From positions 62,001-126,000 of the forward strand of contig NZ_CAOS01000008.1 of the NCBI RefSeq assembly GCF_000315365.1: a stretch of DNA of 64,000 nt, in the 5' to 3' direction. The notes beneath the pieces were generated by a model. That model saw nothing but the letters and a program-made list of their open reading frames with translations. It did no database searches and had not been told where the DNA came from. Source of the DNA: Desulforamulus hydrothermalis Lam5 = DSM 18033 (lineage in GTDB: Bacteria > Bacillota > Desulfotomaculia > Desulfotomaculales > Desulfotomaculaceae). This document shows positions 1-64,000 of this stretch, piece after piece (positions within the stretch are counted from its first letter, which is position 1; each line of letters opens with the position of its first letter). A program made the position numbers and the translations under genes.

Positions 1-2
1 CC

Positions 3-206
3 CAGGCTAAATTCAGCCCTGCCGATGCCCTGGTAGCAGAAGATGCCAAGTCCCAGGCTGCCGATACTTACGGCAACATTCTGGCTGTCCGCAGCGGTGA
101 TGAAAACCGCGAAGAAATTAAAAAGTTGACAGCGGCTTTACAATCGCCCGAAGTGAAGAAATTTATTGAGGAAACTTATCAAGGTGCTGTCGTGCCTGTA
201 TTCTAA
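3..206 (+). CDS. metQ: MetQ/NlpA-family substrate-binding lipoprotein, C-terminal fragment
   Basis: Only the last 67 codons lie in the window; the reading frame is open from base 3 to the TAA at 204-206. The visible peptide has the family's closing features: an ILAVRSGDEN-type strand followed by a helix of the form LQSPEVKKFIEETYQG and a VVPVF end. Proteins of this family are lipid-anchored receptors of the MetNIQ ABC importer for methionine. The ATPase and permease would be expected upstream, outside the window. A hairpin terminator follows at once. Family assignment is fairly sure; methionine specificity is inferred from family only. Confidence 0.8.
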   Translation, partial: QAKFSPADALVAEDAKSQAADTYGNILAVRSGDENREEIKKLTAALQSPEVKKFIEETYQGAVVPVF

Positions 207-209
207 GAT

Positions 210-230
210 AAAGGCCCCATGCGGGCCTTT
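210..230 (+). terminator. Terminator-type hairpin, left copy flanking repeat R1
   Basis: Stem AAAGGCCC / GGGCCTTT with a five-base loop, directly after the MetQ stop codon. A second hairpin with the same stem lies at 346-364, on the other side of repeat R1. This copy is followed by CAAACTG, the start of R1, and not by a T tract. Confidence 0.65.
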
Positions 231-345
231 CAAACTGTAGACAAAGGTTGTAAAACAAAGTGAGGTGGTTTTATGATCCCCTGTCGGTGCGCAGACCGGC
301 GCCAAAGGGGTTCATAAACCACCGATAATGTTCGTCGACACTCTG
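231..345 (+). repeat. Terminator-associated palindromic repeat R1 (short form, 115 bp)
   Basis: It begins CAAACTGTAGACAAAGG and ends GTTCGTCGACACTCTG, so its ends form an imperfect terminal inverted repeat. Inside are the inverted arms GGTTTTATGATCCCC and GGGGTTCATAAACC. It aligns with both ends of the 264 bp copy at 57249-57512 but lacks about 150 internal bases. The junction falls exactly on CTGTCGG, which occurs twice in the long copy. No coding capacity is seen. Confidence 0.8.
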
Positions 346-366
346 AAAGGCCCTTGCGGGCCTTAT
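346..366. terminator. Bidirectional terminator, right copy flanking repeat R1
   Basis: Stem AAAGGCCC / GGGCCTT, followed by ATTT on the plus strand. It lies between the MetQ end and the end of sigK on the minus strand and can serve both. It is a near copy of the hairpin at 210-230. Confidence 0.65.
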
Positions 367-1065
367 TTAATGGTTGGATAGCTCTTTATGCAACTTGTTG
401 ATGGAGCTGCTTTCTATGCGAGAAATAAAAGACCTGGAAATGGCTAACCTTTTGCCCACTTCTCGCTGGGTCAATTCATGGCCCCCGTTAAGTCCGTACC
501 TCAGTTTAATTACCAATTGCTCCCTGGGCGATAGTTTTTGCAGTGCACAGGCTAATTTTTCAACTTCCATGTTTTTTTCCACCATCTCGTCAACCGGTGT
601 GTCCGGGGCCGTCAGGGTATCCTGCAGTTCCAGCGCCGTTCCGTCTTTGTCGTAATCCAGAGGCTCGGAGATAGATATGCAGTTTTTTTCATACTTATGT
701 TTGCGCAACAGCATAAGCATCTCATTTTGAATACAAACGCCGGCATAGGTGGAAAATTTTTTGCAACGGGACATGTCAAAGCTTTCTACCGCCTTAATCA
801 GCCCTATCACTCCGCTCTGAAACAAATCCTGTTTATCCACCCCGTTATCCTTTAGCTTGTTGGCAATCTTAGCCACAAGACGCAGGTTTCTTTCAATTAA
901 TATTGTTTTTGCCAGTTTATCCCCTTTTGCCATTTTCAGCAGCAACTCTTTTTCTTCTTCCGGCGTGAGGGGATCCGGCAGACTACCCGAAGAGATATAT
1001 GATACCAGGATAATTAAACCGTTGATAACCGACAACACCAGCAAAGTTAATAAGCCAGGCGACAA
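367..1065 (-). CDS. sigK: RNA polymerase sporulation sigma factor pro-sigma-K
   Basis: A 232-residue sigma-70 family protein. Residues 1 to about 25 form a hydrophobic pro-sequence, followed by a proline-rich junction (SGSLPDPLTPEEE) as in pro-sigma-K of Bacillus. Region 2 follows at roughly 55-125 (IERNLRLVAKIA, DLFQSGVIGLIKAVE, KFSTYAGVCIQNE), and region 4 lies at 175-228 with the helix-turn-helix TQREVGKRLAISRSFISRIE. Sigma-K drives late mother-cell gene expression during sporulation after the pro-sequence is removed. The gene is continuous, with no skin-type insertion. The start is TTG, supported by GGGGAGGG ten bases upstream. It is a lone gene, divergent from the phosphate transport pair. 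Confidence 0.9.
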   Translation of the reverse strand: MSPGLLTLLVLSVINGLIILVSYISSGSLPDPLTPEEEKELLLKMAKGDKLAKTILIERNLRLVAKIANKLKDNGVDKQDLFQSGVIGLIKAVESFDMSRCKKFSTYAGVCIQNEMLMLLRKHKYEKNCISISEPLDYDKDGTALELQDTLTAPDTPVDEMVEKNMEVEKLACALQKLSPREQLVIKLRYGLNGGHELTQREVGKRLAISRSFISRIESSSINKLHKELSNH

Positions 1066-1143
1066 TGAACATCCCTCCCCAGGTAAAAATAGCTCTACCC
1101 TATGCTACGGCGAACCTCTGTAAAAAGTGCTTGTATATTTAAA

Positions 1144-1161
1144 AAAACTTGCAGCAAGTTT
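1144..1161. other. Small hairpin with T tract upstream of sigK
   Basis: AAACTTG-CAGC-AAGTTT-type hairpin followed on the minus strand by TTTTTTTAAA. It looks like an intrinsic terminator or attenuator lying between the sigK start and whatever promoter reads toward it. No gene ends here on the minus strand, so its role is unclear. Confidence 0.35.
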
Positions 1162-1301
1162 TGGTATTAGATTAAACTGCGGGGAATCGGAAAAAATAAC
1201 CTAGTAATCTAGTAATAATGTTAGTTTGTCAGAGCATAAATCCGGCCCCATGCAACTTTTTTCACTTGTTTGTTAATTTTTCTTTAATTACTAACTTATT
1301 T

Positions 1302-1331
1302 TTAACAATAATCAGCTTCATATGTTATACT
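1302..1331 (+). promoter_or_regulatory. Predicted sigma-A promoter of the DUF47-pit pair
   Basis: TTAACA (1302-1307) and TATACT (1326-1331) are separated by 18 bp and lie 42 bp before the DUF47 gene, whose SD site is TTGGGGGGG. The surrounding DNA is strongly AT-rich. No PHO-box-like direct repeats were recognised. Confidence 0.5.
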
Positions 1332-1373
1332 CTTTGATGGACAAAAATAAATTATCTCCTTGGGGGGGACTTT

Positions 1374-1988
1374 ATGTTTTTTAAAAAGAGCGATGTCTTC
1401 TTTGAAACTTTTAAAGCAATTGCAGAAAATCTGAACCGGGCAGCCGTTGAATTTCGCGATGAAATTCATCACCCCAGCCCCGAAAAAAAAGGTTTAACCA
1501 ATATTCAGGATTATGAAAAAAACGGAGACAGGCATACTCATACCATTATTAAAGAACTCAACAAAACCTTTGTGACTCCCCTGGAGCGGGAAGATATCAT
1601 GAACCTGGCTGTCAAAATGGATGACATCCTGGATGGCATTGAAGCAACCCTTATCCGGATGGACATTTACGACATTAAAGACATGAACATTTTTATCAAG
1701 CGAAATGCTGAAATTATTTTGGAACAGTGCCAGGAAGTACAAAAAAGTATTGATAAACTGATAAACAAGAAATACCTGGATATTCGTGCGCATGCCGTAA
1801 AGATTAATGAGTTGGAAAATGAAGCCGACCACCTGTTTAATAACAGCCTGCGGGAGCTGGTTGCAACCTGCAGCGATGCCATTGAATTTGTTAAATACAA
1901 ACAAATTTATGAAATGTTAGAGGAAGTTACTGATGCCTGTGAAGATGTGGCAAATATTTTAGAGAGTATTTTAATGCGAAATTCATAA
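1374..1988 (+). CDS. DUF47 family (PhoU-like) phosphate transport accessory protein
   Basis: A 204-residue, largely helical protein that starts MFFKKSDVFFETF and has the DUF47/PhoU-like pattern of long amphipathic helices, including an ELENEADHLFNNSLREL segment near residue 148. In many bacteria and archaea a DUF47 gene precedes a PiT transporter gene and is thought to modulate it. Here the pit gene begins 18 bp downstream, so the two probably form an operon from the promoter at 1302. The ATG start has a strong GGGGGGG SD. It has no signal peptide or membrane segment, so it should be cytoplasmic. The biochemical role is inferred from context. Confidence 0.85.
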   Translation: MFFKKSDVFFETFKAIAENLNRAAVEFRDEIHHPSPEKKGLTNIQDYEKNGDRHTHTIIKELNKTFVTPLEREDIMNLAVKMDDILDGIEATLIRMDIYDIKDMNIFIKRNAEIILEQCQEVQKSIDKLINKKYLDIRAHAVKINELENEADHLFNNSLRELVATCSDAIEFVKYKQIYEMLEEVTDACEDVANILESILMRNS

Positions 1989-2006
1989 TCAGAGGATGGC
2001 AGATTA

Positions 2007-3005
2007 ATGGAACAGCATGCTATTATTATTGTTGTTGTTATTTTGGCCTTAAGTTTTGACTTTATTAACGGTTTTCACGACACCGCCAATGCCATTGCCA
2101 CTTCCATTTCCACCAAAGCCTTAAAACCGCGCACGGCGATAGTCCTGGCTTCTTTTATGAACCTGCTGGGAGCCCTGACCTTTACCGGTGTGGCCAAAAC
2201 GGTGGGCGGCAAAGTAGCCAACCCGGCTAATATTGAGCATGGCGTGTATGTGGTGGCAGCGGCGCTGGTGGCGGCCATTGCCTGGAACCTTTTCACCTGG
2301 TACTACGGTATCCCCAGCAGTTCTTCCCATGCCTTAATCGGTTCACTGGCCGGAGCGGTTATTGCTGCAGCAGGCTTCAGTGCTGTTAACTATCACGGCT
2401 TTCTGACCATTATTGAAGGACTAATCTTATCTCCCCTGCTGGCTTTTACCGTAGGTTATATCATTATGTCAATTATTCGCTTGATTTTTGCTAATTTTTC
2501 ACCCCATAGGATTAACTCCAAGTTTCGCTTTTTGCAAATTTTTACAGCTTCCTTTCAAGCCTTTAGCCACGGTACTAACGATGCTCAAAAAACCATGGGC
2601 ATTATTACCTTTGCCCTGGTGGCAGGGGGTTTTCAAGACACCCTGGAGGTAGCAACCTGGGTGAAGGTGTCGGCTGCTGTTGCCATGGCCCTGGGCACAT
2701 CTGTCGGTGGCTGGCGAATTATTAAAACAGTCGGTTCAAAAATTATTAAATTTGAGCCGGCCAGCGGTTTTGCCTCAGACCTTACCTCTGCCCTTGTGAT
2801 CATTGGCGCTACCCTGATCAAGCTGCCGGTTTCCACCACCCATGTGATCAGTTCTGCTATTATGGGCGTGGGTTCGGCCAAAAGGTTTTCCGCCGTTAAA
2901 TGGGGTACCGCCATCACCATGGTTTCTGCCTGGGTTATTACACTGCCCGTAACAATGGTATTAGCGGCTATATCATTTCTAATTGTAAAAATGCTCTTTC
3001 TCTAG
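2007..3005 (+). CDS. pit: Inorganic phosphate transporter, PiT family
   Basis: A 332-residue membrane protein with about ten hydrophobic segments. The two diagnostic inverted PiT repeats are visible: GFHDTANAIATSIST near residue 22 and FSHGTNDAQKTMGII near residue 188. PiT carriers move metal-phosphate complexes with protons or Na+. The length matches short bacterial PiT proteins. It is translated downstream of the DUF47 gene from an ATG behind GAGG and ends in a strong hairpin terminator. The family is certain; the coupling ion cannot be read from the sequence. Confidence 0.93.
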   Translation: MEQHAIIIVVVILALSFDFINGFHDTANAIATSISTKALKPRTAIVLASFMNLLGALTFTGVAKTVGGKVANPANIEHGVYVVAAALVAAIAWNLFTWYYGIPSSSSHALIGSLAGAVIAAAGFSAVNYHGFLTIIEGLILSPLLAFTVGYIIMSIIRLIFANFSPHRINSKFRFLQIFTASFQAFSHGTNDAQKTMGIITFALVAGGFQDTLEVATWVKVSAAVAMALGTSVGGWRIIKTVGSKIIKFEPASGFASDLTSALVIIGATLIKLPVSTTHVISSAIMGVGSAKRFSAVKWGTAITMVSAWVITLPVTMVLAAISFLIVKMLFL

Positions 3006-3045
3006 CAGTCAGGCCTCCCGCAAGGGAGGCTTGACTGCATTTTTT
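3005..3045 (+). terminator. Intrinsic terminator of the DUF47-pit operon
   Basis: A near-perfect stem, GCAGTCAGGCCTCCC / GGGAGGCTTGACTGC, with a GCAA tetraloop is followed by ATTTTTT. It starts on the last base of the pit stop codon. Confidence 0.9.
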
Positions 3046-3107
3046 AATAAATATTTTTTTAAAAAATGGGCATCACTTAAATTAATAAAACGGTTAGGAG
3101 GATGCCT

Positions 3108-4307
3108 GTGAGTGAGTACCTGGGCAGCAAAGAAGCCAAGCAGGAAATGCTGAAGCAGATTATCAAAGGACTGCACGAAGGAAAAAATCCCGAGGACGTT
3201 AAAGCTGAATTTAAAAAATTAATTAAAGACGTCGACGCCTCTGAGATTGCCAACATGGAGCAAGCTCTCATCCGCGAGGGCATGAATCCCCAAGAAATTA
3301 CTAAACTTTGCGATGTCCATGCAGCAGTTTTTCGGGAAGCCCTGGAACAAAATGAAAAACCGGAGCTGATACCCGGCCATCCCATGTATACCATCAAACA
3401 CGAAAACGAAGAAATTAAAAAAGTACTGGCGCAACTGGACAGCTTGCTGGCTCAAAATAATGCTGCAGGTTTTCAGGAACGACTGCATTTTTTTAAAGAT
3501 AATCTGGATAAACACTATGCCAAAAAAGAAAACATCTTGTTTCCTTATTTAGAACGGCATAATATTACCGGCCCGCCGTCGGTTATGTGGTCAGTGGATG
3601 ATGAAATCAGAGATATGGTTAAGGGATTTTACGCTAAAGTTGCACAATTAAGCACTGCGGATCTGGCGGAAGCCGCAGGCCCATATGAAATTTTAAAACA
3701 AAAGGTATTAGAAATGATTTTTAAAGAAGAAAATATTTTAACCCCCATGATGATGCAAAATCTGACGGAGCCAGAATGGGCTGAAATCAAACAGCAGGAT
3801 GAGGAATTTGGGGTGGTGTTTTCCAGACCCCATGGGGATTTCTGGCAACCCCGGGCCGCCAGGGAACCTGTCACTGCTTTGCCGGATACCGATCAAAACG
3901 CTTTACCCCTGGATACAGGTTTTCTCAGCCTAAAACAAATTAACACAATACTTACCAACTTGCCTGTTGATATAACCTTTGTCGATAAAGATGATACTGT
4001 GCGTTATTTCTCCCAGGGGCAGGAGAGAATATTTATCCGCACCAGGTCAATTATCGGTCGCAAAGTACAAAATTGCCACCCGCCGGACAGTGTGCATGTA
4101 GTAGAAAAAATCCTGTCCGATTTTAAAAGCGGAAAGCACAGTACGGCCGAGTTTTGGCTTGAACTAGGCGGTAAATTTATTCACATTCGTTATTTTGCAT
4201 TGAGAGATGAAAAGGGACAATACTTGGGTACTATGGAAGTAAGCCAGGATGTCACCAAAATCCGCTCGCTGCAAGGTGAACGGCGATTGCTGCAATATGA
4301 AGATTAG
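3108..4307 (+). CDS. DUF438 / hemerythrin-like / PAS domain protein
   Basis: A protein of about 399 residues. The domains in order are an N-terminal DUF438 helical domain (about 5-75), a hemerythrin-type HHE region (about 85-230, with HPMYTIKHENEE, KHYAKKENILFPYLE and KEENILTPMM carrying candidate iron ligands), and a C-terminal PAS domain (about 275-390, VDITFVDKDDTVRYFS to TMEVSQDVT). This architecture is common in anaerobes and is suggested to sense O2, NO or redox state; no enzymatic domain follows the PAS. The GTG at 3108 is chosen because AGGAGG lies six bases before it and gives the usual MSEY start; the ATG at 3102 touches the SD. Single gene, cytoplasmic. Its signal and partner are unknown. 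Confidence 0.85.
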   Translation: MSEYLGSKEAKQEMLKQIIKGLHEGKNPEDVKAEFKKLIKDVDASEIANMEQALIREGMNPQEITKLCDVHAAVFREALEQNEKPELIPGHPMYTIKHENEEIKKVLAQLDSLLAQNNAAGFQERLHFFKDNLDKHYAKKENILFPYLERHNITGPPSVMWSVDDEIRDMVKGFYAKVAQLSTADLAEAAGPYEILKQKVLEMIFKEENILTPMMMQNLTEPEWAEIKQQDEEFGVVFSRPHGDFWQPRAAREPVTALPDTDQNALPLDTGFLSLKQINTILTNLPVDITFVDKDDTVRYFSQGQERIFIRTRSIIGRKVQNCHPPDSVHVVEKILSDFKSGKHSTAEFWLELGGKFIHIRYFALRDEKGQYLGTMEVSQDVTKIRSLQGERRLLQYED

Positions 4308-4336
4308 CCAGGATTTAAATCCTGGTATTTTATTTT
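4308..4336 (+). terminator. Intrinsic terminator after the DUF438 gene
   Basis: Stem CCAGGATTT / AAATCCTGG is followed by TATTTTATTTT, immediately after the stop codon. Confidence 0.8.
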
Positions 4337-4480
4337 GATATTTAAAGTTTTTAATCATCAAGGCGAAAATAATAACAAAGTTAATTTTTACCAAAGGATT
4401 TTAATTAACTGGCTTTGAACTATTATAAAATTGCAGCTAGCCTTATAAACTTTCTTTTTAATTTTGAAGGGATGACTAAT

Positions 4481-5110
4481 ATGCTATTTTGGAGTTTATT
4501 CAGCCGCGGCAATAAAAACATCTGGCTTAAAGTTCCCGGTCGGGAAGCGGTAGAAACCAAAATTACCGAAGTGGAAGGTAACTTGATTTGGATTAGTCTG
4601 CCCCGTCAAGAAGGCCAGGTGATTGTGCTGAAACAACACGATGAGGTGGAAATAGGCTTTTCCTTCAGTGAAGGATACTACTGCGCCACCACAGAAGTGG
4701 CACGCATCGGCAACAGTCACGGCAAAGTCTACGGCCTGGCGATACCGGAACGGTTTGAGCGGCAGCAGCGGCGGGATTATGTGCGCAGCAAATATTCCGG
4801 CACCGCGCTTTTTACTTCTCTCACGCATAACACCAGTCTGGCAACTGAAATATTTGATTTTTCGGCAGGCGGCATCAAGGTCTTTGTTACACCGGAGTTT
4901 GAAAAATTACTGGCTAAAGAAAAACATTTTCACGTTGTCTTTGCCATTGATTCCATTGCTTTTTCTCTTAAGGCCAGCCTGGTGTGGGTAAAGCAAAAAG
5001 ATGAAATATTATACGCCGGTTTTAAGTTTAACGATTTACAACCCAAGGATGAAAACATACTGATGGCCCTGGCCCTAAAATACTCCAGGAAAGACACCGG
5101 TAAACGCTAA
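4481..5110 (+). CDS. PilZ domain protein (YcgR-like), first of a tandem pair
   Basis: A 209-residue protein with an N-terminal YcgR-like beta domain (about 15-95) and a C-terminal PilZ domain (about 98-200). Both c-di-GMP binding motifs are intact: RRDYVR (RxxxR) and DFSAGG ([D/N]xSxxG). YcgR proteins brake flagellar motility when they bind c-di-GMP; here no flagellar gene is nearby, so the target is open. The ATG at 4481 is preferred because GAAGGG lies nine bases upstream; the in-frame ATG at 4472 abuts the SD, and longer in-frame starts lack an SD. A paralogue follows 42 bp downstream, probably in the same transcript. Confidence 0.87.
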   Translation: MLFWSLFSRGNKNIWLKVPGREAVETKITEVEGNLIWISLPRQEGQVIVLKQHDEVEIGFSFSEGYYCATTEVARIGNSHGKVYGLAIPERFERQQRRDYVRSKYSGTALFTSLTHNTSLATEIFDFSAGGIKVFVTPEFEKLLAKEKHFHVVFAIDSIAFSLKASLVWVKQKDEILYAGFKFNDLQPKDENILMALALKYSRKDTGKR

Positions 5111-5152
5111 TAACCTTTGTGTCGTTGATTCTGTACCAAGGAGCTGGTTACC

Positions 5153-5779
5153 ATGATTGACCCCCTGGAAATATTAGCCGTAAAAAAAGAAATTTTGCTG
5201 CCCGTCCCGCCTTTCCTGGAATATAAAGCAGTTATTACCGCAATTGAGGATAATTTATTCTGGATTAGCCTGCCCAAACAGGCCGGTCAGGTGCTGGTTT
5301 TACAGGAAAAACAACACCTGGAAATCCGTGTGCCGATGCGTTATGGCTTGTACAGCGCCAATACCAGAGTGGTAAAAATCGGCAACCATCACCACAAGTT
5401 TTATGGCTTATCCATGCCGGATCGTTTTCAAAAACTGCAGGCCAGACAGTTTGTACGGGCTGATCATGCCACCAACGTTTTGTTCTCGTACGGCAGTGAA
5501 ACCGCTCAAACATCCATGCTTAATTTTTCCGAAGGGGGCTGTATGGTCTATGTAACACCCTCCTTGGAAAAAATGCTGCAAAACAGTGAAGCGGACTTTA
5601 AGGTTAGTTTTCAAGTCAAGGATGAATGTTTTTCTGTTTTAGCCCGCCTGGCCTGGCGGAAAATTGCCGATTACACTCCCTATGCAGGCTTTCAGTTCAC
5701 AAACCTGTCGGCCGCCCAGCAGCAAAAACTGGCCGATTTGGCTGCCCAAGTGGAGCAGTCCCAAAAGGGTCACACCTAA
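5153..5779 (+). CDS. PilZ domain protein (YcgR-like), second of a tandem pair
   Basis: A 208-residue paralogue of the preceding protein with the same layout: an N-terminal beta domain (FWISLPKQAGQVLVL matches IWISLPRQEGQVIVL in the first) and a PilZ domain with ARQFVR (RxxxR) and NFSEGG. Both are predicted to bind c-di-GMP. An AAGGAG SD precedes the ATG. The pair probably arose by tandem duplication and has diverged in its middle regions, which suggests different targets or affinities. A terminator follows. No membrane segments are seen. Confidence 0.87.
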   Translation: MIDPLEILAVKKEILLPVPPFLEYKAVITAIEDNLFWISLPKQAGQVLVLQEKQHLEIRVPMRYGLYSANTRVVKIGNHHHKFYGLSMPDRFQKLQARQFVRADHATNVLFSYGSETAQTSMLNFSEGGCMVYVTPSLEKMLQNSEADFKVSFQVKDECFSVLARLAWRKIADYTPYAGFQFTNLSAAQQQKLADLAAQVEQSQKGHT

Positions 5780-5784
5780 TAAGT

Positions 5785-5830
5785 AAAAAACATCCCGGTT
5801 CACTATTAAAGTGGGACGGGATGTTTTTTA
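5785..5830 (+). terminator. Intrinsic terminator of the PilZ pair (CATCCCG family)
   Basis: AAAACATCCCG / CGGGATGTTTTTT hairpin with an imperfect inner stem. Its core is shared with several other terminators in this window (25451, 46401, 59945). Confidence 0.85.
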
Positions 5831-5841
5831 TTGAAAATAAA

Positions 5842-5915
5842 TGGAGCGGGTGATGGGAATCGAACCCACGTACCCGGCTTGGAAGGCCGGTGCTCTACCA
5901 TTGAGCTACACCCGC
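5842..5915 (-). tRNA. tRNA-Gly (anticodon TCC)
   Basis: On the minus strand a 74-base cloverleaf with an encoded CCA end: acceptor GCGGGTG / CACCCGC, D arm GCTC..GAGC, anticodon loop CTTCCAA with TCC, and T arm GTGGG-TTCGAAT-CCCAT. The discriminator base is T. No other tRNA was seen beside it. Confidence 0.95.
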
Positions 5916-6068
5916 ATACATAAACAATATTTTGTTTAGGAACAGATTTTATTATACCAAATCAGTTTTATTTGTCAAGGGATAAGCTAAAATTAACCCG
6001 GCAGCCCTGCAAAAAAAGAAAATGCACTGGCCTGGCGCATTTTCCAAAATAATACCTATGGTATCTAT

Positions 6069-6557
6069 TTACGGGTAAAAATAATCAATATAGATTATTT
6101 CTGCCTGAATCTCATCGCCTCGGATTTCAATTAACCCCACTGAAGGCCGGTCTTTGCCCCTGGGGTGTGCCGGGCTGCCCGGGTTGATGACCAGAATATC
6201 TTCCACCAGCCGGCAGTCGGCAATATGCGTATGGCCGTAAACCGCCACCCTGGCCCCCAACTGCCTGGCTCGTTCCCAGACGGCGTGAGCATCCCGCTTA
6301 ACCCCGTGGCGGTGGCCGTGGGTCATATATATTTTATGACCGGCCACCTCCAGCAGCTCCTCCTGGGGCCCGTCGCCGGGAAAATCACAATTTCCCATTA
6401 CCGCCCGGGCAGGAATTTCCAGGGTATAGGCCAATTCGTCACAGTCCCGGTAGTGGTCACCGGCATGCAAAATGAGATCTATTTCGCCCAGCTGTTCCAG
6501 CACATGGTAGACAGCCCCCAACCTGCCGTGGGTATCTGATACAACTAAAATTCGCAA
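6069..6557 (-). CDS. YfcE/MJ0936-type metallophosphoesterase
   Basis: A 162-residue calcineurin-like phosphoesterase. All metal-binding motifs are visible in order: VVSDTHG (residue 5), LHAGDH (34), GNCD (56), THGHRHGV (79) and YGHTHIA (107). Members of this family hydrolyse phosphodiesters such as bis-pNPP in vitro, and the physiological substrate is generally unknown. It starts at TTG behind GGGAGGG and lies 2 bp after rdgB, as the last gene of rph-rdgB-yfcE. This gene order is common in Firmicutes and suggests a role in nucleotide or RNA clean-up. Confidence 0.88.
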   Translation of the reverse strand: MRILVVSDTHGRLGAVYHVLEQLGEIDLILHAGDHYRDCDELAYTLEIPARAVMGNCDFPGDGPQEELLEVAGHKIYMTHGHRHGVKRDAHAVWERARQLGARVAVYGHTHIADCRLVEDILVINPGSPAHPRGKDRPSVGLIEIRGDEIQAEIIYIDYFYP

Positions 6558-6559
6558 AC

Positions 6560-7165
6560 TTAACCCTCCCGGTTGACGTACAGGCGGTTCAGTATTTCCA
6601 CTGCCTTGCGCAGTGCCTGGCCCCGGTGACTAATGGCATTTTTTTGCTCTAAATTCAATTCCGCAAAGGTTTTTTGATAAGCCGGCAGGTAAAACAAGGG
6701 GTCGTAACCAAAACCACCCTCGCCTTTTAATTCACGCAAGATAACGCCTTCGCAAACACCCTCTGCCGTGTGCACCGCACCGCCCGGTTCGGCAACAGCA
6801 ATCACACAGCGAAACCGCCCGGTACGCTGCTCATCCGGCACATCCGCCAGCAGCTGCAAAAGTTTTCGGTTGTTGGCCGCATCGTCCTTGGGCTCGCCGG
6901 CAAAGCGGGCTGAGTAAACGCCCGGTGCGCCCCCCAAAGCATCCACCTCCAGCCCTGAATCATCGGCCAGGCATATCTCCCCGGTAAAACCGGCCGCAGC
7001 CGCTGCTTTTTTTACAGCATTGGCCATAAACGTGGTTCCGTCTTCCTCCACTTCCGGAAAACCCGGATATTCGCCGATGGATATTACTTGCATTTGAAGG
7101 TGCTTTAACATTTCAGCCAACTCTTTAACTTTTCCCTTATTATTGGTTGCTAAAACCAGTTTCAA
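6560..7165 (-). CDS. rdgB: XTP/dITP diphosphatase (Ham1/RdgB)
   Basis: A 201-residue Ham1 family pyrophosphatase that removes non-canonical purine nucleotides (dITP, XTP) by releasing PPi. It has ATNNKGK at the N-terminus, the substrate and metal motif DDSGLEVDALGG near residue 67, GVYSARFAG, and GGFGYDPLF near residue 150. The start is TTG, three bases past the rph stop codon, so it is translationally coupled to rph. It is the middle gene of rph-rdgB-yfcE. Confidence 0.95.
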   Translation of the reverse strand: MKLVLATNNKGKVKELAEMLKHLQMQVISIGEYPGFPEVEEDGTTFMANAVKKAAAAAGFTGEICLADDSGLEVDALGGAPGVYSARFAGEPKDDAANNRKLLQLLADVPDEQRTGRFRCVIAVAEPGGAVHTAEGVCEGVILRELKGEGGFGYDPLFYLPAYQKTFAELNLEQKNAISHRGQALRKAVEILNRLYVNREG

Positions 7166-7168
7166 CCT

Positions 7169-7915
7169 TTACACCTGCCCGATGGCGGCAGCTAATTTGT
7201 CACCCAGTACCTGCCGCTGCACTTGATTTATCTCATGAATGCCCGCCGCAGCCAGATCCAGCAGGCGGTTCATTTCATCCCGGGAAAAAGTGGCTTCTTC
7301 GCCGGTTCCCTGGATTTCCACAAAACGCCCGGTGCCGGTCATCACCACGTTCATATCGACGGCGGCCGCTGCATCTTCCGCATAGCACAAGTCAATAACC
7401 GGCACCCCGTTGATAATGCCGACGCTGGTGGCGGCAATCAGGTCGCTAACCGGTATTTTCTCTAGCATACCTTGTTCCACCAGTTTATTCAAGGCTAAAA
7501 TCATGGCCACAAAGGCACCGGTAATGGAAGCGGTTCTGGTGCCGCCGTCCGCCTGGATAACATCGCAGTCCAGGGTTATGGTGCGCTCGCCCAGCGCTTC
7601 CAGATCCATCACTGATCGGAGAGCACGTCCGATCAGCCGCTGAATTTCCATGGTCCTGCCGCCCAGCTTGCCCTTGGCCGACTCCCGAACGGTACGGACG
7701 CCGGTAGCCCGCGGCAACATGGCATACTCGGCGGTAACCCACCCTTTACCCAAACCTTTTAAAAAAGGAGGCACTTTGTCTTCCACCGTAGCGGTACAAA
7801 TAACCCGGGTGTCTCCTACTTCAATCAGCACAGACCCTTCGGCGTACTTGTTATAATCAGGTGTTATCACCACCGGGCGCAGTTGCTCCGGTTTTCTGCC
7901 ATCAACTCTCTGCAT
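7169..7915 (-). CDS. rph: Ribonuclease PH
   Basis: A 248-residue phosphorolytic 3'-5' exoribonuclease that trims tRNA 3' ends using phosphate. The family features are [12 protein letters not shown] at the N-terminus, [16 protein letters not shown] near residue 84 and [21 protein letters not shown] near residue 112. Length is standard. The ATG is preceded by AAGGAGGT. It heads rph-rdgB-yfcE and lies 17 bp downstream of the P-loop/SAD-like gene. Confidence 0.96.
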
Positions 7916-7932
7916 TAGAATGGGCTACCTCC

Positions 7933-8901
7933 TTATGTTATTTCTTTGGAACGCCGGCGAGCCCGGCGAATTAAATGGAATTGATCCGGCGGATCGGCGG
8001 GACCCGCTCCTTCCACCACCGGCCCCACCAAACCCACCAGTACATAAAGTTCCTCAATGGGATCCCACATGAATTCTTTCACCAACCGGAAATTGGCAAT
8101 TTCACTGGTTTTCTTCACATGCAGCCGGGGACCGGTGCAGGGAAAGGTACCCTGGCCCACTTTAATGTGCGTTTCATCCTGGTAATAAATGCAAATATCC
8201 TTATTAATAATCTCCTGTACTCTTTTTTCCAAAGCATCCAGGTCAATCCGGGGCTTTTCATCAAACTCCAGCACAAAGCCATGCTTTATATCGCTGTGAA
8301 CCTTTGGCTTTTTAAAACCCATTTCGTACTGCAGCACCATGCTGGTAATGTCTTCTGCCGTATGGGCCATTTTGCGGTATATCAGAGATTCAAACACAAT
8401 ATCGGCAATTTCCTGGGGTTTAGGACCAAATATATTCGGTCTGGTAACAATAACTTCTTCGCCGATGCCGATTAAAATTTGAGCATTTATGTTCAGCATA
8501 GGGTACAGCAGGTCAAAGTGTTCCACAATCACCCGCCGGTCATGTTTAATGGCTTCCCGCACCGCTTCCACAATGGTCCAGGGCTGGCTGAAAGCCATTT
8601 CAAAGCGCATATCCAGGTGATAGGTGCGGCTGCGGAAGTGCTTTTTTTCATAATCGTCCAAAAGCGGCAAAGGCCGTACATTAATGCCGTCATCATCATT
8701 GGTTAATTCCAGCCCGGGAAACATGCCCCGGATTAACAGCGACTTGCCCGCCCCGGCATCTCCCACAAAACCAATTAAATGATCTTCCGGACTGAGATAA
8801 CGGTGGGCCAGGCTGCCCCCCAGGGCCAACAAACGATAGCGCCCCCTGGGAGCAAAGTAAACCGCGTGCATCAAATATTCATGAATAATAGAAACCGGCA
8901 C
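7933..8901 (-). CDS. P-loop protein with alanyl-tRNA-synthetase second-additional-domain-like C-terminus
   Basis: A 322-residue protein. The N-terminal half has a clear Walker A, GDAGAGKS (about residue 46), in a nucleotide-binding context. Near the C-terminus, CTGPRLHVKKTSEIANF resembles the CGGTHVxxTxEIGxF signature of the second additional domain of AlaRS-type editing proteins, but the Cys-Gly-Gly-Thr-His core is altered to CTGPRLH. Related Firmicute proteins carry database names of this kind. No aminoacylation or anticodon-type domain is present. The GTG start has GGGGGG six bases upstream. It sits between an MBL hydrolase and rph, suggesting an RNA- or nucleotide-linked task; the function is not known. 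Confidence 0.65.
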   Translation of the reverse strand: MPVSIIHEYLMHAVYFAPRGRYRLLALGGSLAHRYLSPEDHLIGFVGDAGAGKSLLIRGMFPGLELTNDDDGINVRPLPLLDDYEKKHFRSRTYHLDMRFEMAFSQPWTIVEAVREAIKHDRRVIVEHFDLLYPMLNINAQILIGIGEEVIVTRPNIFGPKPQEIADIVFESLIYRKMAHTAEDITSMVLQYEMGFKKPKVHSDIKHGFVLEFDEKPRIDLDALEKRVQEIINKDICIYYQDETHIKVGQGTFPCTGPRLHVKKTSEIANFRLVKEFMWDPIEELYVLVGLVGPVVEGAGPADPPDQFHLIRRARRRSKEIT

Positions 8902-8916
8902 AGCTTACCCCCCTCA

Positions 8917-9663
8917 TTACACCTCTAAGGTGGCTCCCTCCCGGGCCAGTTCCACCTGCCGGCCAAAACCTTCCGCCGCCTGCCGCTGCAGCAAAGACAA
9001 AACATATTCCGGATAAAAATGGGTAATGACCAGCCTTTTTGCCCCGGCGGCCCGGGCCAGTTCACCGGCCTGCCGGGCCGTCAGGTGGTTTTCCTGCAGG
9101 TAATTCATGTCACTGTCCAGCCCGCTGGCTTCGCATAAAAATAAATCGGCCCCGGCAGCCAGCTTAATCAGTTCTTCCTGATAGGCGGTATCGCCGGAAT
9201 AGACAAACCTTTTGCTGCCCTCAAGCAACATGCTGTAAGCAGGCAAATTGTGCTTGGCGGGCACAAATTTAACCCGGCAGCCGGCCACATGTACCTCCCT
9301 GGGTTCGGGCAGCCGGTCAATAACATTTATGACAAAGGCATTGGTGAAACCTGTAATGCGGTCAAAATCCTCTGCCGGCCCGTTGGGCAGGTATAAAGGG
9401 ATTGGTTTGTCCATGCGTCCTTCCCGGATGGCAGCTTCAATGGCATGGCGCAGTGCATATATATCCATCAAATGATCCGGATGCAAGTGGCTCAGCAAAA
9501 CTGCATCCAGCTCTTGAATGTCAATGTGCTGCAGCAGGCGGCTCAATACTCCGTTGCCTGCATCCAGCAACAGGTTGCGGTTATTTTCTTGCAGCAAATA
9601 ACCCGAACAGGCACCGCTGACTCTGGGATAAGGGGCCCAGCAACCGAGCACGGTTAGTTTCAA
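8917..9663 (-). CDS. MBL-fold metallo-hydrolase (RNase Z / phosphodiesterase-like)
   Basis: A 248-residue metallo-beta-lactamase-fold protein that starts MKLTVLGCWAPYPRVSG. The zinc motif HxHxDH is intact (SHLHPDH). YSGDTAY supplies the bridging aspartate and ITHFYPEY the last histidine. The N-terminal layout resembles RNase Z and cAMP-phosphodiesterase-like hydrolases, but the extended exosite arm of true RNase Z was not recognised, so the substrate is uncertain. TTG at 9663 is chosen because GGAGGTG lies seven bases upstream and this start avoids overlap with the next gene. It probably belongs to the same minus-strand unit as the downstream P-loop gene. Confidence 0.85.
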   Translation of the reverse strand: MKLTVLGCWAPYPRVSGACSGYLLQENNRNLLLDAGNGVLSRLLQHIDIQELDAVLLSHLHPDHLMDIYALRHAIEAAIREGRMDKPIPLYLPNGPAEDFDRITGFTNAFVINVIDRLPEPREVHVAGCRVKFVPAKHNLPAYSMLLEGSKRFVYSGDTAYQEELIKLAAGADLFLCEASGLDSDMNYLQENHLTARQAGELARAAGAKRLVITHFYPEYVLSLLQRQAAEGFGRQVELAREGATLEV

Positions 9664-9689
9664 TTGGTTGCACCTCCGGTGGTGTTGTC

Positions 9690-10448
9690 TTAAGTGTTTA
9701 AAGCATATTGGCAGCACCCGATGGCGCCGTTATACTGGGGATGATCCGGCACCACCACAGGCACTTTCATCTCCGTGGCAATAATTTTGACCAGAGCTTG
9801 ATTATGGGCAACCCCACCGGTAAAAACGATGGTGTCGCTCAGGAGTTTGGTCAGCATGGGTTTCATTCGCTTGAAAATAGTATAATTAACGCCGGCCGCC
9901 AGGGAGGAAACCGGATGTCCCTCCACCACCTTGCCGATCAACTCGGTTTCACCGAAAATAGCACAGGTGGAGTTTAAATCCACCGGGTGTTCATCATAGC
10001 GTGCCAGTTCCTCCATCGTCATATCCAGCACCGCAGCCATGTTTTCTAAATAACGCCCGGTGCTGGCGGCACACTTGTCATTGGTTTGGAAATCAATCAT
10101 TTTCCCCCGGGACACCAGCACCACCTTGCTGTCCTGGCCGCCCAGGTCTAACAGGGTAAAATCTTCAAGTCCGGTCTGGTACATGGCGCCCAGCACATGG
10201 GCTTTAATTTCCGGAATAACCGCCGCTCCTTGCAGGTTAATGGTCTGCCGGCCGTAGCCGGTGGCCACCAGCCGTTCCGGCCGCCCCAGACCCAAGGCGG
10301 CCAAATCCACCTGCAGCTGTCCCGCCACACTGCGGCCATGCTGCCGGTAGAAAGATACCGTATCATATCTGTGCAGCTGCAGGCTGCCGTCAGCCGCCAG
10401 CAAAGCAACCTTGACGTGCCGGCTGCCTAAATCAATACCGCAGATCAA
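9690..10448 (-). CDS. 2-hydroxyacyl-CoA dehydratase activase (BadF/BcrA/HgdC type ATPase)
   Basis: About 252 residues with the ASKHA ATPase fold: GIDLGSRHVK phosphate-1 motif at the start, LLDLGGQDSK near residue 100, and FTGGVAHN near the C-terminus. Two conserved cysteines (NDKCAAS, NSTCAIFGE) are the usual ligands of the [4Fe-4S] cluster bridging the homodimer. Such activases use ATP to push one electron into a partner dehydratase. TTG at 10448 is preferred because GAGGTG lies six bases upstream; the GTG at 10455-10457 overlaps that SD and the preceding stop codon. Its partner is the overlapping upstream gene. It is last in the glutamate mutase unit. Confidence 0.85.
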   Translation of the reverse strand: MICGIDLGSRHVKVALLAADGSLQLHRYDTVSFYRQHGRSVAGQLQVDLAALGLGRPERLVATGYGRQTINLQGAAVIPEIKAHVLGAMYQTGLEDFTLLDLGGQDSKVVLVSRGKMIDFQTNDKCAASTGRYLENMAAVLDMTMEELARYDEHPVDLNSTCAIFGETELIGKVVEGHPVSSLAAGVNYTIFKRMKPMLTKLLSDTIVFTGGVAHNQALVKIIATEMKVPVVVPDHPQYNGAIGCCQYALNT

Positions 10449-10453
10449 AATGA

Positions 10454-11431
10454 TCACCTCAACATGTCTAAAAAGGCATCCAGCCGCATGCGGGTACGGG
10501 CATCTAACTTATTGGGCTTATCCCCTTCTAAGGTGAGTATGGGGTATTTTAATTTTTGCCGTACTATTAAGTCTTCAATCTGCCGGTAGCAAAAACTCTG
10601 CGCATAATGAATCACCCCGTCCACCTGCCGCCGCTCCAGCTCCCGGCTGATATCTTCCAGGCGGTAAAAAATACCGTATGGATAAGTATACATTCTGTAC
10701 TGCTCCACAATATCCCGCACCGCAAAGGGCATGGTAAACTGCCGCTGTACTTCATTAAAAACCACCCTGGCGCCCCGTTCCTCCAAATAATCATATAGAT
10801 CGTCCACAATGGGCGGCACCCCGATATAGGCCAGCCTGAGGCCGCTTTTAACGGGTTGTTTGTGTGGTAAGCCGGCCAGGTAAGCATCCGCCCGGCCGGC
10901 AAATTGTTCCGGGTCGCCTTCAAAATCGCTGCAGCAAACCTGAAAAAGGTGGTTGTCCCAGCCGCTGACCTTATCCCCTTGCCAGGTAAGACGGTCAATT
11001 TCATGCACCTTCTGCCGCACCCGGTCCAACCTTTCCTTGGTCCGGCAAACTTCTGTCCAGGTGGTGCCCAAGGCTTCAATCAGTTTTTCAATTTGCAGCT
11101 TGAGTAAATCATAATCCCGGTCAAAGGGAAAAGCAAAAGGGATTACTCTGACCCCGGCCAGTTCCAAGGTTTCCATTAAGGCATGGGTATTGCTGCAGTC
11201 TCCCTGGGTAACAGCCACGATGGTGTTAATCTCCCGGTGGCGCAGGGCAGTGGCGTAGAGCCCTTTAATCCAGGCACACAGGTTGCGCGGGTAGCCTGCC
11301 AGTTCTGCCTCTTCCACTAACGCCTGGGGGTTTTCGTCAGTAATAAAAATGTTATTGAGATCCACCGGTATCATCCCGGCGGCGTAAATTACTTCTACCG
11401 GTATTGTTGTGGTCATGCCGATTTTTTGCAT
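10454..11431 (-). CDS. 2-hydroxyacyl-CoA dehydratase family subunit (HgdB/FldB/BcrB-like)
   Basis: A 325-residue member of the radical dehydratase / benzoyl-CoA reductase family. The cysteines likely to bind its Fe-S cluster are visible at YPRNLCAWIKG (about residue 50), TQGDCSNTHAL (about 79) and YAQSFCYRQIE (about 280). Normally two different subunits make the enzyme; here only one is present beside its activase, as in the poorly characterised single-subunit YjiM/YjiL type. It lies three bases after mal, so it is probably co-transcribed with glutamate fermentation genes. The substrate is unknown. Confidence 0.78.
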   Translation of the reverse strand: MQKIGMTTTIPVEVIYAAGMIPVDLNNIFITDENPQALVEEAELAGYPRNLCAWIKGLYATALRHREINTIVAVTQGDCSNTHALMETLELAGVRVIPFAFPFDRDYDLLKLQIEKLIEALGTTWTEVCRTKERLDRVRQKVHEIDRLTWQGDKVSGWDNHLFQVCCSDFEGDPEQFAGRADAYLAGLPHKQPVKSGLRLAYIGVPPIVDDLYDYLEERGARVVFNEVQRQFTMPFAVRDIVEQYRMYTYPYGIFYRLEDISRELERRQVDGVIHYAQSFCYRQIEDLIVRQKLKYPILTLEGDKPNKLDARTRMRLDAFLDMLR

Positions 11432-11434
11432 GCT

Positions 11435-12685
11435 TTAGGCAAATACCCCCTTGGCTCGCAGCAGTGCCAGGGTGCGGCTCATTTCATTATAGGTAATCAT
11501 TAATCCCTCGTCCACACCCATGCCCGGTTTAGCCAGTATCTGATCCGGCCGGGTAGCCAGGCCGATATGCACACAAACCTGTGAGGAGCGGTCGGTTTCG
11601 TTGCAGGTGCCGCCCAGATAAGCCCCGATGCCCCGCTCCCTGGCGTACAGAACCGCTTCAATGGTATTATTAATGCCGCCCAGGTCAGGGGTTTTGATTT
11701 GCACCATATGGCCGGCTCCGGCATCCACAAATTCCCGAATATCCTCCAGGGTATTGCACCACTCATCAGCCACAACCTGCACGCCGCAGCCCCGGCTTTC
11801 CAGCAGTCGGCACAGTTCGGCCAGGGCTTCCATTTGCGCCGGTTTGCTGCCCCGGTCCACAGGGCCTTCAATGCGCAGCTGCAGGGGGGCCGCGGCCAGC
11901 TCTAACCTCGCCAGGTAGTCAGCCATGCGGTCTGCCTTATCTGCAAAGGCCTGTCCGATGGTGCCGTAAACATCTATATGTAAAACGGGCCGGTAGTCTT
12001 CGCCGCCCAACCGGAAAGCACGCTCCCTGAGCCAGGCAACATAATCCAACAGTTTTTCTCCCTGATGACCCAATTTTTCTTGAACGTTGTTAATCAAACC
12101 ATGGGGCAGCACATCCGCCCGTTTGATAATAATTTTATCCGCATTGGTGTAACGCTCATCCCCGGTCTGGCAAAAAATCGGCACCGGTTTATCAACCAGC
12201 CGGCAGTTATATTCCCGGGCCACCACCTCGGCCATGGTGCAGCGTGCCACGCGGGCAGCGGCATCCAGTAAAGCCTGGGTTACGCCGTAGCGGATGGCTG
12301 TGTGCAGGCGGTTGCCCCGGGCATCCTGCCGGCGGTCAAATTCCTCCGCCAGTTGCCGGAACCCGGTTACTTCGCGGCCAATTAAGCCGGGCAGCAGCTC
12401 TTGTTCTAAAAAAGGCATGAAGTCTGCCGCCAGAAACAGGGGATCCCGGCCGCCGGCGCCGGAATACTGCACCGCCGCACAGTCACCGTAGGCCACCGTA
12501 CCGTCCTCCAGCAAAAGCATCACAGATATGGATTCGCCCCGCTGGCGCACCGCAGCAAAACCAGGAGTGACCGGCTCACCCAGATAGGCAAAGCCGTCCT
12601 GCCGCCGCCCCAATTTAATGGCCTTCTGGTCATCAAAATAAAAGCCGGTTAATCCCGGCGATACAACTGCAGCCGTAATTTTCAT
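11435..12685 (-). CDS. mal: Methylaspartate ammonia-lyase
   Basis: A 416-residue enolase-superfamily enzyme that converts (2S,3S)-3-methylaspartate to mesaconate and ammonia. The metal ligands are recognisable as HIDVYG, LRIEGPVD and VVADEW; the catalytic lysine lies in VQIKTPDLGG and a conserved histidine in VLPHGLIN. The length equals that of the Clostridium tetanomorphum enzyme. The ATG has a GAGGAGAG SD. It follows glmE by 25 bp in glmS-glmL-glmE-mal, so glutamate mutase product is passed straight to this step. Confidence 0.96.
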   Translation of the reverse strand: MKITAAVVSPGLTGFYFDDQKAIKLGRRQDGFAYLGEPVTPGFAAVRQRGESISVMLLLEDGTVAYGDCAAVQYSGAGGRDPLFLAADFMPFLEQELLPGLIGREVTGFRQLAEEFDRRQDARGNRLHTAIRYGVTQALLDAAARVARCTMAEVVAREYNCRLVDKPVPIFCQTGDERYTNADKIIIKRADVLPHGLINNVQEKLGHQGEKLLDYVAWLRERAFRLGGEDYRPVLHIDVYGTIGQAFADKADRMADYLARLELAAAPLQLRIEGPVDRGSKPAQMEALAELCRLLESRGCGVQVVADEWCNTLEDIREFVDAGAGHMVQIKTPDLGGINNTIEAVLYARERGIGAYLGGTCNETDRSSQVCVHIGLATRPDQILAKPGMGVDEGLMITYNEMSRTLALLRAKGVFA

Positions 12686-12710
12686 GTGCTGTCTCTCCTC
12701 TTGCTTCTTC

Positions 12711-14162
12711 TTACCTGGGTTTTCCTACCAGCATACCTTTGCCGATGGCATAAATATCATCAATTACCATTTGAAAACTGGGATCCCTGCCTTCCGTTTG
12801 ACCCCTTTGTTTTATTTTCTCCCGATGAATTTCTTTTATATCTTCACGGAAGGGCAAGTTGCCAAAATCCAATAAGCGCACCGCCCCTTGATGATCCCGG
12901 GCCGGCAGCAGCCGACCGGCGTTATAGCGGCTGGGCGCAAAGGGCACATCAATAATGCCCGCTTGAAATCCCCGTACAGTGCCCAGGGCGATGTCGCCGT
13001 CACCGAAATCCAGCAGTTTCTCCAGGATAGACCTGGTTTCTTCCTTAATTAACTCTTTTTCCTGCCGGAGATCCTCAAATTCGGGCAGCGGCTGATCCTT
13101 CAACATGTTCAGCACCTGTTTGGTAGCGCGAATGCCGGCGGCATTGGCCTCTTTGGTAGGAATACCCAGGGCCTCATGGGGTGTCTTGACAATTACTTTG
13201 GTGGCTTTGGCCAGGGCAGCAGTGGCTGCTCCCCAACTGATCACTCCGAAAGCCTTGCTTTCATCCTGGGGAAAACCGCCCATCCACTGGTGAAAAACTG
13301 TGGTAATAACTACATTGTGATAACCAAAACGGTTTAAATATTCATCGGCCAGTTCTTCCAGGGAACGTACCGCCGCCACATCCTGGGTCAGGTTGCCGCA
13401 CTGGCCGTAACCCAGGGTGATGCTTTTAACCCCCTGTTCGGCTGCCAGCAAAGCTTCAATAATTGCTACGCTGTGGGAAACACAGGGCGGCACCAGGGTA
13501 CCGGTCAGGGGGCCGAAGGGCTCCCGGTTAATAGAAATGCCCTGTTCCTCATAGTAGCCTACCAGACGATCCACATACTGCCAATCCCGAATCGACCGCT
13601 CCAAAGGTACATCCTTGGCATAAGGAATATTATAAGAAATGCCCCCGCCTTCATAGGCGGTAAAACCGCCTGCCAGCGTAATTTCAGCCAACAGCCGCGC
13701 ATCCGGCGTGCCATGACGCACCTGCACCGGTACCGTCAATGCCTCTGTCACTTCCCGGCAGGCGGCCACGCCGTGGTTTACCGCCGGGAAACCGTTCAGC
13801 ATGGAACGCCCCACCGAACGGCTTTCTTCAATGCCCGATTGGGCTTCCTGGTAACGGTTCTGCCGGGTATAGCTGTCGATGGTGGTGGGCAGCAGGTCGG
13901 CGCCTCCCTCATCCTGCAAATAGCGCAGCAATTCAATATGTTCATGAACCAGGGCAACGCCGGCCCGGGGCTGGGCCAACGTAAGTTTTTCCTGTTTGGC
14001 CTGAGCAAGCTTTTCGGCAAACCGGCGGGACACAGGAATCCCAGACTGGTACGCCACCGCTTCCGCCAGGTCTACTTCCCGTCCGGTGGGCCAGGTATTT
14101 AAAACTTCCTGTCGTATGTGCAAAAATTCATCCCAATCCAGTTTTTTATTGGCCAATTGCAA
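12711..14162 (-). CDS. glmE: Methylaspartate mutase, catalytic E subunit
   Basis: A 483-residue subunit of the coenzyme-B12-dependent glutamate mutase, which rearranges L-glutamate to (2S,3S)-3-methylaspartate together with GlmS. Family sequences such as [41 protein letters not shown] and [14 protein letters not shown] are present, and the length is standard. The start is TTG, with AAGGAG ten bases upstream. It lies between glmL and mal. Confidence 0.96.
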
Positions 14163-14193
14163 GTGTTAGCCACTCCTTCCATAGCCAAAGGCA

Positions 14194-15582
14194 TTATATT
14201 TTCGCAATATATTTCTTGGCCAGCCGCAGGGCGGCGGTGGCATTAACCTCCGCCAGCAAACCAACAGCCGCCAGAATATACTCTTTGTCCAGCATCATCC
14301 GGGGGTTTTGCGGCCGCAGCACAGTGGGCTGCTCCTGTTTAAACAACGCCCCCTGCAATATTTCTTTGGCATTGGGGTGATGCACAATAACCCCGCCGGT
14401 TCCAATCAGATAAGGCACCTGAGTTAAGTCTTTGCCATGCTGTATATACATAGCACCCATAGGGGTCCAGGCGGTTTCCAGGGTGCCGGCATGCCGCTCC
14501 ATGGCTAAATCAACGGCCAGACGGGCCATGGCGGTGTCAATTCGCCGCTGGTTGTGGTCGGACGGCAGCAGCGCCACATGATCGTGGGCCATACGAACAT
14601 AGGAGATAACTTCTTCTTCCGTCACGCCGGCATAGGACGCCAGTTGCTTGGCACCCACCGTTTCCAGCAGCGACAAAGCACTGACCCGCATGCCCAGGTC
14701 ACCTTCTACCGTACGCTTGGCAAAGGGTTCCGGCAACCCTTTAAATGTTACGCCGGAGCGGCTGGGATGCCCGGCCGCCAGGGAATGAACATCCGTGGTG
14801 GCACCGCCGATGTCCACGATTACCAGTTCGCCCCAGCCGGGCTCCTCGGGGGTGCCTTTGGCCAGCAGCTCCGCAGCCTGCAGTACCGCTGCCGGTGTGG
14901 GCATCAGCACGCCTTGAATATACTTTGCCGCCTGCCGCAGTCCCTTGGCCTCGACTATTTTTTCCAAAAAGGTTCTGCGGATGGTTTCCCGGGCCGGTTC
15001 TACATTTAATTTATTTAACTCAGGCAACACATTTTCCGTCAGCCGCACGTCTTTACCGGACTGCGCCAGGATGTCCCGCACTTCCGGGGCAACAGACTTG
15101 TTGCCTGCCACAATAATGGTATTGCCGCACCGGGCCCCGGCCAGCATCCTGGCATTATACAGAATGGTATCACTGTTGCCGCCGTCCGTACCGCCCGCCA
15201 GCAGGATAATATCCGGGCAGTTGGCATCGATTTGCGCCACCTCGGCTGCTGTCAGCCGGTGAGCATACACCCCCAGCACCCTGGCCCCCGCTCCCAAGGC
15301 AGCCTGCCGGGCAGCTTCAGCAGTCAGCTCCTTAACCAGCCCGATGGCCACCATGCGCAGCCCGCCGGCGGCACTGCTGCAAGCCAAGCGGTGCTGAAAC
15401 TGCGGCAGGTCACCCGCAAAGTGAGGTTTGATCTCCTCCAGGGCCTGCTCCAACCCCTCCAAGATGCCGGTTTCCACCGTCGTAAGACCCTTGGCGGTGG
15501 CCACCACTTCAGCTGACACCACATCAACCACCGTAACTTTGGTATAGGTACTGCCAAAGTCAATCAACAGGGCCAGTTCCAT
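14194..15582 (-). CDS. glmL: Glutamate mutase-associated protein GlmL (reactivase-type)
   Basis: A 462-residue GlmL/MutL family protein with an ASKHA-type nucleotide-binding fold: LIDFGSTYTKVTVVD at the start, AGGTDGGNSDTI near residue 140 and IVDIGGATTDVHSL near residue 260. It is thought to exchange damaged cobalamin on glutamate mutase, as diol dehydratase reactivases do. The ATG at 15582 has AAAGGGGG seven bases upstream and gives the standard MELALLIDFGS start; upstream in-frame starts overlap glmS. It lies between glmS and glmE. Confidence 0.93.
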   Translation of the reverse strand: MELALLIDFGSTYTKVTVVDVVSAEVVATAKGLTTVETGILEGLEQALEEIKPHFAGDLPQFQHRLACSSAAGGLRMVAIGLVKELTAEAARQAALGAGARVLGVYAHRLTAAEVAQIDANCPDIILLAGGTDGGNSDTILYNARMLAGARCGNTIIVAGNKSVAPEVRDILAQSGKDVRLTENVLPELNKLNVEPARETIRRTFLEKIVEAKGLRQAAKYIQGVLMPTPAAVLQAAELLAKGTPEEPGWGELVIVDIGGATTDVHSLAAGHPSRSGVTFKGLPEPFAKRTVEGDLGMRVSALSLLETVGAKQLASYAGVTEEEVISYVRMAHDHVALLPSDHNQRRIDTAMARLAVDLAMERHAGTLETAWTPMGAMYIQHGKDLTQVPYLIGTGGVIVHHPNAKEILQGALFKQEQPTVLRPQNPRMMLDKEYILAAVGLLAEVNATAALRLAKKYIAKI

Positions 15583-15595
15583 GCCGGTTCCCCCT

Positions 15596-16030
15596 TTAAG
15601 GCTGCTGGGCAACGCCAAAATCCTTTAACAAATCATCAATGGCTTGCTGGGGCATGGTGCCGGGGGGATAAGCCCGGTCAAAACCCATGGCCAGGAATTT
15701 TTTCTCCACTTCGGCCCAGTCTTGTTTTCCCACCACCAGGTTGCCGCCCACATACATTTTAATGTTGCCAATACCCGCCTCAATGGCCTTTTCGCGCAAA
15801 CCCCGGCAGTCAATTTCGCCGTGGCCGTAGAGAGAAGAAACTAAAATGGCATCCGCATTGGTTTCCACCGCAGCATTAATAAATTCTTCCTGGGACGCCA
15901 TAACGCCTATATTTACCACTTTAAAACCTGCCTCAGTAAAAGCATATTCCAGGATGCGGTTTCCCACCGCATGAACGTCCGCCCCGATAACTCCCAATAC
16001 TAAAGTAAACTGTTTTTTTGCTGCTTCCAA
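15596..16030 (-). CDS. glmS: Methylaspartate mutase, cobalamin-binding S subunit
   Basis: A protein of about 144 residues with the complete B12-binding signature: GADVHAVGN (DxHxxG, His ligand to cobalt), VSSLYGHGE (SxL) and [11 protein letters not shown] (GG). It delivers adenosylcobalamin to GlmE. TTG at 16030 is chosen because a long G tract (AGGTGGGGGGG) ends eight bases upstream and the resulting [16 protein letters not shown] start matches known GlmS proteins. A longer reading from 16081 would add 17 atypical residues. First gene of the operon; no cobalamin riboswitch was found upstream. Confidence 0.93.
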
Positions 16031-16144
16031 ACGGCAGACCCCCCCACCTGTTGTTAATTCCAGGGCAATTTCAAGTTTCAACTTAAAAGCTAAGGATTTG
16101 TTTTAGTTTCTCCTATTTTGGAAATTGTTCCTCCTTTTATCATA

Positions 16145-16197
16145 AAAAAATTTAAAGGTCAGCCCCTTTGGCAAGACTTCCCAAAGAGGTCTGACCC
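16145..16197 (-). terminator. Intrinsic terminator of the SH3b amidase gene
   Basis: On the minus strand, GGTCAGACCTCTTTGG and CCAAAGGGGCTGACC pair around an eight-base loop and are followed by TTTAAATTTTTTT. It lies just past the amidase stop codon and upstream of glmS. Confidence 0.85.
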
Positions 16198-16201
16198 TAA
16201 T

Positions 16202-18232
16202 CTATTGACCGCTGAAATACGAACTAATACCCCTGGCAACAGCTTCCGCCGCCCTTTGCCGGAAGTCGGGTGCAGCAAGCAGCGCTTCCTCTTCGGCGTT
16301 GGAAATAAAGGCTGTTTCAATCAGGATACTGGGCATCAGGCTGGTACGCAGTACCGCAAAGTTAGCCTGCAGCACGCCGATGTCCCGACGCCCCAAAGCA
16401 CTTACCAGTTCCCTTTGCACATCCTCGGCCAGCCGCCGGCGGTCATCCCGCTGGTCATACAAGGCCGGCATGGTGGAAGGTGCATAGTAATAGGTAGAGG
16501 TGCCGCCAATGGCTGTATTGGGGTTGGCATTGCTGTGTATGCTGACAAAAATGTCCGCACTCAGTTCGTTGGCCAAACGGGTTCGTTCATACAAGTCCAC
16601 ATAAATATCTTCCGACCGGCTCAAGAAAACATTGGCACCCTGTTGGCGCAGGATATCTGCAACTTTCAAGGTAATATCAAGGTTGACATCCTTTTCTTTT
16701 AAGCCGTTTTTGCCGGAAGCCCCGTTATCATAACCGCCATGCCCGGCATCTAAAAAGATTTTTTTGCCCGCCAGCCCGTCACTGTAAGAAATCTTAGTAA
16801 TTTCCAGGGTAATAGATTTTTTATCGGCGGCTGTTTTTACGGTCACCCGGGCCGGCTTTTTTAAATCCACCACCAGGCGGGAAACATAAGGCTCTTTATC
16901 GTAGCCGGTTCTGATTTGCTGCACCAACTCGGTGTTGGCCGCTATTGCAGCGGGTGTATCAGCCAGCTGAATGTCCATTAAATTAACCACAAAGCGGTAG
17001 GGGTTGGATAAAGTGAAGGTATTATATTGGATGTTATGGTCACAAACAATATTAATGTATGTATGACCTTGCTGTTCGGAAATTTGAACATCCAGCAGTT
17101 TAGCCTGCGGCACATAATCCTTTTCAGTACCTTCACCGGCTCCCTGGTTGCCGGCCGGCTCAGCAGCAGGCTGTGTACCCGGCAGCCAGCTCTTATCATT
17201 AGAGGGCTGCGGCTGCGGCTCCGGCTGGCTCACATAAGAAACCAGCCAACCTGCCACCCAGGCGGTTGTTCCGTCTTCCCGCCGCACTTGAACCCAGTCG
17301 CCGGAGCGGCTGACCACCGGCAGGCGCACCCCCCGGCTGACTTGCCCGGCAACGCTGTGCTGGGTGCCCGGCCCGCTGCGCAGGTTAATGTTATCGCCGT
17401 TTACAACGGCCAGCTGCGTGCCGGTGGCCGGGGTAGTCTGGGCAGGCGCAGCAGTACTACCGGTTGGTGTGTTTTGGGTGGTTTGGACTGTTACCAACCA
17501 GTTGGCCACCCAACCGACGGTACCACCCAGCTGTACTTTTACCCAATCGCCGTTCTGGCCTAAGACAGACATCAGGTCACCCTTTTTTACTTTCGCCACA
17601 ATGCTGTAGCCGGTGCCGGGGCCGCTTCTTATATTAAGGATATCGCCGGTTGCTACAGCCACCTTGCCGCTGTTTGCTGACGTGGTGGCAGGTTTAGACG
17701 CCGCTGCAGCAGTTGCATTTTGCACTTTCACCAGCCAGTTGGCTACCCAGCCGGTGGTGCCGGCCCCCTGCACTTTTACCCAATCACCGTTTTGGGCAAG
17801 AACAGATAATTGTTCACCCTTTTTGGCTTGGCCGGCAATGCTGTAGTTGGTACCCGGGCCGCTTCTGATGTTAAGTGTATCGGCGGTAACCACAGCCACT
17901 TTGCCCTGGACGGCGGTGCTGGCAGTTCCCCGGGATACCGTGCCGGTATCCTCAACTGTTACCAGCCAGCCGGCTACCCAGGCTGCTTTACCGCCCACCT
18001 GAACCTGATACCAATCACCGCTCTTTGTAAGAACGGGCAATTTATCTCCTTTATTTACTTGTCCCAACAGCGCCGTATGGGTGCCCGGACCGCTTCTTAA
18101 ATTGAGCTTGTCCGCCTTGACAGTAGCCAGCCAGGCTGCCTCAGCCGAGCCAACCATGCCAATCAGCCAAAAAACAAAAAATCCTGCCAGAATGGTGTAC
18201 TGAAGAAATCGCTTGCCCATGTTGAATGTCAT
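16202..18232 (-). CDS. Secreted N-acetylmuramoyl-L-alanine amidase with four SH3b repeats and AMIN domain
   Basis: A 676-residue protein. A signal peptide (about 1-33, cut after AEA) is followed by four SH3b repeats at roughly 34-93, 107-166, 190-250 and 272-333 (each with LNLRSGPGT- or NIRSGPGT-like and GDWxxV motifs), a proline/asparagine-rich linker, an AMIN domain (about 383-470) and an Amidase_3 catalytic domain (about 492-672). Zinc ligands are visible in DAGHGG, SIHSNAN and IETAFISN. It should bind and cleave septal or spore peptidoglycan. It is divergent from an L,D-transpeptidase gene. Confidence 0.93.
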   Translation of the reverse strand: MTFNMGKRFLQYTILAGFFVFWLIGMVGSAEAAWLATVKADKLNLRSGPGTHTALLGQVNKGDKLPVLTKSGDWYQVQVGGKAAWVAGWLVTVEDTGTVSRGTASTAVQGKVAVVTADTLNIRSGPGTNYSIAGQAKKGEQLSVLAQNGDWVKVQGAGTTGWVANWLVKVQNATAAAASKPATTSANSGKVAVATGDILNIRSGPGTGYSIVAKVKKGDLMSVLGQNGDWVKVQLGGTVGWVANWLVTVQTTQNTPTGSTAAPAQTTPATGTQLAVVNGDNINLRSGPGTQHSVAGQVSRGVRLPVVSRSGDWVQVRREDGTTAWVAGWLVSYVSQPEPQPQPSNDKSWLPGTQPAAEPAGNQGAGEGTEKDYVPQAKLLDVQISEQQGHTYINIVCDHNIQYNTFTLSNPYRFVVNLMDIQLADTPAAIAANTELVQQIRTGYDKEPYVSRLVVDLKKPARVTVKTAADKKSITLEITKISYSDGLAGKKIFLDAGHGGYDNGASGKNGLKEKDVNLDITLKVADILRQQGANVFLSRSEDIYVDLYERTRLANELSADIFVSIHSNANPNTAIGGTSTYYYAPSTMPALYDQRDDRRRLAEDVQRELVSALGRRDIGVLQANFAVLRTSLMPSILIETAFISNAEEEALLAAPDFRQRAAEAVARGISSYFSGQ

Positions 18233-18305
18233 GATCCACCACCGTTTGCTAAAATAGTCACCTAAAAAATTTTCTACTTAATTGACGAAAAACCTCTTAA
18301 TTTTG

Positions 18306-18407
18306 TTACATCCATTTTCGGTAAAAGTTGGAAGATGTAATTAAATGCGTCAAGTTTTTAGCTGAAGCTAACGAGGCATACTATGCATGACGCATAAGCC
18401 GCCTGGC
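18306..18407 (+). ncRNA. Candidate structured 5' leader before the L,D-transpeptidase gene
   Basis: Nested inverted repeats lie 50-150 bp before the start codon. TTACATC (18306-18312) can pair with GATGTAA (18334-18340). ATGCGTCA (18345-18352) can pair with TGACGCAT (18388-18395), and this pair encloses two hairpins, TTAGC-TGAA-GCTAA (18358-18371) and GCAT-ACT-ATGC (18376-18386). A GCC/GGC hairpin follows. It matches no riboswitch class I could recall. It may be a leader RNA, or overlapping operators of the divergent promoters. Confidence 0.4.
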
Positions 18408-18459
18408 AAAAGTAAATATTTTTTATAACACGACCTATTAATTTACGGGGGGATTATCT

Positions 18460-19410
18460 TTGACAGGACGCCAGAAAATTTTAACCGGTATTTTAGGTTT
18501 AATTATATTACTGCTTTTTCCTCACCTCCCCTGTGCAGCCCAGACAACTGCCATCCAATGCTGCCCGCTAAACGAAGACCAGGATCGCATACTAATCCCC
18601 AGTACCCCTCCCTTGCAGGGAGATGACGTAAAAAATCTCCAGGCTGAATTAAAGGCTTTGCAATATTATTACGGTCCTTTGAGCGGCATTTACGGCCCCC
18701 TTACGCAACAGGCGGTAAAAAAATTTCAGCAGGAACATGGTTTGCCGGACAACGCTGTGGTAGACTGGGAGATCTGGCACAAACTGGCCCTTTTAATCGA
18801 AAAACCGGTGGCCGGCACAGAAAAAGTGCCGCCGCCGGCAGGCAAGATAGCAATTATTGTGGATACCACCAAACGCAAGCTGACCGTCATGGCGGATGGC
18901 AAACCATATCAGCAATTCAACGTGGCCTGTGGGAAACCCGCTACCCCCACGCCGGTGGGAACCTGGCAAATTACCCATAAAGCTGTCAACTGGGGCACCG
19001 GTTTTGGCAGCCGCTGGTTAGGGCTAAATGTACCCTGGGGTATGTACGGTATCCACGGTACCAATAAACCTTTTTCTATCGGCAGTTACGCCAGCCATGG
19101 CTGCATCCGCATGCACAACTCCAGTGTTGAGCAGCTGTATCCCTGGGTGCCCCGGGGTACTCCTGTGTATATTGTGGGCAGTCCTTTCGGCGTGCCGGGA
19201 CAAGGGCACAACAGGTTGGTACGGGGCGACCGGGGCTCGGATGTTTATGAAGTACAGCGCACTTTAAAAAGGTTGGGCTATTACGATGGTAAAGTGGACG
19301 GGATATTTGGTTACGGTATGGAAGCAGCGGTTAAAAAATTCCGTCAAGCCAACGGGTTGCCGCCGGACAACTGTGTGGACCGCCACATGTATCAGGCTTT
19401 AGGATTGTAA
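18460..19410 (+). CDS. L,D-transpeptidase (YkuD) with two peptidoglycan-binding domains
   Basis: A 316-residue exported protein: signal peptide (about 1-27), a PG_binding_1 domain (about 50-105, PLTQQAVKKFQQEHGLP), a YkuD catalytic domain (about 122-240) with HGTNKPF and the SHGCIRMHN catalytic histidine/cysteine motif, and a second PG_binding_1 domain (about 255-312). It should form 3-3 cross-links or anchor proteins in the cell or spore wall. The TTG start is preceded by GGGGGGAT. Its last 19 bases overlap the convergent gene on the minus strand. Confidence 0.94.
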   Translation: MTGRQKILTGILGLIILLLFPHLPCAAQTTAIQCCPLNEDQDRILIPSTPPLQGDDVKNLQAELKALQYYYGPLSGIYGPLTQQAVKKFQQEHGLPDNAVVDWEIWHKLALLIEKPVAGTEKVPPPAGKIAIIVDTTKRKLTVMADGKPYQQFNVACGKPATPTPVGTWQITHKAVNWGTGFGSRWLGLNVPWGMYGIHGTNKPFSIGSYASHGCIRMHNSSVEQLYPWVPRGTPVYIVGSPFGVPGQGHNRLVRGDRGSDVYEVQRTLKRLGYYDGKVDGIFGYGMEAAVKKFRQANGLPPDNCVDRHMYQALGL

Positions 19411-20357
19411 GGTTGATTAACCCGGCCGGCCCCCTCGCTGAGTGCCGGTCTCAGTTTAACAATTTTCGGCTGCCAGTTAAGCTGCTGCAGCAGCGCGTTA
19501 TACTCGGCCACCGTTACGGCCGGCCAGGGCTTATTTAACAAAGCCACAAAAACCGCCTCCATAACATTGGTGCCAAAGGTTCTGCCCTGCCATTCCGGCG
19601 TGGTGGTCACCAGCAGGCCGGCGCCGCACTCCATTAATTCCGTCACATCATCACGGGTGGTGGTGTTGGTTAGTATCAGTTGTCCGTTAAGTCTGTTAGG
19701 CAAGTGTTTGCGGATTAAATGGTAATCTCCTGCCACCACGTCTGCTGCCAGGTAATATTTAGCAAACCTGCTTTCGCCGTCCGGGCGTTGTTTTTCCTGC
19801 TGCCGGCCGGTGGGATATATTAAGTGAAAGGGCAATCTTGCTACAATAGGCATCAGTTTGGCGGCCACTGTCTGCAGCTTGTCCAAACTGCGCAGCGGGA
19901 TGGGGATACCCAGGGCAAACATTAAATCGCCCAGGGTAAGGCAGCAACCTGCCTCTGCCAATGCTTCTGCCATGCCAAAACGATCCATGGCACTAACCAG
20001 CAACACCCTGGTACCCTGTTGCAGCAAGCCCTGCCGCACCAAATAGGCTACCGCCTGCCTTTCCAGGGTGTTTTTCAACCCGCTGCCGTCAACCACCGGT
20101 GTATGTTTAACTGTTTGCAGCAGCCGCCAACCGTCCCGCAAAATATAGCGGTTATGGCCGGCCTGCAAATAAACGTCAATTCCCCCCAGCCCGATGGCAT
20201 CAACCTGCCCGTCCAGTTCTTTTAATATTGACATAGCCTTGTCCATACTGCCGTCCGTACCAATACGGCTGATTTCAAATTCCTCACCCAACAGGGTAAC
20301 CCGGACCATATGATTGCGCTTGGATGAACCAAGACTGACACTGACTACCTTTTTCAC
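19392..20357 (-). CDS. Conserved protein of the 'quinate 5-dehydrogenase'-named Firmicute family
   Basis: A 321-residue protein starting MKKVVSVSLGSSKRNHMVRV. It has alternating beta/alpha segments such as DAIGLGGIDVYLQ and VLLVSAMDRFGMAEALAEAG, but no clear nucleotide, metal or catalytic motif I can name. I recall this family in Peptococcaceae under the automatic name quinate 5-dehydrogenase; nothing visible here supports shikimate or quinate chemistry. There is no signal peptide. The ATG has a GGAGG SD. It is convergent with, and overlaps, the L,D-transpeptidase gene. Confidence 0.6.
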   Translation of the reverse strand: MKKVVSVSLGSSKRNHMVRVTLLGEEFEISRIGTDGSMDKAMSILKELDGQVDAIGLGGIDVYLQAGHNRYILRDGWRLLQTVKHTPVVDGSGLKNTLERQAVAYLVRQGLLQQGTRVLLVSAMDRFGMAEALAEAGCCLTLGDLMFALGIPIPLRSLDKLQTVAAKLMPIVARLPFHLIYPTGRQQEKQRPDGESRFAKYYLAADVVAGDYHLIRKHLPNRLNGQLILTNTTTRDDVTELMECGAGLLVTTTPEWQGRTFGTNVMEAVFVALLNKPWPAVTVAEYNALLQQLNWQPKIVKLRPALSEGAGRVNQPYNPKA

Positions 20358-20417
20358 AAAAATTACCTCCGGTAACTACCTTTAACATCATTGTAACCAA
20401 AAAAAATAAACTGCAAA

Positions 20418-20439
20418 CAAAAAAGGGGCTGTGCCCCTA
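20418..20439 (-). terminator. Intrinsic terminator of the two small stress-like genes
   Basis: Minus strand AGGGGC-ACA-GCCCCT is followed by TTTTTGTTTG, just past the 64-residue gene. Confidence 0.8.
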
Positions 20440-20631
20440 GCGATGTTTCCATTTGTGTTTGCCTTTACCGCCGGTGATATCATGCTTTTCCAGCAATTCC
20501 AGTGCTTCATCGTAACTGTCAATATACTTGGACTGAAAGACAGCGGTTTGCCGTTCTGTAAATACATTCTCGGCCACAGCTGTCCCGGGTGATGTTGCCT
20601 GCACAAGTTTTTTCACCTGTTCCTTTTCCAT
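20437..20631 (-). CDS. Small hypothetical protein
   Basis: A 64-residue hydrophilic protein starting MEKEQVKKLVQ and ending in a basic tail (GKGKHKWKHR). ATG at 20631 is chosen because AAGGAGG lies six bases upstream. It follows the neighbouring gene by 24 bp and ends in a terminator, so the two are probably co-transcribed. The family is not recognised. The charged helix and basic tail would fit a nucleic-acid or cell-surface contact, but that is speculation. Confidence 0.6.
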   Translation of the reverse strand: MEKEQVKKLVQATSPGTAVAENVFTERQTAVFQSKYIDSYDEALELLEKHDITGGKGKHKWKHR

Positions 20632-20655
20632 GCTTGCCCTCCTTGCCACAGCCGG

Positions 20656-21048
20656 TTAAAGGGAGCCGCCGTGTTTTTTCAATACCCGGGCTGCCTGCTC
20701 ACCCAACTTGTCAGTGGTAACCACGGTTACCAGAAAAGCCTTGCCCCCGGCAGTTCCGTAATTGTCTGCGGCCATGGCATAATTAGACGGGTCAGCGGCC
20801 GTTAAAACCCGGGCATCCGTATCCGTCAGCCGGCTGGTATGGGCGGAGAACATCGTTAAACCGGTGGCAGTTTCGGCATTGTTGACCGGGTTGTTCAGCG
20901 CAGCGTCAGTAGTTACACCGTACCTGGATACCCTGTCCAGAGATACATCGTTAATGCCCATTCCTTTAAGTTCCTGCACAGCCGCCTCCGCCCTGGTGCT
21001 GGAGGGGAAATAAGCAAGCAAAGAACGCATTCCCCGGGGTAATGTCAT
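20656..21048 (-). CDS. Hypothetical protein, general-stress-like alpha/beta domain
   Basis: A 130-residue protein whose start (SLLAYFPSSTRAEAAVQELKGMGINDVSLDRV) has the beta-alpha-beta pattern of the heat-induced / general stress 17M-like domains used to detect ridges on small stress proteins. The C-terminal half repeats it as AFLVTVVTTDKLGEQAARVLKKHGG. No catalytic residues are evident. First gene of a two-gene unit. Not assigned beyond fold resemblance. Confidence 0.6.
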   Translation of the reverse strand: MTLPRGMRSLLAYFPSSTRAEAAVQELKGMGINDVSLDRVSRYGVTTDAALNNPVNNAETATGLTMFSAHTSRLTDTDARVLTAADPSNYAMAADNYGTAGGKAFLVTVVTTDKLGEQAARVLKKHGGSL

Positions 21049-21245
21049 ATAATGCCCCCCCCTATCATTGTTTTTTTTATTATGAACCGCTGCCGGAAAT
21101 TTAATGCTAAAATTTCTTAATTTAATAAGGTCATTTTGTTACAAAATTCCAATTTGCAACGTCTATGTAATTAAGGAATATTATGGTTTCCCCTGCTGTG
21201 CTGTCAGATGCATGAGCAGGTTAATTTGCAAAGGAGGTTTTTTTA

Positions 21246-22598
21246 TTGAAGCGCAAACCGATTTTATTGCTTGTGCTTGTTGTCCTGTTGACTTTCAGTG
21301 CTAATGCCGCTCTGGCCGGCGACCTGCAGCAAACCTTACTGGATAAACTGCCTCAACCCAAAGACAAATTAACCAGGGCAGAATTTATTGCCATGCTGGT
21401 GCAAGCAGCCGCACTGCCGGCACCGGCCAGCCCGGTAACCCTGCCGCCGGATGTACCTGCTGATGCCTGGTATGCCGGTGATTTAAAGGCAGCCTTGGCT
21501 GCCGGTATCATCAGCGGCAGTGCCAAGCAAACCGTCAACCCCAACCAGCCCATTACCCAAGCTCAGGCGGTGGTATTGTTATCCCGCGTCCTGCGCACAC
21601 CAGGCATTGAAGCCCCCGGCCCGTTGCCCACGCCGGTACCCAACAGCCACTGGGCCTTTGTTCCGTTTACTTGGCTGATTAAAGAGGGGCTTGTATCACC
21701 TGCCGTAAATCCGGAGGCCCATCTGACCCCTGCTGAAGGAGCAGCCCTGCTGGACAAAGCCTTTGGCAGCGGCAAACTGGCTAAAGAAATTATGGAAAAA
21801 AGCCAGGCTGCCCAGGCCGGCTTAAAAACCCTGCGCGGCACCGGCAATATGTCCATGATCATTAAGGCCAACCCGGCTGTTCCTGTGCAAGGCGTGCCGT
21901 CCAGCATCAGCATGCAGGCTAAGGTAAACTATGAAATTAACACGGAACAAGGGCTGCACCAGCAGCTTTCCATGAATTTTGGCGGGCTGCCCCAAACCAT
22001 GCCGGCCATAGAAATGGAACAATACATGGTGGCCGAAGGCATGTACATGAAAATGAAAGATCCCTTGACTGCCGAATCAAAATGGATGAAAATGCCTGCC
22101 GGTTCAATGCCGGATTTTGTGGAGCTGATGCAACAGCAAAACAAATTTATGCAGCTGCCAAGCGAATTTGATAAGTATTTCCGTTACCGTTTGGTGGGAG
22201 AAAAAACCATTGGCCAGAAAAATTACTATGAACTGGCCTATTTCGGCAATATTCCCGACCTGAACCAGTTTATGAAAATGCTGGGTTCGCATGTTGGCAT
22301 GAGCCAAGATATGCTGAAAAGCTTTGAGCAATCCGGCAGCATCGTGCGCAGCATTACCATGACCGGCAAAATCCTGGTGGACAAGGAAAAATACTTTGCT
22401 GACCAGTCAACTGCCTCTGCTGTTGTAGTATTTAATGATAAGCTTAATGGCCAGCCCTTTCCCATGCAATTGATAAATGCAACATTTAATTTTTCCTATC
22501 AAGATTACGGCAGCAAAATTGACATCAAACTCCCTGCCGAAGCAGCTAAAGCTGAAGTGCTTCCTTTAGATGCACAGGTTAATTCTTCAACCAATTAG
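21246..22598 (+). CDS. Exported SLH-domain protein with DUF6612/LppX-like C-terminus
   Basis: A 450-residue protein: signal peptide (about 1-24, ALA cleavage), S-layer-homology repeats (about 39-170, TRAEFIAMLVQAA and ITQAQAVVLLSRVL type helices), then a long beta-rich domain (about 195-435) with many methionines. This second part resembles DUF6612 lipoprotein-like domains thought to bind lipid or sugar. It should sit in the cell envelope attached through SLH. TTG start behind AAAGGAGG, seven bases away. Single gene; an inverted repeat follows the stop. Confidence 0.82.
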   Translation: MKRKPILLLVLVVLLTFSANAALAGDLQQTLLDKLPQPKDKLTRAEFIAMLVQAAALPAPASPVTLPPDVPADAWYAGDLKAALAAGIISGSAKQTVNPNQPITQAQAVVLLSRVLRTPGIEAPGPLPTPVPNSHWAFVPFTWLIKEGLVSPAVNPEAHLTPAEGAALLDKAFGSGKLAKEIMEKSQAAQAGLKTLRGTGNMSMIIKANPAVPVQGVPSSISMQAKVNYEINTEQGLHQQLSMNFGGLPQTMPAIEMEQYMVAEGMYMKMKDPLTAESKWMKMPAGSMPDFVELMQQQNKFMQLPSEFDKYFRYRLVGEKTIGQKNYYELAYFGNIPDLNQFMKMLGSHVGMSQDMLKSFEQSGSIVRSITMTGKILVDKEKYFADQSTASAVVVFNDKLNGQPFPMQLINATFNFSYQDYGSKIDIKLPAEAAKAEVLPLDAQVNSSTN

Positions 22599-22603
22599 CA
22601 AAA

Positions 22604-22637
22604 ATTAAGTGCGCTGGCGCAGGTCAGCGCACTTAAT
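22604..22637 (+). terminator. Strong inverted repeat after the SLH gene
   Basis: A perfect 13 bp stem, ATTAAGTGCGCTG / CAGCGCACTTAAT, with an eight-base loop, five bases after the stop codon. No T tract follows, so it may act as an mRNA 3' end stabiliser rather than a classical terminator. Confidence 0.55.
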
Positions 22638-22745
22638 CCATCAGCAAAAGTAATTATCCCTTTTAGTTCCTGTTTTTGCTTCCGGAGCTGTCAGGGAATT
22701 ATCAAGCCGGGGTAAACTGTAAAAAAATCTTCGGGGGTGATTAAT

Positions 22746-23087
22746 GTGTTGGGTGATGTTAAACCTACACCGTCGCTGGAGCAATATATTTTAGTGGCTC
22801 TTATTGATATTTACAGGGGGCTAAAGGTAAACCTGCCGGTGGAACCAGACCCGCAAGTGCAAAAAAATGTGCTGCGGGATGTTCTCTCTACCGCCATCAG
22901 CTTTGCCGAAAAACAAGAAAGCATGCAGGTTATCAGCAATGAATTATTCAAATGCAACCAGGATGGCTGCACCCTGCAGGAGCAAATGGAGATTATTGAA
23001 CAACAAAGCCCGGATGTTTTGAACGCTAAAATTGCAGCAGCAGCTTATTTATTAAAGCTGTTGAATAAAGAGAATAATCTGCATTAA
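22746..23087 (+). CDS. Hypothetical protein
   Basis: About 113 residues, all-helical in appearance (SLEQYILVALIDIYRGLKV, IAAAAYLLKLLN). GTG at 22746 is preferred, with GGGGG eight bases upstream; an in-frame GTG at 22737 overlaps that G tract. No signal peptide, and no family recognised. Two cysteines (KCNQDGC) lie near residue 77. Single gene between the SLH gene and repeat R2. Confidence 0.55.
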   Translation: MLGDVKPTPSLEQYILVALIDIYRGLKVNLPVEPDPQVQKNVLRDVLSTAISFAEKQESMQVISNELFKCNQDGCTLQEQMEIIEQQSPDVLNAKIAAAAYLLKLLNKENNLH

Positions 23088-23194
23088 CCTTTGTTCAGCC
23101 CGGCAAACCTGCGGCTATACCCTGCTTGACAAAGGAGCTGTCCCAAAAGTCTTTTCCTGTTTTTAGCCACCGTTTTATGATAGAACACCAAAAA

Positions 23195-23222
23195 ATCCCG
23201 TTCCACTTGATTGAAACGGGAT
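23195..23222 (+). terminator. Terminator-type hairpin, left copy flanking repeat R2
   Basis: ATCCCGTT / AACGGGAT stem with a 12-base loop, directly followed by CAGAGTG, the end of R2. A related hairpin with a T tract lies on the other side at 23487. Confidence 0.6.
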
Positions 23223-23486
23223 CAGAGTGACGACAAACATTAGCGGTGGTTTATGATCCCCTTTGGCTCCGGTCTACGCACCGACAGCACTATGATTCGC
23301 TACGGTCGCCCTTGGGGTCGCCTCAAACGGGCCATCCTGGCCCGGTTCGGCTGGCGCCCACGTCCTGTGGGCGCCACCCCAATGGCTCCTTTCGCTCATC
23401 AAGTGCTGTTGCCGGTGCTTCGACAAGTCGCCGACAGGGGATCACAAAACCGCCTTATTTTGTTTACAACCTTTGTCTACAGTCTG
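23223..23486 (-). repeat. Terminator-associated palindromic repeat R2 (long form, 264 bp)
   Basis: An inverted copy of the element at 57249-57512, also 264 bp and closely similar along its length. Ends are CAGAGTGACGACAAACATTAG and the complement of CAGACTGTAGACAAAGG. Internal features include the hairpin GGCGCCCACGTCCTGTGGGCGCC and the inverted arms around GATCCCCT. Reading frames inside it are not conserved between copies. The 514 bp between 23088 and 23601 contain this element, its two flanking hairpins and about 100 bp of otherwise unremarkable sequence on each side. Confidence 0.85.
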
Positions 23487-23524
23487 AATCCCGTCTCACT
23501 TTATAGTGAAACGGGATTTTTTTA
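23487..23524 (+). terminator. Intrinsic terminator, right copy flanking repeat R2
   Basis: AATCCCGT..TCACT-TTAT-AGTGA..ACGGGATT stem followed by TTTTTTATTTT. The outer stem equals that of the hairpin at 23195. Confidence 0.8.
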
Positions 23525-23601
23525 TTTTGGGGAAGGATCTGGTTATTCCCGGCCTTTGCTAACAGGTTGGCAAACCGGCGCTTTAAATGGCGCTTTTAAA
23601 T

Positions 23602-24336
23602 TTAGTCGGTAAATTCCTGTACATACATTTTGCCATACGGGCCGCCGTTCACCACACCAATGCCTACCTTGGAGTATCGCTCGCTTAAAATATTGGCCCG
23701 GTGGGTCGGCGAATCCATCAGGTTAGTATGGGCCGTATTGACATCAGGTGCGCCGGCCAGGTTTTCCCCGGCATAATGATAGGTAATGCCGTTATTTTTC
23801 ATCATATCGAAGGGTGAACCGTAAGTGGGAGATTGGTGGGAAAAATAGTTTTTGTCAATCATATCCTGGGCTTTCAGACGGGCAATTTGGCTTAACTTAG
23901 CATCCATTGCCAGGGGTTTAAGACCTTTTGCAGCACGTTCCTTATTAATCAGGTTGAGCATGGCCTGCTCATCCGCTGTGCTGATGCCGCCGGCCGGCTG
24001 CCCGGTGCGCACCGTACTGTTAGCCGGTTGGCTGGTCGGGCCGGCAGTATTGTTTTGCGTGTTGTTATATGTGTAATAATTGTAGGTGCGGTAAACAGTG
24101 GTGTTTTGTGTGGCGCCGTTGTTGTACCTTGTGTAGTTGTAGGAGCCATAATTTGCGGTTGTTGTCTGGTAATTATAAGCTTTATAGTTTTGGCTGTTAT
24201 ATGCGGTACTGTTGCTTTTGGTATTGTCATAACTTACATAGGCTTCCGCGGCACTGCCGCCTGTTGCGCCAAAGGCCAGTACCAGGACAAAAACCCCCAG
24301 GATCAGGCCGGAAAATATCCTTGCTGCTGTTCTCAT
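23602..24336 (-). CDS. Secreted CAP (SCP/PR1, YkwD-type) domain protein
   Basis: A 244-residue exported protein with a signal peptide (about 1-31), a low-complexity Tyr/Asn/Thr-rich stretch (about 35-115) and a C-terminal CAP domain (about 122-244; LINKERAAKGLKPL, FSHQSP, YAGENLAG, SPTHRANIL). The CAP histidines and glutamates are present. YkwD-like proteins are often spore-coat or cell-surface proteins; the function is unknown. The ATG has an AGGGGAA SD. The Tyr/Asn/Thr stretch suggests a flexible or adhesive surface linker. Confidence 0.87.
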   Translation of the reverse strand: MRTAARIFSGLILGVFVLVLAFGATGGSAAEAYVSYDNTKSNSTAYNSQNYKAYNYQTTTANYGSYNYTRYNNGATQNTTVYRTYNYYTYNNTQNNTAGPTSQPANSTVRTGQPAGGISTADEQAMLNLINKERAAKGLKPLAMDAKLSQIARLKAQDMIDKNYFSHQSPTYGSPFDMMKNNGITYHYAGENLAGAPDVNTAHTNLMDSPTHRANILSERYSKVGIGVVNGGPYGKMYVQEFTD

Positions 24337-24685
24337 GCAACTTCCCCTTTCGCTATTTTTATTTCCACTAAAAAAGTGGATTAGCTATACTTTATACTAA
24401 CGTATCTGAAACCGGCGTGACAACCAATCATAGCCTGTCTAACACAGGGTTACTCTTAATTAACCCGGCTGTCAAAAAAAAACCTGTCACATTCGCCAAA
24501 TAACTGACAGGTGGGAATTTTTTATAAATTTATTTTACGTTAAAGATTATATTTATGGAGGATTCTTTCTAAAATTGATATTGCTTGGTTGATAATTTTA
24601 ATTTTTCCTGTTACGTTTTCAGTAATTAATCGTATATTATTCAACAAGGCATTTGCCTTGGCAAAATATGTTAGGGGGTTATGAA
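24337..24685. other. Divergent intergenic region with a bidirectional terminator-like hairpin
   Basis: This 349 bp region separates the minus-strand CAP gene from the plus-strand SIMPL gene. It is AT-rich. At 24482-24512 ACCTGTCA and TGACAGGT form a stem with a long loop, followed by AATTTTTTA on the plus strand and TTTTTTTTT on the minus strand. No gene ends here. I see no other clear signal. Confidence 0.5.
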
Positions 24686-25429
24686 ATGGAGCAATCAAAC
24701 AGCAAGGGCAAGTATTATGTCATAGCTGCAGCCCTGCTGGCAGCCGCCCTGGTTATTTGTTCCTTGGTGCTGGCCAACCCGCTGGCAAATTACGCTGCCA
24801 GCCGTTCTTCCATTACGGTTACGGGTTCCGCCAAGAAACAAATTGTTTCCGACCTGGCCGTCTGGCGGGGATCTTTTTACCAGGATTCGGCCACCTTACC
24901 TGAAGCCTATAAAAATTTAAAGGGTGATTTAGAAAAAGTAAAGTCTTATTTAAAAAGCAAAGGTATTGCGGAGGATCAAATAACCGTTTCTTCTATCACT
25001 ACTATGCCGCAATATATTTATAACGCCAACGGCACCAGCACCGGCCAGATCGCCAGTTACCGGCTTTTGCAGAGCGTTGAAATTAAATCCGCCGATGTGC
25101 AGAAAATTGCCGGTATTGCCCGGGAATCCACCGAGTTAATTGAGCAGGGCGTTTTCTTTGAATCTCAGCAGCCGCAATATTTTTATACTAAGCTGAATGA
25201 TTTAAAAGTTAATATGCTGGCGGAAGCCACCAGGGACGCAAAGCTGCGGGCAGAAAAAATGGCGGCCAGCACCGGCAGCCGTATCGGCCCCCTGCGTTCC
25301 GCCAGAATGGGTGTGTTTCAAATAACTCCGGTTAACTCCAACGAAATCTCAGACTACGGCATTAATGATACTTCTTCCATCGAGAAAGAAATCACGGCGG
25401 TGGTTAATGTAGAGTTCAGCATTAAATAG
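24686..25429 (+). CDS. SIMPL domain (DUF541) protein, membrane-anchored
   Basis: About 247 residues with an N-terminal membrane anchor or signal (about 9-35) followed by a SIMPL/DUF541 domain (SSITVTGSAKKQIVSDLAVWRGSF type start, ESTELIEQGVFFE, DAKLRAEKMAASTGSRIGPL). SIMPL proteins form periplasmic or surface oligomers, some linked to stress resistance; the exact role is unknown. ATG at 24686 is chosen because TAGGGGG lies seven bases upstream. Single gene with its own terminator. Confidence 0.88.
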   Translation: MEQSNSKGKYYVIAAALLAAALVICSLVLANPLANYAASRSSITVTGSAKKQIVSDLAVWRGSFYQDSATLPEAYKNLKGDLEKVKSYLKSKGIAEDQITVSSITTMPQYIYNANGTSTGQIASYRLLQSVEIKSADVQKIAGIARESTELIEQGVFFESQQPQYFYTKLNDLKVNMLAEATRDAKLRAEKMAASTGSRIGPLRSARMGVFQITPVNSNEISDYGINDTSSIEKEITAVVNVEFSIK

Positions 25430-25450
25430 ACAGTCTGTCCCTGCCAGAAA

Positions 25451-25497
25451 CAAGCATCCCGTCTCGCCCTTACAGTGAAACGGGATGCTTGTTTTTG
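25451..25497. terminator. Bidirectional terminator (CATCCCG family)
   Basis: CAAGCATCCCG / CGGGATGCTTG hairpin with GTTTTTG on the plus side and TTTCTGG on the minus side, between the SIMPL gene and the convergent helicase gene. Confidence 0.8.
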
Positions 25498-25513
25498 AGT
25501 TTTAGCGGGCGTA

Positions 25514-27070
25514 TTAAAATACCACCGCAGCTTCGTCCCGGTCGATAACCCGGCGCATCTCCCGTACCCGCTCCCGCAGGTGCGGGTTGCTGTGGCTGGC
25601 ATCATCAATCTGGCGCAGTAAATCAATCAGCCGCCGGATAATGGATACGATGTCGCCCTCTTGCAAGCTGGTATTTTCCAACAGGTAGTCCAGCCCCTGG
25701 CCGGTGTACCAGGTATGGGCCACAAAGCCCGGGGTACCGGACCAAACCAAAAAGTGGGGCGGCACACCGGCTGCCAGCAATTCCTCCCGCAGTTCGTAAA
25801 CCGGGCTGGGGTCGTAGGGCGGTGCCGGAACATATTCCCGGCGACCCGGTATATAATCCACTCCGGCTAAAATGCCGGCCACTTGCTCCAGCGGCAGGTC
25901 CTCCAACAGGCCGGCAAAGGCCAGTTCGGTAACAAGAATTTCCTGTACATGCAGCTCCAGGGCAAAGTTGCCCCGGGCAAAAAATTCCCTTCCTTTTATG
26001 TAACCCAGGTTTTCCAGGATGCTTTTTACATAGTGAAATTCATGCACATATTTTTGCGACTGCTGGCGAATCGCATTGAGCTGCCCCAGCAACCCTGCCC
26101 GCTGGTAGCCCAGGGCTTCCAGGCTGTCCCGGGCGTCCGCACACACTTCGTGCAAACAGCGGTGGGCTGGCTGGCTGGCCAGCATTTGCTTAATTTCCTG
26201 AATCTTTTCTCTGCTACCGGGGCGGTTTTTGTACTTGGCGGTGCGCAGGCGTTTTTGTTCCCGTATCAGTTTGCGGCGGTGCAAGGGGCAGGCAGCCTCC
26301 CCCTTCAGCTCGCAAAAGATGCTCTGGAACTGTTGGTAGCGGCGGTTTATATCCTCCAACAGGGCGGTAATTTCCCGCTGGGCCTGCCGCTCCTGGTAGG
26401 CAGAAAAGTTTTGGGTCAGGAAACGATCTATTTCCTCATCTGTTTTCCATTTGAGCAGGCTTAAAACGGTATTGGGTGAAACGGTCAGCCGGCCGTATAC
26501 TGACTCCACTTCTGCTTCATTAAAGAAACCTGTTTGTTCCGGAAATTTATCATCAATACGGATGTACACATGCCCAACCCGGTCAAAACCCCGTCGCCCG
26601 GCCCGGCCCGCCATTTGAAAAAATTCCCGGTTCATCAGGGTGCGAAACTCTTTGCCGTCCCACTTGCGGCAGGAATGAAACAGGGTTGAGGCCGCCGGAA
26701 AATTGACGCCGGCCGCAAAGGTTTCGGTACAAAACAACACCCACAGCAGACGGTTTTCGTACAGCCGTTCCACCAGGTTTTTCAGCACAGGGGACAGTCC
26801 CGCATGGTGATAACCGATACCCTGCTGCAAAAGTTTCCGCAATACCCTGCGGTGCCCCCGCTGAAAAATATCCGGGTGCTCTTTTTCTGCTTCTAAAATG
26901 GCCTTTTGCACCTGTTCTTTTTCATCGGGAAATAAAAAGTCCCATTCCCGTCCCAGTTCAGCCGCCAATTCCTCCGTACGGGCCCGGCCAAACACAAAAT
27001 AAAGGGCGGGCAGGTGATCTTGAACAGCCTCAATGGCGATCGAGGGGTTTTCTGCTGCGACGTGCTCCAC
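25514..27070 (-). CDS. Ski2-like DEAD/DEAH helicase, C-terminal part (RecA2 and arch/C-terminal domains)
   Basis: A 518-residue protein carrying the second half of a Ski2/Mtr4-type helicase: helicase C domain with GIGYHHAGL (about 88), TETFAAGVNFPA (motif V region) and QMAGRAGRRGFD (motif VI), followed by a long helical region with cysteines that resembles the Ski2 C-terminal domain. The ATPase motifs I-III are on the overlapping upstream gene in a different frame. The start is GTG with a perfect AGGAGGTG eight bases upstream. Either the gene is truly split or a single-base frameshift separates the two frames. Confidence 0.8.
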   Translation of the reverse strand: MEHVAAENPSIAIEAVQDHLPALYFVFGRARTEELAAELGREWDFLFPDEKEQVQKAILEAEKEHPDIFQRGHRRVLRKLLQQGIGYHHAGLSPVLKNLVERLYENRLLWVLFCTETFAAGVNFPAASTLFHSCRKWDGKEFRTLMNREFFQMAGRAGRRGFDRVGHVYIRIDDKFPEQTGFFNEAEVESVYGRLTVSPNTVLSLLKWKTDEEIDRFLTQNFSAYQERQAQREITALLEDINRRYQQFQSIFCELKGEAACPLHRRKLIREQKRLRTAKYKNRPGSREKIQEIKQMLASQPAHRCLHEVCADARDSLEALGYQRAGLLGQLNAIRQQSQKYVHEFHYVKSILENLGYIKGREFFARGNFALELHVQEILVTELAFAGLLEDLPLEQVAGILAGVDYIPGRREYVPAPPYDPSPVYELREELLAAGVPPHFLVWSGTPGFVAHTWYTGQGLDYLLENTSLQEGDIVSIIRRLIDLLRQIDDASHSNPHLRERVREMRRVIDRDEAAVVF

Positions 27071-29447
27071 CTTTGCTCCACCTCCTGCTTCTCATGGCAA
27101 ACTCCTCTTCCCGGGCGGCCCGGCGTTCGGCCTGCCGTTCCTGGCTGCGTTTTTGGGCCGCCAGTTCAATGTATTCTCGGGCTTCCTCTTCATCCATAAT
27201 GTTGCCGTCCGAGCTGAGCCAATTAATGGCCAGCGGCACCGCCCGGTTGGTTTCTACCACCACCTCCACCGGTTCCCCCCGCACTTCGCTCATCCAGTCA
27301 GCAATTTCCCGGATGTTTGGCACAGTGGCTGACAAGCCCAGAAATTTAACATGGGGCGGGGCAAAGATGATGCTTTCTTCCCAGGCCGTCCCCCGCTCCG
27401 GGTCATCCAGGTAGTGAATTTCATCAAAAACCACACAGGCCACGTCAGCCAACCCTTCCGGTTCGGCAAAACAGCGGTTGCGAAAAATTTCGGTGGTCAT
27501 AATTAACAGGGGGGCATAGGGGTTAATGGAAATATCCCCGGTTACCAGGCCCACCGTTTCATGGCCAAACACCTGGCGAAAATCAACAAACTTTTGGTTG
27601 CTAAGGGCTTTGAGGGGTGAGGTATACACCGCCGCCTTGCCCTTTTGAATTACTGCTTCGATTAACCGCTCCGCAATAACAGTTTTCCCGGTGCCGGTGG
27701 GCGCCGCCACCAGCACATGGCGTCCCTCCAGGGCAGCCTGTACCGCTTGCTGCTGGAAATCATCCAGCGCCAGCGGCCCCACCGGCGGGGGCGGCGGTGT
27801 CACTGCCCGGCGGGGTCGTTTTTTACCGGCAGGCTGTTTTTCCCGCTTGGCGCTTTCCCGGGCAGCATCCCGCCGCTGCTGTCGTGCCGCCAGTGACCAT
27901 TCGTGTTCGATGCCGGGGAACCTTTCCTTAATGGCTTGAATATCACCCCGTCGCACCAGGATAGTGGTTCGGCCGTCTTCTTTCTCCACTTCCCCGGCCG
28001 GGTTGATGTATCCCTCGCGCACCAGCCGGCGAATTCGGTCGGGCGTGGTATCCAGCAGGTCAGCCGCCTCCAGGGTGGTTATTTTACTGGCTCCCTTGAC
28101 AATTTTGTGCAAAAGCGGGTTATATTTAATGGCTTTAACTTCCTCACGCCAAACCCTGACCTGGCCGGCCAGCCGGAAAGAGGTTAACTCCTCCAGTTCG
28201 CACAGGTTTAAAATATCGGCCTGGCTCAGCTTTAATTTATCCGCTGCTTCCTGCACGGTCATGGAATGTCCCGCCAGCCAGGCGGCCGGCAGCACCGGCG
28301 GCCCCGGCCGGGCTGCCAGGTGCATGCCGGTAAGTCTTTTCAGCTCCTGGGCAATGACCTGTGGGTCGTGGGGATAAGGTGCCGCCCAGAGACCAACACC
28401 GTTGACATTAACCCGGCAAGCCCCTTCCGCCTGCATCATGGTTACTGCCGGTTCCCTTTGTTCGGGCTGCTCCAGCAATGTACCCAGGTTGAAAAAAGGC
28501 TGCCGCCGGTAAATATCAGCCAATTTCTGTTGCAACCCCTGACCCGCTTGCCGCCGTTCCGTTTCTTGCTGTCCGGCCGGAGTGGCGGTGGTGGTGATGC
28601 TGCCGTCCGGCAATATAATAAAGGGCGGAACTTCTTTACCGGTCCGCAGGGAGGCCACCAGGCGGCTGTGCATTTTAAATTTTCTGGTAAAATCAGTTAA
28701 GGTTAACGGGCCATGACCGGCCAGGTAACGGGCGGCATCTTCCCAGGCCGCCGGGCTGTCAGCAGCAGCATAGCGGCCGCTCACCAGCCGCACCACCGGA
28801 AATTTAACCTGGGGCAGCAGCGGGCCGCCCAGCAGCTGCTCCAGCTCCTGTTTGCTTAATGCTTGGCCGTCGGCAAATACTTCCCGCAGCTTTTGTTCCT
28901 GTTTGGCAATCTCTGCTTGCCTTTGCTGTTCTTCCCGGCGCCGCTGCTCTAAGGCCGCCTGTCCTTCAGCAGTGTCAGTGAGGGTAAAACGCCCGTCAGG
29001 CAGTTGGATTAACCGGTTTATTTGCTGCAGGGGAGGCATTTCCCGGTCGCCCAGTTCTGCCTGGATCTGTTCGGCTGTTCGGGGTAAGCCGTCGGCCAGC
29101 AGTCTTAATACTCTGCCCCGGGCATCGTCTTCCAGCAAGGCTGCCAGCTGCCGTTGCCTTACTGCCAGCAGCTGGGGGCTATAGCTCCAGACTCCCTCGC
29201 CAAGCCTGGCTAACTCTGCTGCCGGCACTTCGTTGCGAGCCAGCCAAAGGCCGGCGGCACCGCCTTCGCTTCCCTGGGGCCGGGCGGCTTTTAAGCTGCG
29301 TTGCGCCACCAAAGACTGTAAAGCGGGTAGTAAAAGTTGCGGCTTAATTCTTAATTTTAATGCTAAATCCACCAGTTTTATCGGCTGATCTTCCGGCAGC
29401 CGGGTTAAGATGAACGATTTGAGCTGTTCCTTGTCGTTAACGACCAA
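27030..29447 (-). CDS. Ski2-like DEAD/DEAH helicase, N-terminal part (winged-helix-rich N-terminus and RecA1)
   Basis: An 805-residue protein. The first 500 or so residues form a series of helix-turn-helix / winged-helix-like segments (for example TVQEAADKLKLSQADILNLCE and TTLEAADLLDTTPDRIRRLVREG). From about 570 comes the RecA1 ATPase lobe with AAPTGTGKT (motif I), VVFDEIHYLDD (motif II, DEIH) and LGLSATVPN (motif III). It stops at 27030 without motifs V and VI, which lie in the next frame. Removing one A from the AAA near 27074 would join both frames into a protein of about 1,300 residues. Presumed role: RNA or DNA unwinding. Confidence 0.8.
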   Translation of the reverse strand: MVVNDKEQLKSFILTRLPEDQPIKLVDLALKLRIKPQLLLPALQSLVAQRSLKAARPQGSEGGAAGLWLARNEVPAAELARLGEGVWSYSPQLLAVRQRQLAALLEDDARGRVLRLLADGLPRTAEQIQAELGDREMPPLQQINRLIQLPDGRFTLTDTAEGQAALEQRRREEQQRQAEIAKQEQKLREVFADGQALSKQELEQLLGGPLLPQVKFPVVRLVSGRYAAADSPAAWEDAARYLAGHGPLTLTDFTRKFKMHSRLVASLRTGKEVPPFIILPDGSITTTATPAGQQETERRQAGQGLQQKLADIYRRQPFFNLGTLLEQPEQREPAVTMMQAEGACRVNVNGVGLWAAPYPHDPQVIAQELKRLTGMHLAARPGPPVLPAAWLAGHSMTVQEAADKLKLSQADILNLCELEELTSFRLAGQVRVWREEVKAIKYNPLLHKIVKGASKITTLEAADLLDTTPDRIRRLVREGYINPAGEVEKEDGRTTILVRRGDIQAIKERFPGIEHEWSLAARQQRRDAARESAKREKQPAGKKRPRRAVTPPPPPVGPLALDDFQQQAVQAALEGRHVLVAAPTGTGKTVIAERLIEAVIQKGKAAVYTSPLKALSNQKFVDFRQVFGHETVGLVTGDISINPYAPLLIMTTEIFRNRCFAEPEGLADVACVVFDEIHYLDDPERGTAWEESIIFAPPHVKFLGLSATVPNIREIADWMSEVRGEPVEVVVETNRAVPLAINWLSSDGNIMDEEEAREYIELAAQKRSQERQAERRAAREEEFAMRSRRWSKGGARRSRKPLDRH

Positions 29448-29577
29448 GTTTCACACTCCCCGTCAATAATCTGTCTATTTGTCTTACTGCACATAAACTT
29501 TACCATATTATGAAGGATTTAACCAACGCCTTTGAATTATCATACCCAAATATGATTAAAAGCACAAATTGCACTTG

Positions 29578-29608
29578 CTTAAAAAATCCCCGGTGTTGCT
29601 CCGGGGAT
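29578..29608 (-). terminator. Intrinsic terminator of the diguanylate cyclase gene
   Basis: Minus strand TCCCCGG-AGCAACA-CCGGGGA followed by TTTTTTAAG, fourteen bases past the stop codon. Confidence 0.85.
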
Positions 29609-29621
29609 AAATTGCTTGGTT

Positions 29622-30848
29622 TTACTGGCAGAAGTCATACCGGTTGCGCCCCCGCCTTTTCGCCAGGTATAATCCTTCGTCCGCCCGCTGCAGCAGCATG
29701 TCCGGGGTATCTTCCCGGGTCAGCTCGGCAATGCCGATGCTTACGGTTATCTTTACCGGCTTTTCTTTGCCCGGCAGGATAAATTCCATTCGTTCAATGG
29801 ATTGGCGCAGTCTTTCTGCCACCACGGCCGCTTCCGGCAAGTCGGTTTCCGGCAGTATTATCACCATTTCTTCGCCGCCATAGCGGCAGGCAATATCTTC
29901 CTCCCGCAAATTCAGCAACAGCAGCCGGGAAATATTGCGCAGCACCAGATCGCCGGCCTGGTGCCCGTAGCAGTCGTTAATTTGCTTGAAAAAGTCCAGA
30001 TCCAGCATTAACACGCTGAGGGGCCGGCCATATCTTTTGGCCCGGTTTACTTCTTCCTCCAGCCTTGCCTTCATATACTGGCGGTTATACAGTTTGGTCA
30101 ATTCGTCCAAATACATGGGTTTGCTTAAAATACGAACAGCCCGGTAGAGGAAAAACCCTCCCAGGATGACAATAATGCCAAAACTTATAATTATGATATT
30201 TCTGACATAAAGAATATTTTTAGTGAATTCCTGGCCGGAAATATCCACCCCCAGCAAGCCGACAAACTGCCCGTCCCGCTCAAATATAGGCGCATAACCG
30301 GTAATCAGTTCGCCCCACTTGCTTTTTAAAGGCTCACCGTAGACCGGTTTTTTCTCGGCGTAGGCCTGCTGCCGCAGGGGGTCAGCTACATCGTAACGAT
30401 CCCGGTTGGTGTAGCTGCTTTCGTCCTCACTGGTAAAGACATAAAAATATTCCAGCGGGGTGCCCGGGGGCTGCCCGAAAACATGTTCCTCCTCCGGGGT
30501 GACAAAATAACGGATTTGCGGCCCCTGCAGTTTGGTTTCCACATAGATAAATTTAATATCCTGCTGTTGCAGCAGGGGGGCCATTTGCTTTTTAAAGGCC
30601 AGGGTGGCCGGGTGGCGGCGGGAGCTTTGGATATCCAACCCCTGCATCTCCGCAACCAGCTGCCGATCCAGCCGGACTAACTGCGCTGCCACCTGGGCTG
30701 TGGCCTGGGCCCGTAGCCCGACATTTTTGGCCAACAGCTCATAACAGGCGTGGTAAGCTGAATAGCCCAGGGTGGCCAGGGCCACTGCCATAGCGAAAAA
30801 GGACACAATAAAAATTTGCACCGGTGACGAAAGCTTGATTTTGCCCAT
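29622..30848 (-). CDS. Membrane-bound sensor diguanylate cyclase (GGDEF)
   Basis: A 408-residue protein: membrane segment (about 11-33), an extracytoplasmic sensor of about 190 residues (Cache-like, LLGVDISGQEF near its end), a second membrane segment (about 222-244) and a GGDEF domain (about 250-408). The active-site motif is GGEEM, a likely active variant of GGEEF. An inhibitory I-site RxxD (REED) lies five residues before it. It should make c-di-GMP in response to an external signal. It lies alone on the minus strand. The ATG has only a weak GGAAG SD. Confidence 0.87.
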   Translation of the reverse strand: MGKIKLSSPVQIFIVSFFAMAVALATLGYSAYHACYELLAKNVGLRAQATAQVAAQLVRLDRQLVAEMQGLDIQSSRRHPATLAFKKQMAPLLQQQDIKFIYVETKLQGPQIRYFVTPEEEHVFGQPPGTPLEYFYVFTSEDESSYTNRDRYDVADPLRQQAYAEKKPVYGEPLKSKWGELITGYAPIFERDGQFVGLLGVDISGQEFTKNILYVRNIIIISFGIIVILGGFFLYRAVRILSKPMYLDELTKLYNRQYMKARLEEEVNRAKRYGRPLSVLMLDLDFFKQINDCYGHQAGDLVLRNISRLLLLNLREEDIACRYGGEEMVIILPETDLPEAAVVAERLRQSIERMEFILPGKEKPVKITVSIGIAELTREDTPDMLLQRADEGLYLAKRRGRNRYDFCQ

Positions 30849-30932
30849 CTTCCCACACGCACTTTCATTATGATTGCTTATATTTTAACAGGTGAAAAAT
30901 ATTTATGACAACGAACAATTCTGAATTATATA

Positions 30933-30969
30933 ACTTAAAAAGGAAATCCCGTGCCGCCGGAGATTTCCT
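30933..30969 (-). terminator. Intrinsic terminator of the 15-gene cobalamin operon
   Basis: Minus strand AGGAAATC / GATTTCCT with a GC-rich loop, then TTTTAAGTTA, just past cobD. Confidence 0.75.
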
Positions 30970-30974
30970 CTTGT

Positions 30975-32039
30975 TTACCCAGTTATGATTGTCTGCAAGT
31001 GATGCAATAAAATACGGTTTTCTTCCTGGCTGCGCACTGCCACCCTGAAATAATAGCTGTCTAAACCCCTGAAGTTGTCACAGTTCCTGATCAGTATGCC
31101 GGCCGGCCCCAGGTGTGCTTGGATCTGGCCTGCCGTTAAACCGCCGGCCCGGCAATCCACCAAAATGTAATTGGCAGCAGCCGGCAGGGGCCGTAAGCCG
31201 GGCAGGGCAGCCAGACCGGCGGCAAGCCAATCTCTCTGCCGGTGGATTAACTTTAAGGTTGTTTCAATGTAGTCTGTATCCTGCAAAGAGGCCAGGCCGG
31301 CCGCCTGGGCCGGCAGATTAACCCGCCAGGGCGGCAAACAGTCGGTCAGTTGTTTAATAATATACGGCGCAGCAGCCAAATACCCCAGGCGCAAGCCGGG
31401 CATGGCAAAAAATTTTGTCAAGGAGCGTAAAATCATTAACCAGGGATGGCCGGACACTTCGGGCAGCAGCGTGCGGGAAGGCCGGACAAAATCCATGAAG
31501 GCTTCGTCCACCAATAGCCAGGCTCCGGCCCGGCCGGTTCCCCAAACCAGTTGTGCCAGCTCAGTCGGTTCAATTAAACCACCGGTGGGGTTGTTGGGAT
31601 TGGCAAGTATAAGCAAATCACCGGGCTGCAACAGCCTTAACAGCTGCCCAACATCCAAACAAAAGTTTTGCTCCGGCGGCAAAACCACTTCCAGCTGTGC
31701 AAAAGCCGCAAAAGCAGCGGCATATTCGCTAAAGGCCGGCACCGGCAGCACCACCCGCCGGGGTTTTATTACGCCGGCCAGGGCATAAATCAGTTCTGCC
31801 GCCCCGTTACCCAGAATGAGCATAGACTCCGGCACACCGGTTATATTTGCGATCAACCGGCGCAGGGTTTCCGCCTGGGGTTCCGGATAATGCTTTATAT
31901 CCGCCAGGGCCGCTTGCAACGCCGCCATTGCTTTGGGAGAAGGTCCCAGGGGATTGATATTGGCGCTGAAGTCAAGTATTCTTTCCTTGGGCACGCCGTA
32001 CGCTTGAGCAGCCCGCCAGACATTACCGCCGTGTTGCAT
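30975..32039 (-). CDS. cobD: Threonine-phosphate decarboxylase
   Basis: A 354-residue PLP enzyme of the aminotransferase class I/II fold that makes (R)-1-amino-2-propanol phosphate for the nucleotide loop. Visible features: HGGNVWRAAQ start, FSANINPLGP, ANPNNPTGG, and the PLP lysine in LTKFFAMPGLRLGY. ATG at 32039 is chosen because AAAGGG lies eight bases upstream and it gives the standard MQHGG start; the GTG at 32048 overlaps that SD. Last gene of the cobalamin operon, downstream of the threonine kinase that supplies its substrate. Confidence 0.92.
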   Translation of the reverse strand: MQHGGNVWRAAQAYGVPKERILDFSANINPLGPSPKAMAALQAALADIKHYPEPQAETLRRLIANITGVPESMLILGNGAAELIYALAGVIKPRRVVLPVPAFSEYAAAFAAFAQLEVVLPPEQNFCLDVGQLLRLLQPGDLLILANPNNPTGGLIEPTELAQLVWGTGRAGAWLLVDEAFMDFVRPSRTLLPEVSGHPWLMILRSLTKFFAMPGLRLGYLAAAPYIIKQLTDCLPPWRVNLPAQAAGLASLQDTDYIETTLKLIHRQRDWLAAGLAALPGLRPLPAAANYILVDCRAGGLTAGQIQAHLGPAGILIRNCDNFRGLDSYYFRVAVRSQEENRILLHHLQTIITG

Positions 32040-32051
32040 TGCCGTCACCCT

Positions 32052-32957
32052 TTACCGTAAGCCGCCGCTGATCATGGAGGTATGCCACACGGTCCAATCG
32101 GGTTTTTGCCGCCGCACAAAATCAGCCGCTTCTCTGGGGTCCACCCCGCCGGGTCTTAAGATCATGCCCATTACCGTTCCGCTGTGGGCCACCAACACAC
32201 CCAGGGCACGCATATCCGCCGCCCACTGCCGCCATAAGGCCAGGTGCGGTTTGGGCAAGACCACCTGGTTAGCCTGGGCGCTGATGGTAGCGCCCCGGCC
32301 CATCATTTCCCAGTCCTCAGTTAATAAACCGCGGGTTACCAGTTCCATGGCCTGTTTGACCATGGGTTCCTTTTGAAAATTCTTGCTTGCCAAATCCTGC
32401 CGCCGGTTAAACACTACGGTATCCACAACCCCGCCCGGATCAGCCACCACCAGGTTCAGGGGCGGCGCCGGCCCCAAGTATTTTTTGGCTTCACCTGTCA
32501 GGTGGTTAATAATGGTAATGCCCGGGAACATTTGCCCGTCACTGGGTTCAATTTGGGCAGCAATTTTGGCAATGGCGGCCGGCTCCAGTTCCCTCCCCAG
32601 GGCTCTGGCGGTGGCCTGGCAGGTGGCAGCAATATCGGCGGTGCTGCTGCCCATGCCCTTGCTTTCCGGCAATACGGAAACTCTTTTAATGGCAACGCAG
32701 GCATACTCCGCGCCCAGATATTGTAATGTCAGCCTGGCTGCCCGGCTGGATTTATCCAATGCCGCCACGGTTGCACCGGAATTGCTCAGCTCAACAGACA
32801 CTTCGCTCCATAAATCAACCGGACAGGTGATAAGGAACGGCTCGCCCCGGAGGGTTCCCTGCACCAGTTCACCGCAGGTACCCGGTGCAGCAGCTCGCCC
32901 GCGCCATACTACAGCAGCCCGGCCTGCTGACCTAATAGGATTATCAAGAACGTCCAC
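32052..32957 (-). CDS. pduX: GHMP-family L-threonine kinase (PduX-like)
   Basis: A 301-residue GHMP kinase with PGTCGELVQG near residue 25 and the ATP loop SKGMGSSTADIAA near residue 100. PduX phosphorylates L-threonine to feed CobD in de novo and salvage B12 synthesis. The first 17 residues overlap the end of cobS; no other start codon is available downstream before the conserved core, so GTG at 32957 is kept. It is located between cobS and cobD, which supports this substrate over other GHMP substrates. Confidence 0.85.
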   Translation of the reverse strand: MDVLDNPIRSAGRAAVVWRGRAAAPGTCGELVQGTLRGEPFLITCPVDLWSEVSVELSNSGATVAALDKSSRAARLTLQYLGAEYACVAIKRVSVLPESKGMGSSTADIAATCQATARALGRELEPAAIAKIAAQIEPSDGQMFPGITIINHLTGEAKKYLGPAPPLNLVVADPGGVVDTVVFNRRQDLASKNFQKEPMVKQAMELVTRGLLTEDWEMMGRGATISAQANQVVLPKPHLALWRQWAADMRALGVLVAHSGTVMGMILRPGGVDPREAADFVRRQKPDWTVWHTSMISGGLR

Positions 32958-33673
32958 GTTTCTACCATCTCCCCGGTGGCGCCGTAGGTATCGCCTGTCA
33001 TGCCACCTAAACTCTTAACTATCAAAGCCGTACAGACCCCTGCCGTCAAGGCTGCTGTCACCGTTATCAGCACACCCGGCCAACCGGCCAGCCAAAAGGC
33101 GGCAGCCGCAAAAAACATACTGGCCAGGGCCAGCTGGGCATAGCCGGCCCCCTGCAGCACCGCCCCCAGGCCGCCGCTGGCCCTGGCATAGGGATGACGA
33201 ACAATACTGTAAACCATGGCCCAGCGGCCGGCGGCCGGTGCCAGCAGCAAAGCGGTAATTTTCAGAGAAGAATTAAGTTCATAAAGAAAAGATAATTTAA
33301 GCAGCAGCATGGTGCCAAAAGCGATGACCCCCATGGCTCCCACCCGGCTGTCTTTCATGATTTCCAGTTTTTTGCTTCGATCACGCCCGCTTAACAGGCC
33401 GTCCGCAGTATCCATCAAGCCGTCCAGGTGCAAGCCGCCGGTAAGAAAAATCAGGGCAGCCAGCGCCAGGGCGTCCGCCCCCAGGGTTAAACCTAACCGC
33501 TGCAAGAGAACACACAGGCCGGCGGCCGCAGCGCCCAACAGCAATCCTACCAGAGGATAATACGACACCGACCGAGCTAATTCCTGGTTTTTTGCCATTT
33601 TTTTGTAAAGAGGTATGATTGTAAGAAAACTGACTGCCAGGCGGAAACCGGTTAGCAAAGGTGCTACCTCCAT
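32909..33673 (-). CDS. cobS: Adenosylcobinamide-GDP ribazoletransferase (cobalamin synthase)
   Basis: About 254 residues, very hydrophobic with six or more membrane segments. It has the CobS signature of acidic residues in GGLHLDGLMDTADGL near residue 75 and GDTYGATGEM near the C-terminus. It joins adenosylcobinamide-GDP to alpha-ribazole in the membrane. The start is placed at ATG 33673 (MEVAPLLTGFRLAVSFLT) by family length; there is no strong SD, so translation may be coupled to cbiB, which ends 16 bases upstream. Confidence 0.92.
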   Translation of the reverse strand: MEVAPLLTGFRLAVSFLTIIPLYKKMAKNQELARSVSYYPLVGLLLGAAAAGLCVLLQRLGLTLGADALALAALIFLTGGLHLDGLMDTADGLLSGRDRSKKLEIMKDSRVGAMGVIAFGTMLLLKLSFLYELNSSLKITALLLAPAAGRWAMVYSIVRHPYARASGGLGAVLQGAGYAQLALASMFFAAAAFWLAGWPGVLITVTAALTAGVCTALIVKSLGGMTGDTYGATGEMVETWTFLIILLGQQAGLL

Positions 33674-33689
33674 GCATTTATAATACTCA

Positions 33690-34640
33690 TCAGCCTGCGA
33701 ACAAATACCCGGCCAGCCCACCCGCCAGCGCGGTCAGGGCGGTAACCCCCCAGGTAAGGTGCAGCGCCTGGTAAATATGCCGGTAAGTAAGGGGATATTT
33801 GGCTTGCCCCAGACTGGCCCGGTAAGATGGTTGGCCCTGGTAATAATTGATGCCGCCTAATTGAATACCCAGCGCTCCGGCCACCGCCGCCTCAGGGATA
33901 CCGCTGTTGGGGCTGGGATGGGCCGGCGCATCGTGCAGCATGGCCCGCACAGTGGCAGTAAAACCGCCGGGATAAGCCGGGGACAGCAGGGCGTAGCAAA
34001 CACCGGCCAGCCTGGCCGGCAGGTAATTGGCCAGGTCATCCAGCCGGGCGGCCGCCCAGCCAAGATGTACATAAGCCTCATGCCGGTGGCCGATCATACT
34101 GTCCAGTGTATTGATCGCTTTATAAACCATTGCCAGGGGGGCACCGCCGATAAAAGCATAAAAAAGCGGAGACACAATGCCGTCCACAGTGTTTTCCGCC
34201 ACCGTTTCCACTGCCGCCCTGGTTACTTCTTGATGGTTGAGGTTGTCACAGTCCCGTCCCACAATCAAAGCTACCTTTTGCCGGGCTGTCGCAAGGTCCC
34301 CCCGGGCCAGGGGTTGCGCCACGGCCACCGCATGCTGGTACAGGCTTTTAACTGCCAGCGTGGTGGCCAACAACCACAGGTGAACTGCCAGACCCAGCCA
34401 GGGATGCAGCAGGGAGGCCAAGCAAATCAAACCCTTGGTAACACCGTAGGCCAGTGCGCATAGGCTTATCACCAGCAGCACGCCGCCCAACCTTAATGCC
34501 CCGGGACTGCCGGCCAATCGGCGAATCAGCCGCTCACCCTTTTTAATCAAGGCGCCCATAAGCACCACCGGGTGGGGCAGCCGGCGGGGGTCGCCCACCA
34601 GCAGGTCAAGCAGTAGGGCTGCCAATACGAGCATGCTCAT
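33690..34640 (-). CDS. cbiB: Adenosylcobinamide-phosphate synthase
   Basis: A 316-residue integral membrane protein with the CbiB pattern: DLLVGDPRRLPHPVVLMG at the N-terminus, VETVAENTVDGIVSPLFYAFIGG near residue 150 and MIGHRHEAYVHLGWAAARLDD near residue 185. It amidates cobyric acid with aminopropanol phosphate. ATG overlaps the cbiP stop codon by four bases (ATGA), indicating coupled translation. Confidence 0.94.
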   Translation of the reverse strand: MSMLVLAALLLDLLVGDPRRLPHPVVLMGALIKKGERLIRRLAGSPGALRLGGVLLVISLCALAYGVTKGLICLASLLHPWLGLAVHLWLLATTLAVKSLYQHAVAVAQPLARGDLATARQKVALIVGRDCDNLNHQEVTRAAVETVAENTVDGIVSPLFYAFIGGAPLAMVYKAINTLDSMIGHRHEAYVHLGWAAARLDDLANYLPARLAGVCYALLSPAYPGGFTATVRAMLHDAPAHPSPNSGIPEAAVAGALGIQLGGINYYQGQPSYRASLGQAKYPLTYRHIYQALHLTWGVTALTALAGGLAGYLFAG

Positions 34641-36172
34641 GCTTTTCTAGCTCCCAACCCCATAATCTCATAAATTTTTTTCATATCTAAATGTCGGCGC
34701 ACCCAATCCGCCAGGCGGTTATACCGGTCTTCCCGGCATACCGGCAGCCGGTCGGCTGTCAAAGGCGCCAGGCCCTTGCGCTGTCGCAAGTAATTTACCC
34801 AGTCCAACAGCAGCTGAGGGTTATCAAACAAGCCGTGCAGGTGGGTACCGAAAACTTGTCCCCCACGGGCCACCGCCCCGTCCGCCAGGCAAACCGGACG
34901 GCCGGAACGGCCGGTTATCTGCAGCAAGGTCTGCGCACCCGGGCCCAGTACCACCTGTCCGGTATGAATTTCATAACCGGTCAGCGGGCCTTTGGTTTTC
35001 AGCCAGGTGAGTTCCGGGCAGCTTATTTCGGCGGTGCAGCGATGCACTTCTTTAACTGCCCCAAAGGTGGTTTCTATATCCAGCAGGCCCAGCCCCGGCA
35101 CATGGCCCAGGCCGGCTTCGCTGCCCAGCGGGTCGTAAAGCATGCTGCCCATCATTTGGTAGCCGCCGCAGATGCCCACCAGCGGCATACCGTCCCGGAC
35201 CAAGGCGATAATAGCTTGTTCCAGCCCTTGCTCCTTCAGGTACAGCATATCTGCCACAGTGTTTTTGGTTCCCGGAAGAATCACAGCGTCCGGCTGTCCC
35301 AGGCCTTCTGCCTGTGCCACAAAGCGCAGGGATACACCGGGCACCCGGCTTAACAGGTCAAAGTCGGTAAAATTTGAAATTCTTGGCAATTTAATAACAG
35401 CAATATCCAGCTCTCCCCCGGCCGGGGCGTGAGGCCCATTGGCCAGGGCAACCGAGTCTTCTTCAGCGATGCCATGATCATGCAGGTAAGGCACTACCCC
35501 CAGCACCGGCAAGCCGGTACGCCGTTCCAAAAAATCAAGGCCCGGCCGCAACAGTTCCAGGTCGCCGCGGAATTTATTGATAATAAACCCCGCCACTTTT
35601 TGACGCTCCAGGGGTTCCAAAAGTTCCAGGGTACCCACCAGCGAAGCAAAAACCCCCCCGCGATCTATGTCAGCGGCGAGGATTACCGGCGCTGCCGCCC
35701 AAAAGGCGGTACGCATGTTAACGATATCCCGGTCTTTTAAATTAACCTCGGCGGGACTGCCGGCTCCTTCAATCACCAGCACCTCATACTGCTGCCGCAG
35801 CTCCGCCAAACACTGCTGCACCAGGTCGGCTGCCCGGGGCAAAAAATGCTGCCGGTAATCCCGGGCGCTCATATCTGCCAGGGGCTTGCCCAGTACTACT
35901 ACCTGGGCCTGCAAATCCTGCTTTGGTTTTAGCAAAATTGGGTTCATTTGCACAGTGGCAACTGCCCCGGCGGCCTCCGCCTGAGCTCCCTGGGCTCTGC
36001 CGATTTCACCGCCGTCCAGGGTGACGTAGCTGTTCAAAGCCATATTTTGGGCTTTAAAGGGTGCCACCCGGAAACCGTCTTGTTTAAAAATACGGCACAG
36101 GGCTGTACAAAGCAGACTCTTGCCCACGTGGGAAGATGTGCCTTGAATCATAATTGTTTTAGCCAGAGCCAT
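34637..36172 (-). CDS. cbiP: Cobyric acid synthase
   Basis: A 511-residue glutamine amidotransferase that amidates the b, d, e and g side chains. The N-terminal dethiobiotin-synthetase-like ATP domain begins MIQGTSSHVGKS. The C-terminal class I-type glutaminase has the catalytic cysteine in GICGGYQMM and histidine in GTHLHGLFD. ATG at 36172 is chosen because AGGGAGG lies eight bases upstream; a longer in-frame extension would overlap cbiC. Confidence 0.95.
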   Translation of the reverse strand: MALAKTIMIQGTSSHVGKSLLCTALCRIFKQDGFRVAPFKAQNMALNSYVTLDGGEIGRAQGAQAEAAGAVATVQMNPILLKPKQDLQAQVVVLGKPLADMSARDYRQHFLPRAADLVQQCLAELRQQYEVLVIEGAGSPAEVNLKDRDIVNMRTAFWAAAPVILAADIDRGGVFASLVGTLELLEPLERQKVAGFIINKFRGDLELLRPGLDFLERRTGLPVLGVVPYLHDHGIAEEDSVALANGPHAPAGGELDIAVIKLPRISNFTDFDLLSRVPGVSLRFVAQAEGLGQPDAVILPGTKNTVADMLYLKEQGLEQAIIALVRDGMPLVGICGGYQMMGSMLYDPLGSEAGLGHVPGLGLLDIETTFGAVKEVHRCTAEISCPELTWLKTKGPLTGYEIHTGQVVLGPGAQTLLQITGRSGRPVCLADGAVARGGQVFGTHLHGLFDNPQLLLDWVNYLRQRKGLAPLTADRLPVCREDRYNRLADWVRRHLDMKKIYEIMGLGARKA

Positions 36173-36185
36173 GGGTTTTTCCTCC

Positions 36186-36821
36186 CTACCGGTCAAGATA
36201 CAGCAGGGCATTAACGGCCGCCGCCGCCAGGGGACTGCCGCCCCTGGTTCCCCTGACAGTAATATAGGGAACCTCACCCTGCATTAACAGCTCTTTGGCT
36301 TCCGCCGCTCCCACAAACCCCACCGGCATGCCGATGATCAGGGCCGGCCGCAGCCCCCGGCGGATCATGCCCAGCAAAGCAAACAAAGCCGTGGGAGCAT
36401 TACCAATGGCAACTATTTGGTTATTTAATTTTTCGCCAAATCTTTCCATGGCGACAGCCGCCCGGGTAATCCCTCTGGCTTTAGCCTCTGCCGCCACCGC
36501 CGGGTCGTGCACCGCACAATGCACCATGCCGCCCCGACGGCTGAGCTGTTTGCTGTTGATGCCGGCCACCAGCATGCTCACGTCGGTATAAATGTGGCAT
36601 CCCCTTTGCAGGGCTGCCACCCCCGCTGCCACTGCCCGGGGATGAAAGCACACCTGTCCTGCCAAGGCCGGGTCGCCGCTGGTATGAATCAGCCGGCCCA
36701 CTACCGCCTTTTCGCCCGGCGGCAACTGTAACGGCCGCAGAAATTCCTCCACTATGGACAGGCTGGTGCGTTCAATGTCAGCGGGTTGCCAGATCACATC
36801 GGGAAAAATATCTGTTATCAT
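36186..36821 (-). CDS. cbiC: Cobalt-precorrin-8 methylmutase
   Basis: A 211-residue CbiC/CobH protein that shifts the C11 methyl group to C12 to give cobyrinic acid. The catalytic histidine lies in LIHTSGDPAL near residue 47. FHPRAVAAGVAAL and GMPVGFVGAAEAKE are also typical. Its ATG overlaps the cbiX stop (ATGA), so the two are coupled. Confidence 0.94.
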   Translation of the reverse strand: MITDIFPDVIWQPADIERTSLSIVEEFLRPLQLPPGEKAVVGRLIHTSGDPALAGQVCFHPRAVAAGVAALQRGCHIYTDVSMLVAGINSKQLSRRGGMVHCAVHDPAVAAEAKARGITRAAVAMERFGEKLNNQIVAIGNAPTALFALLGMIRRGLRPALIIGMPVGFVGAAEAKELLMQGEVPYITVRGTRGGSPLAAAAVNALLYLDR

Positions 36822-37189
36822 ATTTCACTTCCTTGCTTCATACGTTCCAGAGCAATTTCCGCAATGCGGCGGTCAGCCCCCAGGTGAGGCGCCAAAACAA
36901 AAGTAATATGGGGATACTCTGCCTTGAGCTGTTGCAGCAAAGCCGGCAATTCATGCCGGATATGCCTGCCGACCACCAGCAGCAGAGGAATAACGGTAAT
37001 TTTTTTAACGCCTGCCCGGTTCAGTTTCTCCACTGCCCGGGCCAGATCCGGTTGGCCGAATTGCAAAAAGCAGGTTTCGTAAAGGGCTGCCGGCCCGGCA
37101 GCCTTAATTTGCTCGGCAATGGCCGTAATCTCCCGGTTGGCCGCCGCCAGCCGGCTGCCGTGCCCCAGAATTATTATACCTTGCTGCAT
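36818..37189 (-). CDS. cbiX: Short-form sirohydrochlorin cobaltochelatase
   Basis: A 123-residue single-domain CbiX (CbiX-S type). The catalytic histidine is in ILGHGSRLAAANRE near residue 9, and the second is in LAPHLGADRRIAE near residue 99. It inserts Co2+ into sirohydrochlorin, presumably as a homodimer. ATG at 37189 is chosen with GGGGG six bases upstream; the ATG at 37195 touches the SD. A second, unrelated-type chelatase (cbiK) lies at 55312. Confidence 0.9.
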   Translation of the reverse strand: MQQGIIILGHGSRLAAANREITAIAEQIKAAGPAALYETCFLQFGQPDLARAVEKLNRAGVKKITVIPLLLVVGRHIRHELPALLQQLKAEYPHITFVLAPHLGADRRIAEIALERMKQGSEI

Positions 37190-37200
37190 GAACATCCCCC

Positions 37201-37989
37201 TTATTGGTGGCCGGGCGGCCGCCCGGCCAAGTTATGAAGGCAATATTGCAGCACCTCGGCAGGGCTGTGCAGCACCAGGGGATAGGGCAGCAGCGGCCGC
37301 TGCCAAACCACCACCGGCAGGCCAACTGCCAGTGCGGCAGCAATCTTTTCCGGTACGCCGCCGGTATAGCCGCTGTCCTTGGTCAGCACCACTTCCGCCC
37401 GGTATTGCCGGTACAGGGCTTTATTTAACTCCACACTGCAGGGGCCCTGCAGGGCAATAATTTGATCGGGAGTTAAACCAATTTGCCGGCAGTGCCGGAT
37501 AACTTCGCTGTCCGGCAGTACCCGGGCCACTACCCGGGCCCCTGCCGGGGCAGCGGCAGCCAGCAGGGAGGCCAGTGATTTGCTGCCCAGGGTAGAGAAC
37601 AGTACCTTGCCCAGTTCCAGTGCCTGGCTGATGGTTGTGGTTAAATCCCGGGCCCGGTATACCAGAGGATGATCAGGCAACGCCGCCCCGGGCCTTTCCA
37701 GGCGCAGGTAGGCCACCCCGGCCGTCCGGGCTGCTGCCATGGCCGTACGGGAAGCCTGTTCAGCAAAGGGGTGGGTGGCATCCACCAGCAGCTGAACCCC
37801 CCGGCCAAGAATTGCCGCCAGGGCTGCTTCATCCAGGGGGCCGGTCAGGGTGCCGGTTAATCCTTGCTGCTGCAGCAGGCGGCAACCATAGTCGGTCACC
37901 GCTGTAGCGGTAACCGCAAATCCTGCCTGCTGCAGTAATAAAGCGGTTTCCCTTCCTTCCAGAGTGCCTGCCAGGACCAGGATCACCAT
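37201..37989 (-). CDS. cbiJ: Cobalt-precorrin-6A reductase
   Basis: A 262-residue CbiJ/CobK protein with VLAGTLEGRETALLLQQAG at the N-terminus (dinucleotide-binding start), DATHPFAEQASRTA near residue 73 and LTKDSGYTGGVPEKI near the C-terminus. It reduces the macrocycle with NAD(P)H. It overlaps the end of cbiH by seven bases. Confidence 0.93.
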   Translation of the reverse strand: MVILVLAGTLEGRETALLLQQAGFAVTATAVTDYGCRLLQQQGLTGTLTGPLDEAALAAILGRGVQLLVDATHPFAEQASRTAMAAARTAGVAYLRLERPGAALPDHPLVYRARDLTTTISQALELGKVLFSTLGSKSLASLLAAAAPAGARVVARVLPDSEVIRHCRQIGLTPDQIIALQGPCSVELNKALYRQYRAEVVLTKDSGYTGGVPEKIAAALAVGLPVVVWQRPLLPYPLVLHSPAEVLQYCLHNLAGRPPGHQ

Positions 37990-38693
37990 TTATACCCCCG
38001 GGCTGTGACCATATAGTCACCCTGGATGCTGGTTTGGGCATTGCCAATGACCACTGTGGTCAACATGTCTATCTCATGGTTAAGCATTTCCCCCAGGGTG
38101 GTAAGAATTTTTTGTTCCTGGCCGCGCCGGGCCTGGCGTACAATACCCACCGGTGTAGCAGGCGGTTTATATTTAAGCATAATTTGCCGGGCTGTTTTAA
38201 TATGATCCGGACGTCCGTGACTGCGGGGGTTGTACAACACCACCACAAAATCCCCGGCGGCAGCCGCCTCCAGCCGCCGCAACATGGTTTCCCAGGGGGT
38301 TAGCAAATCACTTAAGCTGATCACCGCAAAATCATTCATTAAGGGAGCCCCCAGGCTGGCCGCCGCCGCTGATGCAGCGGTAATGCCGGGAATTATCCGT
38401 ACCGGCACGCGTCCCCCGGCTGCTTCAATGATCAAGCCGGCCATGCCGTAGATGCCCGGGTCGCCGCTGCTGACCACCGCCACGGTTTTCCCGGCAGCGG
38501 CCAGTTCCACCGCCTGCCGGGCCCGCTCCACTTCTCCCCGCATGGGGGTGGCCACCACTTGTTTGCCCTGCAACAAATCCGGTATTAAATCTAAATAAGT
38601 ATGGTAGCCCACCACCACTTGGGCTGCCGCAATGGCGGCCAGGGCTTCCGGCGTAAAGCAATTGCGGTCGCCGGGGCCTAATCCCACCACCAT
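37983..38693 (-). CDS. cbiH: Cobalt-precorrin-3 C17-methyltransferase
   Basis: A 236-residue SAM-dependent methyltransferase of the tetrapyrrole family that also contracts the ring. MVVGLGPGDRNCFTPEA at the start and SSGDPGIYGMAGL near residue 75 are SAM-site motifs. ATG at 38693 is chosen because GGAGG lies seven bases upstream and the residues before it are unlike this family. It overlaps the end of cbiG by 16 bases. No extra Fe-S domain is present. Confidence 0.93.
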   Translation of the reverse strand: MVVGLGPGDRNCFTPEALAAIAAAQVVVGYHTYLDLIPDLLQGKQVVATPMRGEVERARQAVELAAAGKTVAVVSSGDPGIYGMAGLIIEAAGGRVPVRIIPGITAASAAAASLGAPLMNDFAVISLSDLLTPWETMLRRLEAAAAGDFVVVLYNPRSHGRPDHIKTARQIMLKYKPPATPVGIVRQARRGQEQKILTTLGEMLNHEIDMLTTVVIGNAQTSIQGDYMVTARGYKW

Positions 38694-39718
38694 AATTTGG
38701 CCTCCGCTATGGCCACGGTGACCGGGCCCAGCTTCTGTTTGGCCAGTTGCAGCCGCCCCGTACCGCCGGCTATCAAGGCTGCCGGTTCGCATACGCCACC
38801 AACTCCTATTCGTTCCTTCACAAACTCTGAAGGTGTATATTGTCCGTGCAATGCTTCTATTTGCTGCCGGGATACTTCTAACAGGGGCACCCTCAGGTAT
38901 TGAGCCGCTTCCCTTAACCCCGGTTCCTGCATTTTCAAATCCACTGTGGCCAGCCCCCGCAGTGACAGTATGCTAAAGCCGGCCAAGCGGCAGGCTGTCT
39001 TAACCGCTTCTGTCACCTGCCGGCCGCTTACTCCTTTGCGGCAGCCCACACCAACCACCAGGTTGCGGGGCCTGAGCAGCAACCGGGGATCCCGGGCGGG
39101 CGGCACCGGTTTATTGGTTATGTACACCACCGGGCCCCTTACATCTGTCGGGCAACCCTCCAGGTAGGTAAAACCGCTCCGGTAACGGTGGGGCAGGGGC
39201 CAGCGGGAGCACAGGGTTACCTTTTCTCCCTCAGCCAGCAAGCGGTTAAACAGCTTGACGCGGCGGGCCGGGTAAATCTCACAGGCCAACTCTTGCGCCA
39301 GCATTTCCAGGGCCGGCACTCCCTGCACATCGGTGGCGGTAGTAATTACTGCCGTACCGCCCAAAAGCCCGGCCACTGTGTGGGCCAGGCGGTTAGCACC
39401 GCCCAGGTGGCCGGACAACAGGCTTACCGCAAACCGCCCCTGCTCATCCAGCACCACTACTGCCGGGTCGCTATGTTTGGATTGCAGCAGGGGCGCCAGG
39501 GTACGCACCACAATGCCGCAAGCCATGATAAATATGAGCCGGTTATGCCGGGTAAAAGCCTCGCCGGCCGCCTGCCGCCAGTGGTCAAAATACCGGGTGT
39601 CCGGCGGCAGGTGGTTGCTGTACAGCCTGCCGGGAAGATACAGTTGCGCTTGCCCCAGCAGTTTGCCCAGGGTGGCGGCCAGTTGAGCCCCCCCTTTGGT
39701 CAGGGCCAGAATGGCCAC
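38678..39718 (-). CDS. cbiG: Cobalt-precorrin-5A hydrolase
   Basis: A protein of about 346 residues with CbiG N-terminal (IFIMACGIVVRTLAPLL, VSLLSGHLGGAN), linker and C-terminal (VVGVGCRKGVSG, LATVDLKMQEPGL) segments. It opens the delta-lactone, releasing acetaldehyde. GTG at 39718 is chosen because GGGAG lies six bases upstream, it begins one base after the cbiF stop, and it gives the usual AILALTKGG start; an in-frame ATG at 39742 is an alternative. Confidence 0.92.
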   Translation of the reverse strand: MAILALTKGGAQLAATLGKLLGQAQLYLPGRLYSNHLPPDTRYFDHWRQAAGEAFTRHNRLIFIMACGIVVRTLAPLLQSKHSDPAVVVLDEQGRFAVSLLSGHLGGANRLAHTVAGLLGGTAVITTATDVQGVPALEMLAQELACEIYPARRVKLFNRLLAEGEKVTLCSRWPLPHRYRSGFTYLEGCPTDVRGPVVYITNKPVPPARDPRLLLRPRNLVVGVGCRKGVSGRQVTEAVKTACRLAGFSILSLRGLATVDLKMQEPGLREAAQYLRVPLLEVSRQQIEALHGQYTPSEFVKERIGVGGVCEPAALIAGGTGRLQLAKQKLGPVTVAIAEAKLWWWD

Positions 39719-39719
39719 C

Positions 39720-40466
39720 TTATTCTCCCGCCCGGTAACCATGGGCAAACCCCGCATCATAAAGTAAAGAACTTCCCCGGGCCGCCAGGAACTCCCCGAC
39801 CAGGATTAAGGCTGTCCGGGTAATGCCGGCTTCTTCCACCAGCCGGGCCAGTTGGCCCAGATTGCCGCGGATAATTCTCTCCTGGGGCCAGGTAACCCGT
39901 TCCACCACAGCCACCGGGGTTGTTGCCTCATAGCCCTGCAGCAGTTCCTGCTGCACCTGCTGAATCAGGCCCACCGACAAGAAGATGGCCAGAGAAGCCT
40001 TATGCCGGGCCAGGCTTGCCAGCGATTGCTCCGGCGGCACCGGTGTGCGGCCCGCCAGCCGGGTGATAATGACCGTTTGGGAGCCGCCGGGTACCGTATA
40101 CTCCCTTTGTACCGCTGCAGCTGCCGCCAAAAAAGAACTGACACCCGGCACCACCCGGTAGGATATTCCCAACTGATCCAAGGCTGCCATTTGCTCGCCA
40201 ATGGCGCCGTACAAAGCAGGATCCCCGGTGTGCAGGCGAACCACCAGCTTGCCTTGCCGGTAATGATGCACCATCAGGTCTACTATCTGCTGCAAAACCA
40301 TGCCGGCACTGTCCGCCTTTACCGCATCCGGCCGGCAGCAGTCCAGCACCGGACGGGGCACTAATGAACCGGTATAAAGCACCAGGTCGGCCTGCTGCAG
40401 CAGCCGCTGGGCCTTCACCGTCAGCAGTTCCGGGTCGCCTGGCCCGGCCCCCACAAAATAAATCAT
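39720..40466 (-). CDS. cbiF: Cobalt-precorrin-4 C11-methyltransferase
   Basis: A 248-residue SAM-dependent methyltransferase with VGAGPGDPELLTVKA at the N-terminus, LHTGDPALYGAI near residue 80 and VERVTWPQERI in the C-terminal part. ATG at 40466 is chosen (MIYFVGAGPGD); the GTG at 40475 is an alternative three codons upstream. A 61 bp gap to cbiT is the largest within the operon's first half. Confidence 0.94.
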   Translation of the reverse strand: MIYFVGAGPGDPELLTVKAQRLLQQADLVLYTGSLVPRPVLDCCRPDAVKADSAGMVLQQIVDLMVHHYRQGKLVVRLHTGDPALYGAIGEQMAALDQLGISYRVVPGVSSFLAAAAAVQREYTVPGGSQTVIITRLAGRTPVPPEQSLASLARHKASLAIFLSVGLIQQVQQELLQGYEATTPVAVVERVTWPQERIIRGNLGQLARLVEEAGITRTALILVGEFLAARGSSLLYDAGFAHGYRAGE

Positions 40467-40527
40467 ACTGATCACCGCTTTAGTTAATTTTTAATGTCCT
40501 AGTTAACGACAGACGTACCCGGCCGGC

Positions 40528-41130
40528 TTAAACCGGCTTTTGGCCGCTGATGATGAGCACCGGGTTGTGTCCCTGCCACAGGTGTGACTCGCCCGCTTGC
40601 CGGGCCACTGCCACCGTAACGCTGACCGCTTCCGCCTGCTGGTAGCCCTGCTCGATCAGAAACCGCATGACCAGCGGGCCGGTTTCCAAAGTGACGGCAG
40701 TGGCTGCCAGCCAACCGCCGGGCTTTAATTTCCGGTGGGCCGCCTGTAAAATATCTGTTAAAGCCCCGTTACTGCCGCCGATAAAAATGCGGTCGGCGGC
40801 CGGCAGCTTGGCCATGGTAGCCGGCGCCCGGCCGGGTACCAGCTTCACGTTGGACAGGCCGAAACGGCGCACGTTGGTTTCCACCAGTTCATCAGCAGCG
40901 GCATCCTGCTCCAGGGCATACACCGTCCCCGGCTTAACCAGCCTGGCGCACTCCACCGTCACACTGCCGGTGCCTGCTCCCACATCATAAACCACCGCAC
41001 CGGGAAAAAGCCGCAACTTGCCCAGCACAATCAGGCGGATTTCTTGTTTGGTCATGGCAATACCGCCGGCTCTTTTAAACAGGTGATCGGGCATGCCGGG
41101 CGTAATGTAGGGCCATTCTGTTTTAGACAC
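40528..41130 (-). CDS. cbiT: Cobalt-precorrin-6B C15-methyltransferase (decarboxylating), CbiT
   Basis: A 200-residue class I SAM methyltransferase with the YDVGAGTGSVTVECA motif near residue 45. It methylates C15 and removes the C12 acetate carboxyl. It is separate from CbiE here, unlike the fused CobL of aerobic bacteria. GTG at 41130 is chosen because GGTGG lies upstream and it gives MSKTEWPYITPGMPD; a GTG at 41145 is possible. It overlaps the end of cbiE. Confidence 0.93.
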   Translation of the reverse strand: MSKTEWPYITPGMPDHLFKRAGGIAMTKQEIRLIVLGKLRLFPGAVVYDVGAGTGSVTVECARLVKPGTVYALEQDAAADELVETNVRRFGLSNVKLVPGRAPATMAKLPAADRIFIGGSNGALTDILQAAHRKLKPGGWLAATAVTLETGPLVMRFLIEQGYQQAEAVSVTVAVARQAGESHLWQGHNPVLIISGQKPV

Positions 41131-41749
41131 CGATAACCACCACACAATTGAGAAATTTTTGCTCAGCTTTGGCTAAGGCAGACAAAGTTCCCCGATAAAG
41201 CAGCTCCGCCGGGTAAGACAGATTGCACCCCACCGACACCGGCAAGTCAGTGCAGCCTGCCGCCAGTAAGCGGGCAGCCAGGGTCTGGGGGGTATTATGG
41301 TTATCCGTTAACACGGCCACCGGCCAGCCGGCCTGGACAGCCGCCAGCAAGCGCCGGTCGTTTCTGCCGTGGCAGCTCAGCACCACCGCATCCTGCCAGG
41401 GTTGTTTTAAACGGGCAAACATCAGTTGCAGCGAACTGATGCCGGGAATGAATTCCAGGCTTGCGGCAGGAAAGCAATTCGCCAGGTAAGCGGCAAAGCT
41501 GTACAACCCGGTATCCCCTGACACCAGCACCGCCACTTGCTTTGTTTCATAGGAGCGGCGGATAAACGCAACCGCTTCCTCCAGGTCAGCTCCCAGGGCA
41601 AAAACTTCCTGATCGGGCCGGGCAAAGGCCTGCAGCAACCGCCGGGCACCCACTAAAACTTCTGCCTGCTGCAGGGCAGCAGCCCCGGCAGGGGTTAAAT
41701 AATCCGGACTGCCCGGACCGGCACCGATTACTTTAATCCGTTTAGCCAT
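41123..41749 (-). CDS. cbiE: Cobalt-precorrin-7 C5-methyltransferase, CbiE
   Basis: A 208-residue tetrapyrrole methyltransferase with VIGAGPGSPDYLTPAG at the start and VSGDTGLYSFAAYL near residue 80. It partners CbiT. It starts at ATG inside the end of cbiD, 22 bases before the cbiD stop, behind a GGGGGG tract. Confidence 0.94.
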   Translation of the reverse strand: MAKRIKVIGAGPGSPDYLTPAGAAALQQAEVLVGARRLLQAFARPDQEVFALGADLEEAVAFIRRSYETKQVAVLVSGDTGLYSFAAYLANCFPAASLEFIPGISSLQLMFARLKQPWQDAVVLSCHGRNDRRLLAAVQAGWPVAVLTDNHNTPQTLAARLLAAGCTDLPVSVGCNLSYPAELLYRGTLSALAKAEQKFLNCVVVIGV

Positions 41750-42831
41750 CCCAATTGCCCCCCAATCTCCCTGGCTGCTGCATCATAACCCACGATCTCC
41801 CCGCTTAGAGCATACATAACAGTGCCCACCTTCAGCTGATCCTGCACATGCCGGGCAGCCCGCCGGCTGGCCTCAGCTGCCAGCCGGTGAAACACCGCCG
41901 TCAGGCCGGCTGACTTCAATATATCCACTGCTTCATCGGCAGTATTCATGTTCATCAAGGCAACTATAACATGGTGGGGCGCCCCCTGCAGGGCTGCCTG
42001 GGCGGTAATAATCTCACGCCGGGCATCCGCTGTTCGGCCCAAGGTATAAAAAATTCCGGCTGCCACTTTCACCAGCTTGCCCAGGTGTCCCAGCAGCAGC
42101 ACCGCTTCCACCGGCCGGCGGGCACATTCCTCCAGCATGGTGCCGATAAAGTTGCTGGTTTCCACCACCGCTGCCGTTGGCAGCCCCATGGCTTCAGCTT
42201 TGTTCACGCCCAGCCGGCCCGGTGTAAGCACCAGTTGGCGGTATCCCAGCGCCACCGCCTGGTCAATCTGCGGCACCAGAGAACGGCGGTAAGCATCTTC
42301 CGACATGGGGCGCACAATACCGCCGGTACCCAGAATGGAAATGCCGCCCACAATGCCCAGCCGGGGGTTCATGGTTTGGGCTGCCACCGCCTCGCCGCCG
42401 GGCACACTGATGACCACCCGGGCGCCCTTGCGGGGCCCCAACACCTGCCGCACCTCTTGCTCAATCATCTGCCGGGGAACCGGGTTGATGGCCGCCTGCC
42501 CCAGCGGCACTGCCAATCCCGGCTTGGTAACCGTACCCACCCCGGGCCCGCCGGCAATAATAAGCCCGTTCTCATGCAAAGAAACTTCCGCCACAATGGT
42601 TAAGCCGTGGGTAACATCCGGGTCATCACCGGCATCTTTAATAACCTCGGCCCGGCAGCTTCCCTCTCCTATCTCTACCCTGCTAACCGGCAGAGTAAGG
42701 TTGCCGCCCCGGGGAAGGGAAATAGTAACCTGCCGGACCATGGTACCGTGCACCAGCGCCAAAGCAGCCGCTTTGGCCGCCGCTGCGGCACAGCTGCCGG
42801 TGGTATAGCCGTTCCGCAAGGCCGCTTTCAT
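41728..42831 (-). CDS. cbiD: Cobalt-precorrin-5B C1-methyltransferase
   Basis: A 367-residue CbiD protein with NGYTTGSCAAAAAKAAAL at the N-terminus and GGISILGTGGIVRPMSEDAYRRSL near residue 165. It methylates C1 in the anaerobic pathway only, so it marks this as the cobalt-early route. The ATG overlaps the cbiA stop by four bases and has GGGAGAGG upstream. Confidence 0.96.
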   Translation of the reverse strand: MKAALRNGYTTGSCAAAAAKAAALALVHGTMVRQVTISLPRGGNLTLPVSRVEIGEGSCRAEVIKDAGDDPDVTHGLTIVAEVSLHENGLIIAGGPGVGTVTKPGLAVPLGQAAINPVPRQMIEQEVRQVLGPRKGARVVISVPGGEAVAAQTMNPRLGIVGGISILGTGGIVRPMSEDAYRRSLVPQIDQAVALGYRQLVLTPGRLGVNKAEAMGLPTAAVVETSNFIGTMLEECARRPVEAVLLLGHLGKLVKVAAGIFYTLGRTADARREIITAQAALQGAPHHVIVALMNMNTADEAVDILKSAGLTAVFHRLAAEASRRAARHVQDQLKVGTVMYALSGEIVGYDAAAREIGGQLGWLNGLK

Positions 42832-44216
42832 GGGGCACCTCTCTCCCGTTGTTTATATTTGGCGCAGGCAGCCAGCAAATGGTTGGCCGCTGCGGGGTTA
42901 TACCTGAAATGAAGGTGGACATAAGAGGCCAGCAGATTATCCCGGGCATACCCTTCGCAGCGGCCCGCCGGCCCCCGGCCCCCGCTCAGCCGGTAAGCTG
43001 CCCGTTCCGCCGGCAGCGCTTCAAGGGCAGACCAGTGGAATTCGTGGCCTTTTAGCTGCCGGCCCGGCTCACCCAGCAGGCTGGGCGAATTTAAGGTAGC
43101 CGTGACATAGCCCAAAGCCGCCAGCCGGTTCTGCATTTTAGCCTCCGCCGGTACCAAGCCGACGCCTTCGTACCGTTCGCCGGCCACAGTAGAGATGCCG
43201 CGGCACAAATACATAAGGCCGCCGCACTCGGCGTATAGCGGCATGCCCCGGCGGGCTGCCCGGCGAATTTGTTCCTTCATGGCCCGGTTGGCGGACAACT
43301 GCGGTAAAAATTGTTCCGGGAAACCGCCGCCGATATAGATGCCATGAATATCACGCGGCAGCGTTGCATCATGCAGGGGGCTGAAAAAAAGCAGTTTAGC
43401 TCCCAGTTCGCTGAGAAAATCCAGGCTGTCCTGATAATAAAAATTAAAGGCTTCATCCCTGGCCACCGCCAATTGTACACCGGCAAAGGTTGGTTTGGGC
43501 GGCACCGCTTCCTCGCCGGTCAAATCCGGCGCCTGCCGGGCCAACCGCCACAGGGCGGCCAGATCAACTTGTTCTTCTATAATATCGGCCAATTGCTGCA
43601 GCATCTTGGGCAAATCATTGTTTTCAGTTGCCGGCAGCAAACCCAGGTGCCGCTGGGGCATGGTCAAGCTCTGCCGGTTGTCTGTCGCCCCCAGCAGCGG
43701 TATGCCCAGTTCCTGCATAATTTCACGCATATACTGCCGGTGCCGCTCACTGCTGACGCCGTTGGCAATAACACCGCCAATGGTGACTGCCGGGTCGAAG
43801 GTCCGGTAACCCTTAACCAGGGCTGCAGCGCTGCGGCCTAAGCCTTTGGCAGAAAAAACCAGCACCACCGGCGCCTTGATTATTTTGGCCACCTGGGCGG
43901 TACTGCCGGCCTCGCCCTGACCCCGGGCACCGTCAAACAAACCCATGACGCCCTCCACCACCGCCAGGTCAGCGGCCCGGCTTTGGCGCAGCAAAAGCTG
44001 CCGTACAGCCGCCGGCGAACCCATCCAACTGTCCAGGTTATGTGAAGTTTGGCCCGCTGCCGCCGTGTGCAAACCGGGGTCGATATAATCCGGCCCCACC
44101 TTAAAGGGCTGTACCCGGCAGCCCCGTCGCTTTAATGCAGCCAGCAAACCCAGGGTCAGGGTGGTTTTGCCCACCCCGCTGTGGGTGCCTGCAATAACGA
44201 TTCTCGGTATCTGCAT
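42828..44216 (-). CDS. cbiA: Cobyrinate a,c-diamide synthase
   Basis: A 462-residue glutamine-dependent amidotransferase: the ATP loop AGTHSGVGKTTLT at the N-terminus, and a C-terminal glutaminase with the catalytic cysteine in YAECGGLMYL and a histidine in YVHLHF. It amidates the a and c carboxylates. It is the first gene of the 15-gene operon and is divergent from lgt. Confidence 0.95.
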   Translation of the reverse strand: MQIPRIVIAGTHSGVGKTTLTLGLLAALKRRGCRVQPFKVGPDYIDPGLHTAAAGQTSHNLDSWMGSPAAVRQLLLRQSRAADLAVVEGVMGLFDGARGQGEAGSTAQVAKIIKAPVVLVFSAKGLGRSAAALVKGYRTFDPAVTIGGVIANGVSSERHRQYMREIMQELGIPLLGATDNRQSLTMPQRHLGLLPATENNDLPKMLQQLADIIEEQVDLAALWRLARQAPDLTGEEAVPPKPTFAGVQLAVARDEAFNFYYQDSLDFLSELGAKLLFFSPLHDATLPRDIHGIYIGGGFPEQFLPQLSANRAMKEQIRRAARRGMPLYAECGGLMYLCRGISTVAGERYEGVGLVPAEAKMQNRLAALGYVTATLNSPSLLGEPGRQLKGHEFHWSALEALPAERAAYRLSGGRGPAGRCEGYARDNLLASYVHLHFRYNPAAANHLLAACAKYKQRERGAP

Positions 44217-44263
44217 AATTGCTCCTGTTACTGCCTGTTTTATCCCCGCATGGGGTCAGAGAA

Positions 44264-44292
44264 ATTATAGTATAATCAAACTGGGAAGACAA
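44264..44292 (-). promoter_or_regulatory. Predicted sigma-A promoter of the cobalamin operon
   Basis: On the minus strand TTGTCT (-35, 44287-44292) and TATAAT (-10, 44264-44269) are separated by 17 bp. The start of transcription would fall only about 40 bp before the cbiA start codon. No cobalamin riboswitch (no GCCACTG box) fits in this leader. Confidence 0.65.
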
Positions 44293-44414
44293 GGAAGAAA
44301 ATAAACCTAACCGGCACCGGTTTGCCACACGCCGTAATAAATGATACTTATTCTTGGAAAACAGAAAAAAGCGGGGTAAAATAAGCTATAATCATTGCCA
44401 AAGGAGCTGCTGAC

Positions 44415-45167
44415 ATGACCTGGTTAGAAATTAGCCCGTACGTCTTTGTTTGGGGGCCCATCAGCATCCGCTGGTACGGCCTGTTGATGATGGCGGCGGT
44501 GCTGCTGGGTACCTGGCTGGCGCTGCGGGAAGCCCGCCGCCGGGGGATCAAAGAAGATCACATCATTGATTTGGTATTAATTGGCGCTCCCATCTCCTGG
44601 CTGGGAGCACGACTGTACTATGTGATTATGGAGTGGGACTATTACAGCCGCAACCTCTGGGAAATACCCCAGCTATGGCATGGCGGGCTGGCCATTCACG
44701 GCGGTTTGCTGACAGCTATCCTGTTCGGTTATATGTTTTGCCGCCTCAGGGGCTTAAGATTCCGGCTCATGGCCGACATTACAGCCCCCAGTTTTCCCCT
44801 GGGGCAAGCCATTGGCCGCTGGGGCAACTTTTTTAACCAGGAGGCCTACGGCTACCCCACCGACCTGCCCTGGGCCATGTATATTGCCGGCGCCTACCGC
44901 CACCCCACCTTTTTATATGAATCACTGTGGAACCTGCTGGTGTTTGTCATCTTAATGGTACGCCGGCGCAAGCAGGCGGCAGGGCAGCTGTTTATGCTCT
45001 ACCTGGGCCTTTACTCTTTGGGCAGGTTTTTTATCGAAGGTTTCCGTACCGACAGCCTAATGCTCGGCCCTCTGCGGGCCGCCCAGGTTTTAAGCATCCT
45101 GCTTACGGCGGCGGCAGTTATCGGCTATGTCTACCTGGGACGCCGGCAAGCCGGGGACGGTTCATAA
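44415..45167 (+). CDS. lgt: Prolipoprotein diacylglyceryl transferase
   Basis: A 250-residue membrane enzyme that transfers diacylglycerol to the lipobox cysteine of prolipoproteins. The Lgt signature GRWGNFFNQEAYG is near residue 136, and HGGLAIHGG near residue 95. Seven membrane segments are expected. A TATAAT at 44387-44392 and the SD AAAGGAG precede the ATG. A single gene; its substrates include the GerMN and MetQ-like lipoproteins in this window. Confidence 0.96.
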   Translation: MTWLEISPYVFVWGPISIRWYGLLMMAAVLLGTWLALREARRRGIKEDHIIDLVLIGAPISWLGARLYYVIMEWDYYSRNLWEIPQLWHGGLAIHGGLLTAILFGYMFCRLRGLRFRLMADITAPSFPLGQAIGRWGNFFNQEAYGYPTDLPWAMYIAGAYRHPTFLYESLWNLLVFVILMVRRRKQAAGQLFMLYLGLYSLGRFFIEGFRTDSLMLGPLRAAQVLSILLTAAAVIGYVYLGRRQAGDGS

Positions 45168-45186
45168 ACGGACATATGAACCGTCC
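45155..45186. other. Perfect hairpin spanning the lgt stop codon
   Basis: GGACGGTTCAT / ATGAACCGTCC, an 11 bp perfect stem with a ten-base loop that includes the lgt stop codon. There is no T tract on either side. It lies between convergent lgt and the XRE gene and may act as a 3' end structure for both. Confidence 0.5.
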
Positions 45187-45211
45187 TTCGGAGACGGGCC
45201 TGTTGCCGGCT

Positions 45212-45538
45212 TTATTTGTTGATAACCTCCAAGTAAGCATCTAAAAATTTAATAATAAAAACTTTATGTTCTTCCCCCAGAGTTAGTATTTTTTCCAGGC
45301 GCTGGTTTATTTCCATATTATTTTTGGCTTCACCTTCTACAAACAAAAGGTGGGGGCTTATGTTAAAGGCTTTGGCTATTTTATCTATTACATCAAAACC
45401 CGGGTTTCTTTCGCCTCTTTCCAAATAGCCCCAAAAAGCCTCGGAGATGCCTACCAGGGCGGCAGCCTGCCTGCGTGAAAGGTTGTTGCGAAGCCGGACT
45501 TTTTTCAAGTTATGACCAAACTTTTTAGCTATCCCCAC
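45212..45538 (-). CDS. XRE-family helix-turn-helix regulator
   Basis: A 108-residue protein with an N-terminal HTH_3 domain (about 8-65: LSRRQAAALVGISEAFWGYLERGERNP) and a short C-terminal helical tail (about 75-108). The tail may mediate dimerisation. The GTG start is preceded by GGGGGATTTTTA. It is divergent from the HD-GYP gene; the promoter of that gene lies only 35 bp upstream of this start, so it may control it or itself. The target is not known. Confidence 0.87.
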   Translation of the reverse strand: MGIAKKFGHNLKKVRLRNNLSRRQAAALVGISEAFWGYLERGERNPGFDVIDKIAKAFNISPHLLFVEGEAKNNMEINQRLEKILTLGEEHKVFIIKFLDAYLEVINK

Positions 45539-45572
45539 TAAAAATCCCCCAGAACATATAGTTAATTATTTG

Positions 45573-45601
45573 TTGAAAATCGCAACACCGTGTTGTATAA
45601 T
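45573..45601 (+). promoter_or_regulatory. Predicted sigma-A promoter of the riboswitch and HD-GYP gene
   Basis: TTGAAA (45573-45578) and TATAAT (45596-45601) with exactly 17 bp between them, a few bases before the riboswitch aptamer. Confidence 0.8.
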
Positions 45602-45607
45602 ACCGGT

Positions 45608-45735
45608 AGTATCTTAAGGGCAAACCAATCGAAAGGTTGGGACGCAAAGCCATGGGTCTAAGGCGTCAGGCTATGACTGCCAGGCTGCGGAGGAATTAAA
45701 TTTTGTCCCCTCCGGCTGTCAAGTTGGGAGGATTT
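45608..45735 (+). promoter_or_regulatory. c-di-GMP-I (GEMM) riboswitch with expression platform
   Basis: The aptamer (about 45608-45690) contains the diagnostic pieces GGGCAAACC, CGAAAGG, GGGACGCAAAGCC, GGTCTAAG and the receptor helix ending GCCAGGCTGC. In the platform, CCTCC (45708-45712) can pair either with the upstream GGAGG (45689-45693) or with GGAGG (45727-45731), which is the SD of the HD-GYP gene and is followed by eight Ts. The second pairing would both hide the SD and act as a terminator. Confidence 0.93.
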
Positions 45736-45738
45736 TTT

Positions 45739-46320
45739 TTGTTCCTTGCTGTAAAAAGACTGTATATTAAACTGCCTAAAAATATTGCCCTTCATTCGAA
45801 AAGGGTGGCCATATTTTCATATATTCTTGCCAAGCAGATAAAATTATCTGCAGCAGATTGTCAAACTGTCTATTGGGGCGGCTTATTGCATGATATTGGC
45901 AAAAGCATGATCCACCCCGGTATACTTTATAAAAAAGAAAAATTAACCGAAGCCGAATTCGCCGAAATTAAACGTCATTGCCGGTACGGCGTGGATATTG
46001 TGAAAAATATCAAGGATGTTGAGCCTGTCATACCTATTATCCAATACCATCATGAACACTGGAACGGATCGGGCTATTATGGCCTGCAAAAACATCAGAT
46101 ACCTTTGGGGGCGCGTATAGTCAGCATAGCCGATGCCTTTGATGCCATGACATCATACCGGTCTTATCAAGCAACCCGTAAAAAAGAAGATGCCCTGGCA
46201 GAGATCATGAGGTGTTCCAATACCCAATTTGACCCTTGCCTGGTTAATCATTTTATTGAAGTTTATGCCTTATTTAACTGTTATCTGGATGATCATGTGA
46301 AATTCGTTAATTTCATTTAG
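45739..46320 (+). CDS. HD-GYP-type phosphohydrolase (putative c-di-GMP phosphodiesterase)
   Basis: A 193-residue stand-alone HD-GYP domain. HDIGK (HD motif), a following histidine (KRHCRYGVDIV), IIQYHHEHWNGSGYYG and VSIADAFDAMTS are visible. The GYP triplet is GYY here, a variant seen in some members, so activity is likely but not certain. TTG at 45739 is chosen because GGGAGG lies six bases upstream; the reading frame open further upstream crosses the riboswitch platform and is not the start. Regulated by the c-di-GMP-I riboswitch, giving feedback control of c-di-GMP breakdown. Confidence 0.85.
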   Translation: MFLAVKRLYIKLPKNIALHSKRVAIFSYILAKQIKLSAADCQTVYWGGLLHDIGKSMIHPGILYKKEKLTEAEFAEIKRHCRYGVDIVKNIKDVEPVIPIIQYHHEHWNGSGYYGLQKHQIPLGARIVSIADAFDAMTSYRSYQATRKKEDALAEIMRCSNTQFDPCLVNHFIEVYALFNCYLDDHVKFVNFI

Positions 46321-46400
46321 TTGTCCGCATATATATTATAGTATAACTATTTTAAGCTAATCTTTGCACGAGATGCAAATTCTTAACTCCGAACCAATTA

Positions 46401-46437
46401 AAAACATCCCGTTACATTGAGGAACGGGATGTTTTCA
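46401..46437. terminator. Bidirectional terminator (CATCCCG family)
   Basis: AAAACATCCCGTT / AACGGGATGTTTT perfect 13 bp stem between the convergent HD-GYP and GGDEF-EAL genes, with T runs on both strands. Confidence 0.9.
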
Positions 46438-48936
46438 TTTGGTGGCTAAATCAGTCCCATTGGGTACCGGCCCAGGCTTGCCAATCAGGTAGCCCTGGGC
46501 ACAGTCTATGTTAAGTTCTTTCAACTTGGCTAAATCTTGATCGTTTTCTACAAACTCCGCCACTGTCTTTTTGCCTAAGGTGTGAGCCACGGTTTGCATG
46601 GCCTGAACAAGCGCATAATGGGTATCATCCCGGTGCAGATTGCGGATAAAAGAACCGTCTATTTTTACATAATCTACCGGCAGAATTTTCAGATACGAAA
46701 AGGATGAAAAACCGATGCCAAAATCATCCAGGGAAAACCGGCAACCAATGTTTTTCAGCCTTTTAATCCAGTTGCCGGCCCTTCCCAGGTCTTTTACCGC
46801 AACTGTTTCGGTAATCTCAAAGCCCAGCCGCCAGGGTTCAATATGATTGGTATGAACGGTTTGTTCTATATAGGCCAATAATTTTTCATCCCCCAGACTG
46901 GCTCCCGATAAATTGATAAACAAACTCAAGTCCGGCCTGGCTGCCAGTACCTCCAGTGCTGATTTAACAACCCACCGGTCAATCCTGGGCATTAAACCAA
47001 AACGTTCAGCAACGGGAATAAATTTGCCCGGATAGATTAGCTCTCCCTTATCGTCCTGCATACGCAGCAGCACTTCATAGTGAATAATGTCCCTGCTGTT
47101 AATGGCAACCACCGGCTGGTAATGCAGAACAAAGCGATTTTCCTTGAGTGCTGCTTTTATTAATGTGATGATGCGGTTTGCCTCAGACAGAGAGTTTGCT
47201 TCATCCTCCGTACAGGATAAAAACACGATCCTGTTTCTGCCTGTTTCTTTAGCCCGGTAAAGAGCTGTATCGGCCAGGGCTAACAGCCGGTGAGGGGGTA
47301 TGGCCCCGTCGATCATGGTTATGCCGATACTAAGGCTGATATTAAAGCAGTGTTTATATAAAACCAGACACAGCTCGTTTTCGTCCAGCAAAGACCTGAT
47401 CTTTTCCGCCACGGCCAGGGCATCTGCCGCCGCAGCTCCGTCCAGTAACACAACAAATTCATCCCCACCCAGACGAGCTAACGTATCCTGGCTGCGCAGA
47501 TTGCTGCTGAGCAGTTCGGCAATGGTTAGCAACAGTTTATCTCCCGCGTCATGTCCCAGGGTATCATTAACAAGTTTAAAGTTATCCAAATCAATAAGCA
47601 AAAGGGCACTTCCTTTACCCTGCTTTGCTTGAGCCACCGCCTGTTTAATTTTTTCTTCTAAGAACAACCGGTTAGGCAAGCCGGTTAAAGAGTCGTGGGT
47701 AGCCAGATAGCGCAGCTGTTTTTCAACTAACTTGCGATCAGTAATATCTCTGAGGGACTTTACGGCCCCCACCAGTTGGCCTTCGTTATTGTAAAGCGGA
47801 CCGGCAGTAATTAACAGATAGGTGCCCTCCCCTTCGCCGTTAGGGGGTAAAAAAACTTCCTTGGACAATGTCTTTTCCGTAATTTTTACCAAACCATTTG
47901 CTTGGTTGGCATGGTTAAGGAATATCAAATCAACCAGCAGGGGTTGCTGTTGGTTGAGGTAAAAGGGCAGGACGGAGGCATAATTTTCTTTGCCGATAAT
48001 ATCTTCCTTGCGGACGCCGGTTATCTCTTCCATAGCCCTGTTCCAGGCAATGACTCTTTTGTCTTGGTTAATTACGAAGGTAGCATCGGGCAGGAATTCT
48101 ATTATATCCAGCAACTGCTGGTGTTTGGCGCGCAGTTCTTCTTCAGCCTTTTTGCGCTCAATGCGCATCCTTTCAAAGGCTCTGGCTAAATAACCTATTT
48201 CATCTTGTGTCTTAACAGTTATTGCTGTGTCAAGTTCTCCTTGCGCCAACAGGTTAGCATAATTAACCAGTTCCCTAACCGGTCTGACCAGTGATTTAGT
48301 CAGCAGCCAAAAAATAACGGCAGTTAAAAAAAAATTAATAATCAGGGTTGACCAGAGGTTTTTAACAGAGTTTCGGAAAATATTGTCAACATACTGGTTG
48401 TTGGCTCCTACATACCAGATGCCGATATTCCTGCCTGCTTGATCTTTAATGGGTTTATAGGCCGTTTGGTATTTGATGCCCACAACTTCTGCTTCACCGT
48501 AAAATTCCCGACCTTGTTCCAGCACTACCTGCCCAACTTCTTTTGATACCTTGGTGCCGACAGCCCGGCTGCCGTTTCTTATGACATTGGTGGCAACACG
48601 GGTATCTCCCTGAAATATGGTACAGGTATTGCCTGTCAATTTTCCCACCATATCAACAATAGCAAAATTGTTGTTCATTATTTGCCGGCCTTTGTACAAC
48701 TTGCCGTTTATTATTGCCCAGGGCCCCGGATATAAAGCGTCTAACAGTGCTTCCCCCAGCCGCAAATCACCCTTTACCTTCTCCAGGGCAGCCAGGTTGG
48801 CATTAACATGGGCCTGTTTGGTGATCCAGAACATATGCATAACTTGCACAAAAATTATGACAAGAAACAGCAGGGTTATTCTCCAACGGATTGACTTAAG
48901 GTCATAAAAACGCATTCTGGCCTTTTGTTTTTCCAT
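46435..48936 (-). CDS. Membrane Cache-HAMP-PAS-GGDEF-EAL protein
   Basis: An 833-residue sensor. Order: membrane segment (about 19-38), extracytoplasmic single-Cache-like sensor (about 40-190), membrane segment (about 193-213), HAMP (about 214-266), PAS (about 270-400), GGDEF (about 412-565) and EAL (about 585-825). The GGDEF motif is intact, with I-site RSQD five residues before it. The EAL motif reads EVL, but the other catalytic residues are present (NLSG, EITET, DDFGIG, VKIDGSF, AEFVEN). It could make or break c-di-GMP. It lies alone, convergent with the HD-GYP gene. Confidence 0.93.
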   Translation of the reverse strand: MEKQKARMRFYDLKSIRWRITLLFLVIIFVQVMHMFWITKQAHVNANLAALEKVKGDLRLGEALLDALYPGPWAIINGKLYKGRQIMNNNFAIVDMVGKLTGNTCTIFQGDTRVATNVIRNGSRAVGTKVSKEVGQVVLEQGREFYGEAEVVGIKYQTAYKPIKDQAGRNIGIWYVGANNQYVDNIFRNSVKNLWSTLIINFFLTAVIFWLLTKSLVRPVRELVNYANLLAQGELDTAITVKTQDEIGYLARAFERMRIERKKAEEELRAKHQQLLDIIEFLPDATFVINQDKRVIAWNRAMEEITGVRKEDIIGKENYASVLPFYLNQQQPLLVDLIFLNHANQANGLVKITEKTLSKEVFLPPNGEGEGTYLLITAGPLYNNEGQLVGAVKSLRDITDRKLVEKQLRYLATHDSLTGLPNRLFLEEKIKQAVAQAKQGKGSALLLIDLDNFKLVNDTLGHDAGDKLLLTIAELLSSNLRSQDTLARLGGDEFVVLLDGAAAADALAVAEKIRSLLDENELCLVLYKHCFNISLSIGITMIDGAIPPHRLLALADTALYRAKETGRNRIVFLSCTEDEANSLSEANRIITLIKAALKENRFVLHYQPVVAINSRDIIHYEVLLRMQDDKGELIYPGKFIPVAERFGLMPRIDRWVVKSALEVLAARPDLSLFINLSGASLGDEKLLAYIEQTVHTNHIEPWRLGFEITETVAVKDLGRAGNWIKRLKNIGCRFSLDDFGIGFSSFSYLKILPVDYVKIDGSFIRNLHRDDTHYALVQAMQTVAHTLGKKTVAEFVENDQDLAKLKELNIDCAQGYLIGKPGPVPNGTDLATK

Positions 48937-49028
48937 AAGGCAGCCCCCGGAAATTGTTCTGAATAATACGAATATAGTATTTATTCAAGGTTTGTTTTGA
49001 CATTCCTTTAATTTGGTTATGGAAGAAC

Positions 49029-49059
49029 AAAAAATCCGTCCCAGAGGAAGACGGATTTA
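49029..49059 (-). terminator. Intrinsic terminator of the YibE/F gene
   Basis: Minus strand AAATCCGTC-TTCCTCTG-GGACGGATTT followed by TTTGTTCTTCC. Its 5' side starts within the YibE/F stop region. Confidence 0.8.
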
Positions 49060-50211
49060 TGATCCTGGGTTGACCTGACTTGCCCGGCCCCGGCTGAACA
49101 ACCACCCGGCGGCTAATGATGTGACAGGAATGGCCAGAATTAAACCGATGCTGCCGGTTAAGGCACGGACAATTTCGGTGGCAATTAAATCAAGATTAAT
49201 AATTTTTAAAAAGGGCATCTGGTAGGCCATAAAGATCAGGATTAAAGGAATGGCGCTGCCGGTATAAGCCAAAATTAAAGTATTGGCCATGGTCCCCATG
49301 ACATCCCGCCCCACATTGATGCCCGCTTGCATGAGCGCCCGGGTGTCCAGGGCAGGGTTGGCCTTTTGGACTTCTTCCACAGCAGCGGCAATGGAGATGG
49401 CCACGTCCATGACAGCCCCCAGGGCTCCGATAATCATACCGGCAAACAGCAAGCCCTGGTAGTCAAATTTTACCTGTTGCGGGATATATAGCAGCATTTG
49501 CATTTCTTCGCTGCTGAAACCGGTTAGATGGGCAGCGGCCCCCACCAGCATGGCTAAGATGCCGGCAGCGATAACCCCGCTGGTGGTACCGATTACCCCG
49601 GCCAGGGTTTTACGGTTAAAGCCGTGTACCAGTATCATGGTTGCCGTGGTCATAACAGCAGCCACCAGTACGGTCATCAACAGGGGGTTATGCCCCTTAA
49701 ACAGGAGCGGCAGCAGGACATAAAAGATGCCTACCCCGGTGACAGCCAGCGACAATACAGACTTAACCCCCTTAATACCTCCCACCAGGGCCATCAGCAG
49801 GGCAAACAAACCGGCCAGGTAATATAGCTTTTTATCCCTGGCATAATCGGTCACAAAAGCGTTGACAATTTTTTTGCCTTCCACTTCCACCGATAATATC
49901 ACTTCATCACCCGGCTTGACGTGCACTGCCAAACCGGGTTGATCCGGCACCACATGAAAGAAACTCACCGTTTGCCCCTGGTAAGGTTGGCTTAGTACCC
50001 GGGCGGTGACCAATTGCTCTTTTCCCTCCACCCAGCCGGTTAAATCCGGCACCTGGTCCTTTCCTTCCGTTACCTCTAACACCTTGGCCCGTACAATAAT
50101 TTCCTTGCTTATCTCCATACCACCCGCTGTATCGGTCTCGTTGGCCAGACCGGCCCGGCCGCTTAACAGCATCACCCCAAGAACCAGCAGCCCCAGAATA
50201 AATCGCTTCAT
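49057..50211 (-). CDS. YibE/F family membrane protein
   Basis: A 384-residue exported membrane protein: signal or anchor (about 1-24), a beta-rich extracytoplasmic domain (about 35-120, VRAKVLEVTEGK) and about eight membrane segments (from 128) containing the YibE/F pattern FNRKTLAGVIGTTSGVIAAG and LGAVMDVAISIAAAVEE. The family occurs widely in Firmicutes and its function is unknown; transport or export is suggested by shape only. The ATG has a GGTG-type SD. It is divergent from feoA. Confidence 0.9.
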   Translation of the reverse strand: MKRFILGLLVLGVMLLSGRAGLANETDTAGGMEISKEIIVRAKVLEVTEGKDQVPDLTGWVEGKEQLVTARVLSQPYQGQTVSFFHVVPDQPGLAVHVKPGDEVILSVEVEGKKIVNAFVTDYARDKKLYYLAGLFALLMALVGGIKGVKSVLSLAVTGVGIFYVLLPLLFKGHNPLLMTVLVAAVMTTATMILVHGFNRKTLAGVIGTTSGVIAAGILAMLVGAAAHLTGFSSEEMQMLLYIPQQVKFDYQGLLFAGMIIGALGAVMDVAISIAAAVEEVQKANPALDTRALMQAGINVGRDVMGTMANTLILAYTGSAIPLILIFMAYQMPFLKIINLDLIATEIVRALTGSIGLILAIPVTSLAAGWLFSRGRASQVNPGS

Positions 50212-50368
50212 TTTTTCACCTCATTTCATGTTACTTCCATATTGTACTTTAACCAAGCGCTCCGGGACAAGCCAACCGTTAGGAAGTTATCCACCGCCCT
50301 GACCGGAATTTTTTCCTGTAACAAAGGCCGGCCCTCTTTCATAGCATGATGATAGAACCCGCCAGACA

Positions 50369-50384
50369 GTTAGCCGGCACTAAC
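50369..50384. promoter_or_regulatory. Operator-like palindrome copy 1 (GTTAG-N6-CTAAC)
   Basis: GTTAG-CCGGCA-CTAAC, 111 bp before feoA. The half-sites match those of the DtxR/IdeR box (GGTTAG..CTAACC) but with six bases between them. A DtxR-type regulator gene lies at the far end of the feo operon. Confidence 0.45.
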
Positions 50385-50444
50385 ATTGTTTTTCTTTAAT
50401 ATCTTGCTTTGCCCAAAAATAGTGCCCTGCCGTACTGGCCGATT

Positions 50445-50460
50445 GTTAGTCTGGGCTAAC
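50445..50460. promoter_or_regulatory. Operator-like palindrome copy 2 (GTTAG-N6-CTAAC)
   Basis: GTTAG-TCTGGG-CTAAC, 35 bp before the feoA start, likely overlapping the promoter or transcript start. Confidence 0.5.
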
Positions 50461-50463
50461 ATA

Positions 50464-50479
50464 GTTAAGTACTTCTAAC
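50464..50479. promoter_or_regulatory. Operator-like palindrome copy 3 (GTTAA-N6-CTAAC)
   Basis: GTTAA-GTACTT-CTAAC, 19 bp after copy 2 start to start, directly before the feoA SD site. Same half-sites and spacing as copies 1 and 2. Confidence 0.5.
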
Positions 50480-50494
50480 ATGAGGGGGATATTT

Positions 50495-50776
50495 ATGCTC
50501 AAGCAACAGCCTGTTTTTCCCGGTACGCCGGTGGTAGCTCTTTGTGACCTGCCGGTAGGAAAAGCTGCCGTGGTTAATACTGTCCAGGGAGAAGGCATTA
50601 TCCGGCGCCGCATGCTGGACTTGGGATTGGTGCCGGGCACCCGGGTGGAAGCCCTGCGCATCAGCCCGGCCGGGGATCCGAAAGCCTACAAAATCCGAGG
50701 TGCAGTGATAGCCCTGCGGCGGGAAGAGGGAGCCAACATACTGGTCAGCTTGAAGGAGGAAACAACATGGGGTTAA
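50495..50776 (+). CDS. feoA: FeoA-type ferrous iron transport accessory protein
   Basis: A 93-residue SH3-like FeoA protein with ALCDLPVGKAAVV, IRRRMLDLGLVPGTRVE and GAVIALRREEGANILV. FeoA binds or regulates FeoB at the cytoplasmic face. ATG at 50495 is chosen with GGGGG six bases upstream; an earlier in-frame ATG at 50480 lies before that SD. The stop overlaps the start of the FeoB G-domain gene by ten bases. Confidence 0.92.
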   Translation: MLKQQPVFPGTPVVALCDLPVGKAAVVNTVQGEGIIRRRMLDLGLVPGTRVEALRISPAGDPKAYKIRGAVIALRREEGANILVSLKEETTWG

Positions 50777-51546
50777 CACACCGGTCCTGCGGCAGCGGGG
50801 CCAGTCGGGAAGCTTTTTATCAGGCCGGCGCAACCGAAACAGATTATGTCATTGCACTGGCAGGTAACCCCAATACCGGCAAAAGCACCTTGTTTAATGC
50901 CTTAACCGGCTTACGCCAGCACACCGGCAACTGGCCCGGCAAAACGGTACTGCGGGCAACCGGCAAATATATTTTTCAGGGGCGGCTGTATGAACTCATT
51001 GACCTGCCCGGCACTTACTCGTTATTGGCTCAGTCTGCGGAGGAGCAGGTTGCCAGGGATTACCTGTGCTTTGGCCGGCCGCACGCCACCATTGTGGTGG
51101 TGGATGCCACTTGTTTAGAAAGAAATCTCAACCTGGCCTTACAGGTGCTGGAAATTACCTCCCGGGTGGTGGTTTGTGTCAACTTGATAGATGAAGCAAA
51201 ACGAAAAAATATTGAGATAAATATTTCTGCCCTGTCAAACGAGTTGGGGGTTCCGGTGGTAGCTACGGCTGCCCGGGAGGGTGCCGGTCTGCCGGCATTG
51301 CAACAAGCAGTGGCGGCGGTGGCCGAGGGCAGCGTTAAGACATCGCCCCGCCGGGTGCGGTATGATCAAGTAATTGAACAGTGCATTGCCCGACTGGAAC
51401 CAAAAATCAAAGAATTGGTAGGTGAGACACTCAACAGCCGCTGGCTGGCCTTACGTTTCCTGGACGGTGATGCAACGGTCGTCCGCGCTCTGGCGGAATG
51501 GTTGGCAAGGGGCAAGGCGGTGGTGGGGGGTGATATACTGGTATGA
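50767..51546 (+). CDS. feoB: FeoB G-protein domain (split FeoB, cytoplasmic subunit)
   Basis: A 259-residue protein equal to the soluble N-terminal part of FeoB. G1 is GNPNTGKST (residue 33), the switch region has TGNWPGKTV, G3 is DLPGTYSL and G4 is NLID. A helical linker like the GDI domain of FeoB follows (about 195-259). There is no membrane segment. It ends with TGA within ATGA, which also starts the membrane part, so the two are tightly coupled. In most bacteria both parts form one polypeptide. Confidence 0.93.
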   Translation: MGLTHRSCGSGASREAFYQAGATETDYVIALAGNPNTGKSTLFNALTGLRQHTGNWPGKTVLRATGKYIFQGRLYELIDLPGTYSLLAQSAEEQVARDYLCFGRPHATIVVVDATCLERNLNLALQVLEITSRVVVCVNLIDEAKRKNIEINISALSNELGVPVVATAAREGAGLPALQQAVAAVAEGSVKTSPRRVRYDQVIEQCIARLEPKIKELVGETLNSRWLALRFLDGDATVVRALAEWLARGKAVVGGDILV

Positions 51547-52931
51547 GTTGCCAAACAAACAATTTGTATAATATTGTAAAAGAAGCTAACGTTTTAAAAC
51601 AAAAACATGCTTTACAAATTAACGACAGGGTGGTCAGCGAGATTTATCATCAGGCAGAAGCAATTGCCCGGCGGGTCGTTTGCCACCGATCCAAACCCGG
51701 GCTTGATTGGGATGAACGGCTGGATAACATCCTTACCTCAAGAATTTGGGGATTCCCTTCGATGCTGTTGCTGCTGGGCATGGTCTTTTGGCTGACGGTG
51801 GCCGGCGCCAATTACCCCTCGCAGCTGATTGCCGCCGTACTTTTCTGGGGCCAGGACCGCCTGTGGGACTTACTTAACTGGTTGCAGGCACCGCACTGGT
51901 TGATAAGTTTCGGGGTGGAAGGTGTGTACCGCTGCCTGGCCTGGGTGGTTTCGGTTATGCTGCCGCCGATGGCAATATTTTTTCCCTGCTTTACCTTGCT
52001 GGAAGACTTGGGTTACTTGCCCCGGGTGGCCTTTAACCTGGATCGTTTTTTCAAAAGCGTGGGTGCCCATGGCAAACAAGCCCTGACCATGAGTATGGGT
52101 TTTGGCTGCAACGCTGCCGGGGTAGTGGCCTGCCGGATTATAGAATCGCCCCGGGAACGTTTGATTGCCATGCTGACCAACAGTTTTGTTCCTTGCAACG
52201 GCCGTTTCCCAACTTTGATTACGCTGGCCGGCTGCCTGGTTTTTGGCTTCGGCAGCAGCCTGGCCACCACAGCTGTGGTAGTAGGGGTTGTCCTGTTTGG
52301 TATTGCAGTTACACTGGGGGTTTCCTGGCTGCTTTCCCACACCCTGCTTAAGGGAGTACCTTCTTCTTTTGCGCTGGAATTACCCCCCTACAGAAAACCG
52401 CAAATCGGCAAGGTTATATTACGCTCTGTCTTTGACCGCACTTTATTTGTCCTGGGCCGGGCGGTTTGCGTGGCAGCACCGGCCGGGGCGGTTATCTGGC
52501 TGCTGGCTAATATCCGGGTAGGCGGCATCAGCCTCCTGGCCCGCGGGGCTGACTTGTTAAATCCCCTGGCCCAACCAATGGGACTGGACGGTTTCATTTT
52601 AATGGCATTTATTTTAGGTTTGCCGGCCAACGAGATCGTGCTGCCCATTCTTATGATGGGTTATCTGGCGGCCGGATCCTTGACAGAGCTCAACAGTTTG
52701 CAGGACTTGCACCATCTGCTGGTGGTTCAGCACGGCTGGACCTGGTTAACCGCTGTGTGCGTGATGCTGTTTTCGCTGCTGCACTATCCCTGCGGCACCA
52801 CTCTGTGGACCATTTGGCGTGAAGCGGGCAGTATCAAGTGGGCTTTGCTGGCCGCGGCTATTCCCCTGGCCGTTGCCTGCACGGTTTGTTTTCTCACAGC
52901 CCAGGGCGCCAGAATACTTGGTTTGGTTTAA
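51543..52931 (+). CDS. feoB: FeoB membrane permease domain (split FeoB, membrane subunit)
   Basis: A 462-residue protein equal to the membrane part of FeoB. It starts with about 75 hydrophilic residues ending RLDNILTSRIWGFP, the usual linker before the first FeoB membrane helix, and then has two Gate-type halves (CFTLLEDLGYLPRVAF, MSMGFGCNAAGVVACRIIESPRER, FILGLPANEIVLPI and a second half). Cysteines in GFGCNAAG and SFVPCNGR resemble those of the iron path. It overlaps the G-domain gene by four bases. Confidence 0.93.
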   Translation: MSCQTNNLYNIVKEANVLKQKHALQINDRVVSEIYHQAEAIARRVVCHRSKPGLDWDERLDNILTSRIWGFPSMLLLLGMVFWLTVAGANYPSQLIAAVLFWGQDRLWDLLNWLQAPHWLISFGVEGVYRCLAWVVSVMLPPMAIFFPCFTLLEDLGYLPRVAFNLDRFFKSVGAHGKQALTMSMGFGCNAAGVVACRIIESPRERLIAMLTNSFVPCNGRFPTLITLAGCLVFGFGSSLATTAVVVGVVLFGIAVTLGVSWLLSHTLLKGVPSSFALELPPYRKPQIGKVILRSVFDRTLFVLGRAVCVAAPAGAVIWLLANIRVGGISLLARGADLLNPLAQPMGLDGFILMAFILGLPANEIVLPILMMGYLAAGSLTELNSLQDLHHLLVVQHGWTWLTAVCVMLFSLLHYPCGTTLWTIWREAGSIKWALLAAAIPLAVACTVCFLTAQGARILGLV

Positions 52932-52949
52932 ATAAGGACCCGGGGTGGT

Positions 52950-53378
52950 TTATGCTTTTGGTCTGGCTGCTTCCTTCCGGCAGTAGGTTTTGAAATCATC
53001 CAGCCAGGAGGGGTGCTGCTCGGTAAACTTAACAAAATTTATGATGGCTGTAAGGGTAGGCAGCGACAGGTAGTGTTCCATAGCTTCCGCCTCCGCTGCC
53101 ACATCGCATTGGGAACCGATTAGCCGCAAAAACTCTCTGATATATCTGTTCCGTTCAACTAAAAAATGACCCAGTTGCTTTCCTTGCTCGGTTAACACAA
53201 TATCTTTATAGGGGCGGTAGTAAATATACCTGCTTTCGTTTAATCTTTGCAGTGCCCGGGTCACCGACGGCAGGCTTACCTTTAAGCAGGCAGCAATGTC
53301 TGACACCCGCACCGCTTCGCCCCGCTGGCTCAGTCGGTAGATTTCTTCCAGGTAATCTTCTAAGCTGGGAGATAACAC
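52950..53378 (-). CDS. DtxR/MntR-family metal-dependent regulator
   Basis: A 142-residue protein with an N-terminal winged helix (about 1-65; SLEDYLEEIYRL, VRVSDIAACLKVSLPSVTRALQRL) and a metal-binding dimerisation domain (about 70-140; AEAEAMEHYLS, with candidate Glu/His ligands). The lack of a C-terminal SH3-like domain and the length match MntR-type proteins. It is convergent with the feo operon and is the obvious candidate to bind the three operators before feoA. Fe or Mn specificity cannot be told. The start is GTG. Confidence 0.88.
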   Translation of the reverse strand: MLSPSLEDYLEEIYRLSQRGEAVRVSDIAACLKVSLPSVTRALQRLNESRYIYYRPYKDIVLTEQGKQLGHFLVERNRYIREFLRLIGSQCDVAAEAEAMEHYLSLPTLTAIINFVKFTEQHPSWLDDFKTYCRKEAARPKA

Positions 53379-53439
53379 ACCTTCACACCCCCTTTATTTA
53401 GCATATAAGTAAGGGGGCATTTTATTACCTCTTAAGGTG

Positions 53440-53477
53440 CGAAAATATTCAGCCACCGGCAATGCCGGCCGGTGGCT
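53440..53477 (-). terminator. Intrinsic terminator of cobT
   Basis: Minus strand AGCCACCGGC / GCCGGTGGCT with a short loop followed by GAATATTTTC, seven bases past the cobT stop. Confidence 0.7.
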
Positions 53478-53483
53478 CAAGTC

Positions 53484-54542
53484 TTATTCGCCCTGGCTGA
53501 CTCCTGCCTCGGCAAAGGTAGCCATTTCATTAATTATGCAGATGGCGGCTTCAATAATGGGAAAGGCCAGGGCCGCCCCGGTGCCCTCGCCCAGCCGCAT
53601 GGCCATCTGCAGCATTGGTTTTAAACCCAGCATTTCCAGCATAATGGCATGGCCCGGTTCCTGGGACCGGTGAGATGCCAGCATATAGGCCGCACTCAAG
53701 GGAGCCAGGGAGCGGGCCACCAAAGCGGCGGCGCAGGAAATAAAGCCGTCCAGAACCACCGGTATTTTCTCGGCGGCACAGCCTAAAATGATACCGGCCA
53801 TGCCGGCAATTTCCAAGCCGCCCACTTTAGCCAAAACATCCAGCCCGTCCCGGGCATCCGGCCGGTTTACCTTTAGCGCCCGTTCCACCACAGCTGCTTT
53901 ATGCTGCCGCCGGGTTTCATCAATGCCGGTACCCCGGCCGGTTATTTGCTCAGCGGGCAGACCGCTGAAAGCTGCTAAAACAGCGGTGCTGGCAGTGGTA
54001 TTGCCAATTCCCATTTCGCCGATGCCCACCAGGGCCGGGCGTTGTTTTACCTGCTGCTTAAGCAGTGTAATACCTGTTTCCAGGGCTGTTACAGCCTCCT
54101 GCCGGCTCATGGCAGGCCCATGCACAAAATTATCCGTACCGGCTTTAACCCGGCAGTTAACCAGGCCCTCGTGTGCTATGACAGGTCCGGCCACACCGAT
54201 ATCTGCCACCACCACTCTGGCTCCCGCCCGGCGTGCCAGCACGTTAATGGCTGCGCCACCCCGCAAAAAATTCAACACCATTTGCGGTGTGACTTCCTGA
54301 GGAAAAGCGCTCACTCCCTCTGCCACCACGCCGTGATCACCGGCCAGCACCAGAGAGACTTTTTCTTGGGGCAACCGGGGCAGCGGGGTACCCTGCATGC
54401 CTGCCAACCGGCGGGCAATATCCTCCAGCACGCCCAGGCTGCCCGGCGGTTTGGTAAGGTTGTCCAGCCTTTGCTGGGCCAATTCTTCACAGTTGTAATC
54501 AGGCGGTGTAATTTTTTCCAGAGTTTGCGCAAGTAATGACAT
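53484..54542 (-). CDS. cobT: Nicotinate-nucleotide-dimethylbenzimidazole phosphoribosyltransferase
   Basis: A 352-residue CobT that makes alpha-ribazole phosphate for the lower ligand. Present: TKPPGSLGVLEDIA near residue 32, AGDHGVVAEGVSAFPQEVT near 70, GIGEMGIGNTT near 175 and the catalytic glutamate in LGEGTGAALA near 318. The ATG has AAGGAGG nine bases upstream. It stands alone on the minus strand under a cobalamin riboswitch. CobU or CobY and BzaA-type benzimidazole genes are not in the window. Confidence 0.95.
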   Translation of the reverse strand: MSLLAQTLEKITPPDYNCEELAQQRLDNLTKPPGSLGVLEDIARRLAGMQGTPLPRLPQEKVSLVLAGDHGVVAEGVSAFPQEVTPQMVLNFLRGGAAINVLARRAGARVVVADIGVAGPVIAHEGLVNCRVKAGTDNFVHGPAMSRQEAVTALETGITLLKQQVKQRPALVGIGEMGIGNTTASTAVLAAFSGLPAEQITGRGTGIDETRRQHKAAVVERALKVNRPDARDGLDVLAKVGGLEIAGMAGIILGCAAEKIPVVLDGFISCAAALVARSLAPLSAAYMLASHRSQEPGHAIMLEMLGLKPMLQMAMRLGEGTGAALAFPIIEAAICIINEMATFAEAGVSQGE

Positions 54543-54603
54543 AGCCTATTCCCTCCTTAGCATGTTTATACCTTGTCGCCACGCTTCTCAGGCACTGCCT
54601 GCA

Positions 54604-54640
54604 TAAATAAAAAATCCCAGCCTGAAAAGGCTGAGAACTT
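54604..54640 (-). terminator. Riboswitch-controlled terminator before cobT
   Basis: Minus strand CAGCCTT-TT-CAGGCTG hairpin followed by GGATTTTTTATTT, between the cobalamin riboswitch and cobT. Confidence 0.8.
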
Positions 54641-54654
54641 TGCCATCATCCTCA

Positions 54655-54840
54655 GATAACATGGATCCTCCAGGCAGGTCTCCTGGCTTACGGGTCATGG
54701 CCTGATAACCTGCCTTCCCGGCCTGCGGCCAGTGGCTTTAAATGGTATCGGCTCTCCGTTTACAGTGGCGGGACCGCTCGGGACTTGCACCCGATTCCCT
54801 ATTCTCCCCGGTGGGGCACCTGCAGGAATCTTTTGTTGCT
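54655..54840 (-). promoter_or_regulatory. Cobalamin riboswitch controlling cobT
   Basis: On the minus strand the conserved pieces are in order: GGGAATCGGGTGCAAGTCCC, GAGCGGTCCCGCCACTG, the variable stem, GCCGGGAAGGCAGG and GCCAGGAGACCTGCCTG. A TATAAT lies upstream on the minus strand at 54958-54963. With the terminator at 54604 it should switch cobT off when cobalamin is abundant. Confidence 0.95.
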
Positions 54841-55015
54841 GAAAGATATTTTAATAGCTCAAGCAAAATCTGGCAATATCTTTTTACTGCCGTACCGGAA
54901 ATTGCCCTTTGGCCGCCTTCCGGAACAGGCTAACACCCTCAGGCTCTTTTTTGAAAAATTATATAGACACTAAATGAAATAAGTGTTATTATTTCCAAAG
55001 AAATTCATATATGTG

Positions 55016-55215
55016 AAAGTATCAGGTACCCCCTGCGGCAGGGGGTTTAAAAGGGAATCGGGTGCAAATCCCGAACGGTCCGGCCACTGTGATGGGCTAG
55101 TTAGTTTCATTATTTCACCACTGGTTAAACCGGGAAGGTTGAAACTAGCGCTGATGCCTCAGTCAGGAGACCTGCCTGATGCTTAACTGACCCTCCCGCG
55201 GAGAGGCAAGCAGTT
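55016..55215 (+). promoter_or_regulatory. Cobalamin riboswitch controlling cbiK-cbiM-cbiN
   Basis: Plus strand pieces: GGGAATCGGGTGCAAATCCC, GAACGGTCCGGCCACTGTGATG, ACCGGGAAGGTTGAAAC and GTCAGGAGACCTGCCTGATG. Downstream, GGCAAGC (55205-55211) can pair with GCTTGCC (55263-55269) as an antiterminator, competing with the terminator at 55256. It is back to back with the cobT riboswitch, about 175 bp apart. Confidence 0.95.
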
Positions 55216-55255
55216 GCAACCGGTTATAAGGGGCTTTTATGCCTTTTTAACCTTT

Positions 55256-55292
55256 CCTTAGCGCTTGCCGTTAAGGTTTTTTTATTTTTATT
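55256..55292 (+). terminator. Riboswitch-controlled terminator before cbiK
   Basis: CCTTAGCG-CTTGC-CGTTAAGG stem followed by TTTTTTTATTTTTATT. Its loop region contains the GCTTGCC that can pair with the riboswitch 3' side. Confidence 0.85.
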
Positions 55293-55311
55293 GAAAGGCT
55301 GGTAATGTAAA

Positions 55312-56148
55312 TTGGTTGACAAGCAGGCTATTTTGCTGGTTACGTTTGGTACCAACGTGGCCGAAGCTGCCGCATCCTTCAGCAAGCTGGAAAGGAAAGT
55401 CAAAGAGACTTTTCCCGGCATTGAGGTTCGCTGGGCTTACACCGCCAAAACCATTCGTGCTGCCCTGGCGCAACAGGGCAAGCCGGTGGACAGCCCCATT
55501 ACCGCTCTGGCCAAACTGCAGGATGAGGGCTACACCAGGGTAGCCGTACAGTCTGTACACGTTTTGCCCGGTCAGGAATTTTACGACCTGGTAAATATTG
55601 TTGACAACATGGCGCGTTTTCAGGGCTCAACAGGCAAATATTTTCAATCAAGAATTGGCAAGTTTGGCTTTCACCGCTTAACGCTGGGGGCACCCCTGCT
55701 CTACAAGCCGGCAGATTACCGGGCGGTGACAGAAGCCATTAAATACCTGCGGCCTGCCGCACCGGACCATGCCCTGGTTTTAGTGGGTCACGGCAGCAAC
55801 CACCACACCTTCAGTGCTTACGGCTGTCTGAATGATATGCTGCGGCAATCCTGCGACAACGTTTTTTTAGGTACAGTAGAAGGATATCCTTCCCTGGCAG
55901 AAGTTAAAGCTGATTTGGCCAAAAAACCGTTTCGCCAGGTTACTCTCCTGCCCTTTATGAACATCGCCGGTGATCATGCCATTAACGATTTGGCCGGTGC
56001 TGAGGAGGATTCCTGGAAAAATCAACTGGCCCGCAGTTACCGGGTGTCTGTCTGTTTAACCGGCCTGCTGGATTATCTGCCCATCATTGAAATATACATC
56101 AGTCATTTGCAAGAAGCCTTTAATAAATTAACCGACCCTGCCAAATAA
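55312..56148 (+). CDS. cbiK: Sirohydrochlorin cobaltochelatase, CbiK type
   Basis: A 278-residue CbiK-family chelatase. [13 protein letters not shown] at the start is the family's first strand, LVGHGSNHH (about residue 158) carries a catalytic histidine, and [18 protein letters not shown] (about 215) carries another metal-binding histidine. It inserts Co2+ into sirohydrochlorin to begin the cobalt-early pathway. No signal peptide, so it should be cytoplasmic, unlike the exported CbiK of some sulfate reducers. The start is TTG with a weak SD. First gene under the plus-strand B12 riboswitch. Confidence 0.93.
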
Positions 56149-56161
56149 AGGAGTGATTGGT

Positions 56162-56926
56162 ATGCCTTTAAAGCATCCGGCCCGTTGGGTTCTTTTGGTA
56201 CCCCTGTTCCTTCTGCTGGCACCGCAGCATGCTTACGCCATGCACATTATGGAAGGCTTTTTGCCTGCCAGATGGTGTCTGGTCTGGTTTGTTTTATCAG
56301 CCCCCTTTCTCATACTGGGTCTGAGATCCATTCAAACACATATTAACCGCAACCCGCAAGTAAAAATGCTGCTGGGACTGGCCGGGGCCTTTGCCTTTGT
56401 ACTTTCCGCCCTTAAAATTCCTTCCGTTACCGGCAGTTGTTCTCACCCCACCGGGGTAGGGCTGGGGGCCGTTTTATTTGGTCCCTTGGCCATGAGTGTG
56501 CTGGGTTGTATTGTATTAATATTTCAGGCCCTGTTACTGGCCCACGGCGGTCTTACCACTCTGGGCGCCAACACCTTCTCCATGGCTGTGGTGGGCCCAC
56601 TGGCAGCTTACGGTATTTTTAAACTAACCAGGAAGCTGGGCGGGCCCAACCGGCCGGCAGTTTTTCTGGCTGCCGCCCTGGGCGACCTGCTTACTTATGT
56701 TACCACTTCCCTGCAACTGGCCCTGGCTTTTCCTGCTGCCGACGGCGGTATTACAGCCTCTTTGGTAAAATTTACGGGTATCTTTGCGCTAACCCAGGTA
56801 CCCCTGGCCATCAGCGAAGGTTTGTTAACTGTGCTTATTTTTAACCTCTTACAATCCTACGCCACTAACGACCTGAAGCTGCTGCAGCACTTATCTGAGG
56901 AGGTAAAGTATGAGTACAATCACTAA
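56162..56926 (+). CDS. cbiM: Cobalt ECF transporter S component CbiM
   Basis: A 254-residue membrane protein. A cleavable signal (APQHAYA) would expose the N-terminal MHIMEGFLP, whose Met and His ligate Co2+ in CbiM. Further membrane segments contain [18 protein letters not shown] and [18 protein letters not shown] at 56162 has AAAGGAG upstream. The stop overlaps the cbiN start by 17 bases. Confidence 0.95.
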
Positions 56927-57221
56927 AGACCGCCCTGCTAAAAAGAAAAGGGCTGTTAATTTGTGCTTGTTAGCAGCGGTGGTGGTTCTGGCCGTTTTGC
57001 CTTTGTTGCTGGTTCATGATGCAGAATTTGGCGGGGCCGACGGCCAGGCAGAAGCTGCCATAACTGAAATAAAGGCGGATTATCAACCCTGGTTCCAGCC
57101 CCTGTGGGAACCGCCCAGCAGCGAAATTGAGAGCCTGCTGTTTGCCCTGCAGGCCGCTCTGGGGGCCGGTTTTATCGGCTATTATTTCGGTTTCCGGCGG
57201 GGCAAAAAAAACAGCGGCTAA
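56910..57221 (+). CDS. cbiN: Cobalt transporter small subunit CbiN
   Basis: A 103-residue protein with two membrane segments (about 15-33 and 76-95) and an external loop with [23 protein letters not shown] typical of CbiN (positions about 43-65). It aids metal loading of CbiM. CbiQ and CbiO, the energy-coupling parts, do not follow; repeat R3 and cbiL come next. Confidence 0.92.
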
Positions 57222-57225
57222 GCCG

Positions 57226-57247
57226 GAAGGGTATTTTCATACCCTTC
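57226..57247 (+). terminator. Terminator-type hairpin, left copy flanking repeat R3
   Basis: GAAGGGTAT-TTTC-ATACCCTTC, four bases after the cbiN stop, directly followed by the start of R3. The same stem recurs at 57514 on the other side. Confidence 0.65.
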
Positions 57248-57248
57248 T

Positions 57249-57512
57249 CAGACTGTAGACAAAGGTTGTGAAACAAAGTGAAGCGGTTTTATGATCCCCT
57301 GTCGGCGACTTGTCGAAGCACCGGTCACAGCACTTGATGAGCGAAGGAGCCCTTGGGGTGGCGCCCACAGGACGTGGGCGCCGGCCGAACCGGGCCAGGA
57401 GGGCCCGTTTGAGGCGACCCCAAGGGCCACCGTAGCGAATCATAGTGCTGTCGGTGCGTAGACCGGAGCCAAAGGGGATCATAAACCACCGCTAATGTTT
57501 GTCGACACTCTG
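57249..57512 (+). repeat. Terminator-associated palindromic repeat R3 (long form, 264 bp)
   Basis: Starts CAGACTGTAGACAAAGG and ends GTTTGTCGACACTCTG, with inverted inner arms GGTTTTATGATCCCC / GGGGATCATAAACC and a central GC-rich hairpin. It has the same length as R2 (inverted there) and very similar sequence. The 436 bp between cbiN and cbiL contain this element, its two flanking hairpins and the cbiL leader. Confidence 0.85.
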
Positions 57513-57513
57513 G

Positions 57514-57543
57514 GAAGGGTATCTTTTCATACCCTTCTTTTTT
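57514..57543 (+). terminator. Intrinsic terminator, right copy flanking repeat R3
   Basis: GAAGGGTAT-CTTTTC-ATACCCTTC stem followed by TTTTTTA. Confidence 0.8.
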
Positions 57544-57562
57544 ATGGCTGTTTATGAGCAGG

Positions 57563-57637
57563 AGTCAGGGAAGAAAACCAGAATATTTACCTTACCTAAT
57601 CGCATTGGTGTATGCGGGCGGTGAATTGTCCCTGACT
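57563..57637 (+). ncRNA. Candidate structured leader of cbiL
   Basis: AGTCAGGGA (57563-57571) and TCCCTGACT (57629-57637) form a perfect 9 bp outer stem, and CGCAT-TGGTGT-ATGCG (57601-57616) an inner hairpin. The outer stem ends twelve bases before the AAGGAGG SD of cbiL. No B12 riboswitch boxes are present. Could be a regulatory RNA or an operator palindrome. Confidence 0.4.
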
Positions 57638-57657
57638 TAAATTTTAAGGAGGAAAAA

Positions 57658-58359
57658 ATGAAGGGGATATTTTATGGTATTGGCGTGGGCCCCGGAGACC
57701 CGGAGCTGCTCACCCTTAAAGCTGTACGTCTGTTGCAAAGCATTGATGCAGTAATTGCCCCCCGCACCGGCAATATGTCCGGCAGCACCGCTTTGCAGAT
57801 TGCCCGGCCCCATTTGCGACCGGGGGTGCAGATTTTAGAATTAACCTTCCCCATGGTGGACAACTGTGATGAAAAAAAGGATGCCTGGGAAAAAAATAAG
57901 CAGGTTATTCTGTCTTTACTGGCTCAGGATAAGCGGGTAGCCTTTCTCACGCTGGGCGACCCCATGCTTTACAGCACTTATATTTATATGGCCCGCCTGT
58001 TGGCCCGGCACCAGGTTAACTGCCAAACCATCCCGGGAATTACTTCCTTTTGTGCCGCCGCCGGCCGGGCCGGCTTTCCCCTGGCGGAGGGAGATGACAT
58101 CCTTACTGTCATCCCGGCCACCTGTGACCGGGAAAAATTAACTCAAGCGTTAGCAATCTCCGATAATGTGGTGCTGATGAAGGTATCCCGGCAGCCTGCC
58201 CAGCTGGTTGAGCTGATGCAAAAGCATAATTTAACCGGGCAGGCGGTAATGGTCAGCAAGTGCGGCCATGCAGACGAGTCGGTTCTCTATCATATTGATA
58301 AAGATATAAAACCGGTGTATCTTTCCACCATTTTGGCCAAAAAAAACACCGGGATGTGA
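57658..58359 (+). CDS. cbiL: Cobalt-precorrin-2 C20-methyltransferase
   Basis: A 233-residue SAM-dependent tetrapyrrole methyltransferase with GIGVGPGDPELLTLKA at the start, LTLGDPMLYSTYIYM near residue 98 and IPGITSFCAAAGRAG near residue 124. It supplies the one methylation step missing from the 15-gene operon. ATG behind AAGGAGG. The ABC transporter genes follow with a 4 bp gap and an overlap, so all three seem to be one transcript. Confidence 0.95.
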   Translation: MKGIFYGIGVGPGDPELLTLKAVRLLQSIDAVIAPRTGNMSGSTALQIARPHLRPGVQILELTFPMVDNCDEKKDAWEKNKQVILSLLAQDKRVAFLTLGDPMLYSTYIYMARLLARHQVNCQTIPGITSFCAAAGRAGFPLAEGDDILTVIPATCDREKLTQALAISDNVVLMKVSRQPAQLVELMQKHNLTGQAVMVSKCGHADESVLYHIDKDIKPVYLSTILAKKNTGM

Positions 58360-58363
58360 GGTA

Positions 58364-59206
58364 ATGCTGATCTTTGACCGGGTTACGAAGCTGCACGGCG
58401 ATAAAGCAGCGGTTGATCATTTAAGCCTGCATATTAAACCAGGGGAGTTCTTTGGCTTGCTGGGCCCCAACGGAGCGGGCAAAACAACCACGCTGCGCCT
58501 GCTGACCGCCTTAACCCCTCCTACAGCGGGACAAATCACCGTTAACGGGCAGCCAGTCAGCCGGAACAACACCGCCGCCAAAAGACAAATCGGGCTGGTG
58601 CCGCAACATATCAATCTGGAACCGGAACTGACCGTCGAAGAAAATTTGCGTTTGCACGGCCTGCTGTATAATATGAGCCGGCAGGAGATCAACCGGCGCA
58701 TTGACCGATTGCTGGCTTTTAGCGACCTGGCAGCGGAAAGAAAGGCCCTTGCCGGCAACCTGTCCGGCGGCATGAAACGCAAAGTGATGATTGCCCGGGC
58801 GCTGATGCATCAACCGGCTTTATTGCTGTTGGATGAACCCACCGCAGGTTTGGATGTATTTTCCCGCCGCCGGGTCTGGGACTTAATTAAATCTTTAAAT
58901 GCCCGCGGCATGACCATCCTGCTGACCACCCATTATTTGGAGGAAGCAGAACACTTATGTTCCAGAATCGGCTTGTTGAAAAAGGGGCGCTTAATCATGA
59001 CCGGCAGCGTGGAAGAGCTGCGCCAGCAAGTGGGCCCGGTAGTGGTGGAGGTATTTGCCGGCCATCAAACAGACCTGTATTTTTTCCGGGATCAGGGGAG
59101 CGCCCTGGATTTTGCGGCCGGCCTGACAAACGAGTTTACCATTCGCCAAGCCTCCCTGGAAGATGTATTTGTTAAAATGACCGGAGAAAGAGTGGAAAGC
59201 CAGTGA
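58364..59206 (+). CDS. ABC-2 type transporter ATP-binding protein
   Basis: A 280-residue ATPase of the DrrA/CcmA-like export group: Walker A GPNGAGKTT, Q-loop LVPQH, signature LSGGMKRK, Walker B LLLLDEPTAGLD and H-loop TTHYLEEA. The last 80 residues form the typical C-terminal extension ending in LEDVFVKMTG. It pairs with the next gene. It follows cbiL by four bases, so a B12-linked role (corrinoid, cobalt or precursor export) is possible but unproven; drug-export-type names would be by homology only. Confidence 0.92.
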   Translation: MLIFDRVTKLHGDKAAVDHLSLHIKPGEFFGLLGPNGAGKTTTLRLLTALTPPTAGQITVNGQPVSRNNTAAKRQIGLVPQHINLEPELTVEENLRLHGLLYNMSRQEINRRIDRLLAFSDLAAERKALAGNLSGGMKRKVMIARALMHQPALLLLDEPTAGLDVFSRRRVWDLIKSLNARGMTILLTTHYLEEAEHLCSRIGLLKKGRLIMTGSVEELRQQVGPVVVEVFAGHQTDLYFFRDQGSALDFAAGLTNEFTIRQASLEDVFVKMTGERVESQ

Positions 59207-59937
59207 ACGGTATTTTGGCAGTATTGTGGCGGGAATATCTGTATTTCAAAAAGCGCATCTGGTCTGTTACCGGCAGCGCACTGGTAGCCCCCCTGCTTTA
59301 CCTGCTCGCCTTTGGCTGGGGCCTGGGCAAATCGGTTCAGCTGGCCGGTGTGGCCTACCTTGATTTTATTGTGCCCGGTATCCTGGCCCTCAGCACGATG
59401 AATGCCAGCTTCCATGCCGTGGCCACCCCTCTGTCCATTGCCCGGCTGTATGATAAAACCCTGGAGGAATACCTGGTATCTCCCATCACCCTGTATTCTC
59501 TGGCAGCAGGAAAAATTTTAGCCGGCGCCCTGCGGGGCATGTATGTGGGGGCTTTGCTGCTGGCCCTGGCTTTTCTGCTGGGTGCCCACTGCAGGTTGAG
59601 CTGGCTTTTAATATGGTTGGTTTTTTTAAACTGCCTGGTGTTTGCCAGCCTGGGCTACCTGGTGGCCTTAAAAATTCACTCGCACCCGGATATGACAAGG
59701 TTTAACAGTTTTGTCATCACACCCATGAATTTTTTATGCGGCACCTTTTTTGCCCCGGAGCACACTCCGGCAGCGGTGCAATGGTTGATCAAAGCACTGC
59801 CCCTGACTCCCGCCAGCCAGGGCCTGCGGGCCCTGGCCCTGGGCCAGGAGTTAGCCTGGCACAGCCCGGCCCTGCAGTTGTTCTATCTCATCATCCTGGT
59901 GGGCTGGGGGCTGCGGGCCAGCCAACAGGCAGAGTAA
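59203..59937 (+). CDS. ABC-2 type transporter permease
   Basis: A 244-residue membrane protein with six predicted membrane helices in the ABC2_membrane pattern (LWREYLYFKKRIWSVTGSALVAPLLYLLAFGWGLG at the N-terminus, MNFLCGTFFAPEHTPAAVQW near residue 178; only parts quoted). GTG start overlaps the ATPase stop by four bases. The substrate is unknown. The operon ends in the composite terminator holding repeat R4. Confidence 0.9.
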   Translation: MNGILAVLWREYLYFKKRIWSVTGSALVAPLLYLLAFGWGLGKSVQLAGVAYLDFIVPGILALSTMNASFHAVATPLSIARLYDKTLEEYLVSPITLYSLAAGKILAGALRGMYVGALLLALAFLLGAHCRLSWLLIWLVFLNCLVFASLGYLVALKIHSHPDMTRFNSFVITPMNFLCGTFFAPEHTPAAVQWLIKALPLTPASQGLRALALGQELAWHSPALQLFYLIILVGWGLRASQQAE

Positions 59938-59944
59938 AAACAAT

Positions 59945-60076
59945 AAAAAACATCCCGTTTAATCAGGATGCCAGATGGTTGACAAACCTTAACGGTGGTT
60001 GATGCTCCCCACCCCGGCCTTGTTTTTGCAGCCTTTGTCGACAGTCTGGCATCCTGATCACTCTCGGGATGTTTTT
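59945..60076 (+). terminator. Long composite terminator with repeat R4 in its loop
   Basis: AACATCCCG (59949-59957) pairs with CGGGATGTT near 60065-60073, and AATCAGGATGC pairs with GCATCCTGAT directly around R4. TTTTTGG follows. A single hairpin of about 130 bases results, with R4 as its apical part. Confidence 0.75.
59972..60048 (+). repeat. Terminator-associated palindromic repeat R4 (short form, 77 bp)
   Basis: CAGATGGTTGACAAACCTTAACGG start and GCAGCCTTTGTCGACAGTCTG end. Ends and GGTGGTT arms match the R1-R3 family in the R2 orientation, but the centre is different and much shorter. Confidence 0.7.
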
Positions 60077-60095
60077 GGCAGCCTCTTATTTAGGC

Positions 60096-60611
60096 TTATT
60101 TTTGAATAACACTTTCGTTTCTGGGTATGGGTTTATCGTAAATGGCGTGGCCGGTGGCCAAGGGTTGGCGTTCCACCAACAGTTTAACCTGTTTGTACTG
60201 GGGCAGTTCGGTTAAAGTGTTAACCAGGGAGTTAACGGCAATAAATTCACCGGTGGAGCCTTGCAGGTTGCCAAAGGCCCGGTTAAAATTCAATACCAGG
60301 GTATCGCCCTCGCTCTTATAGTAAATCAGCTCGCTGCCTTCGGGCAAAACCGGCGCATAACGGCCGGGCTTTTTCAGTTCTTCAACTAATGCCACCACCA
60401 TATCGTTGGGTTGATCAATCTCCCGTACCACCGGCACCAAAGCATCCGCCTTTTCATTGGCAAAATAAAGGGTCACTTTTACTTTTTCCGGAGTAGCGGC
60501 GGGCACCTCGGTTGCTGCCGGCTGTTTGGGCGGTGTCGGAGCGGTGTTGCCGGTACAACCGCTCAAGGCCAGGGCCAAAACCATAATTAAAAACAAAACG
60601 GCTTTTTTCAT
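60096..60611 (-). CDS. GerMN domain lipoprotein
   Basis: A 171-residue lipoprotein: lipobox LSGC at residues 17-20, a Pro/Thr/Ala-rich linker (about 21-42) and a single GerMN domain (about 44-160; VKVTLYFANEKADALVPVVRE, ELIYYKSEGDTLVLNFNRAF). GerMN domains occur in germination and sporulation proteins such as GerM, often in peptidoglycan-associated places. ATG behind AGGAGG. A single gene, convergent with the ABC operon. Confidence 0.9.
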   Translation of the reverse strand: MKKAVLFLIMVLALALSGCTGNTAPTPPKQPAATEVPAATPEKVKVTLYFANEKADALVPVVREIDQPNDMVVALVEELKKPGRYAPVLPEGSELIYYKSEGDTLVLNFNRAFGNLQGSTGEFIAVNSLVNTLTELPQYKQVKLLVERQPLATGHAIYDKPIPRNESVIQK

Positions 60612-60713
60612 GTTTTACCTCCTGATCATACAGTAATGCATGCTACATTATAACATATTCATATTAACATGATGACAGCATGTTGTTCTGCTTTACACCC
60701 CATAAAGTTTTTT

Positions 60714-60764
60714 CAGAGTGTTGACCAACCACGCCTCAACCATATTGTTGCAACCTTTGTTTGG
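60714..60764. repeat. Decayed copy of the terminator-associated repeat (R5)
   Basis: CAGAGTGTTGACCAACCACGC resembles the CAGAGTGTCGACAAAC end of R3, and GTTGCAACCTTTGTTTGG resembles the ACAACCTTTGTCTAC end of R2. The middle is only about ten bases. Located between the GerMN gene and the chemoreceptor terminator. Confidence 0.4.
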
Positions 60765-60795
60765 TTTTCTTCTTTCTCGTATTGTGATGTTTTCA

Positions 60796-60832
60796 GAAAA
60801 ATAATATACCTGTGCCGTCCGACCGGCACAGG
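60796..60832 (-). terminator. Intrinsic terminator of the chemoreceptor gene
   Basis: Minus strand CCTGTGCCG / CGGCACAGG with a six-base loop, then TATATTATTTTTC. Confidence 0.85.
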
Positions 60833-60846
60833 CATGTTGTTTTTCA

Positions 60847-62208
60847 TTAAAGTTTAAACCGTTGAGCCAGTTCCTCCAAATCCTCGGCCATCTTGCTAAG
60901 GGTTTCTGAGGAAGCAGTTACTTCTTGTATGGTGGCGGTTTGTTCCTCGGTACCGGCAGCCACATTTTGGATGCCGGAAGACATTTGTTGGGCGGCAGCT
61001 GCCACATCATGTATTTGCTGGCTTAATCCCTGAACTGTAGTAATGATGTTATTAAAGGACTGCGCCACTTCATCCACCACCAAGTGACCCGACTCTACTT
61101 CCCGGGCGCTGGCGCTCATGGTGGCCACTGCTGCAGCGGCTTCGTTTTGGATAGCCTCAATAAGGTTTTTAATGTCCCGGGCTGCGCTGCCGGACCGCTC
61201 GGCCAGTTTTCTTACTTCCTCGGCCACCACCGCAAACCCCTTGCCCTGCTCACCGGCTCTGGCCGCTTCAATGGCAGCGTTTAAGGCCAGCAGGTTGGTT
61301 TGGTCGGCAATTTGCGTTATTAATTCGACAATCTGGGAAATTTCCCCGGAGCGCCGGCTGAGGCTTTCAATACTTTGCCCAACCAACCCGGTAGAAGACC
61401 CGATATTTTGCATTTGCGAGGTAATGCGGGTAATCCCCGCCGTACCGGCCTCGGCATGCTGGGAAGCCTGTTCGGCGGCTGCCGCCACCGTCTGGGTGTT
61501 ATCAGCCACCTGCTCCACCGTAGCGGACAACTGGGACATGGTGGATGCTGCTTCATTGGCCCCGGCAGTAATTTGCTGGGAGCTGGACGAAAGCTGCTGG
61601 GCGGCAGCTGCCACCTGCTGGGACTTTTCCCTGAGCTGCCCGGCAATATCCTTCAGGCTGATCACCATTTCATTAAAGGCATTGGCCAGCAGGCCAATTT
61701 CATCGCAACTTTTTACTTTTATTTCATCCAAGGTTAAATCCCCGCCGGCCACCCGGCCCGCCGCCTGTTCCATTTGCTTAATAGGGTTGGCCACAGCGCC
61801 GGCAATATACCAGCTGACCGCACCGGCCAGCAGCACCGAAGCCGCCATGGTGCCAATATATACAGTTGCCAAGCCGGTAATATCATGATTATACATGCCG
61901 GCAATAAGCCTGGCCTCATAAAGCCCGAACAAACCCATCCCCAGCAGCAGAGCGATGATCAGGGCAAATCCGCCCATAATTTTAGCCCGTACCGGCACTT
62001 TTATTTTATGATACACACAGTAAAAATTGCACTTGCGGCAGGCCCCGATCTTTTGCGCCATGGTTCCCTGCAGCTCGCCCCGGCAAAGGGTTCTGGGAAC
62101 CTTCCAGCATTCCGTGCCCCTTTTTTCTGTAAAAGCAGGGCACCGGTTTTTTCTGTCTTCCGGGCATTTCATAATTTCCCAGCAAACAATGTTATCCTTC
62201 CTGGCCAT
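60847..62208 (-). CDS. Methyl-accepting chemotaxis protein with an N-terminal two-CW cysteine domain
   Basis: A 453-residue receptor. Residues 1-70 are cytoplasmic and rich in cysteine, with two Cys-Trp pairs ([17 protein letters not shown]) and a later CRKCNFYC cluster, like the two-CW domain thought to bind metal or an Fe-S cluster. Two membrane segments follow (about 78-98 and 112-134) with only a short loop between, so there is no large external sensor. Then come HAMP (about 135-187) and the signalling domain (about 200-453) with the conserved hairpin tip [29 protein letters not shown] (in part). Redox or metal sensing from inside the cell is inferred. Confidence 0.9.
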
Positions 62209-62544
62209 AGGAATCCCCCCTGAAGATTACATCAACTCTGCCGGGCTGATTCGGCAAACTACCCAAATTAAGCCGTTGCTGCCTAAAAAAAGCCACTTAT
62301 TGATAAATATTGCAATATTAATACATATATTGTACTAATAATACATATTTTGTCACAATTGTCAATTAGCTGACTAAATTTATGCTTTAAAAAACGAAAA
62401 AATCAGTTATTCAAATTTTTTAGCCATATACCCGTTAAATTTAACTGACGCTTCGTAATAAAAAACATAACAGACAAACCCATTATTGGCCGGCGCCCCA
62501 ATTAATGGTTTGTTTCTGTACATTAAAAAGAAAGGAGATCGACC
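62209..62544. other. AT-rich divergent intergenic region with paired direct repeats
   Basis: This 336 bp lies between the chemoreceptor and the SLH gene, which diverge. Two direct repeats AATACATATATTGT (62320-62333) and AATACATATTTTGT (62340-62353) are exactly 20 bp apart, about 110-145 bp before the chemoreceptor. AAAGGAG precedes the SLH gene. No convincing consensus promoter was found. Confidence 0.5.
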
Positions 62545-63693
62545 ATGAAAAAGCTGAACAAACTGCTGATTACTTTATTTTCCTTTGCCGTTCTTACTAA
62601 TTGGTTAGCCGGCGGGGCCTGGGCCGGTCCCAAGGTTAAAGAAAACCACCTGCCGCCCGGACTGGCCAAAAAACAAACATTACAGCAGCCTATACCCCTG
62701 GCCTATGGCTTTGTCGATACGCAAAAACACTGGGCCAGGCAAGAAATTGCCAAAATACAGTCCCAGGGAATTATGAAAGGTTACGCCGATAATATGTTTA
62801 AACCGCAACAACCGGTTACTAAAAATGAAGCCCTGGCCGTGATTATGCGGGTGGTGGATCACCAGGGCACCTCTGTCGATCAGAACGGTCTCTTGCCAAA
62901 AGTTTTTCCGGATTGGATGGGCACAGCACCATTGCAGGCATATGATGCCGGCATTATCGCAGACTGGGAACTCTTAGCCTGGCATGGCAACAAGCCAGCC
63001 AGCCGGCTGGAAGTAGCCATGTGGCTATGCCGTGCTGCCGGCGAAAAAAGTGTGGCGGTGCAGGATTTGCTTGCCTTTGCCAAAGACATCAATCAGTTGA
63101 GCAAGGAGGAATTGGTTTATCTGGCAGCCATGTATAACCGGGGGATTATCAGGGGTACACCGGAAGGTTATCTTAATCCCTTAAAACCTATCTCCCGTGG
63201 CGAATTTGCCGTAATGATCTGCCGCTTTACGGACTCTGTTAACTTAACCGACAGCAACCCGGCAACCCCCCCTGCAAAAACCTGGATCGCAACCTTAAAC
63301 CCTGCCCCCAACCAAAAGGTTACGGTGGATACAAACCGGTTTACCGTTAAATTCAACCAACCCATGGTCTTTGCAGAGGACCGGGATATAACGGATTTAA
63401 CCGGGACCATCAAGATTTTTCAATACCTGAATAACAAATGGGTTGAGGCCGACCTATCTTATACCGTTGTCTTAAATGAGCGTGGCGATGAACTGACCGT
63501 TATACTGGATCACAACAGCGTCCTGGCTGCCCAGGCCAAATACTGCGTTACCCTGCCCGGCGGTATTCTCCAGGAGGCAAACGGCACCGCCATTTTCCCG
63601 GGCATCGGCAAAGGACAGTGGTCTTTTGTCACTGAACAAACAACTTCCGCTGACGAGGCTGCCAAAGCAACTGTTGATATTTCTCTCCGGTAA
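62545..63693 (+). CDS. Exported SLH-domain protein with a Big/Ig-like C-terminal domain
   Basis: A 382-residue protein: signal peptide (about 1-27, AWA cleavage), three S-layer-homology repeats (about 58-230; DTQKHWARQEIAKIQSQGIMKGY, AYDAGIIADWE, LAAMYNRGIIRGTPEGYLNP in part) and a C-terminal Ig-like or bacterial-invasin-like domain (about 245-370; TVDTNRFTVKFNQPMVF, YTVVLNERGDELTVIL). It should be anchored to secondary cell-wall polymer by the SLH repeats. ATG with AAAGGAG SD. It differs from the SLH protein at 21246 in domain order and C-terminal part. Confidence 0.9.
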   Translation: MKKLNKLLITLFSFAVLTNWLAGGAWAGPKVKENHLPPGLAKKQTLQQPIPLAYGFVDTQKHWARQEIAKIQSQGIMKGYADNMFKPQQPVTKNEALAVIMRVVDHQGTSVDQNGLLPKVFPDWMGTAPLQAYDAGIIADWELLAWHGNKPASRLEVAMWLCRAAGEKSVAVQDLLAFAKDINQLSKEELVYLAAMYNRGIIRGTPEGYLNPLKPISRGEFAVMICRFTDSVNLTDSNPATPPAKTWIATLNPAPNQKVTVDTNRFTVKFNQPMVFAEDRDITDLTGTIKIFQYLNNKWVEADLSYTVVLNERGDELTVILDHNSVLAAQAKYCVTLPGGILQEANGTAIFPGIGKGQWSFVTEQTTSADEAAKATVDISLR

Positions 63694-63699
63694 GAATTT

Positions 63700-63727
63700 A
63701 GGGGCTGATCCGGTAGGATCAGCCCCT
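63700..63727. terminator. Hairpin between the SLH and NlpC/P60 genes
   Basis: GGGGCTGATCC / GGATCAGCCCC, 11 bp perfect stem with a four-base loop, between convergent genes. The T tract is weak on both sides. Confidence 0.65.
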
Positions 63728-63754
63728 CAGACTATTGCCTTATAGCCTTTTGTC

Positions 63755-64000
63755 TTAGAAAATTCTGCTGGCACCCCGGTACCGGGCACTCCAATAACTG
63801 TCAAGGAGAGAGTCTATTTTAATACCCCGGGAACTGGAAGCATGAATAAATTCGTTATTGCCCAGGTAAATACCCGAATGATTGATGCCCTGGCCGCCGG
63901 TATGAAAGAAAACCAAGTCGCCGGGCCGCAGTTCATCCTTTGCAATGGCTGTGCCTGCCTGATACTGCCCGGCAGCAGTATGCACCAGATCAATGCCAAA
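63755..64000 (-). CDS. NlpC/P60 family endopeptidase, C-terminal fragment
   Basis: The frame is open to the window end, so the N-terminus is missing. The visible 81 residues match the NlpC/P60 fold after its catalytic cysteine: FGIDLVHTAAGQYQ, LRPGDLVFFHTGG, the catalytic histidine in NHSGIYLGNNEFIHAS, and a terminal basic segment. These enzymes cut the D-gamma-glutamyl-diaminopimelate bond in peptidoglycan. Upstream binding domains (for example SH3 or LysM) cannot be seen. Confidence 0.9.
   Translation of the reverse strand, partial: FGIDLVHTAAGQYQAGTAIAKDELRPGDLVFFHTGGQGINHSGIYLGNNEFIHASSSRGIKIDSLLDSYWSARYRGASRIF

Follow-up and report, generated by a model that had tools for sequence, protein, structure and literature searches.

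Short elements with a TwoAYGGAY core, very probably IS1182-family MITEs, lie between duplicated terminator hairpins in Desulforamulus hydrothermalis

The draft genome of Desulforamulus hydrothermalis carries at least 62 distinct copies of a short element of 42-272 bp, which has terminal inverted repeats of about 16 bp (CAGAsTGTmGACAAAs). In our view these copies are very likely MITEs that duplicate the hairpin they target and that owed their mobility to DDE transposases of the IS1182 family acting in trans. Allowing one mismatch at most, a genome-wide count gives 168 occurrences of the end motif CAGANTGTNGACAAA, versus 5 for a reversed control. The 62 copies were drawn from 72 rows by removing overlapping alternative pairings, the hand-named rows L122:613 and L095:455, and the segmental duplicate L092, and copies with a single recognisable end were excluded from the counts. 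Nine core-matching copies (L009, L016, L027, L061, L065, L066, L074, L089, and L094) have ends beyond the mismatch limits and stand outside this set. In a looser scan of these nine and 10 newly fetched stretches, for which the element borders are crude, 9 of the 19 exceeded the maximum of the mismatched-flank control given below.

Four copies are present in the window, the 64,000-nt stretch of DNA that was analysed as a whole. A sequence-only reading of this stretch had described a family of three copies there, and their coordinates and ends are as claimed, with a pair of same-stem hairpins around each and with stems that differ from site to site. The family is real but was incomplete, as a fourth copy had been overlooked and many more are found genome-wide. 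The copy at 231-345 (plus strand, 115 bp; L137) is internally deleted, keeping both ends and losing its TwoAYGGAY core, and lies between the left copy of a duplicated terminator hairpin at 210-230, with a AAAGGCCC stem, and the right copy at 346-365. Two elements of 264 bp are found at 23223-23486 (minus strand; L008) and 57249-57512 (plus strand; L001). The former is flanked by a terminator hairpin with a ATCCCGTT stem at 23195-23222 and its partner with a T tract at 23487-23518, and the latter by a hairpin with a GAAGGGTAT stem at 57226-57247 and its T-tract partner at 57514-57537. The overlooked copy, at 59972-60048 (minus strand, 77 bp; L115), is also internally deleted; its left hairpin at 59951-59970 fits the T-tract hairpin at 60050-60071 better when inverted.

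The two flanks share a direct repeat, a duplication of the target site that has the dyad of the hairpin at its centre. In 56 of the 62 copies the flanks resemble each other more than in any of 3,782 mismatched flank pairings, which is beyond chance, and the common repeat is usually the whole terminator hairpin. The duplications are mostly 17-29 bp long, their centre falls within 0.5 nt of the dyad centre at 37 of 41 sites, and on either side the hairpin base is 0-2 nt from the element at 48 of 49 sites. The dyad-centre test took the place of a length correlation (0.87, duplication versus palindrome), which was discarded because the element bounds both lengths. When duplication length was compared with the longest possible palindrome in empty sites built in silico, the correlation was weak (0.37), and so the cut is not simply made where the maximal stem begins. 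An open reading frame ends into the element at 56 of the 62 sites (median distance 34 bp), and the majority of paired copies are found where genes end, with a hairpin on either side. Copies L105 and L118 have only 7-8 bp repeats and no clear hairpin, and copy L005 sits in a loop. Hairpin loops can invert, and an inverted rather than a direct hairpin pair was favoured in four rows; one of these, L013, arose artificially from the choice of hairpin, so that L026, L067, and the 77-bp window copy remain.

The search for a transposase with matching ends, which the sequence-only reading had proposed, led to congeners, which carry IS1182-family insertion sequences of 1.5-1.6 kb with ends that are the same as or similar to those of the element. 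The copy in D. putei (G001) encodes a 490-aa transposase that scores 456.2 bits against the IS1182 model NF033551 (cut-off 270), and the domains of the partner transposase are DUF772, DDE_Tnp_1, and DDE_Tnp_1_6. All eight full copies with readable flanks in two further congeners (G008 and G004) lie between duplicated hairpins. The five 1,607-bp copies of G008 all have the ends of the element and identical hairpin duplications of 21-27 bp, and dyad-symmetric duplications of 22-35 bp were found at all three G004 copies and at 9 of 30 IS1182 loci across the phylum. Hairpin duplication was not found at 17 of those 30 loci. The automatic duplication search also returned a 9-bp repeat without a hairpin at IS1182 locus L292, and a false pair of negative length at locus L278 that was rejected.

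Within the D. hydrothermalis genome itself, no close relative of the partner transposase was found at E<=1e-10, and the IS1182 model gave only four weaker matches (best 1.1e-24). Its six loci of the DDE_Tnp_1 and DUF772 families lack the end motif at up to three mismatches, save for isolated weak matches. As no close transposase relative is found in this genome, mobilisation may be historical, or the insertion sequence may be missing from the 16-contig draft. Judged as IS1182-family MITEs, the copies share their ends with an insertion sequence that encodes an IS1182 transposase and, being too short for a 490-aa protein, have no transposase of their own, and no partner was found in the same genome. 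Among the rve-family transposase loci of the genome, two were read as open reading frames and resemble IS21 by eye. The long-duplication IS1202 family, another candidate, was dropped once the IS1182 partner had been found.

Other origins for the paired hairpins can be weighed against this evidence. Group IIC introns insert beside terminator hairpins and the element is long and structured, but a retroelement, which the sequence-only reading had offered as an alternative, or a group IIC-type intron homing to terminators is highly improbable: the element has terminal inverted repeats and a target-site duplication, an autonomous DDE insertion sequence carries such ends, and an Rfam scan of the window returned no intron family at gathering score. 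It is about equally hard to believe that the element takes the place of the hairpin, as IS1272 does. IS1272 and TnSha1 of staphylococci belong to the same transposase family and use the same class of target, stem-loops that include many terminators and have no sequence consensus according to passages of PMC4923244 and PMC5678879, and no duplication is detectable at several IS1182 loci whose ends are of the GGGGCTG type; however, the hairpin is duplicated and not deleted in 56 of the 62 copies and in all eight autonomous copies of G008 and G004. Paired terminators might also be ancestral, with the element merely sitting between them. The loops of the paired hairpins differ at all four window sites, as had been observed in the sequence-only reading for its three copies, but this does not hold generally, as at the 49 sites where both hairpins score well the loops differ at 24 and are identical at 25. 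The identical duplications around the G008 insertion sequences also argue against ancestral pairs, as do the element-free sites in D. putei. The D. putei orthologue of the 59972 site has one strong hairpin, and the site matching 57249 has a single hairpin with a weak fold (z -1.4), so that neither of the two sites examined holds a pair. We therefore give ancestral pairing very little credence.

The proposal of a non-autonomous, MITE-like element that duplicates terminators is thus upheld by the terminal inverted repeats, the dyad-centred duplications, the D. putei site at 59972 that clearly has one hairpin and no element, and the IS1182 partners, which also duplicate hairpins. An IS1182-family transposase would act in trans on the MITE and insert it at a terminator stem-loop, which would be duplicated whole as direct copies around the element; recognition of the target as a cruciform may be involved, as one possibility. 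The T tract stays on a hairpin's outer side, which should preserve termination and place the element in 3' untranslated RNA. With age, the loops of the copies diverge slightly more than their stems, a few loops look inverted, and some interiors are lost. The element itself need not rebuild a terminator, as had also been suggested, because the duplication already supplies one.

Like IS1272 and TnSha1, this system combines an IS1182-family transposase with insertion at palindromic stem-loops. In the published passages, IS1272 deletes the stem-loop without a duplication, whereas the Desulforamulus branch duplicates it whole, which corresponds to pathway b in the PMC5678879 model. The ISMac2-related MITEs of the IS1182 family likewise derive from an IS1182 partner and are short and non-autonomous; in passages of PMC3852290 their direct repeats are apparently 4 and 0 bp (two table rows, with the column order taken from the legend), and terminator hairpins are not mentioned in those passages. 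The IS1202 group also duplicates an unusually long stretch of its target (16-28 bp), but the passages of PMC10132070 treat it as a separate family and report no target for the long-duplication group.

The core of the element is the Rfam RNA TwoAYGGAY (RF01731) by covariance-model score. In the window it occupies 23271-23425 (minus strand, 59.3 bits) and 57311-57464 (plus strand, 50.8 bits) of the two 264-bp elements, above the gathering score of 43. The genome has at least 55 RF01731 matches, all 55 among the matches listed over the cut-off and one of them partial. The sequence-only reading made no mention of this identity. Rfam lists TwoAYGGAY as a cis-regulatory RNA, whereas in D. hydrothermalis it forms the inner part of a transposable element, with both AnGGA loops kept.

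Binding of CsrA, a global regulator, has been predicted for the TwoAYGGAY family (PMC4333381), and the element could instead be primarily a functional regulatory RNA, a putative two-site CsrA-binding module that is spread by transposition and kept by selection. We regard this as unlikely, while acknowledging that several results favour it. Both A-n-GGA hairpin loops are intact in all 47 full-length copies, although many copies were located through the core, which biases the set towards intact ones. Divergence per site is 0.031 in the core versus 0.063-0.098 in four end segments, with the ends more diverged in 43 of the 47 copies, and within the core it is 0.018 at paired and 0.059 at unpaired sites. 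The core also recurs in other palindromic frames in relatives, where one comparison left out the truncated L171, L190, and L192 of 29 loci. However, changes seen in a single copy, which most probably arose after insertion, occur at the same rate at paired (0.0083) and unpaired (0.0087) core sites and are just 1.4-1.7 times rarer in the core than in the ends. Most of the difference between core and ends may therefore reflect subfamily history or gene conversion. Few changes in the core are compensatory: four two-sided ones keep pairing, versus 0.24 in shuffles, and 33 one-sided ones break pairs, with the pairs themselves picked from the alignment being tested. In addition, 15 of the 62 copies are short (42-195 bp), most of them too short for the core, and the element shows little preference for one orientation with respect to genes (GGA-sense only at 23 sites, antisense only at 16, and both at 17). 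The boldest reading, which we regard as unlikely, is that the element, by duplicating terminators as it inserts, plants a predicted two-site CsrA-binding RNA in dozens of 3' UTRs while leaving termination unbroken, that selection keeps the core after insertion, and that the copies jointly act as a genome-wide CsrA sponge or as a transposon-built CsrA regulon.

For the IS1182 family, the copies described here form a natural series showing stem-loop duplication, a pathway given as one possibility in the published IS1272 model, and the series comprises the 56 MITEs, the eight autonomous copies in two congeners, and the nine further IS1182 loci across the phylum. Because a hairpin with its T tract is left on the outer side, each insertion would cost little, which suggests that a high copy number can be reached at terminators at little cost to the host. 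The orphan Rfam family TwoAYGGAY is, at least in part, transposon cargo, and this status alters how its proposed role as a CsrA sponge should be tested.

The three copies that the sequence-only reading had proposed, at 231-345, 23223-23486 and 57249-57512, were all found in place, each with the claimed ends (CAGACTGTAGACAAAGG or CAAACTGTAGACAAAGG type at one end, CACTCTG type at the other) and each flanked on both sides by hairpins sharing one stem. Pairing of ends added a fourth copy of 77 bp on the minus strand (59972-60048), and Rfam identified the interior of both 264-bp copies as TwoAYGGAY (RF01731), with scores of 59.3 and 50.8 bits, both above the gathering score of 43. In the whole genome (2.69 Mb, 16 contigs), BLAST gave at least 40 near-full-length matches of 91-100% identity (40 of 180 candidates were scored), the RF01731 covariance model gave 55 matches, and the end motif CAGANTGTNGACAAA occurred 168 times with at most one mismatch, compared with 5 occurrences of its reversed control. 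We paired ends in 30 BLAST loci, 30 covariance-model loci (many of them shared) and 49 further stretches; once alternative pairings and one segmental duplicate were taken out, at least 62 distinct copies were counted, of which 47 measure 254-272 bp and 15 measure 42-195 bp. Outside this set stand nine core-matching copies beyond the end limits, a full copy at C11:141624-141888 and nine end-motif places, and in a looser scan 9 of these 19 stretches beat the flank control described below, the rest being one-ended, decayed or poorly bounded. Short copies can form by deletion in place, as L126 is 57 bp long here while its orthologue (L031, L267) in the genome taken as D. putei DSM 12395 measures 265 bp. 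At one locus (L119, G000 C10:83900-86400) the insertion site and its flanks are present twice, about 0.7 kb apart, as a local tandem duplication.

The flanks of these copies bear the mark of hairpin duplication. When the 40 nt before each element were aligned to the 40 nt after it, similarity exceeded the highest of 3,782 mismatched pairings in 56 of 62 copies. Among the six that did not exceed this maximum, two (L067 and L115, the latter being the copy at 59972) gave a better flank match in inverted orientation, two (L100 and L116) scored exactly the control maximum and have recognisable hairpins, and two (L105 and L118) have repeats of only 7-8 bp. Well-scoring hairpins lie on both sides at 49 of 62 sites, and on each side the element is 0-2 nt from the hairpin base at 48 of these 49. 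At least five T within 8 nt outside the hairpins were found on at least one side at 40 of the 49 sites and on both sides at 11. The loops of paired hairpins are identical at 25/49 sites; mismatches at the 45 directly matching sites affect 39 of 773 stem positions and 18 of 209 loop positions, so loops differ somewhat more often. At L026, L067 and L115 (window 59951-60071), the hairpins match better with one reverse-complemented, as though a loop had inverted after duplication.

Joining the flanks in silico gave 67 empty sites (62 MITEs and 5 autonomous copies), and at 41 of them the flanks can share a repeat 12 nt or longer with no more than one mismatch. The centre of this repeat falls within 0.5 nt of the hairpin centre in 37 of the 41 and 1-1.5 nt off in three, while in L005 it is centred in the loop, 5.5 nt off. 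Repeat length ranges from 12 to 29 nt (median 22) and is weakly correlated (0.37) with the longest possible palindrome. Because the centres coincide and the length correlation is weak, the cut is symmetric around the dyad, but in some cases falls away from the base of the maximal stem. Orthologous flanks of 78-79% identity lacking the element were found in D. putei for two sites. At 59972 there is a single strong hairpin resembling a terminator (-30.3 kcal/mol, z -7.2), and at 57249 a single weak one (z -1.4) in a diverged stretch, which makes the latter site poor evidence; in five other genus genomes the upstream gene of site 57249 is closely followed by the next gene.

The mobilising element was sought in nine genus genomes, where end-motif pairs lie 1,607 bp apart in G008, a Desulforamulus congener, and 1,604 bp apart in D. 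putei. All five 1,607-bp copies lie between identical duplicated hairpins, with duplications of 21-27 bp; the flanks of both full D. putei copies are unreadable because each copy sits at a contig end. The D. putei element encodes a 490-aa IS1182-family protein (NCBIfam, 456.2 bits, cut-off 270), which had zero matches at E<=1e-10 in the genome of D. hydrothermalis itself, where the IS1182 model gave four weaker matches (best 1.1e-24). Another congener, G004, has a 54-55% identical transposase in three copies, all with CAGACTGTCAAA ends and all flanked by dyad-symmetric duplications (22, 34 and 27 bp). Repeated CAGACTGAAGTCAAAGG ends in G008 (L200, L202-L205) possibly belong to a second related element. 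Across the phylum, the IS1182 model exceeded its cut-off in 70 of 398 genomes, and 9 of the 30 loci fetched have dyad-symmetric duplications of 22-35 bp. Of the other loci, L278 is missing its right end and L294 runs to a contig end; L279 and L284 have ends of the same kind as the duplicating loci, but the hairpins on their two sides differ, which may reflect recombination between copies. Hairpin duplication is absent at 17 of the 30, one of which (L292) has a 9-bp repeat and several of which have GGGGCTG-type ends. Such ends were seen at L276, L280, L282 and L289, where duplication was not found; L276 has an A run on one side and a T run on the other, the arrangement that stem-loop replacement should leave.

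Replacement of this kind is described for IS1272/TnSha1, whose targets are hairpins, including many terminators, and which removes the stem-loop (PMC4923244). PMC5678879 credits palindrome targeting by some IS1182 members to a review, and in its model duplication of the entire stem-loop would result from attack at the 5' feet. Among the titles and abstract openings listed, with subscription journals and ISfinder outside the search, none described an IS1182-family element that duplicates the full stem-loop, or TwoAYGGAY carried as transposon cargo.

With the neighbour gene defined as the longest ORF (80 aa or more) lying no further than 250 bp away, the raw count is 56 of 62 sites with an ORF ending towards the element, a median of 34 bp off. 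ORFs run in the sense of the GGA loops only at 23 sites, antisense only at 16, both ways at 17 and neither at 6. The copy at 57249 lies downstream of a cbiMN-like pair and upstream of a cobI-like gene, both named by eye. Two Rfam cobalamin riboswitches (54656-54838, minus strand; 55007-55193, plus strand) are divergent and about 170 bp apart, near cobalt/cobalamin genes named by eye, and a c-di-GMP-I-GGC riboswitch lies at 45610-45693 (68.1 bits).

TwoAYGGAY is proposed to bind CsrA, and sRNAs of this type are proposed for Clostridia (PMC4333381). The core also occurs in relatives inside other long palindromes. Cores of this kind (L032-L035, L039-L043, L045-L046, L048-L049, L051, L138-L143, L145-L148) have differing, mutually complementary outer stems and, by eye, no IS1182 ends. 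RF01731 matched in 51 of 398 phylum genomes, over the cut-off in 34, and IS1182-type ends were found at 2 of the 26 loci with whole flanks, in two further genera: L182 is 264 bp long and its hairpin duplication, of 20 bp, is perfect; L188 has weaker ends and no clear duplication.

The core may be cargo retained by selection, or it may merely be exchanged and homogenised among copies. In the 47 full-length copies, the core diverges from consensus at 0.031 per site, the outer stem at 0.012 and the four end segments at 0.063-0.098, the ends being more diverged than the core in 43 of 47 (Wilcoxon p 2e-8). Within the core, divergence is 0.018 at paired and 0.059 at unpaired sites. CAGGA, the five loop positions of both hairpins, is invariant in 47/47, a set in which many copies were retrieved through the core itself, which favours intact cores; the following base is variable, with changes in 11 copies at one hairpin and 14 at the other. 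Singleton rates count against selection after insertion: within the core they are 0.0083 (paired sites) and 0.0087 (unpaired sites), and the ends have 0.012-0.015, so the contrast is mostly a shared difference at subfamily level. A 254-258 bp subfamily (L087, L091, L096, L098, L100) has ends that are 22-29% diverged and a core that is only 3-6% diverged, as though different end sets had swapped cores.

Follow-up and report, generated by a model that had tools for sequence, protein, structure and literature searches.

The locus described here raises the question of whether c-di-GMP turns on or turns off the gene that follows a c-di-GMP riboswitch in the window (the whole 64,000-nucleotide stretch of Desulforamulus hydrothermalis DNA that was analyzed), and whether the product of that gene closes a feedback loop on the messenger. 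The analysis favors, with a probability of roughly 0.7, a kinetic OFF switch that would act on a stand-alone HD-GYP-type gene via a dual transcription/translation platform, with feedback if the protein hydrolyzes c-di-GMP. The initial annotation is confirmed in that the locus is real and its anatomy right (Table 1); its riboswitch, its overlap of terminator and Shine-Dalgarno sequence (SD) and its HD-GYP target were retained, whereas the feedback loop that it described holds only if the protein is the predicted phosphodiesterase.

Table 1. Features of the riboswitch locus, numbered from the first nucleotide of the window.
Feature	Position	Strand	Basis or remark
XRE/HTH_3 regulator gene, divergent, 108 aa	45212..45538	-	Pfam HTH_3, E 3.2e-11
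Sigma-70-type promoter, TTGAAA-17-TATAAT	45573..45601	+	Sequence; retained in orthologs
c-di-GMP class I riboswitch aptamer	45610..45693	+	Rfam scan and RF01051 score
S1, CGGAGG	45688..45693	+	C92 and P1 3' strand; SD mimic; 5' arm of putative antiterminator A
X, CCTCCG	45709..45714	+	3' arm of putative antiterminator A; as CCTCC (45709-45713), 5' arm of terminator B
Predicted intrinsic terminator B	45709..45740	+	CCTCC/GGAGG stem, inner GGCT/AGTT extension, then T8 (45733-45740)
SD of the HD-GYP gene, GGGAGG	45726..45731	+	GGAGG (45727-45731) doubles as the 3' arm of B; kept in orthologs
Stand-alone HD-GYP-type gene, TTG start, 193 aa	45739..46320	+	Pfam HD_5, E 3.6e-28; orthologs

The strong promoter that precedes the aptamer matches the consensus at 11 of 12 positions, and its earlier description as perfect was slightly overstated. 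Given where the promoter ends, the RNA should start near position 45608, almost at the aptamer. An inverted repeat read from the sequence, GCAACA-CCG-TGTTGT, lies between the promoter hexamers, overlaps the -10 element and is a possible operator. The string AGTT(G/A)TATAAT recurs in the promoters of relatives.

The RF01051 covariance model scored the aptamer at 78.4 bits, above its gathering cut-off of 35. A hand alignment to the Vc2 sequence placed G20, A47 and C92 at G45619, A45646 and C45688. The score and the three contact residues uphold the earlier view of a textbook-like GEMM aptamer; its core is that of canonical c-di-GMP class I, and ligand binding is predicted. GEMM-Ib cGAMP riboswitches carry A at position 20, and this assignment was rejected because the window aptamer has G, not A, at 45619. 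In the clan-filtered Rfam scan, the best E-value for the same segment and strand belonged to RF03167 (c-di-GMP-I-GGC; 68.1 bits, E 5.6e-14). This label was also rejected, since A47 is present in the window, as it is in Vc2, whereas the RF03167 consensus has G there; in the Rfam alignment of this region, the consensus reads GGGACGCGAA and the window GGGACGCAAA, so that the variant core is absent. The RF03167 hit seems to stem from the clan filtering, and we infer that "GGC" in its name refers to the three contact bases. G20, A47 and C92 are the ligand-contact residues of Vc2 (PMC4744006); they and the aptamer fold are common to the window aptamer, Vc2 and Cd1 of Clostridioides difficile, the latter two both RF01051.

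Two copies of GGAGG, one within S1 (45689-45693) and the other within the SD, flank a single CCTCC, which can pair with either copy as had been described, although it begins at 45709 and not at 45708. In stem A, S1 pairs with X, and the outermost pair uses C92, a ligand contact. In stem B, CCTCC pairs with the downstream GGAGG, which places the ribosome-binding site in the 3' arm of a predicted terminator, with the T8 run next to it and the TTG start at 45739. That the downstream GGAGG is at once terminator arm and SD was borne out by stem B, the T8 run, the 7-nt spacing between the SD and the start codon, and the orthologs. The initial annotation gave no start; the TTG and its SD spacing are conserved in four species of the genus. 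An alternative start, TTG at 45703 with the GGAGG of S1 as its SD, was not adopted as the main start, being missing from the orthologs.

Constrained folding was used to compare the two stems. For RNA ends at 45718-45726, before the SD is made, A occupied most of the ensemble, and blocking S1 cost about 6-7 kcal/mol. Once the SD has been transcribed, equilibrium favors B over A by about 4 kcal/mol, and the decision between A and B must therefore be kinetic. When A was enforced, the model still paired the SD elsewhere, with an unpaired probability of 0.18. Stem B folded at about -11 to -12 kcal/mol, an energy matched by 9 of 200 shuffles; taken alone, this is weak evidence. Because the strands are C/G-rich, such single-sequence shuffle tests are too weak, and swap tests between species were used instead.

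The favored mechanism would run as follows. Without ligand, X would capture S1, which includes C92, to form antiterminator A; RNA polymerase would read through and the SD would be free. With c-di-GMP bound, the aptamer would hold S1 and C92 and leave X to pair with the real SD, giving a terminator that ends at the TTG start and would also hide the SD in any read-through RNA. The pairings of the 5' strand of P1 with S1, of S1 with X, and of X with the SD form a mutually exclusive chain: since the 3' strand of the aptamer mimics the SD, bound ligand should leave the CCTCC strand available both for termination and for SD hiding. This three-strand logic, together with its conservation across the order, suggests that c-di-GMP means OFF, a direction on which the initial annotation had not decided. 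OFF logic by disruption of an antiterminator, as well as dual transcription/translation platforms, was described earlier (Barrick and Breaker 2007, PMC2258182); the window would follow the same logic, with the difference that the aptamer's own 3' strand, an SD mimic, and the real SD would compete for a single strand. Cd1 is likewise an OFF switch (PMC6366702, PMC4744006). The Bc1 c-di-GMP-I riboswitch of Bacillus thuringiensis affects both transcription and translation, but it works incoherently, has two terminators and regulates mcpE (PMC11218506), whereas in the window a single hairpin would exert both effects with the same sign.

The conservation of the platform was examined in 113 genomes of the order, which yielded 31 stand-alone orthologs at E 1e-68 or better; a class-level genome search returned the same set. 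A c-di-GMP-I riboswitch lies directly upstream of 29 of the 31, and the two orthologs without one adjoin response-regulator and histidine-kinase-like genes. In 28 of the 29 riboswitch/HD-GYP units, the corresponding position is taken by a divergent homolog of the XRE gene. Thus a three-part locus consisting of a divergent XRE gene, a c-di-GMP-I riboswitch and a stand-alone HD-GYP gene recurs nearly unchanged across the order. A contig search with protein alignment found only HD-GYPs of 31-46% identity; none of the 16 of these that were scanned had a c-di-GMP riboswitch. At 16 other HD-GYP loci, no XRE homolog was found within the fetched flanks. Outside the order, a further three homologs from the phylum carry a c-di-GMP-I riboswitch, with differing platforms. 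A literature search, to which most subscription papers were out of reach, returned no paper on this locus.

In three further species of the genus, the promoter, the aptamer, the CGGAGG...CCTCCG...GGAGG arrangement, the T-run and the TTG start are all retained. Leaders outside the genus sequester the SD with no T-run after the hairpin, and should therefore act on translation. This, and the finding that hairpin B is just moderately better than its shuffles, would fit a platform that acts on translation only in the window as well, its T-run hairpin being an inefficient terminator; we regard this as quite improbable, since in four species of the genus T6-T8 comes immediately after a GC stem.

In the swap tests on the 29 leaders, which do not fully remove relatedness among them, each leader's own S1:X and X:SD pairings were stronger than those between species (p 5e-5 each), and the result held with 18 representatives (p 5e-5 and 1e-4, respectively). 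Pairing of the P1 5' strand with S1 was also better within species (p 2.5e-4; 0.013 with the representatives). In 22 leaders A and B draw on the same bases of X, and in the other seven the best A and B pairings share no bases. Linker-shuffle tests were modest, with p<0.05 for A in 8 of the 29 leaders and for B in 6. Joint changes were seen in leader L131, where GGTAG occurs with CTACTCC and GAGTAGGAG, and in leader L130, where AGGAAAA occurs with TTTTCC and AGGAAAGGG. It could be argued that purine-rich SDs pair easily with C-rich strands and that single-sequence tests are weak, so that the pairings would be due to chance in a purine-rich leader with an inactive riboswitch; the cross-species conservation and the swap tests make this extremely unlikely. 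Orthology, rather than the stem B shuffles, provides the strong evidence for the predicted platform.

The opposite direction, in which bound ligand would favor readthrough, for example by A stacking on the aptamer in place of a weak P1, was also considered. P1 is indeed very weak in the genus of the window (-1.3 to -5.4 kcal/mol) while S1:X is strong, and the negative feedback that would result is what one would expect of a degradative enzyme. However, A would take the 3' strand of P1, its outermost pair would use the ligand-contacting C92, and the other families have a clear P1 that rivals A for pairing with S1. Moreover, a downstream strand complementary to the aptamer core in some relatives again sets the folded aptamer against SD exposure. 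An ON switch is therefore unlikely. This anti-core strand, TGCCTTT or TTTGCCCTTT, is complementary to the core AAAGG(G)CA in leaders L120, L122, L125, L128, L130 and L171-L173 (combined shuffle p 9e-5 for the core/anti-core pairing in relatives' leaders), and in families f4 and f5 it stands after a recurrent CGATG...GCCT motif in the loop of the SD hairpin. It is absent from the window leader (pairing test p 0.97).

Whether the favored OFF switch closes a loop depends on the protein. The gene ends at 46320, in agreement with the initial annotation, and the HD_5 match confirms its HD domain. The metal ligands of the HD core (H19, H51, D52, H80, H104, H105 and D132) are invariant in all 24 proteins aligned. 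Compared with PmGH (4mcw), the window protein has the same HD core and keeps seven of the eight metal ligands, with equivalents of H189, H221, D222, H250, H276, H277, D305, K225, D308 and R314, whereas it lacks a sensory domain, has Gln in place of K317 and has Asn at the position of E185, which is Asp or Glu in many relatives. The GYP signature (HHExxDGxGYP) is absent: the window reads HHEHWNGSGYYGL, and the relatives checked have GY without P (GYE, GYY, GYN and others) in a loop one residue shorter. The protein is likely a phosphodiesterase, with c-di-GMP as its predicted substrate.

The missing proline, the shorter loop, the Gln at K317 and the best-scoring solved relative, 5z7c, which is named a cGAMP phosphodiesterase, would all fit a protein that acts on another dinucleotide (pGpG or cGAMP) or serves as a signaling adaptor, with no feedback loop. 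We consider this rather unlikely, because seven of the eight metal ligands and the equivalents of K225 and D308 are retained, and because the P286A and K317A substitutions did not substantially lower PmGH activity (PMC4159591). Such a protein would not conflict with the OFF-switch part of the favored explanation.

If the protein does hydrolyze c-di-GMP, an OFF switch would mean that high c-di-GMP lowers its own breakdown, favoring a self-sustaining high state; we infer that the feedback would be positive and locking, not simply homeostatic. Control of c-di-GMP-metabolism genes by class I riboswitches is called rare in a review (PMC6366702), and in this predicted target the window differs from Vc2 and Cd1. 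What is new is the prediction of an OFF direction and the recurrence of the XRE-riboswitch-HD-GYP locus across the order. If the explanation is true, a conserved OFF riboswitch that governs a predicted c-di-GMP-degrading enzyme would form a minimal RNA circuit that locks cells in a high-messenger state, one could test directly at this locus with which sign a riboswitch feeds back on a second messenger, and the SD-mimic design would be a simple platform that evolution retained while the sequence changed. The extension to the whole order, in which each such locus would be a positive-feedback, potentially bistable c-di-GMP switch whose SD mimic competes with the SD for one anti-SD strand, is put forward tentatively, at somewhat less than an even chance.

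Downstream of the HD-GYP gene lies a convergent gene encoding a Cache-HAMP-PAS-GGDEF-EAL protein (46435-48936, minus strand), which places two predicted c-di-GMP turnover genes side by side. One further c-di-GMP-I riboswitch scores above threshold in this genome (L002, 1501-1585); after it come a terminator-like hairpin and the gene for a pilB/GspE-type (pilus/secretion) ATPase identified from its translation. Another GEMM aptamer in the same genus (L029, 1501-1573), with AATAGCAAACC, has A at the position-20 site and is possibly a cGAMP-type variant. Elsewhere in the window, two divergent cobalamin riboswitches stand back to back about 170 nt apart (54656-54838, minus strand; 55007-55193, plus strand), and two matches to the TwoAYGGAY RNA motif, both above the gathering score, were found at 23271-23425 (minus strand) and 57311-57464 (plus strand).
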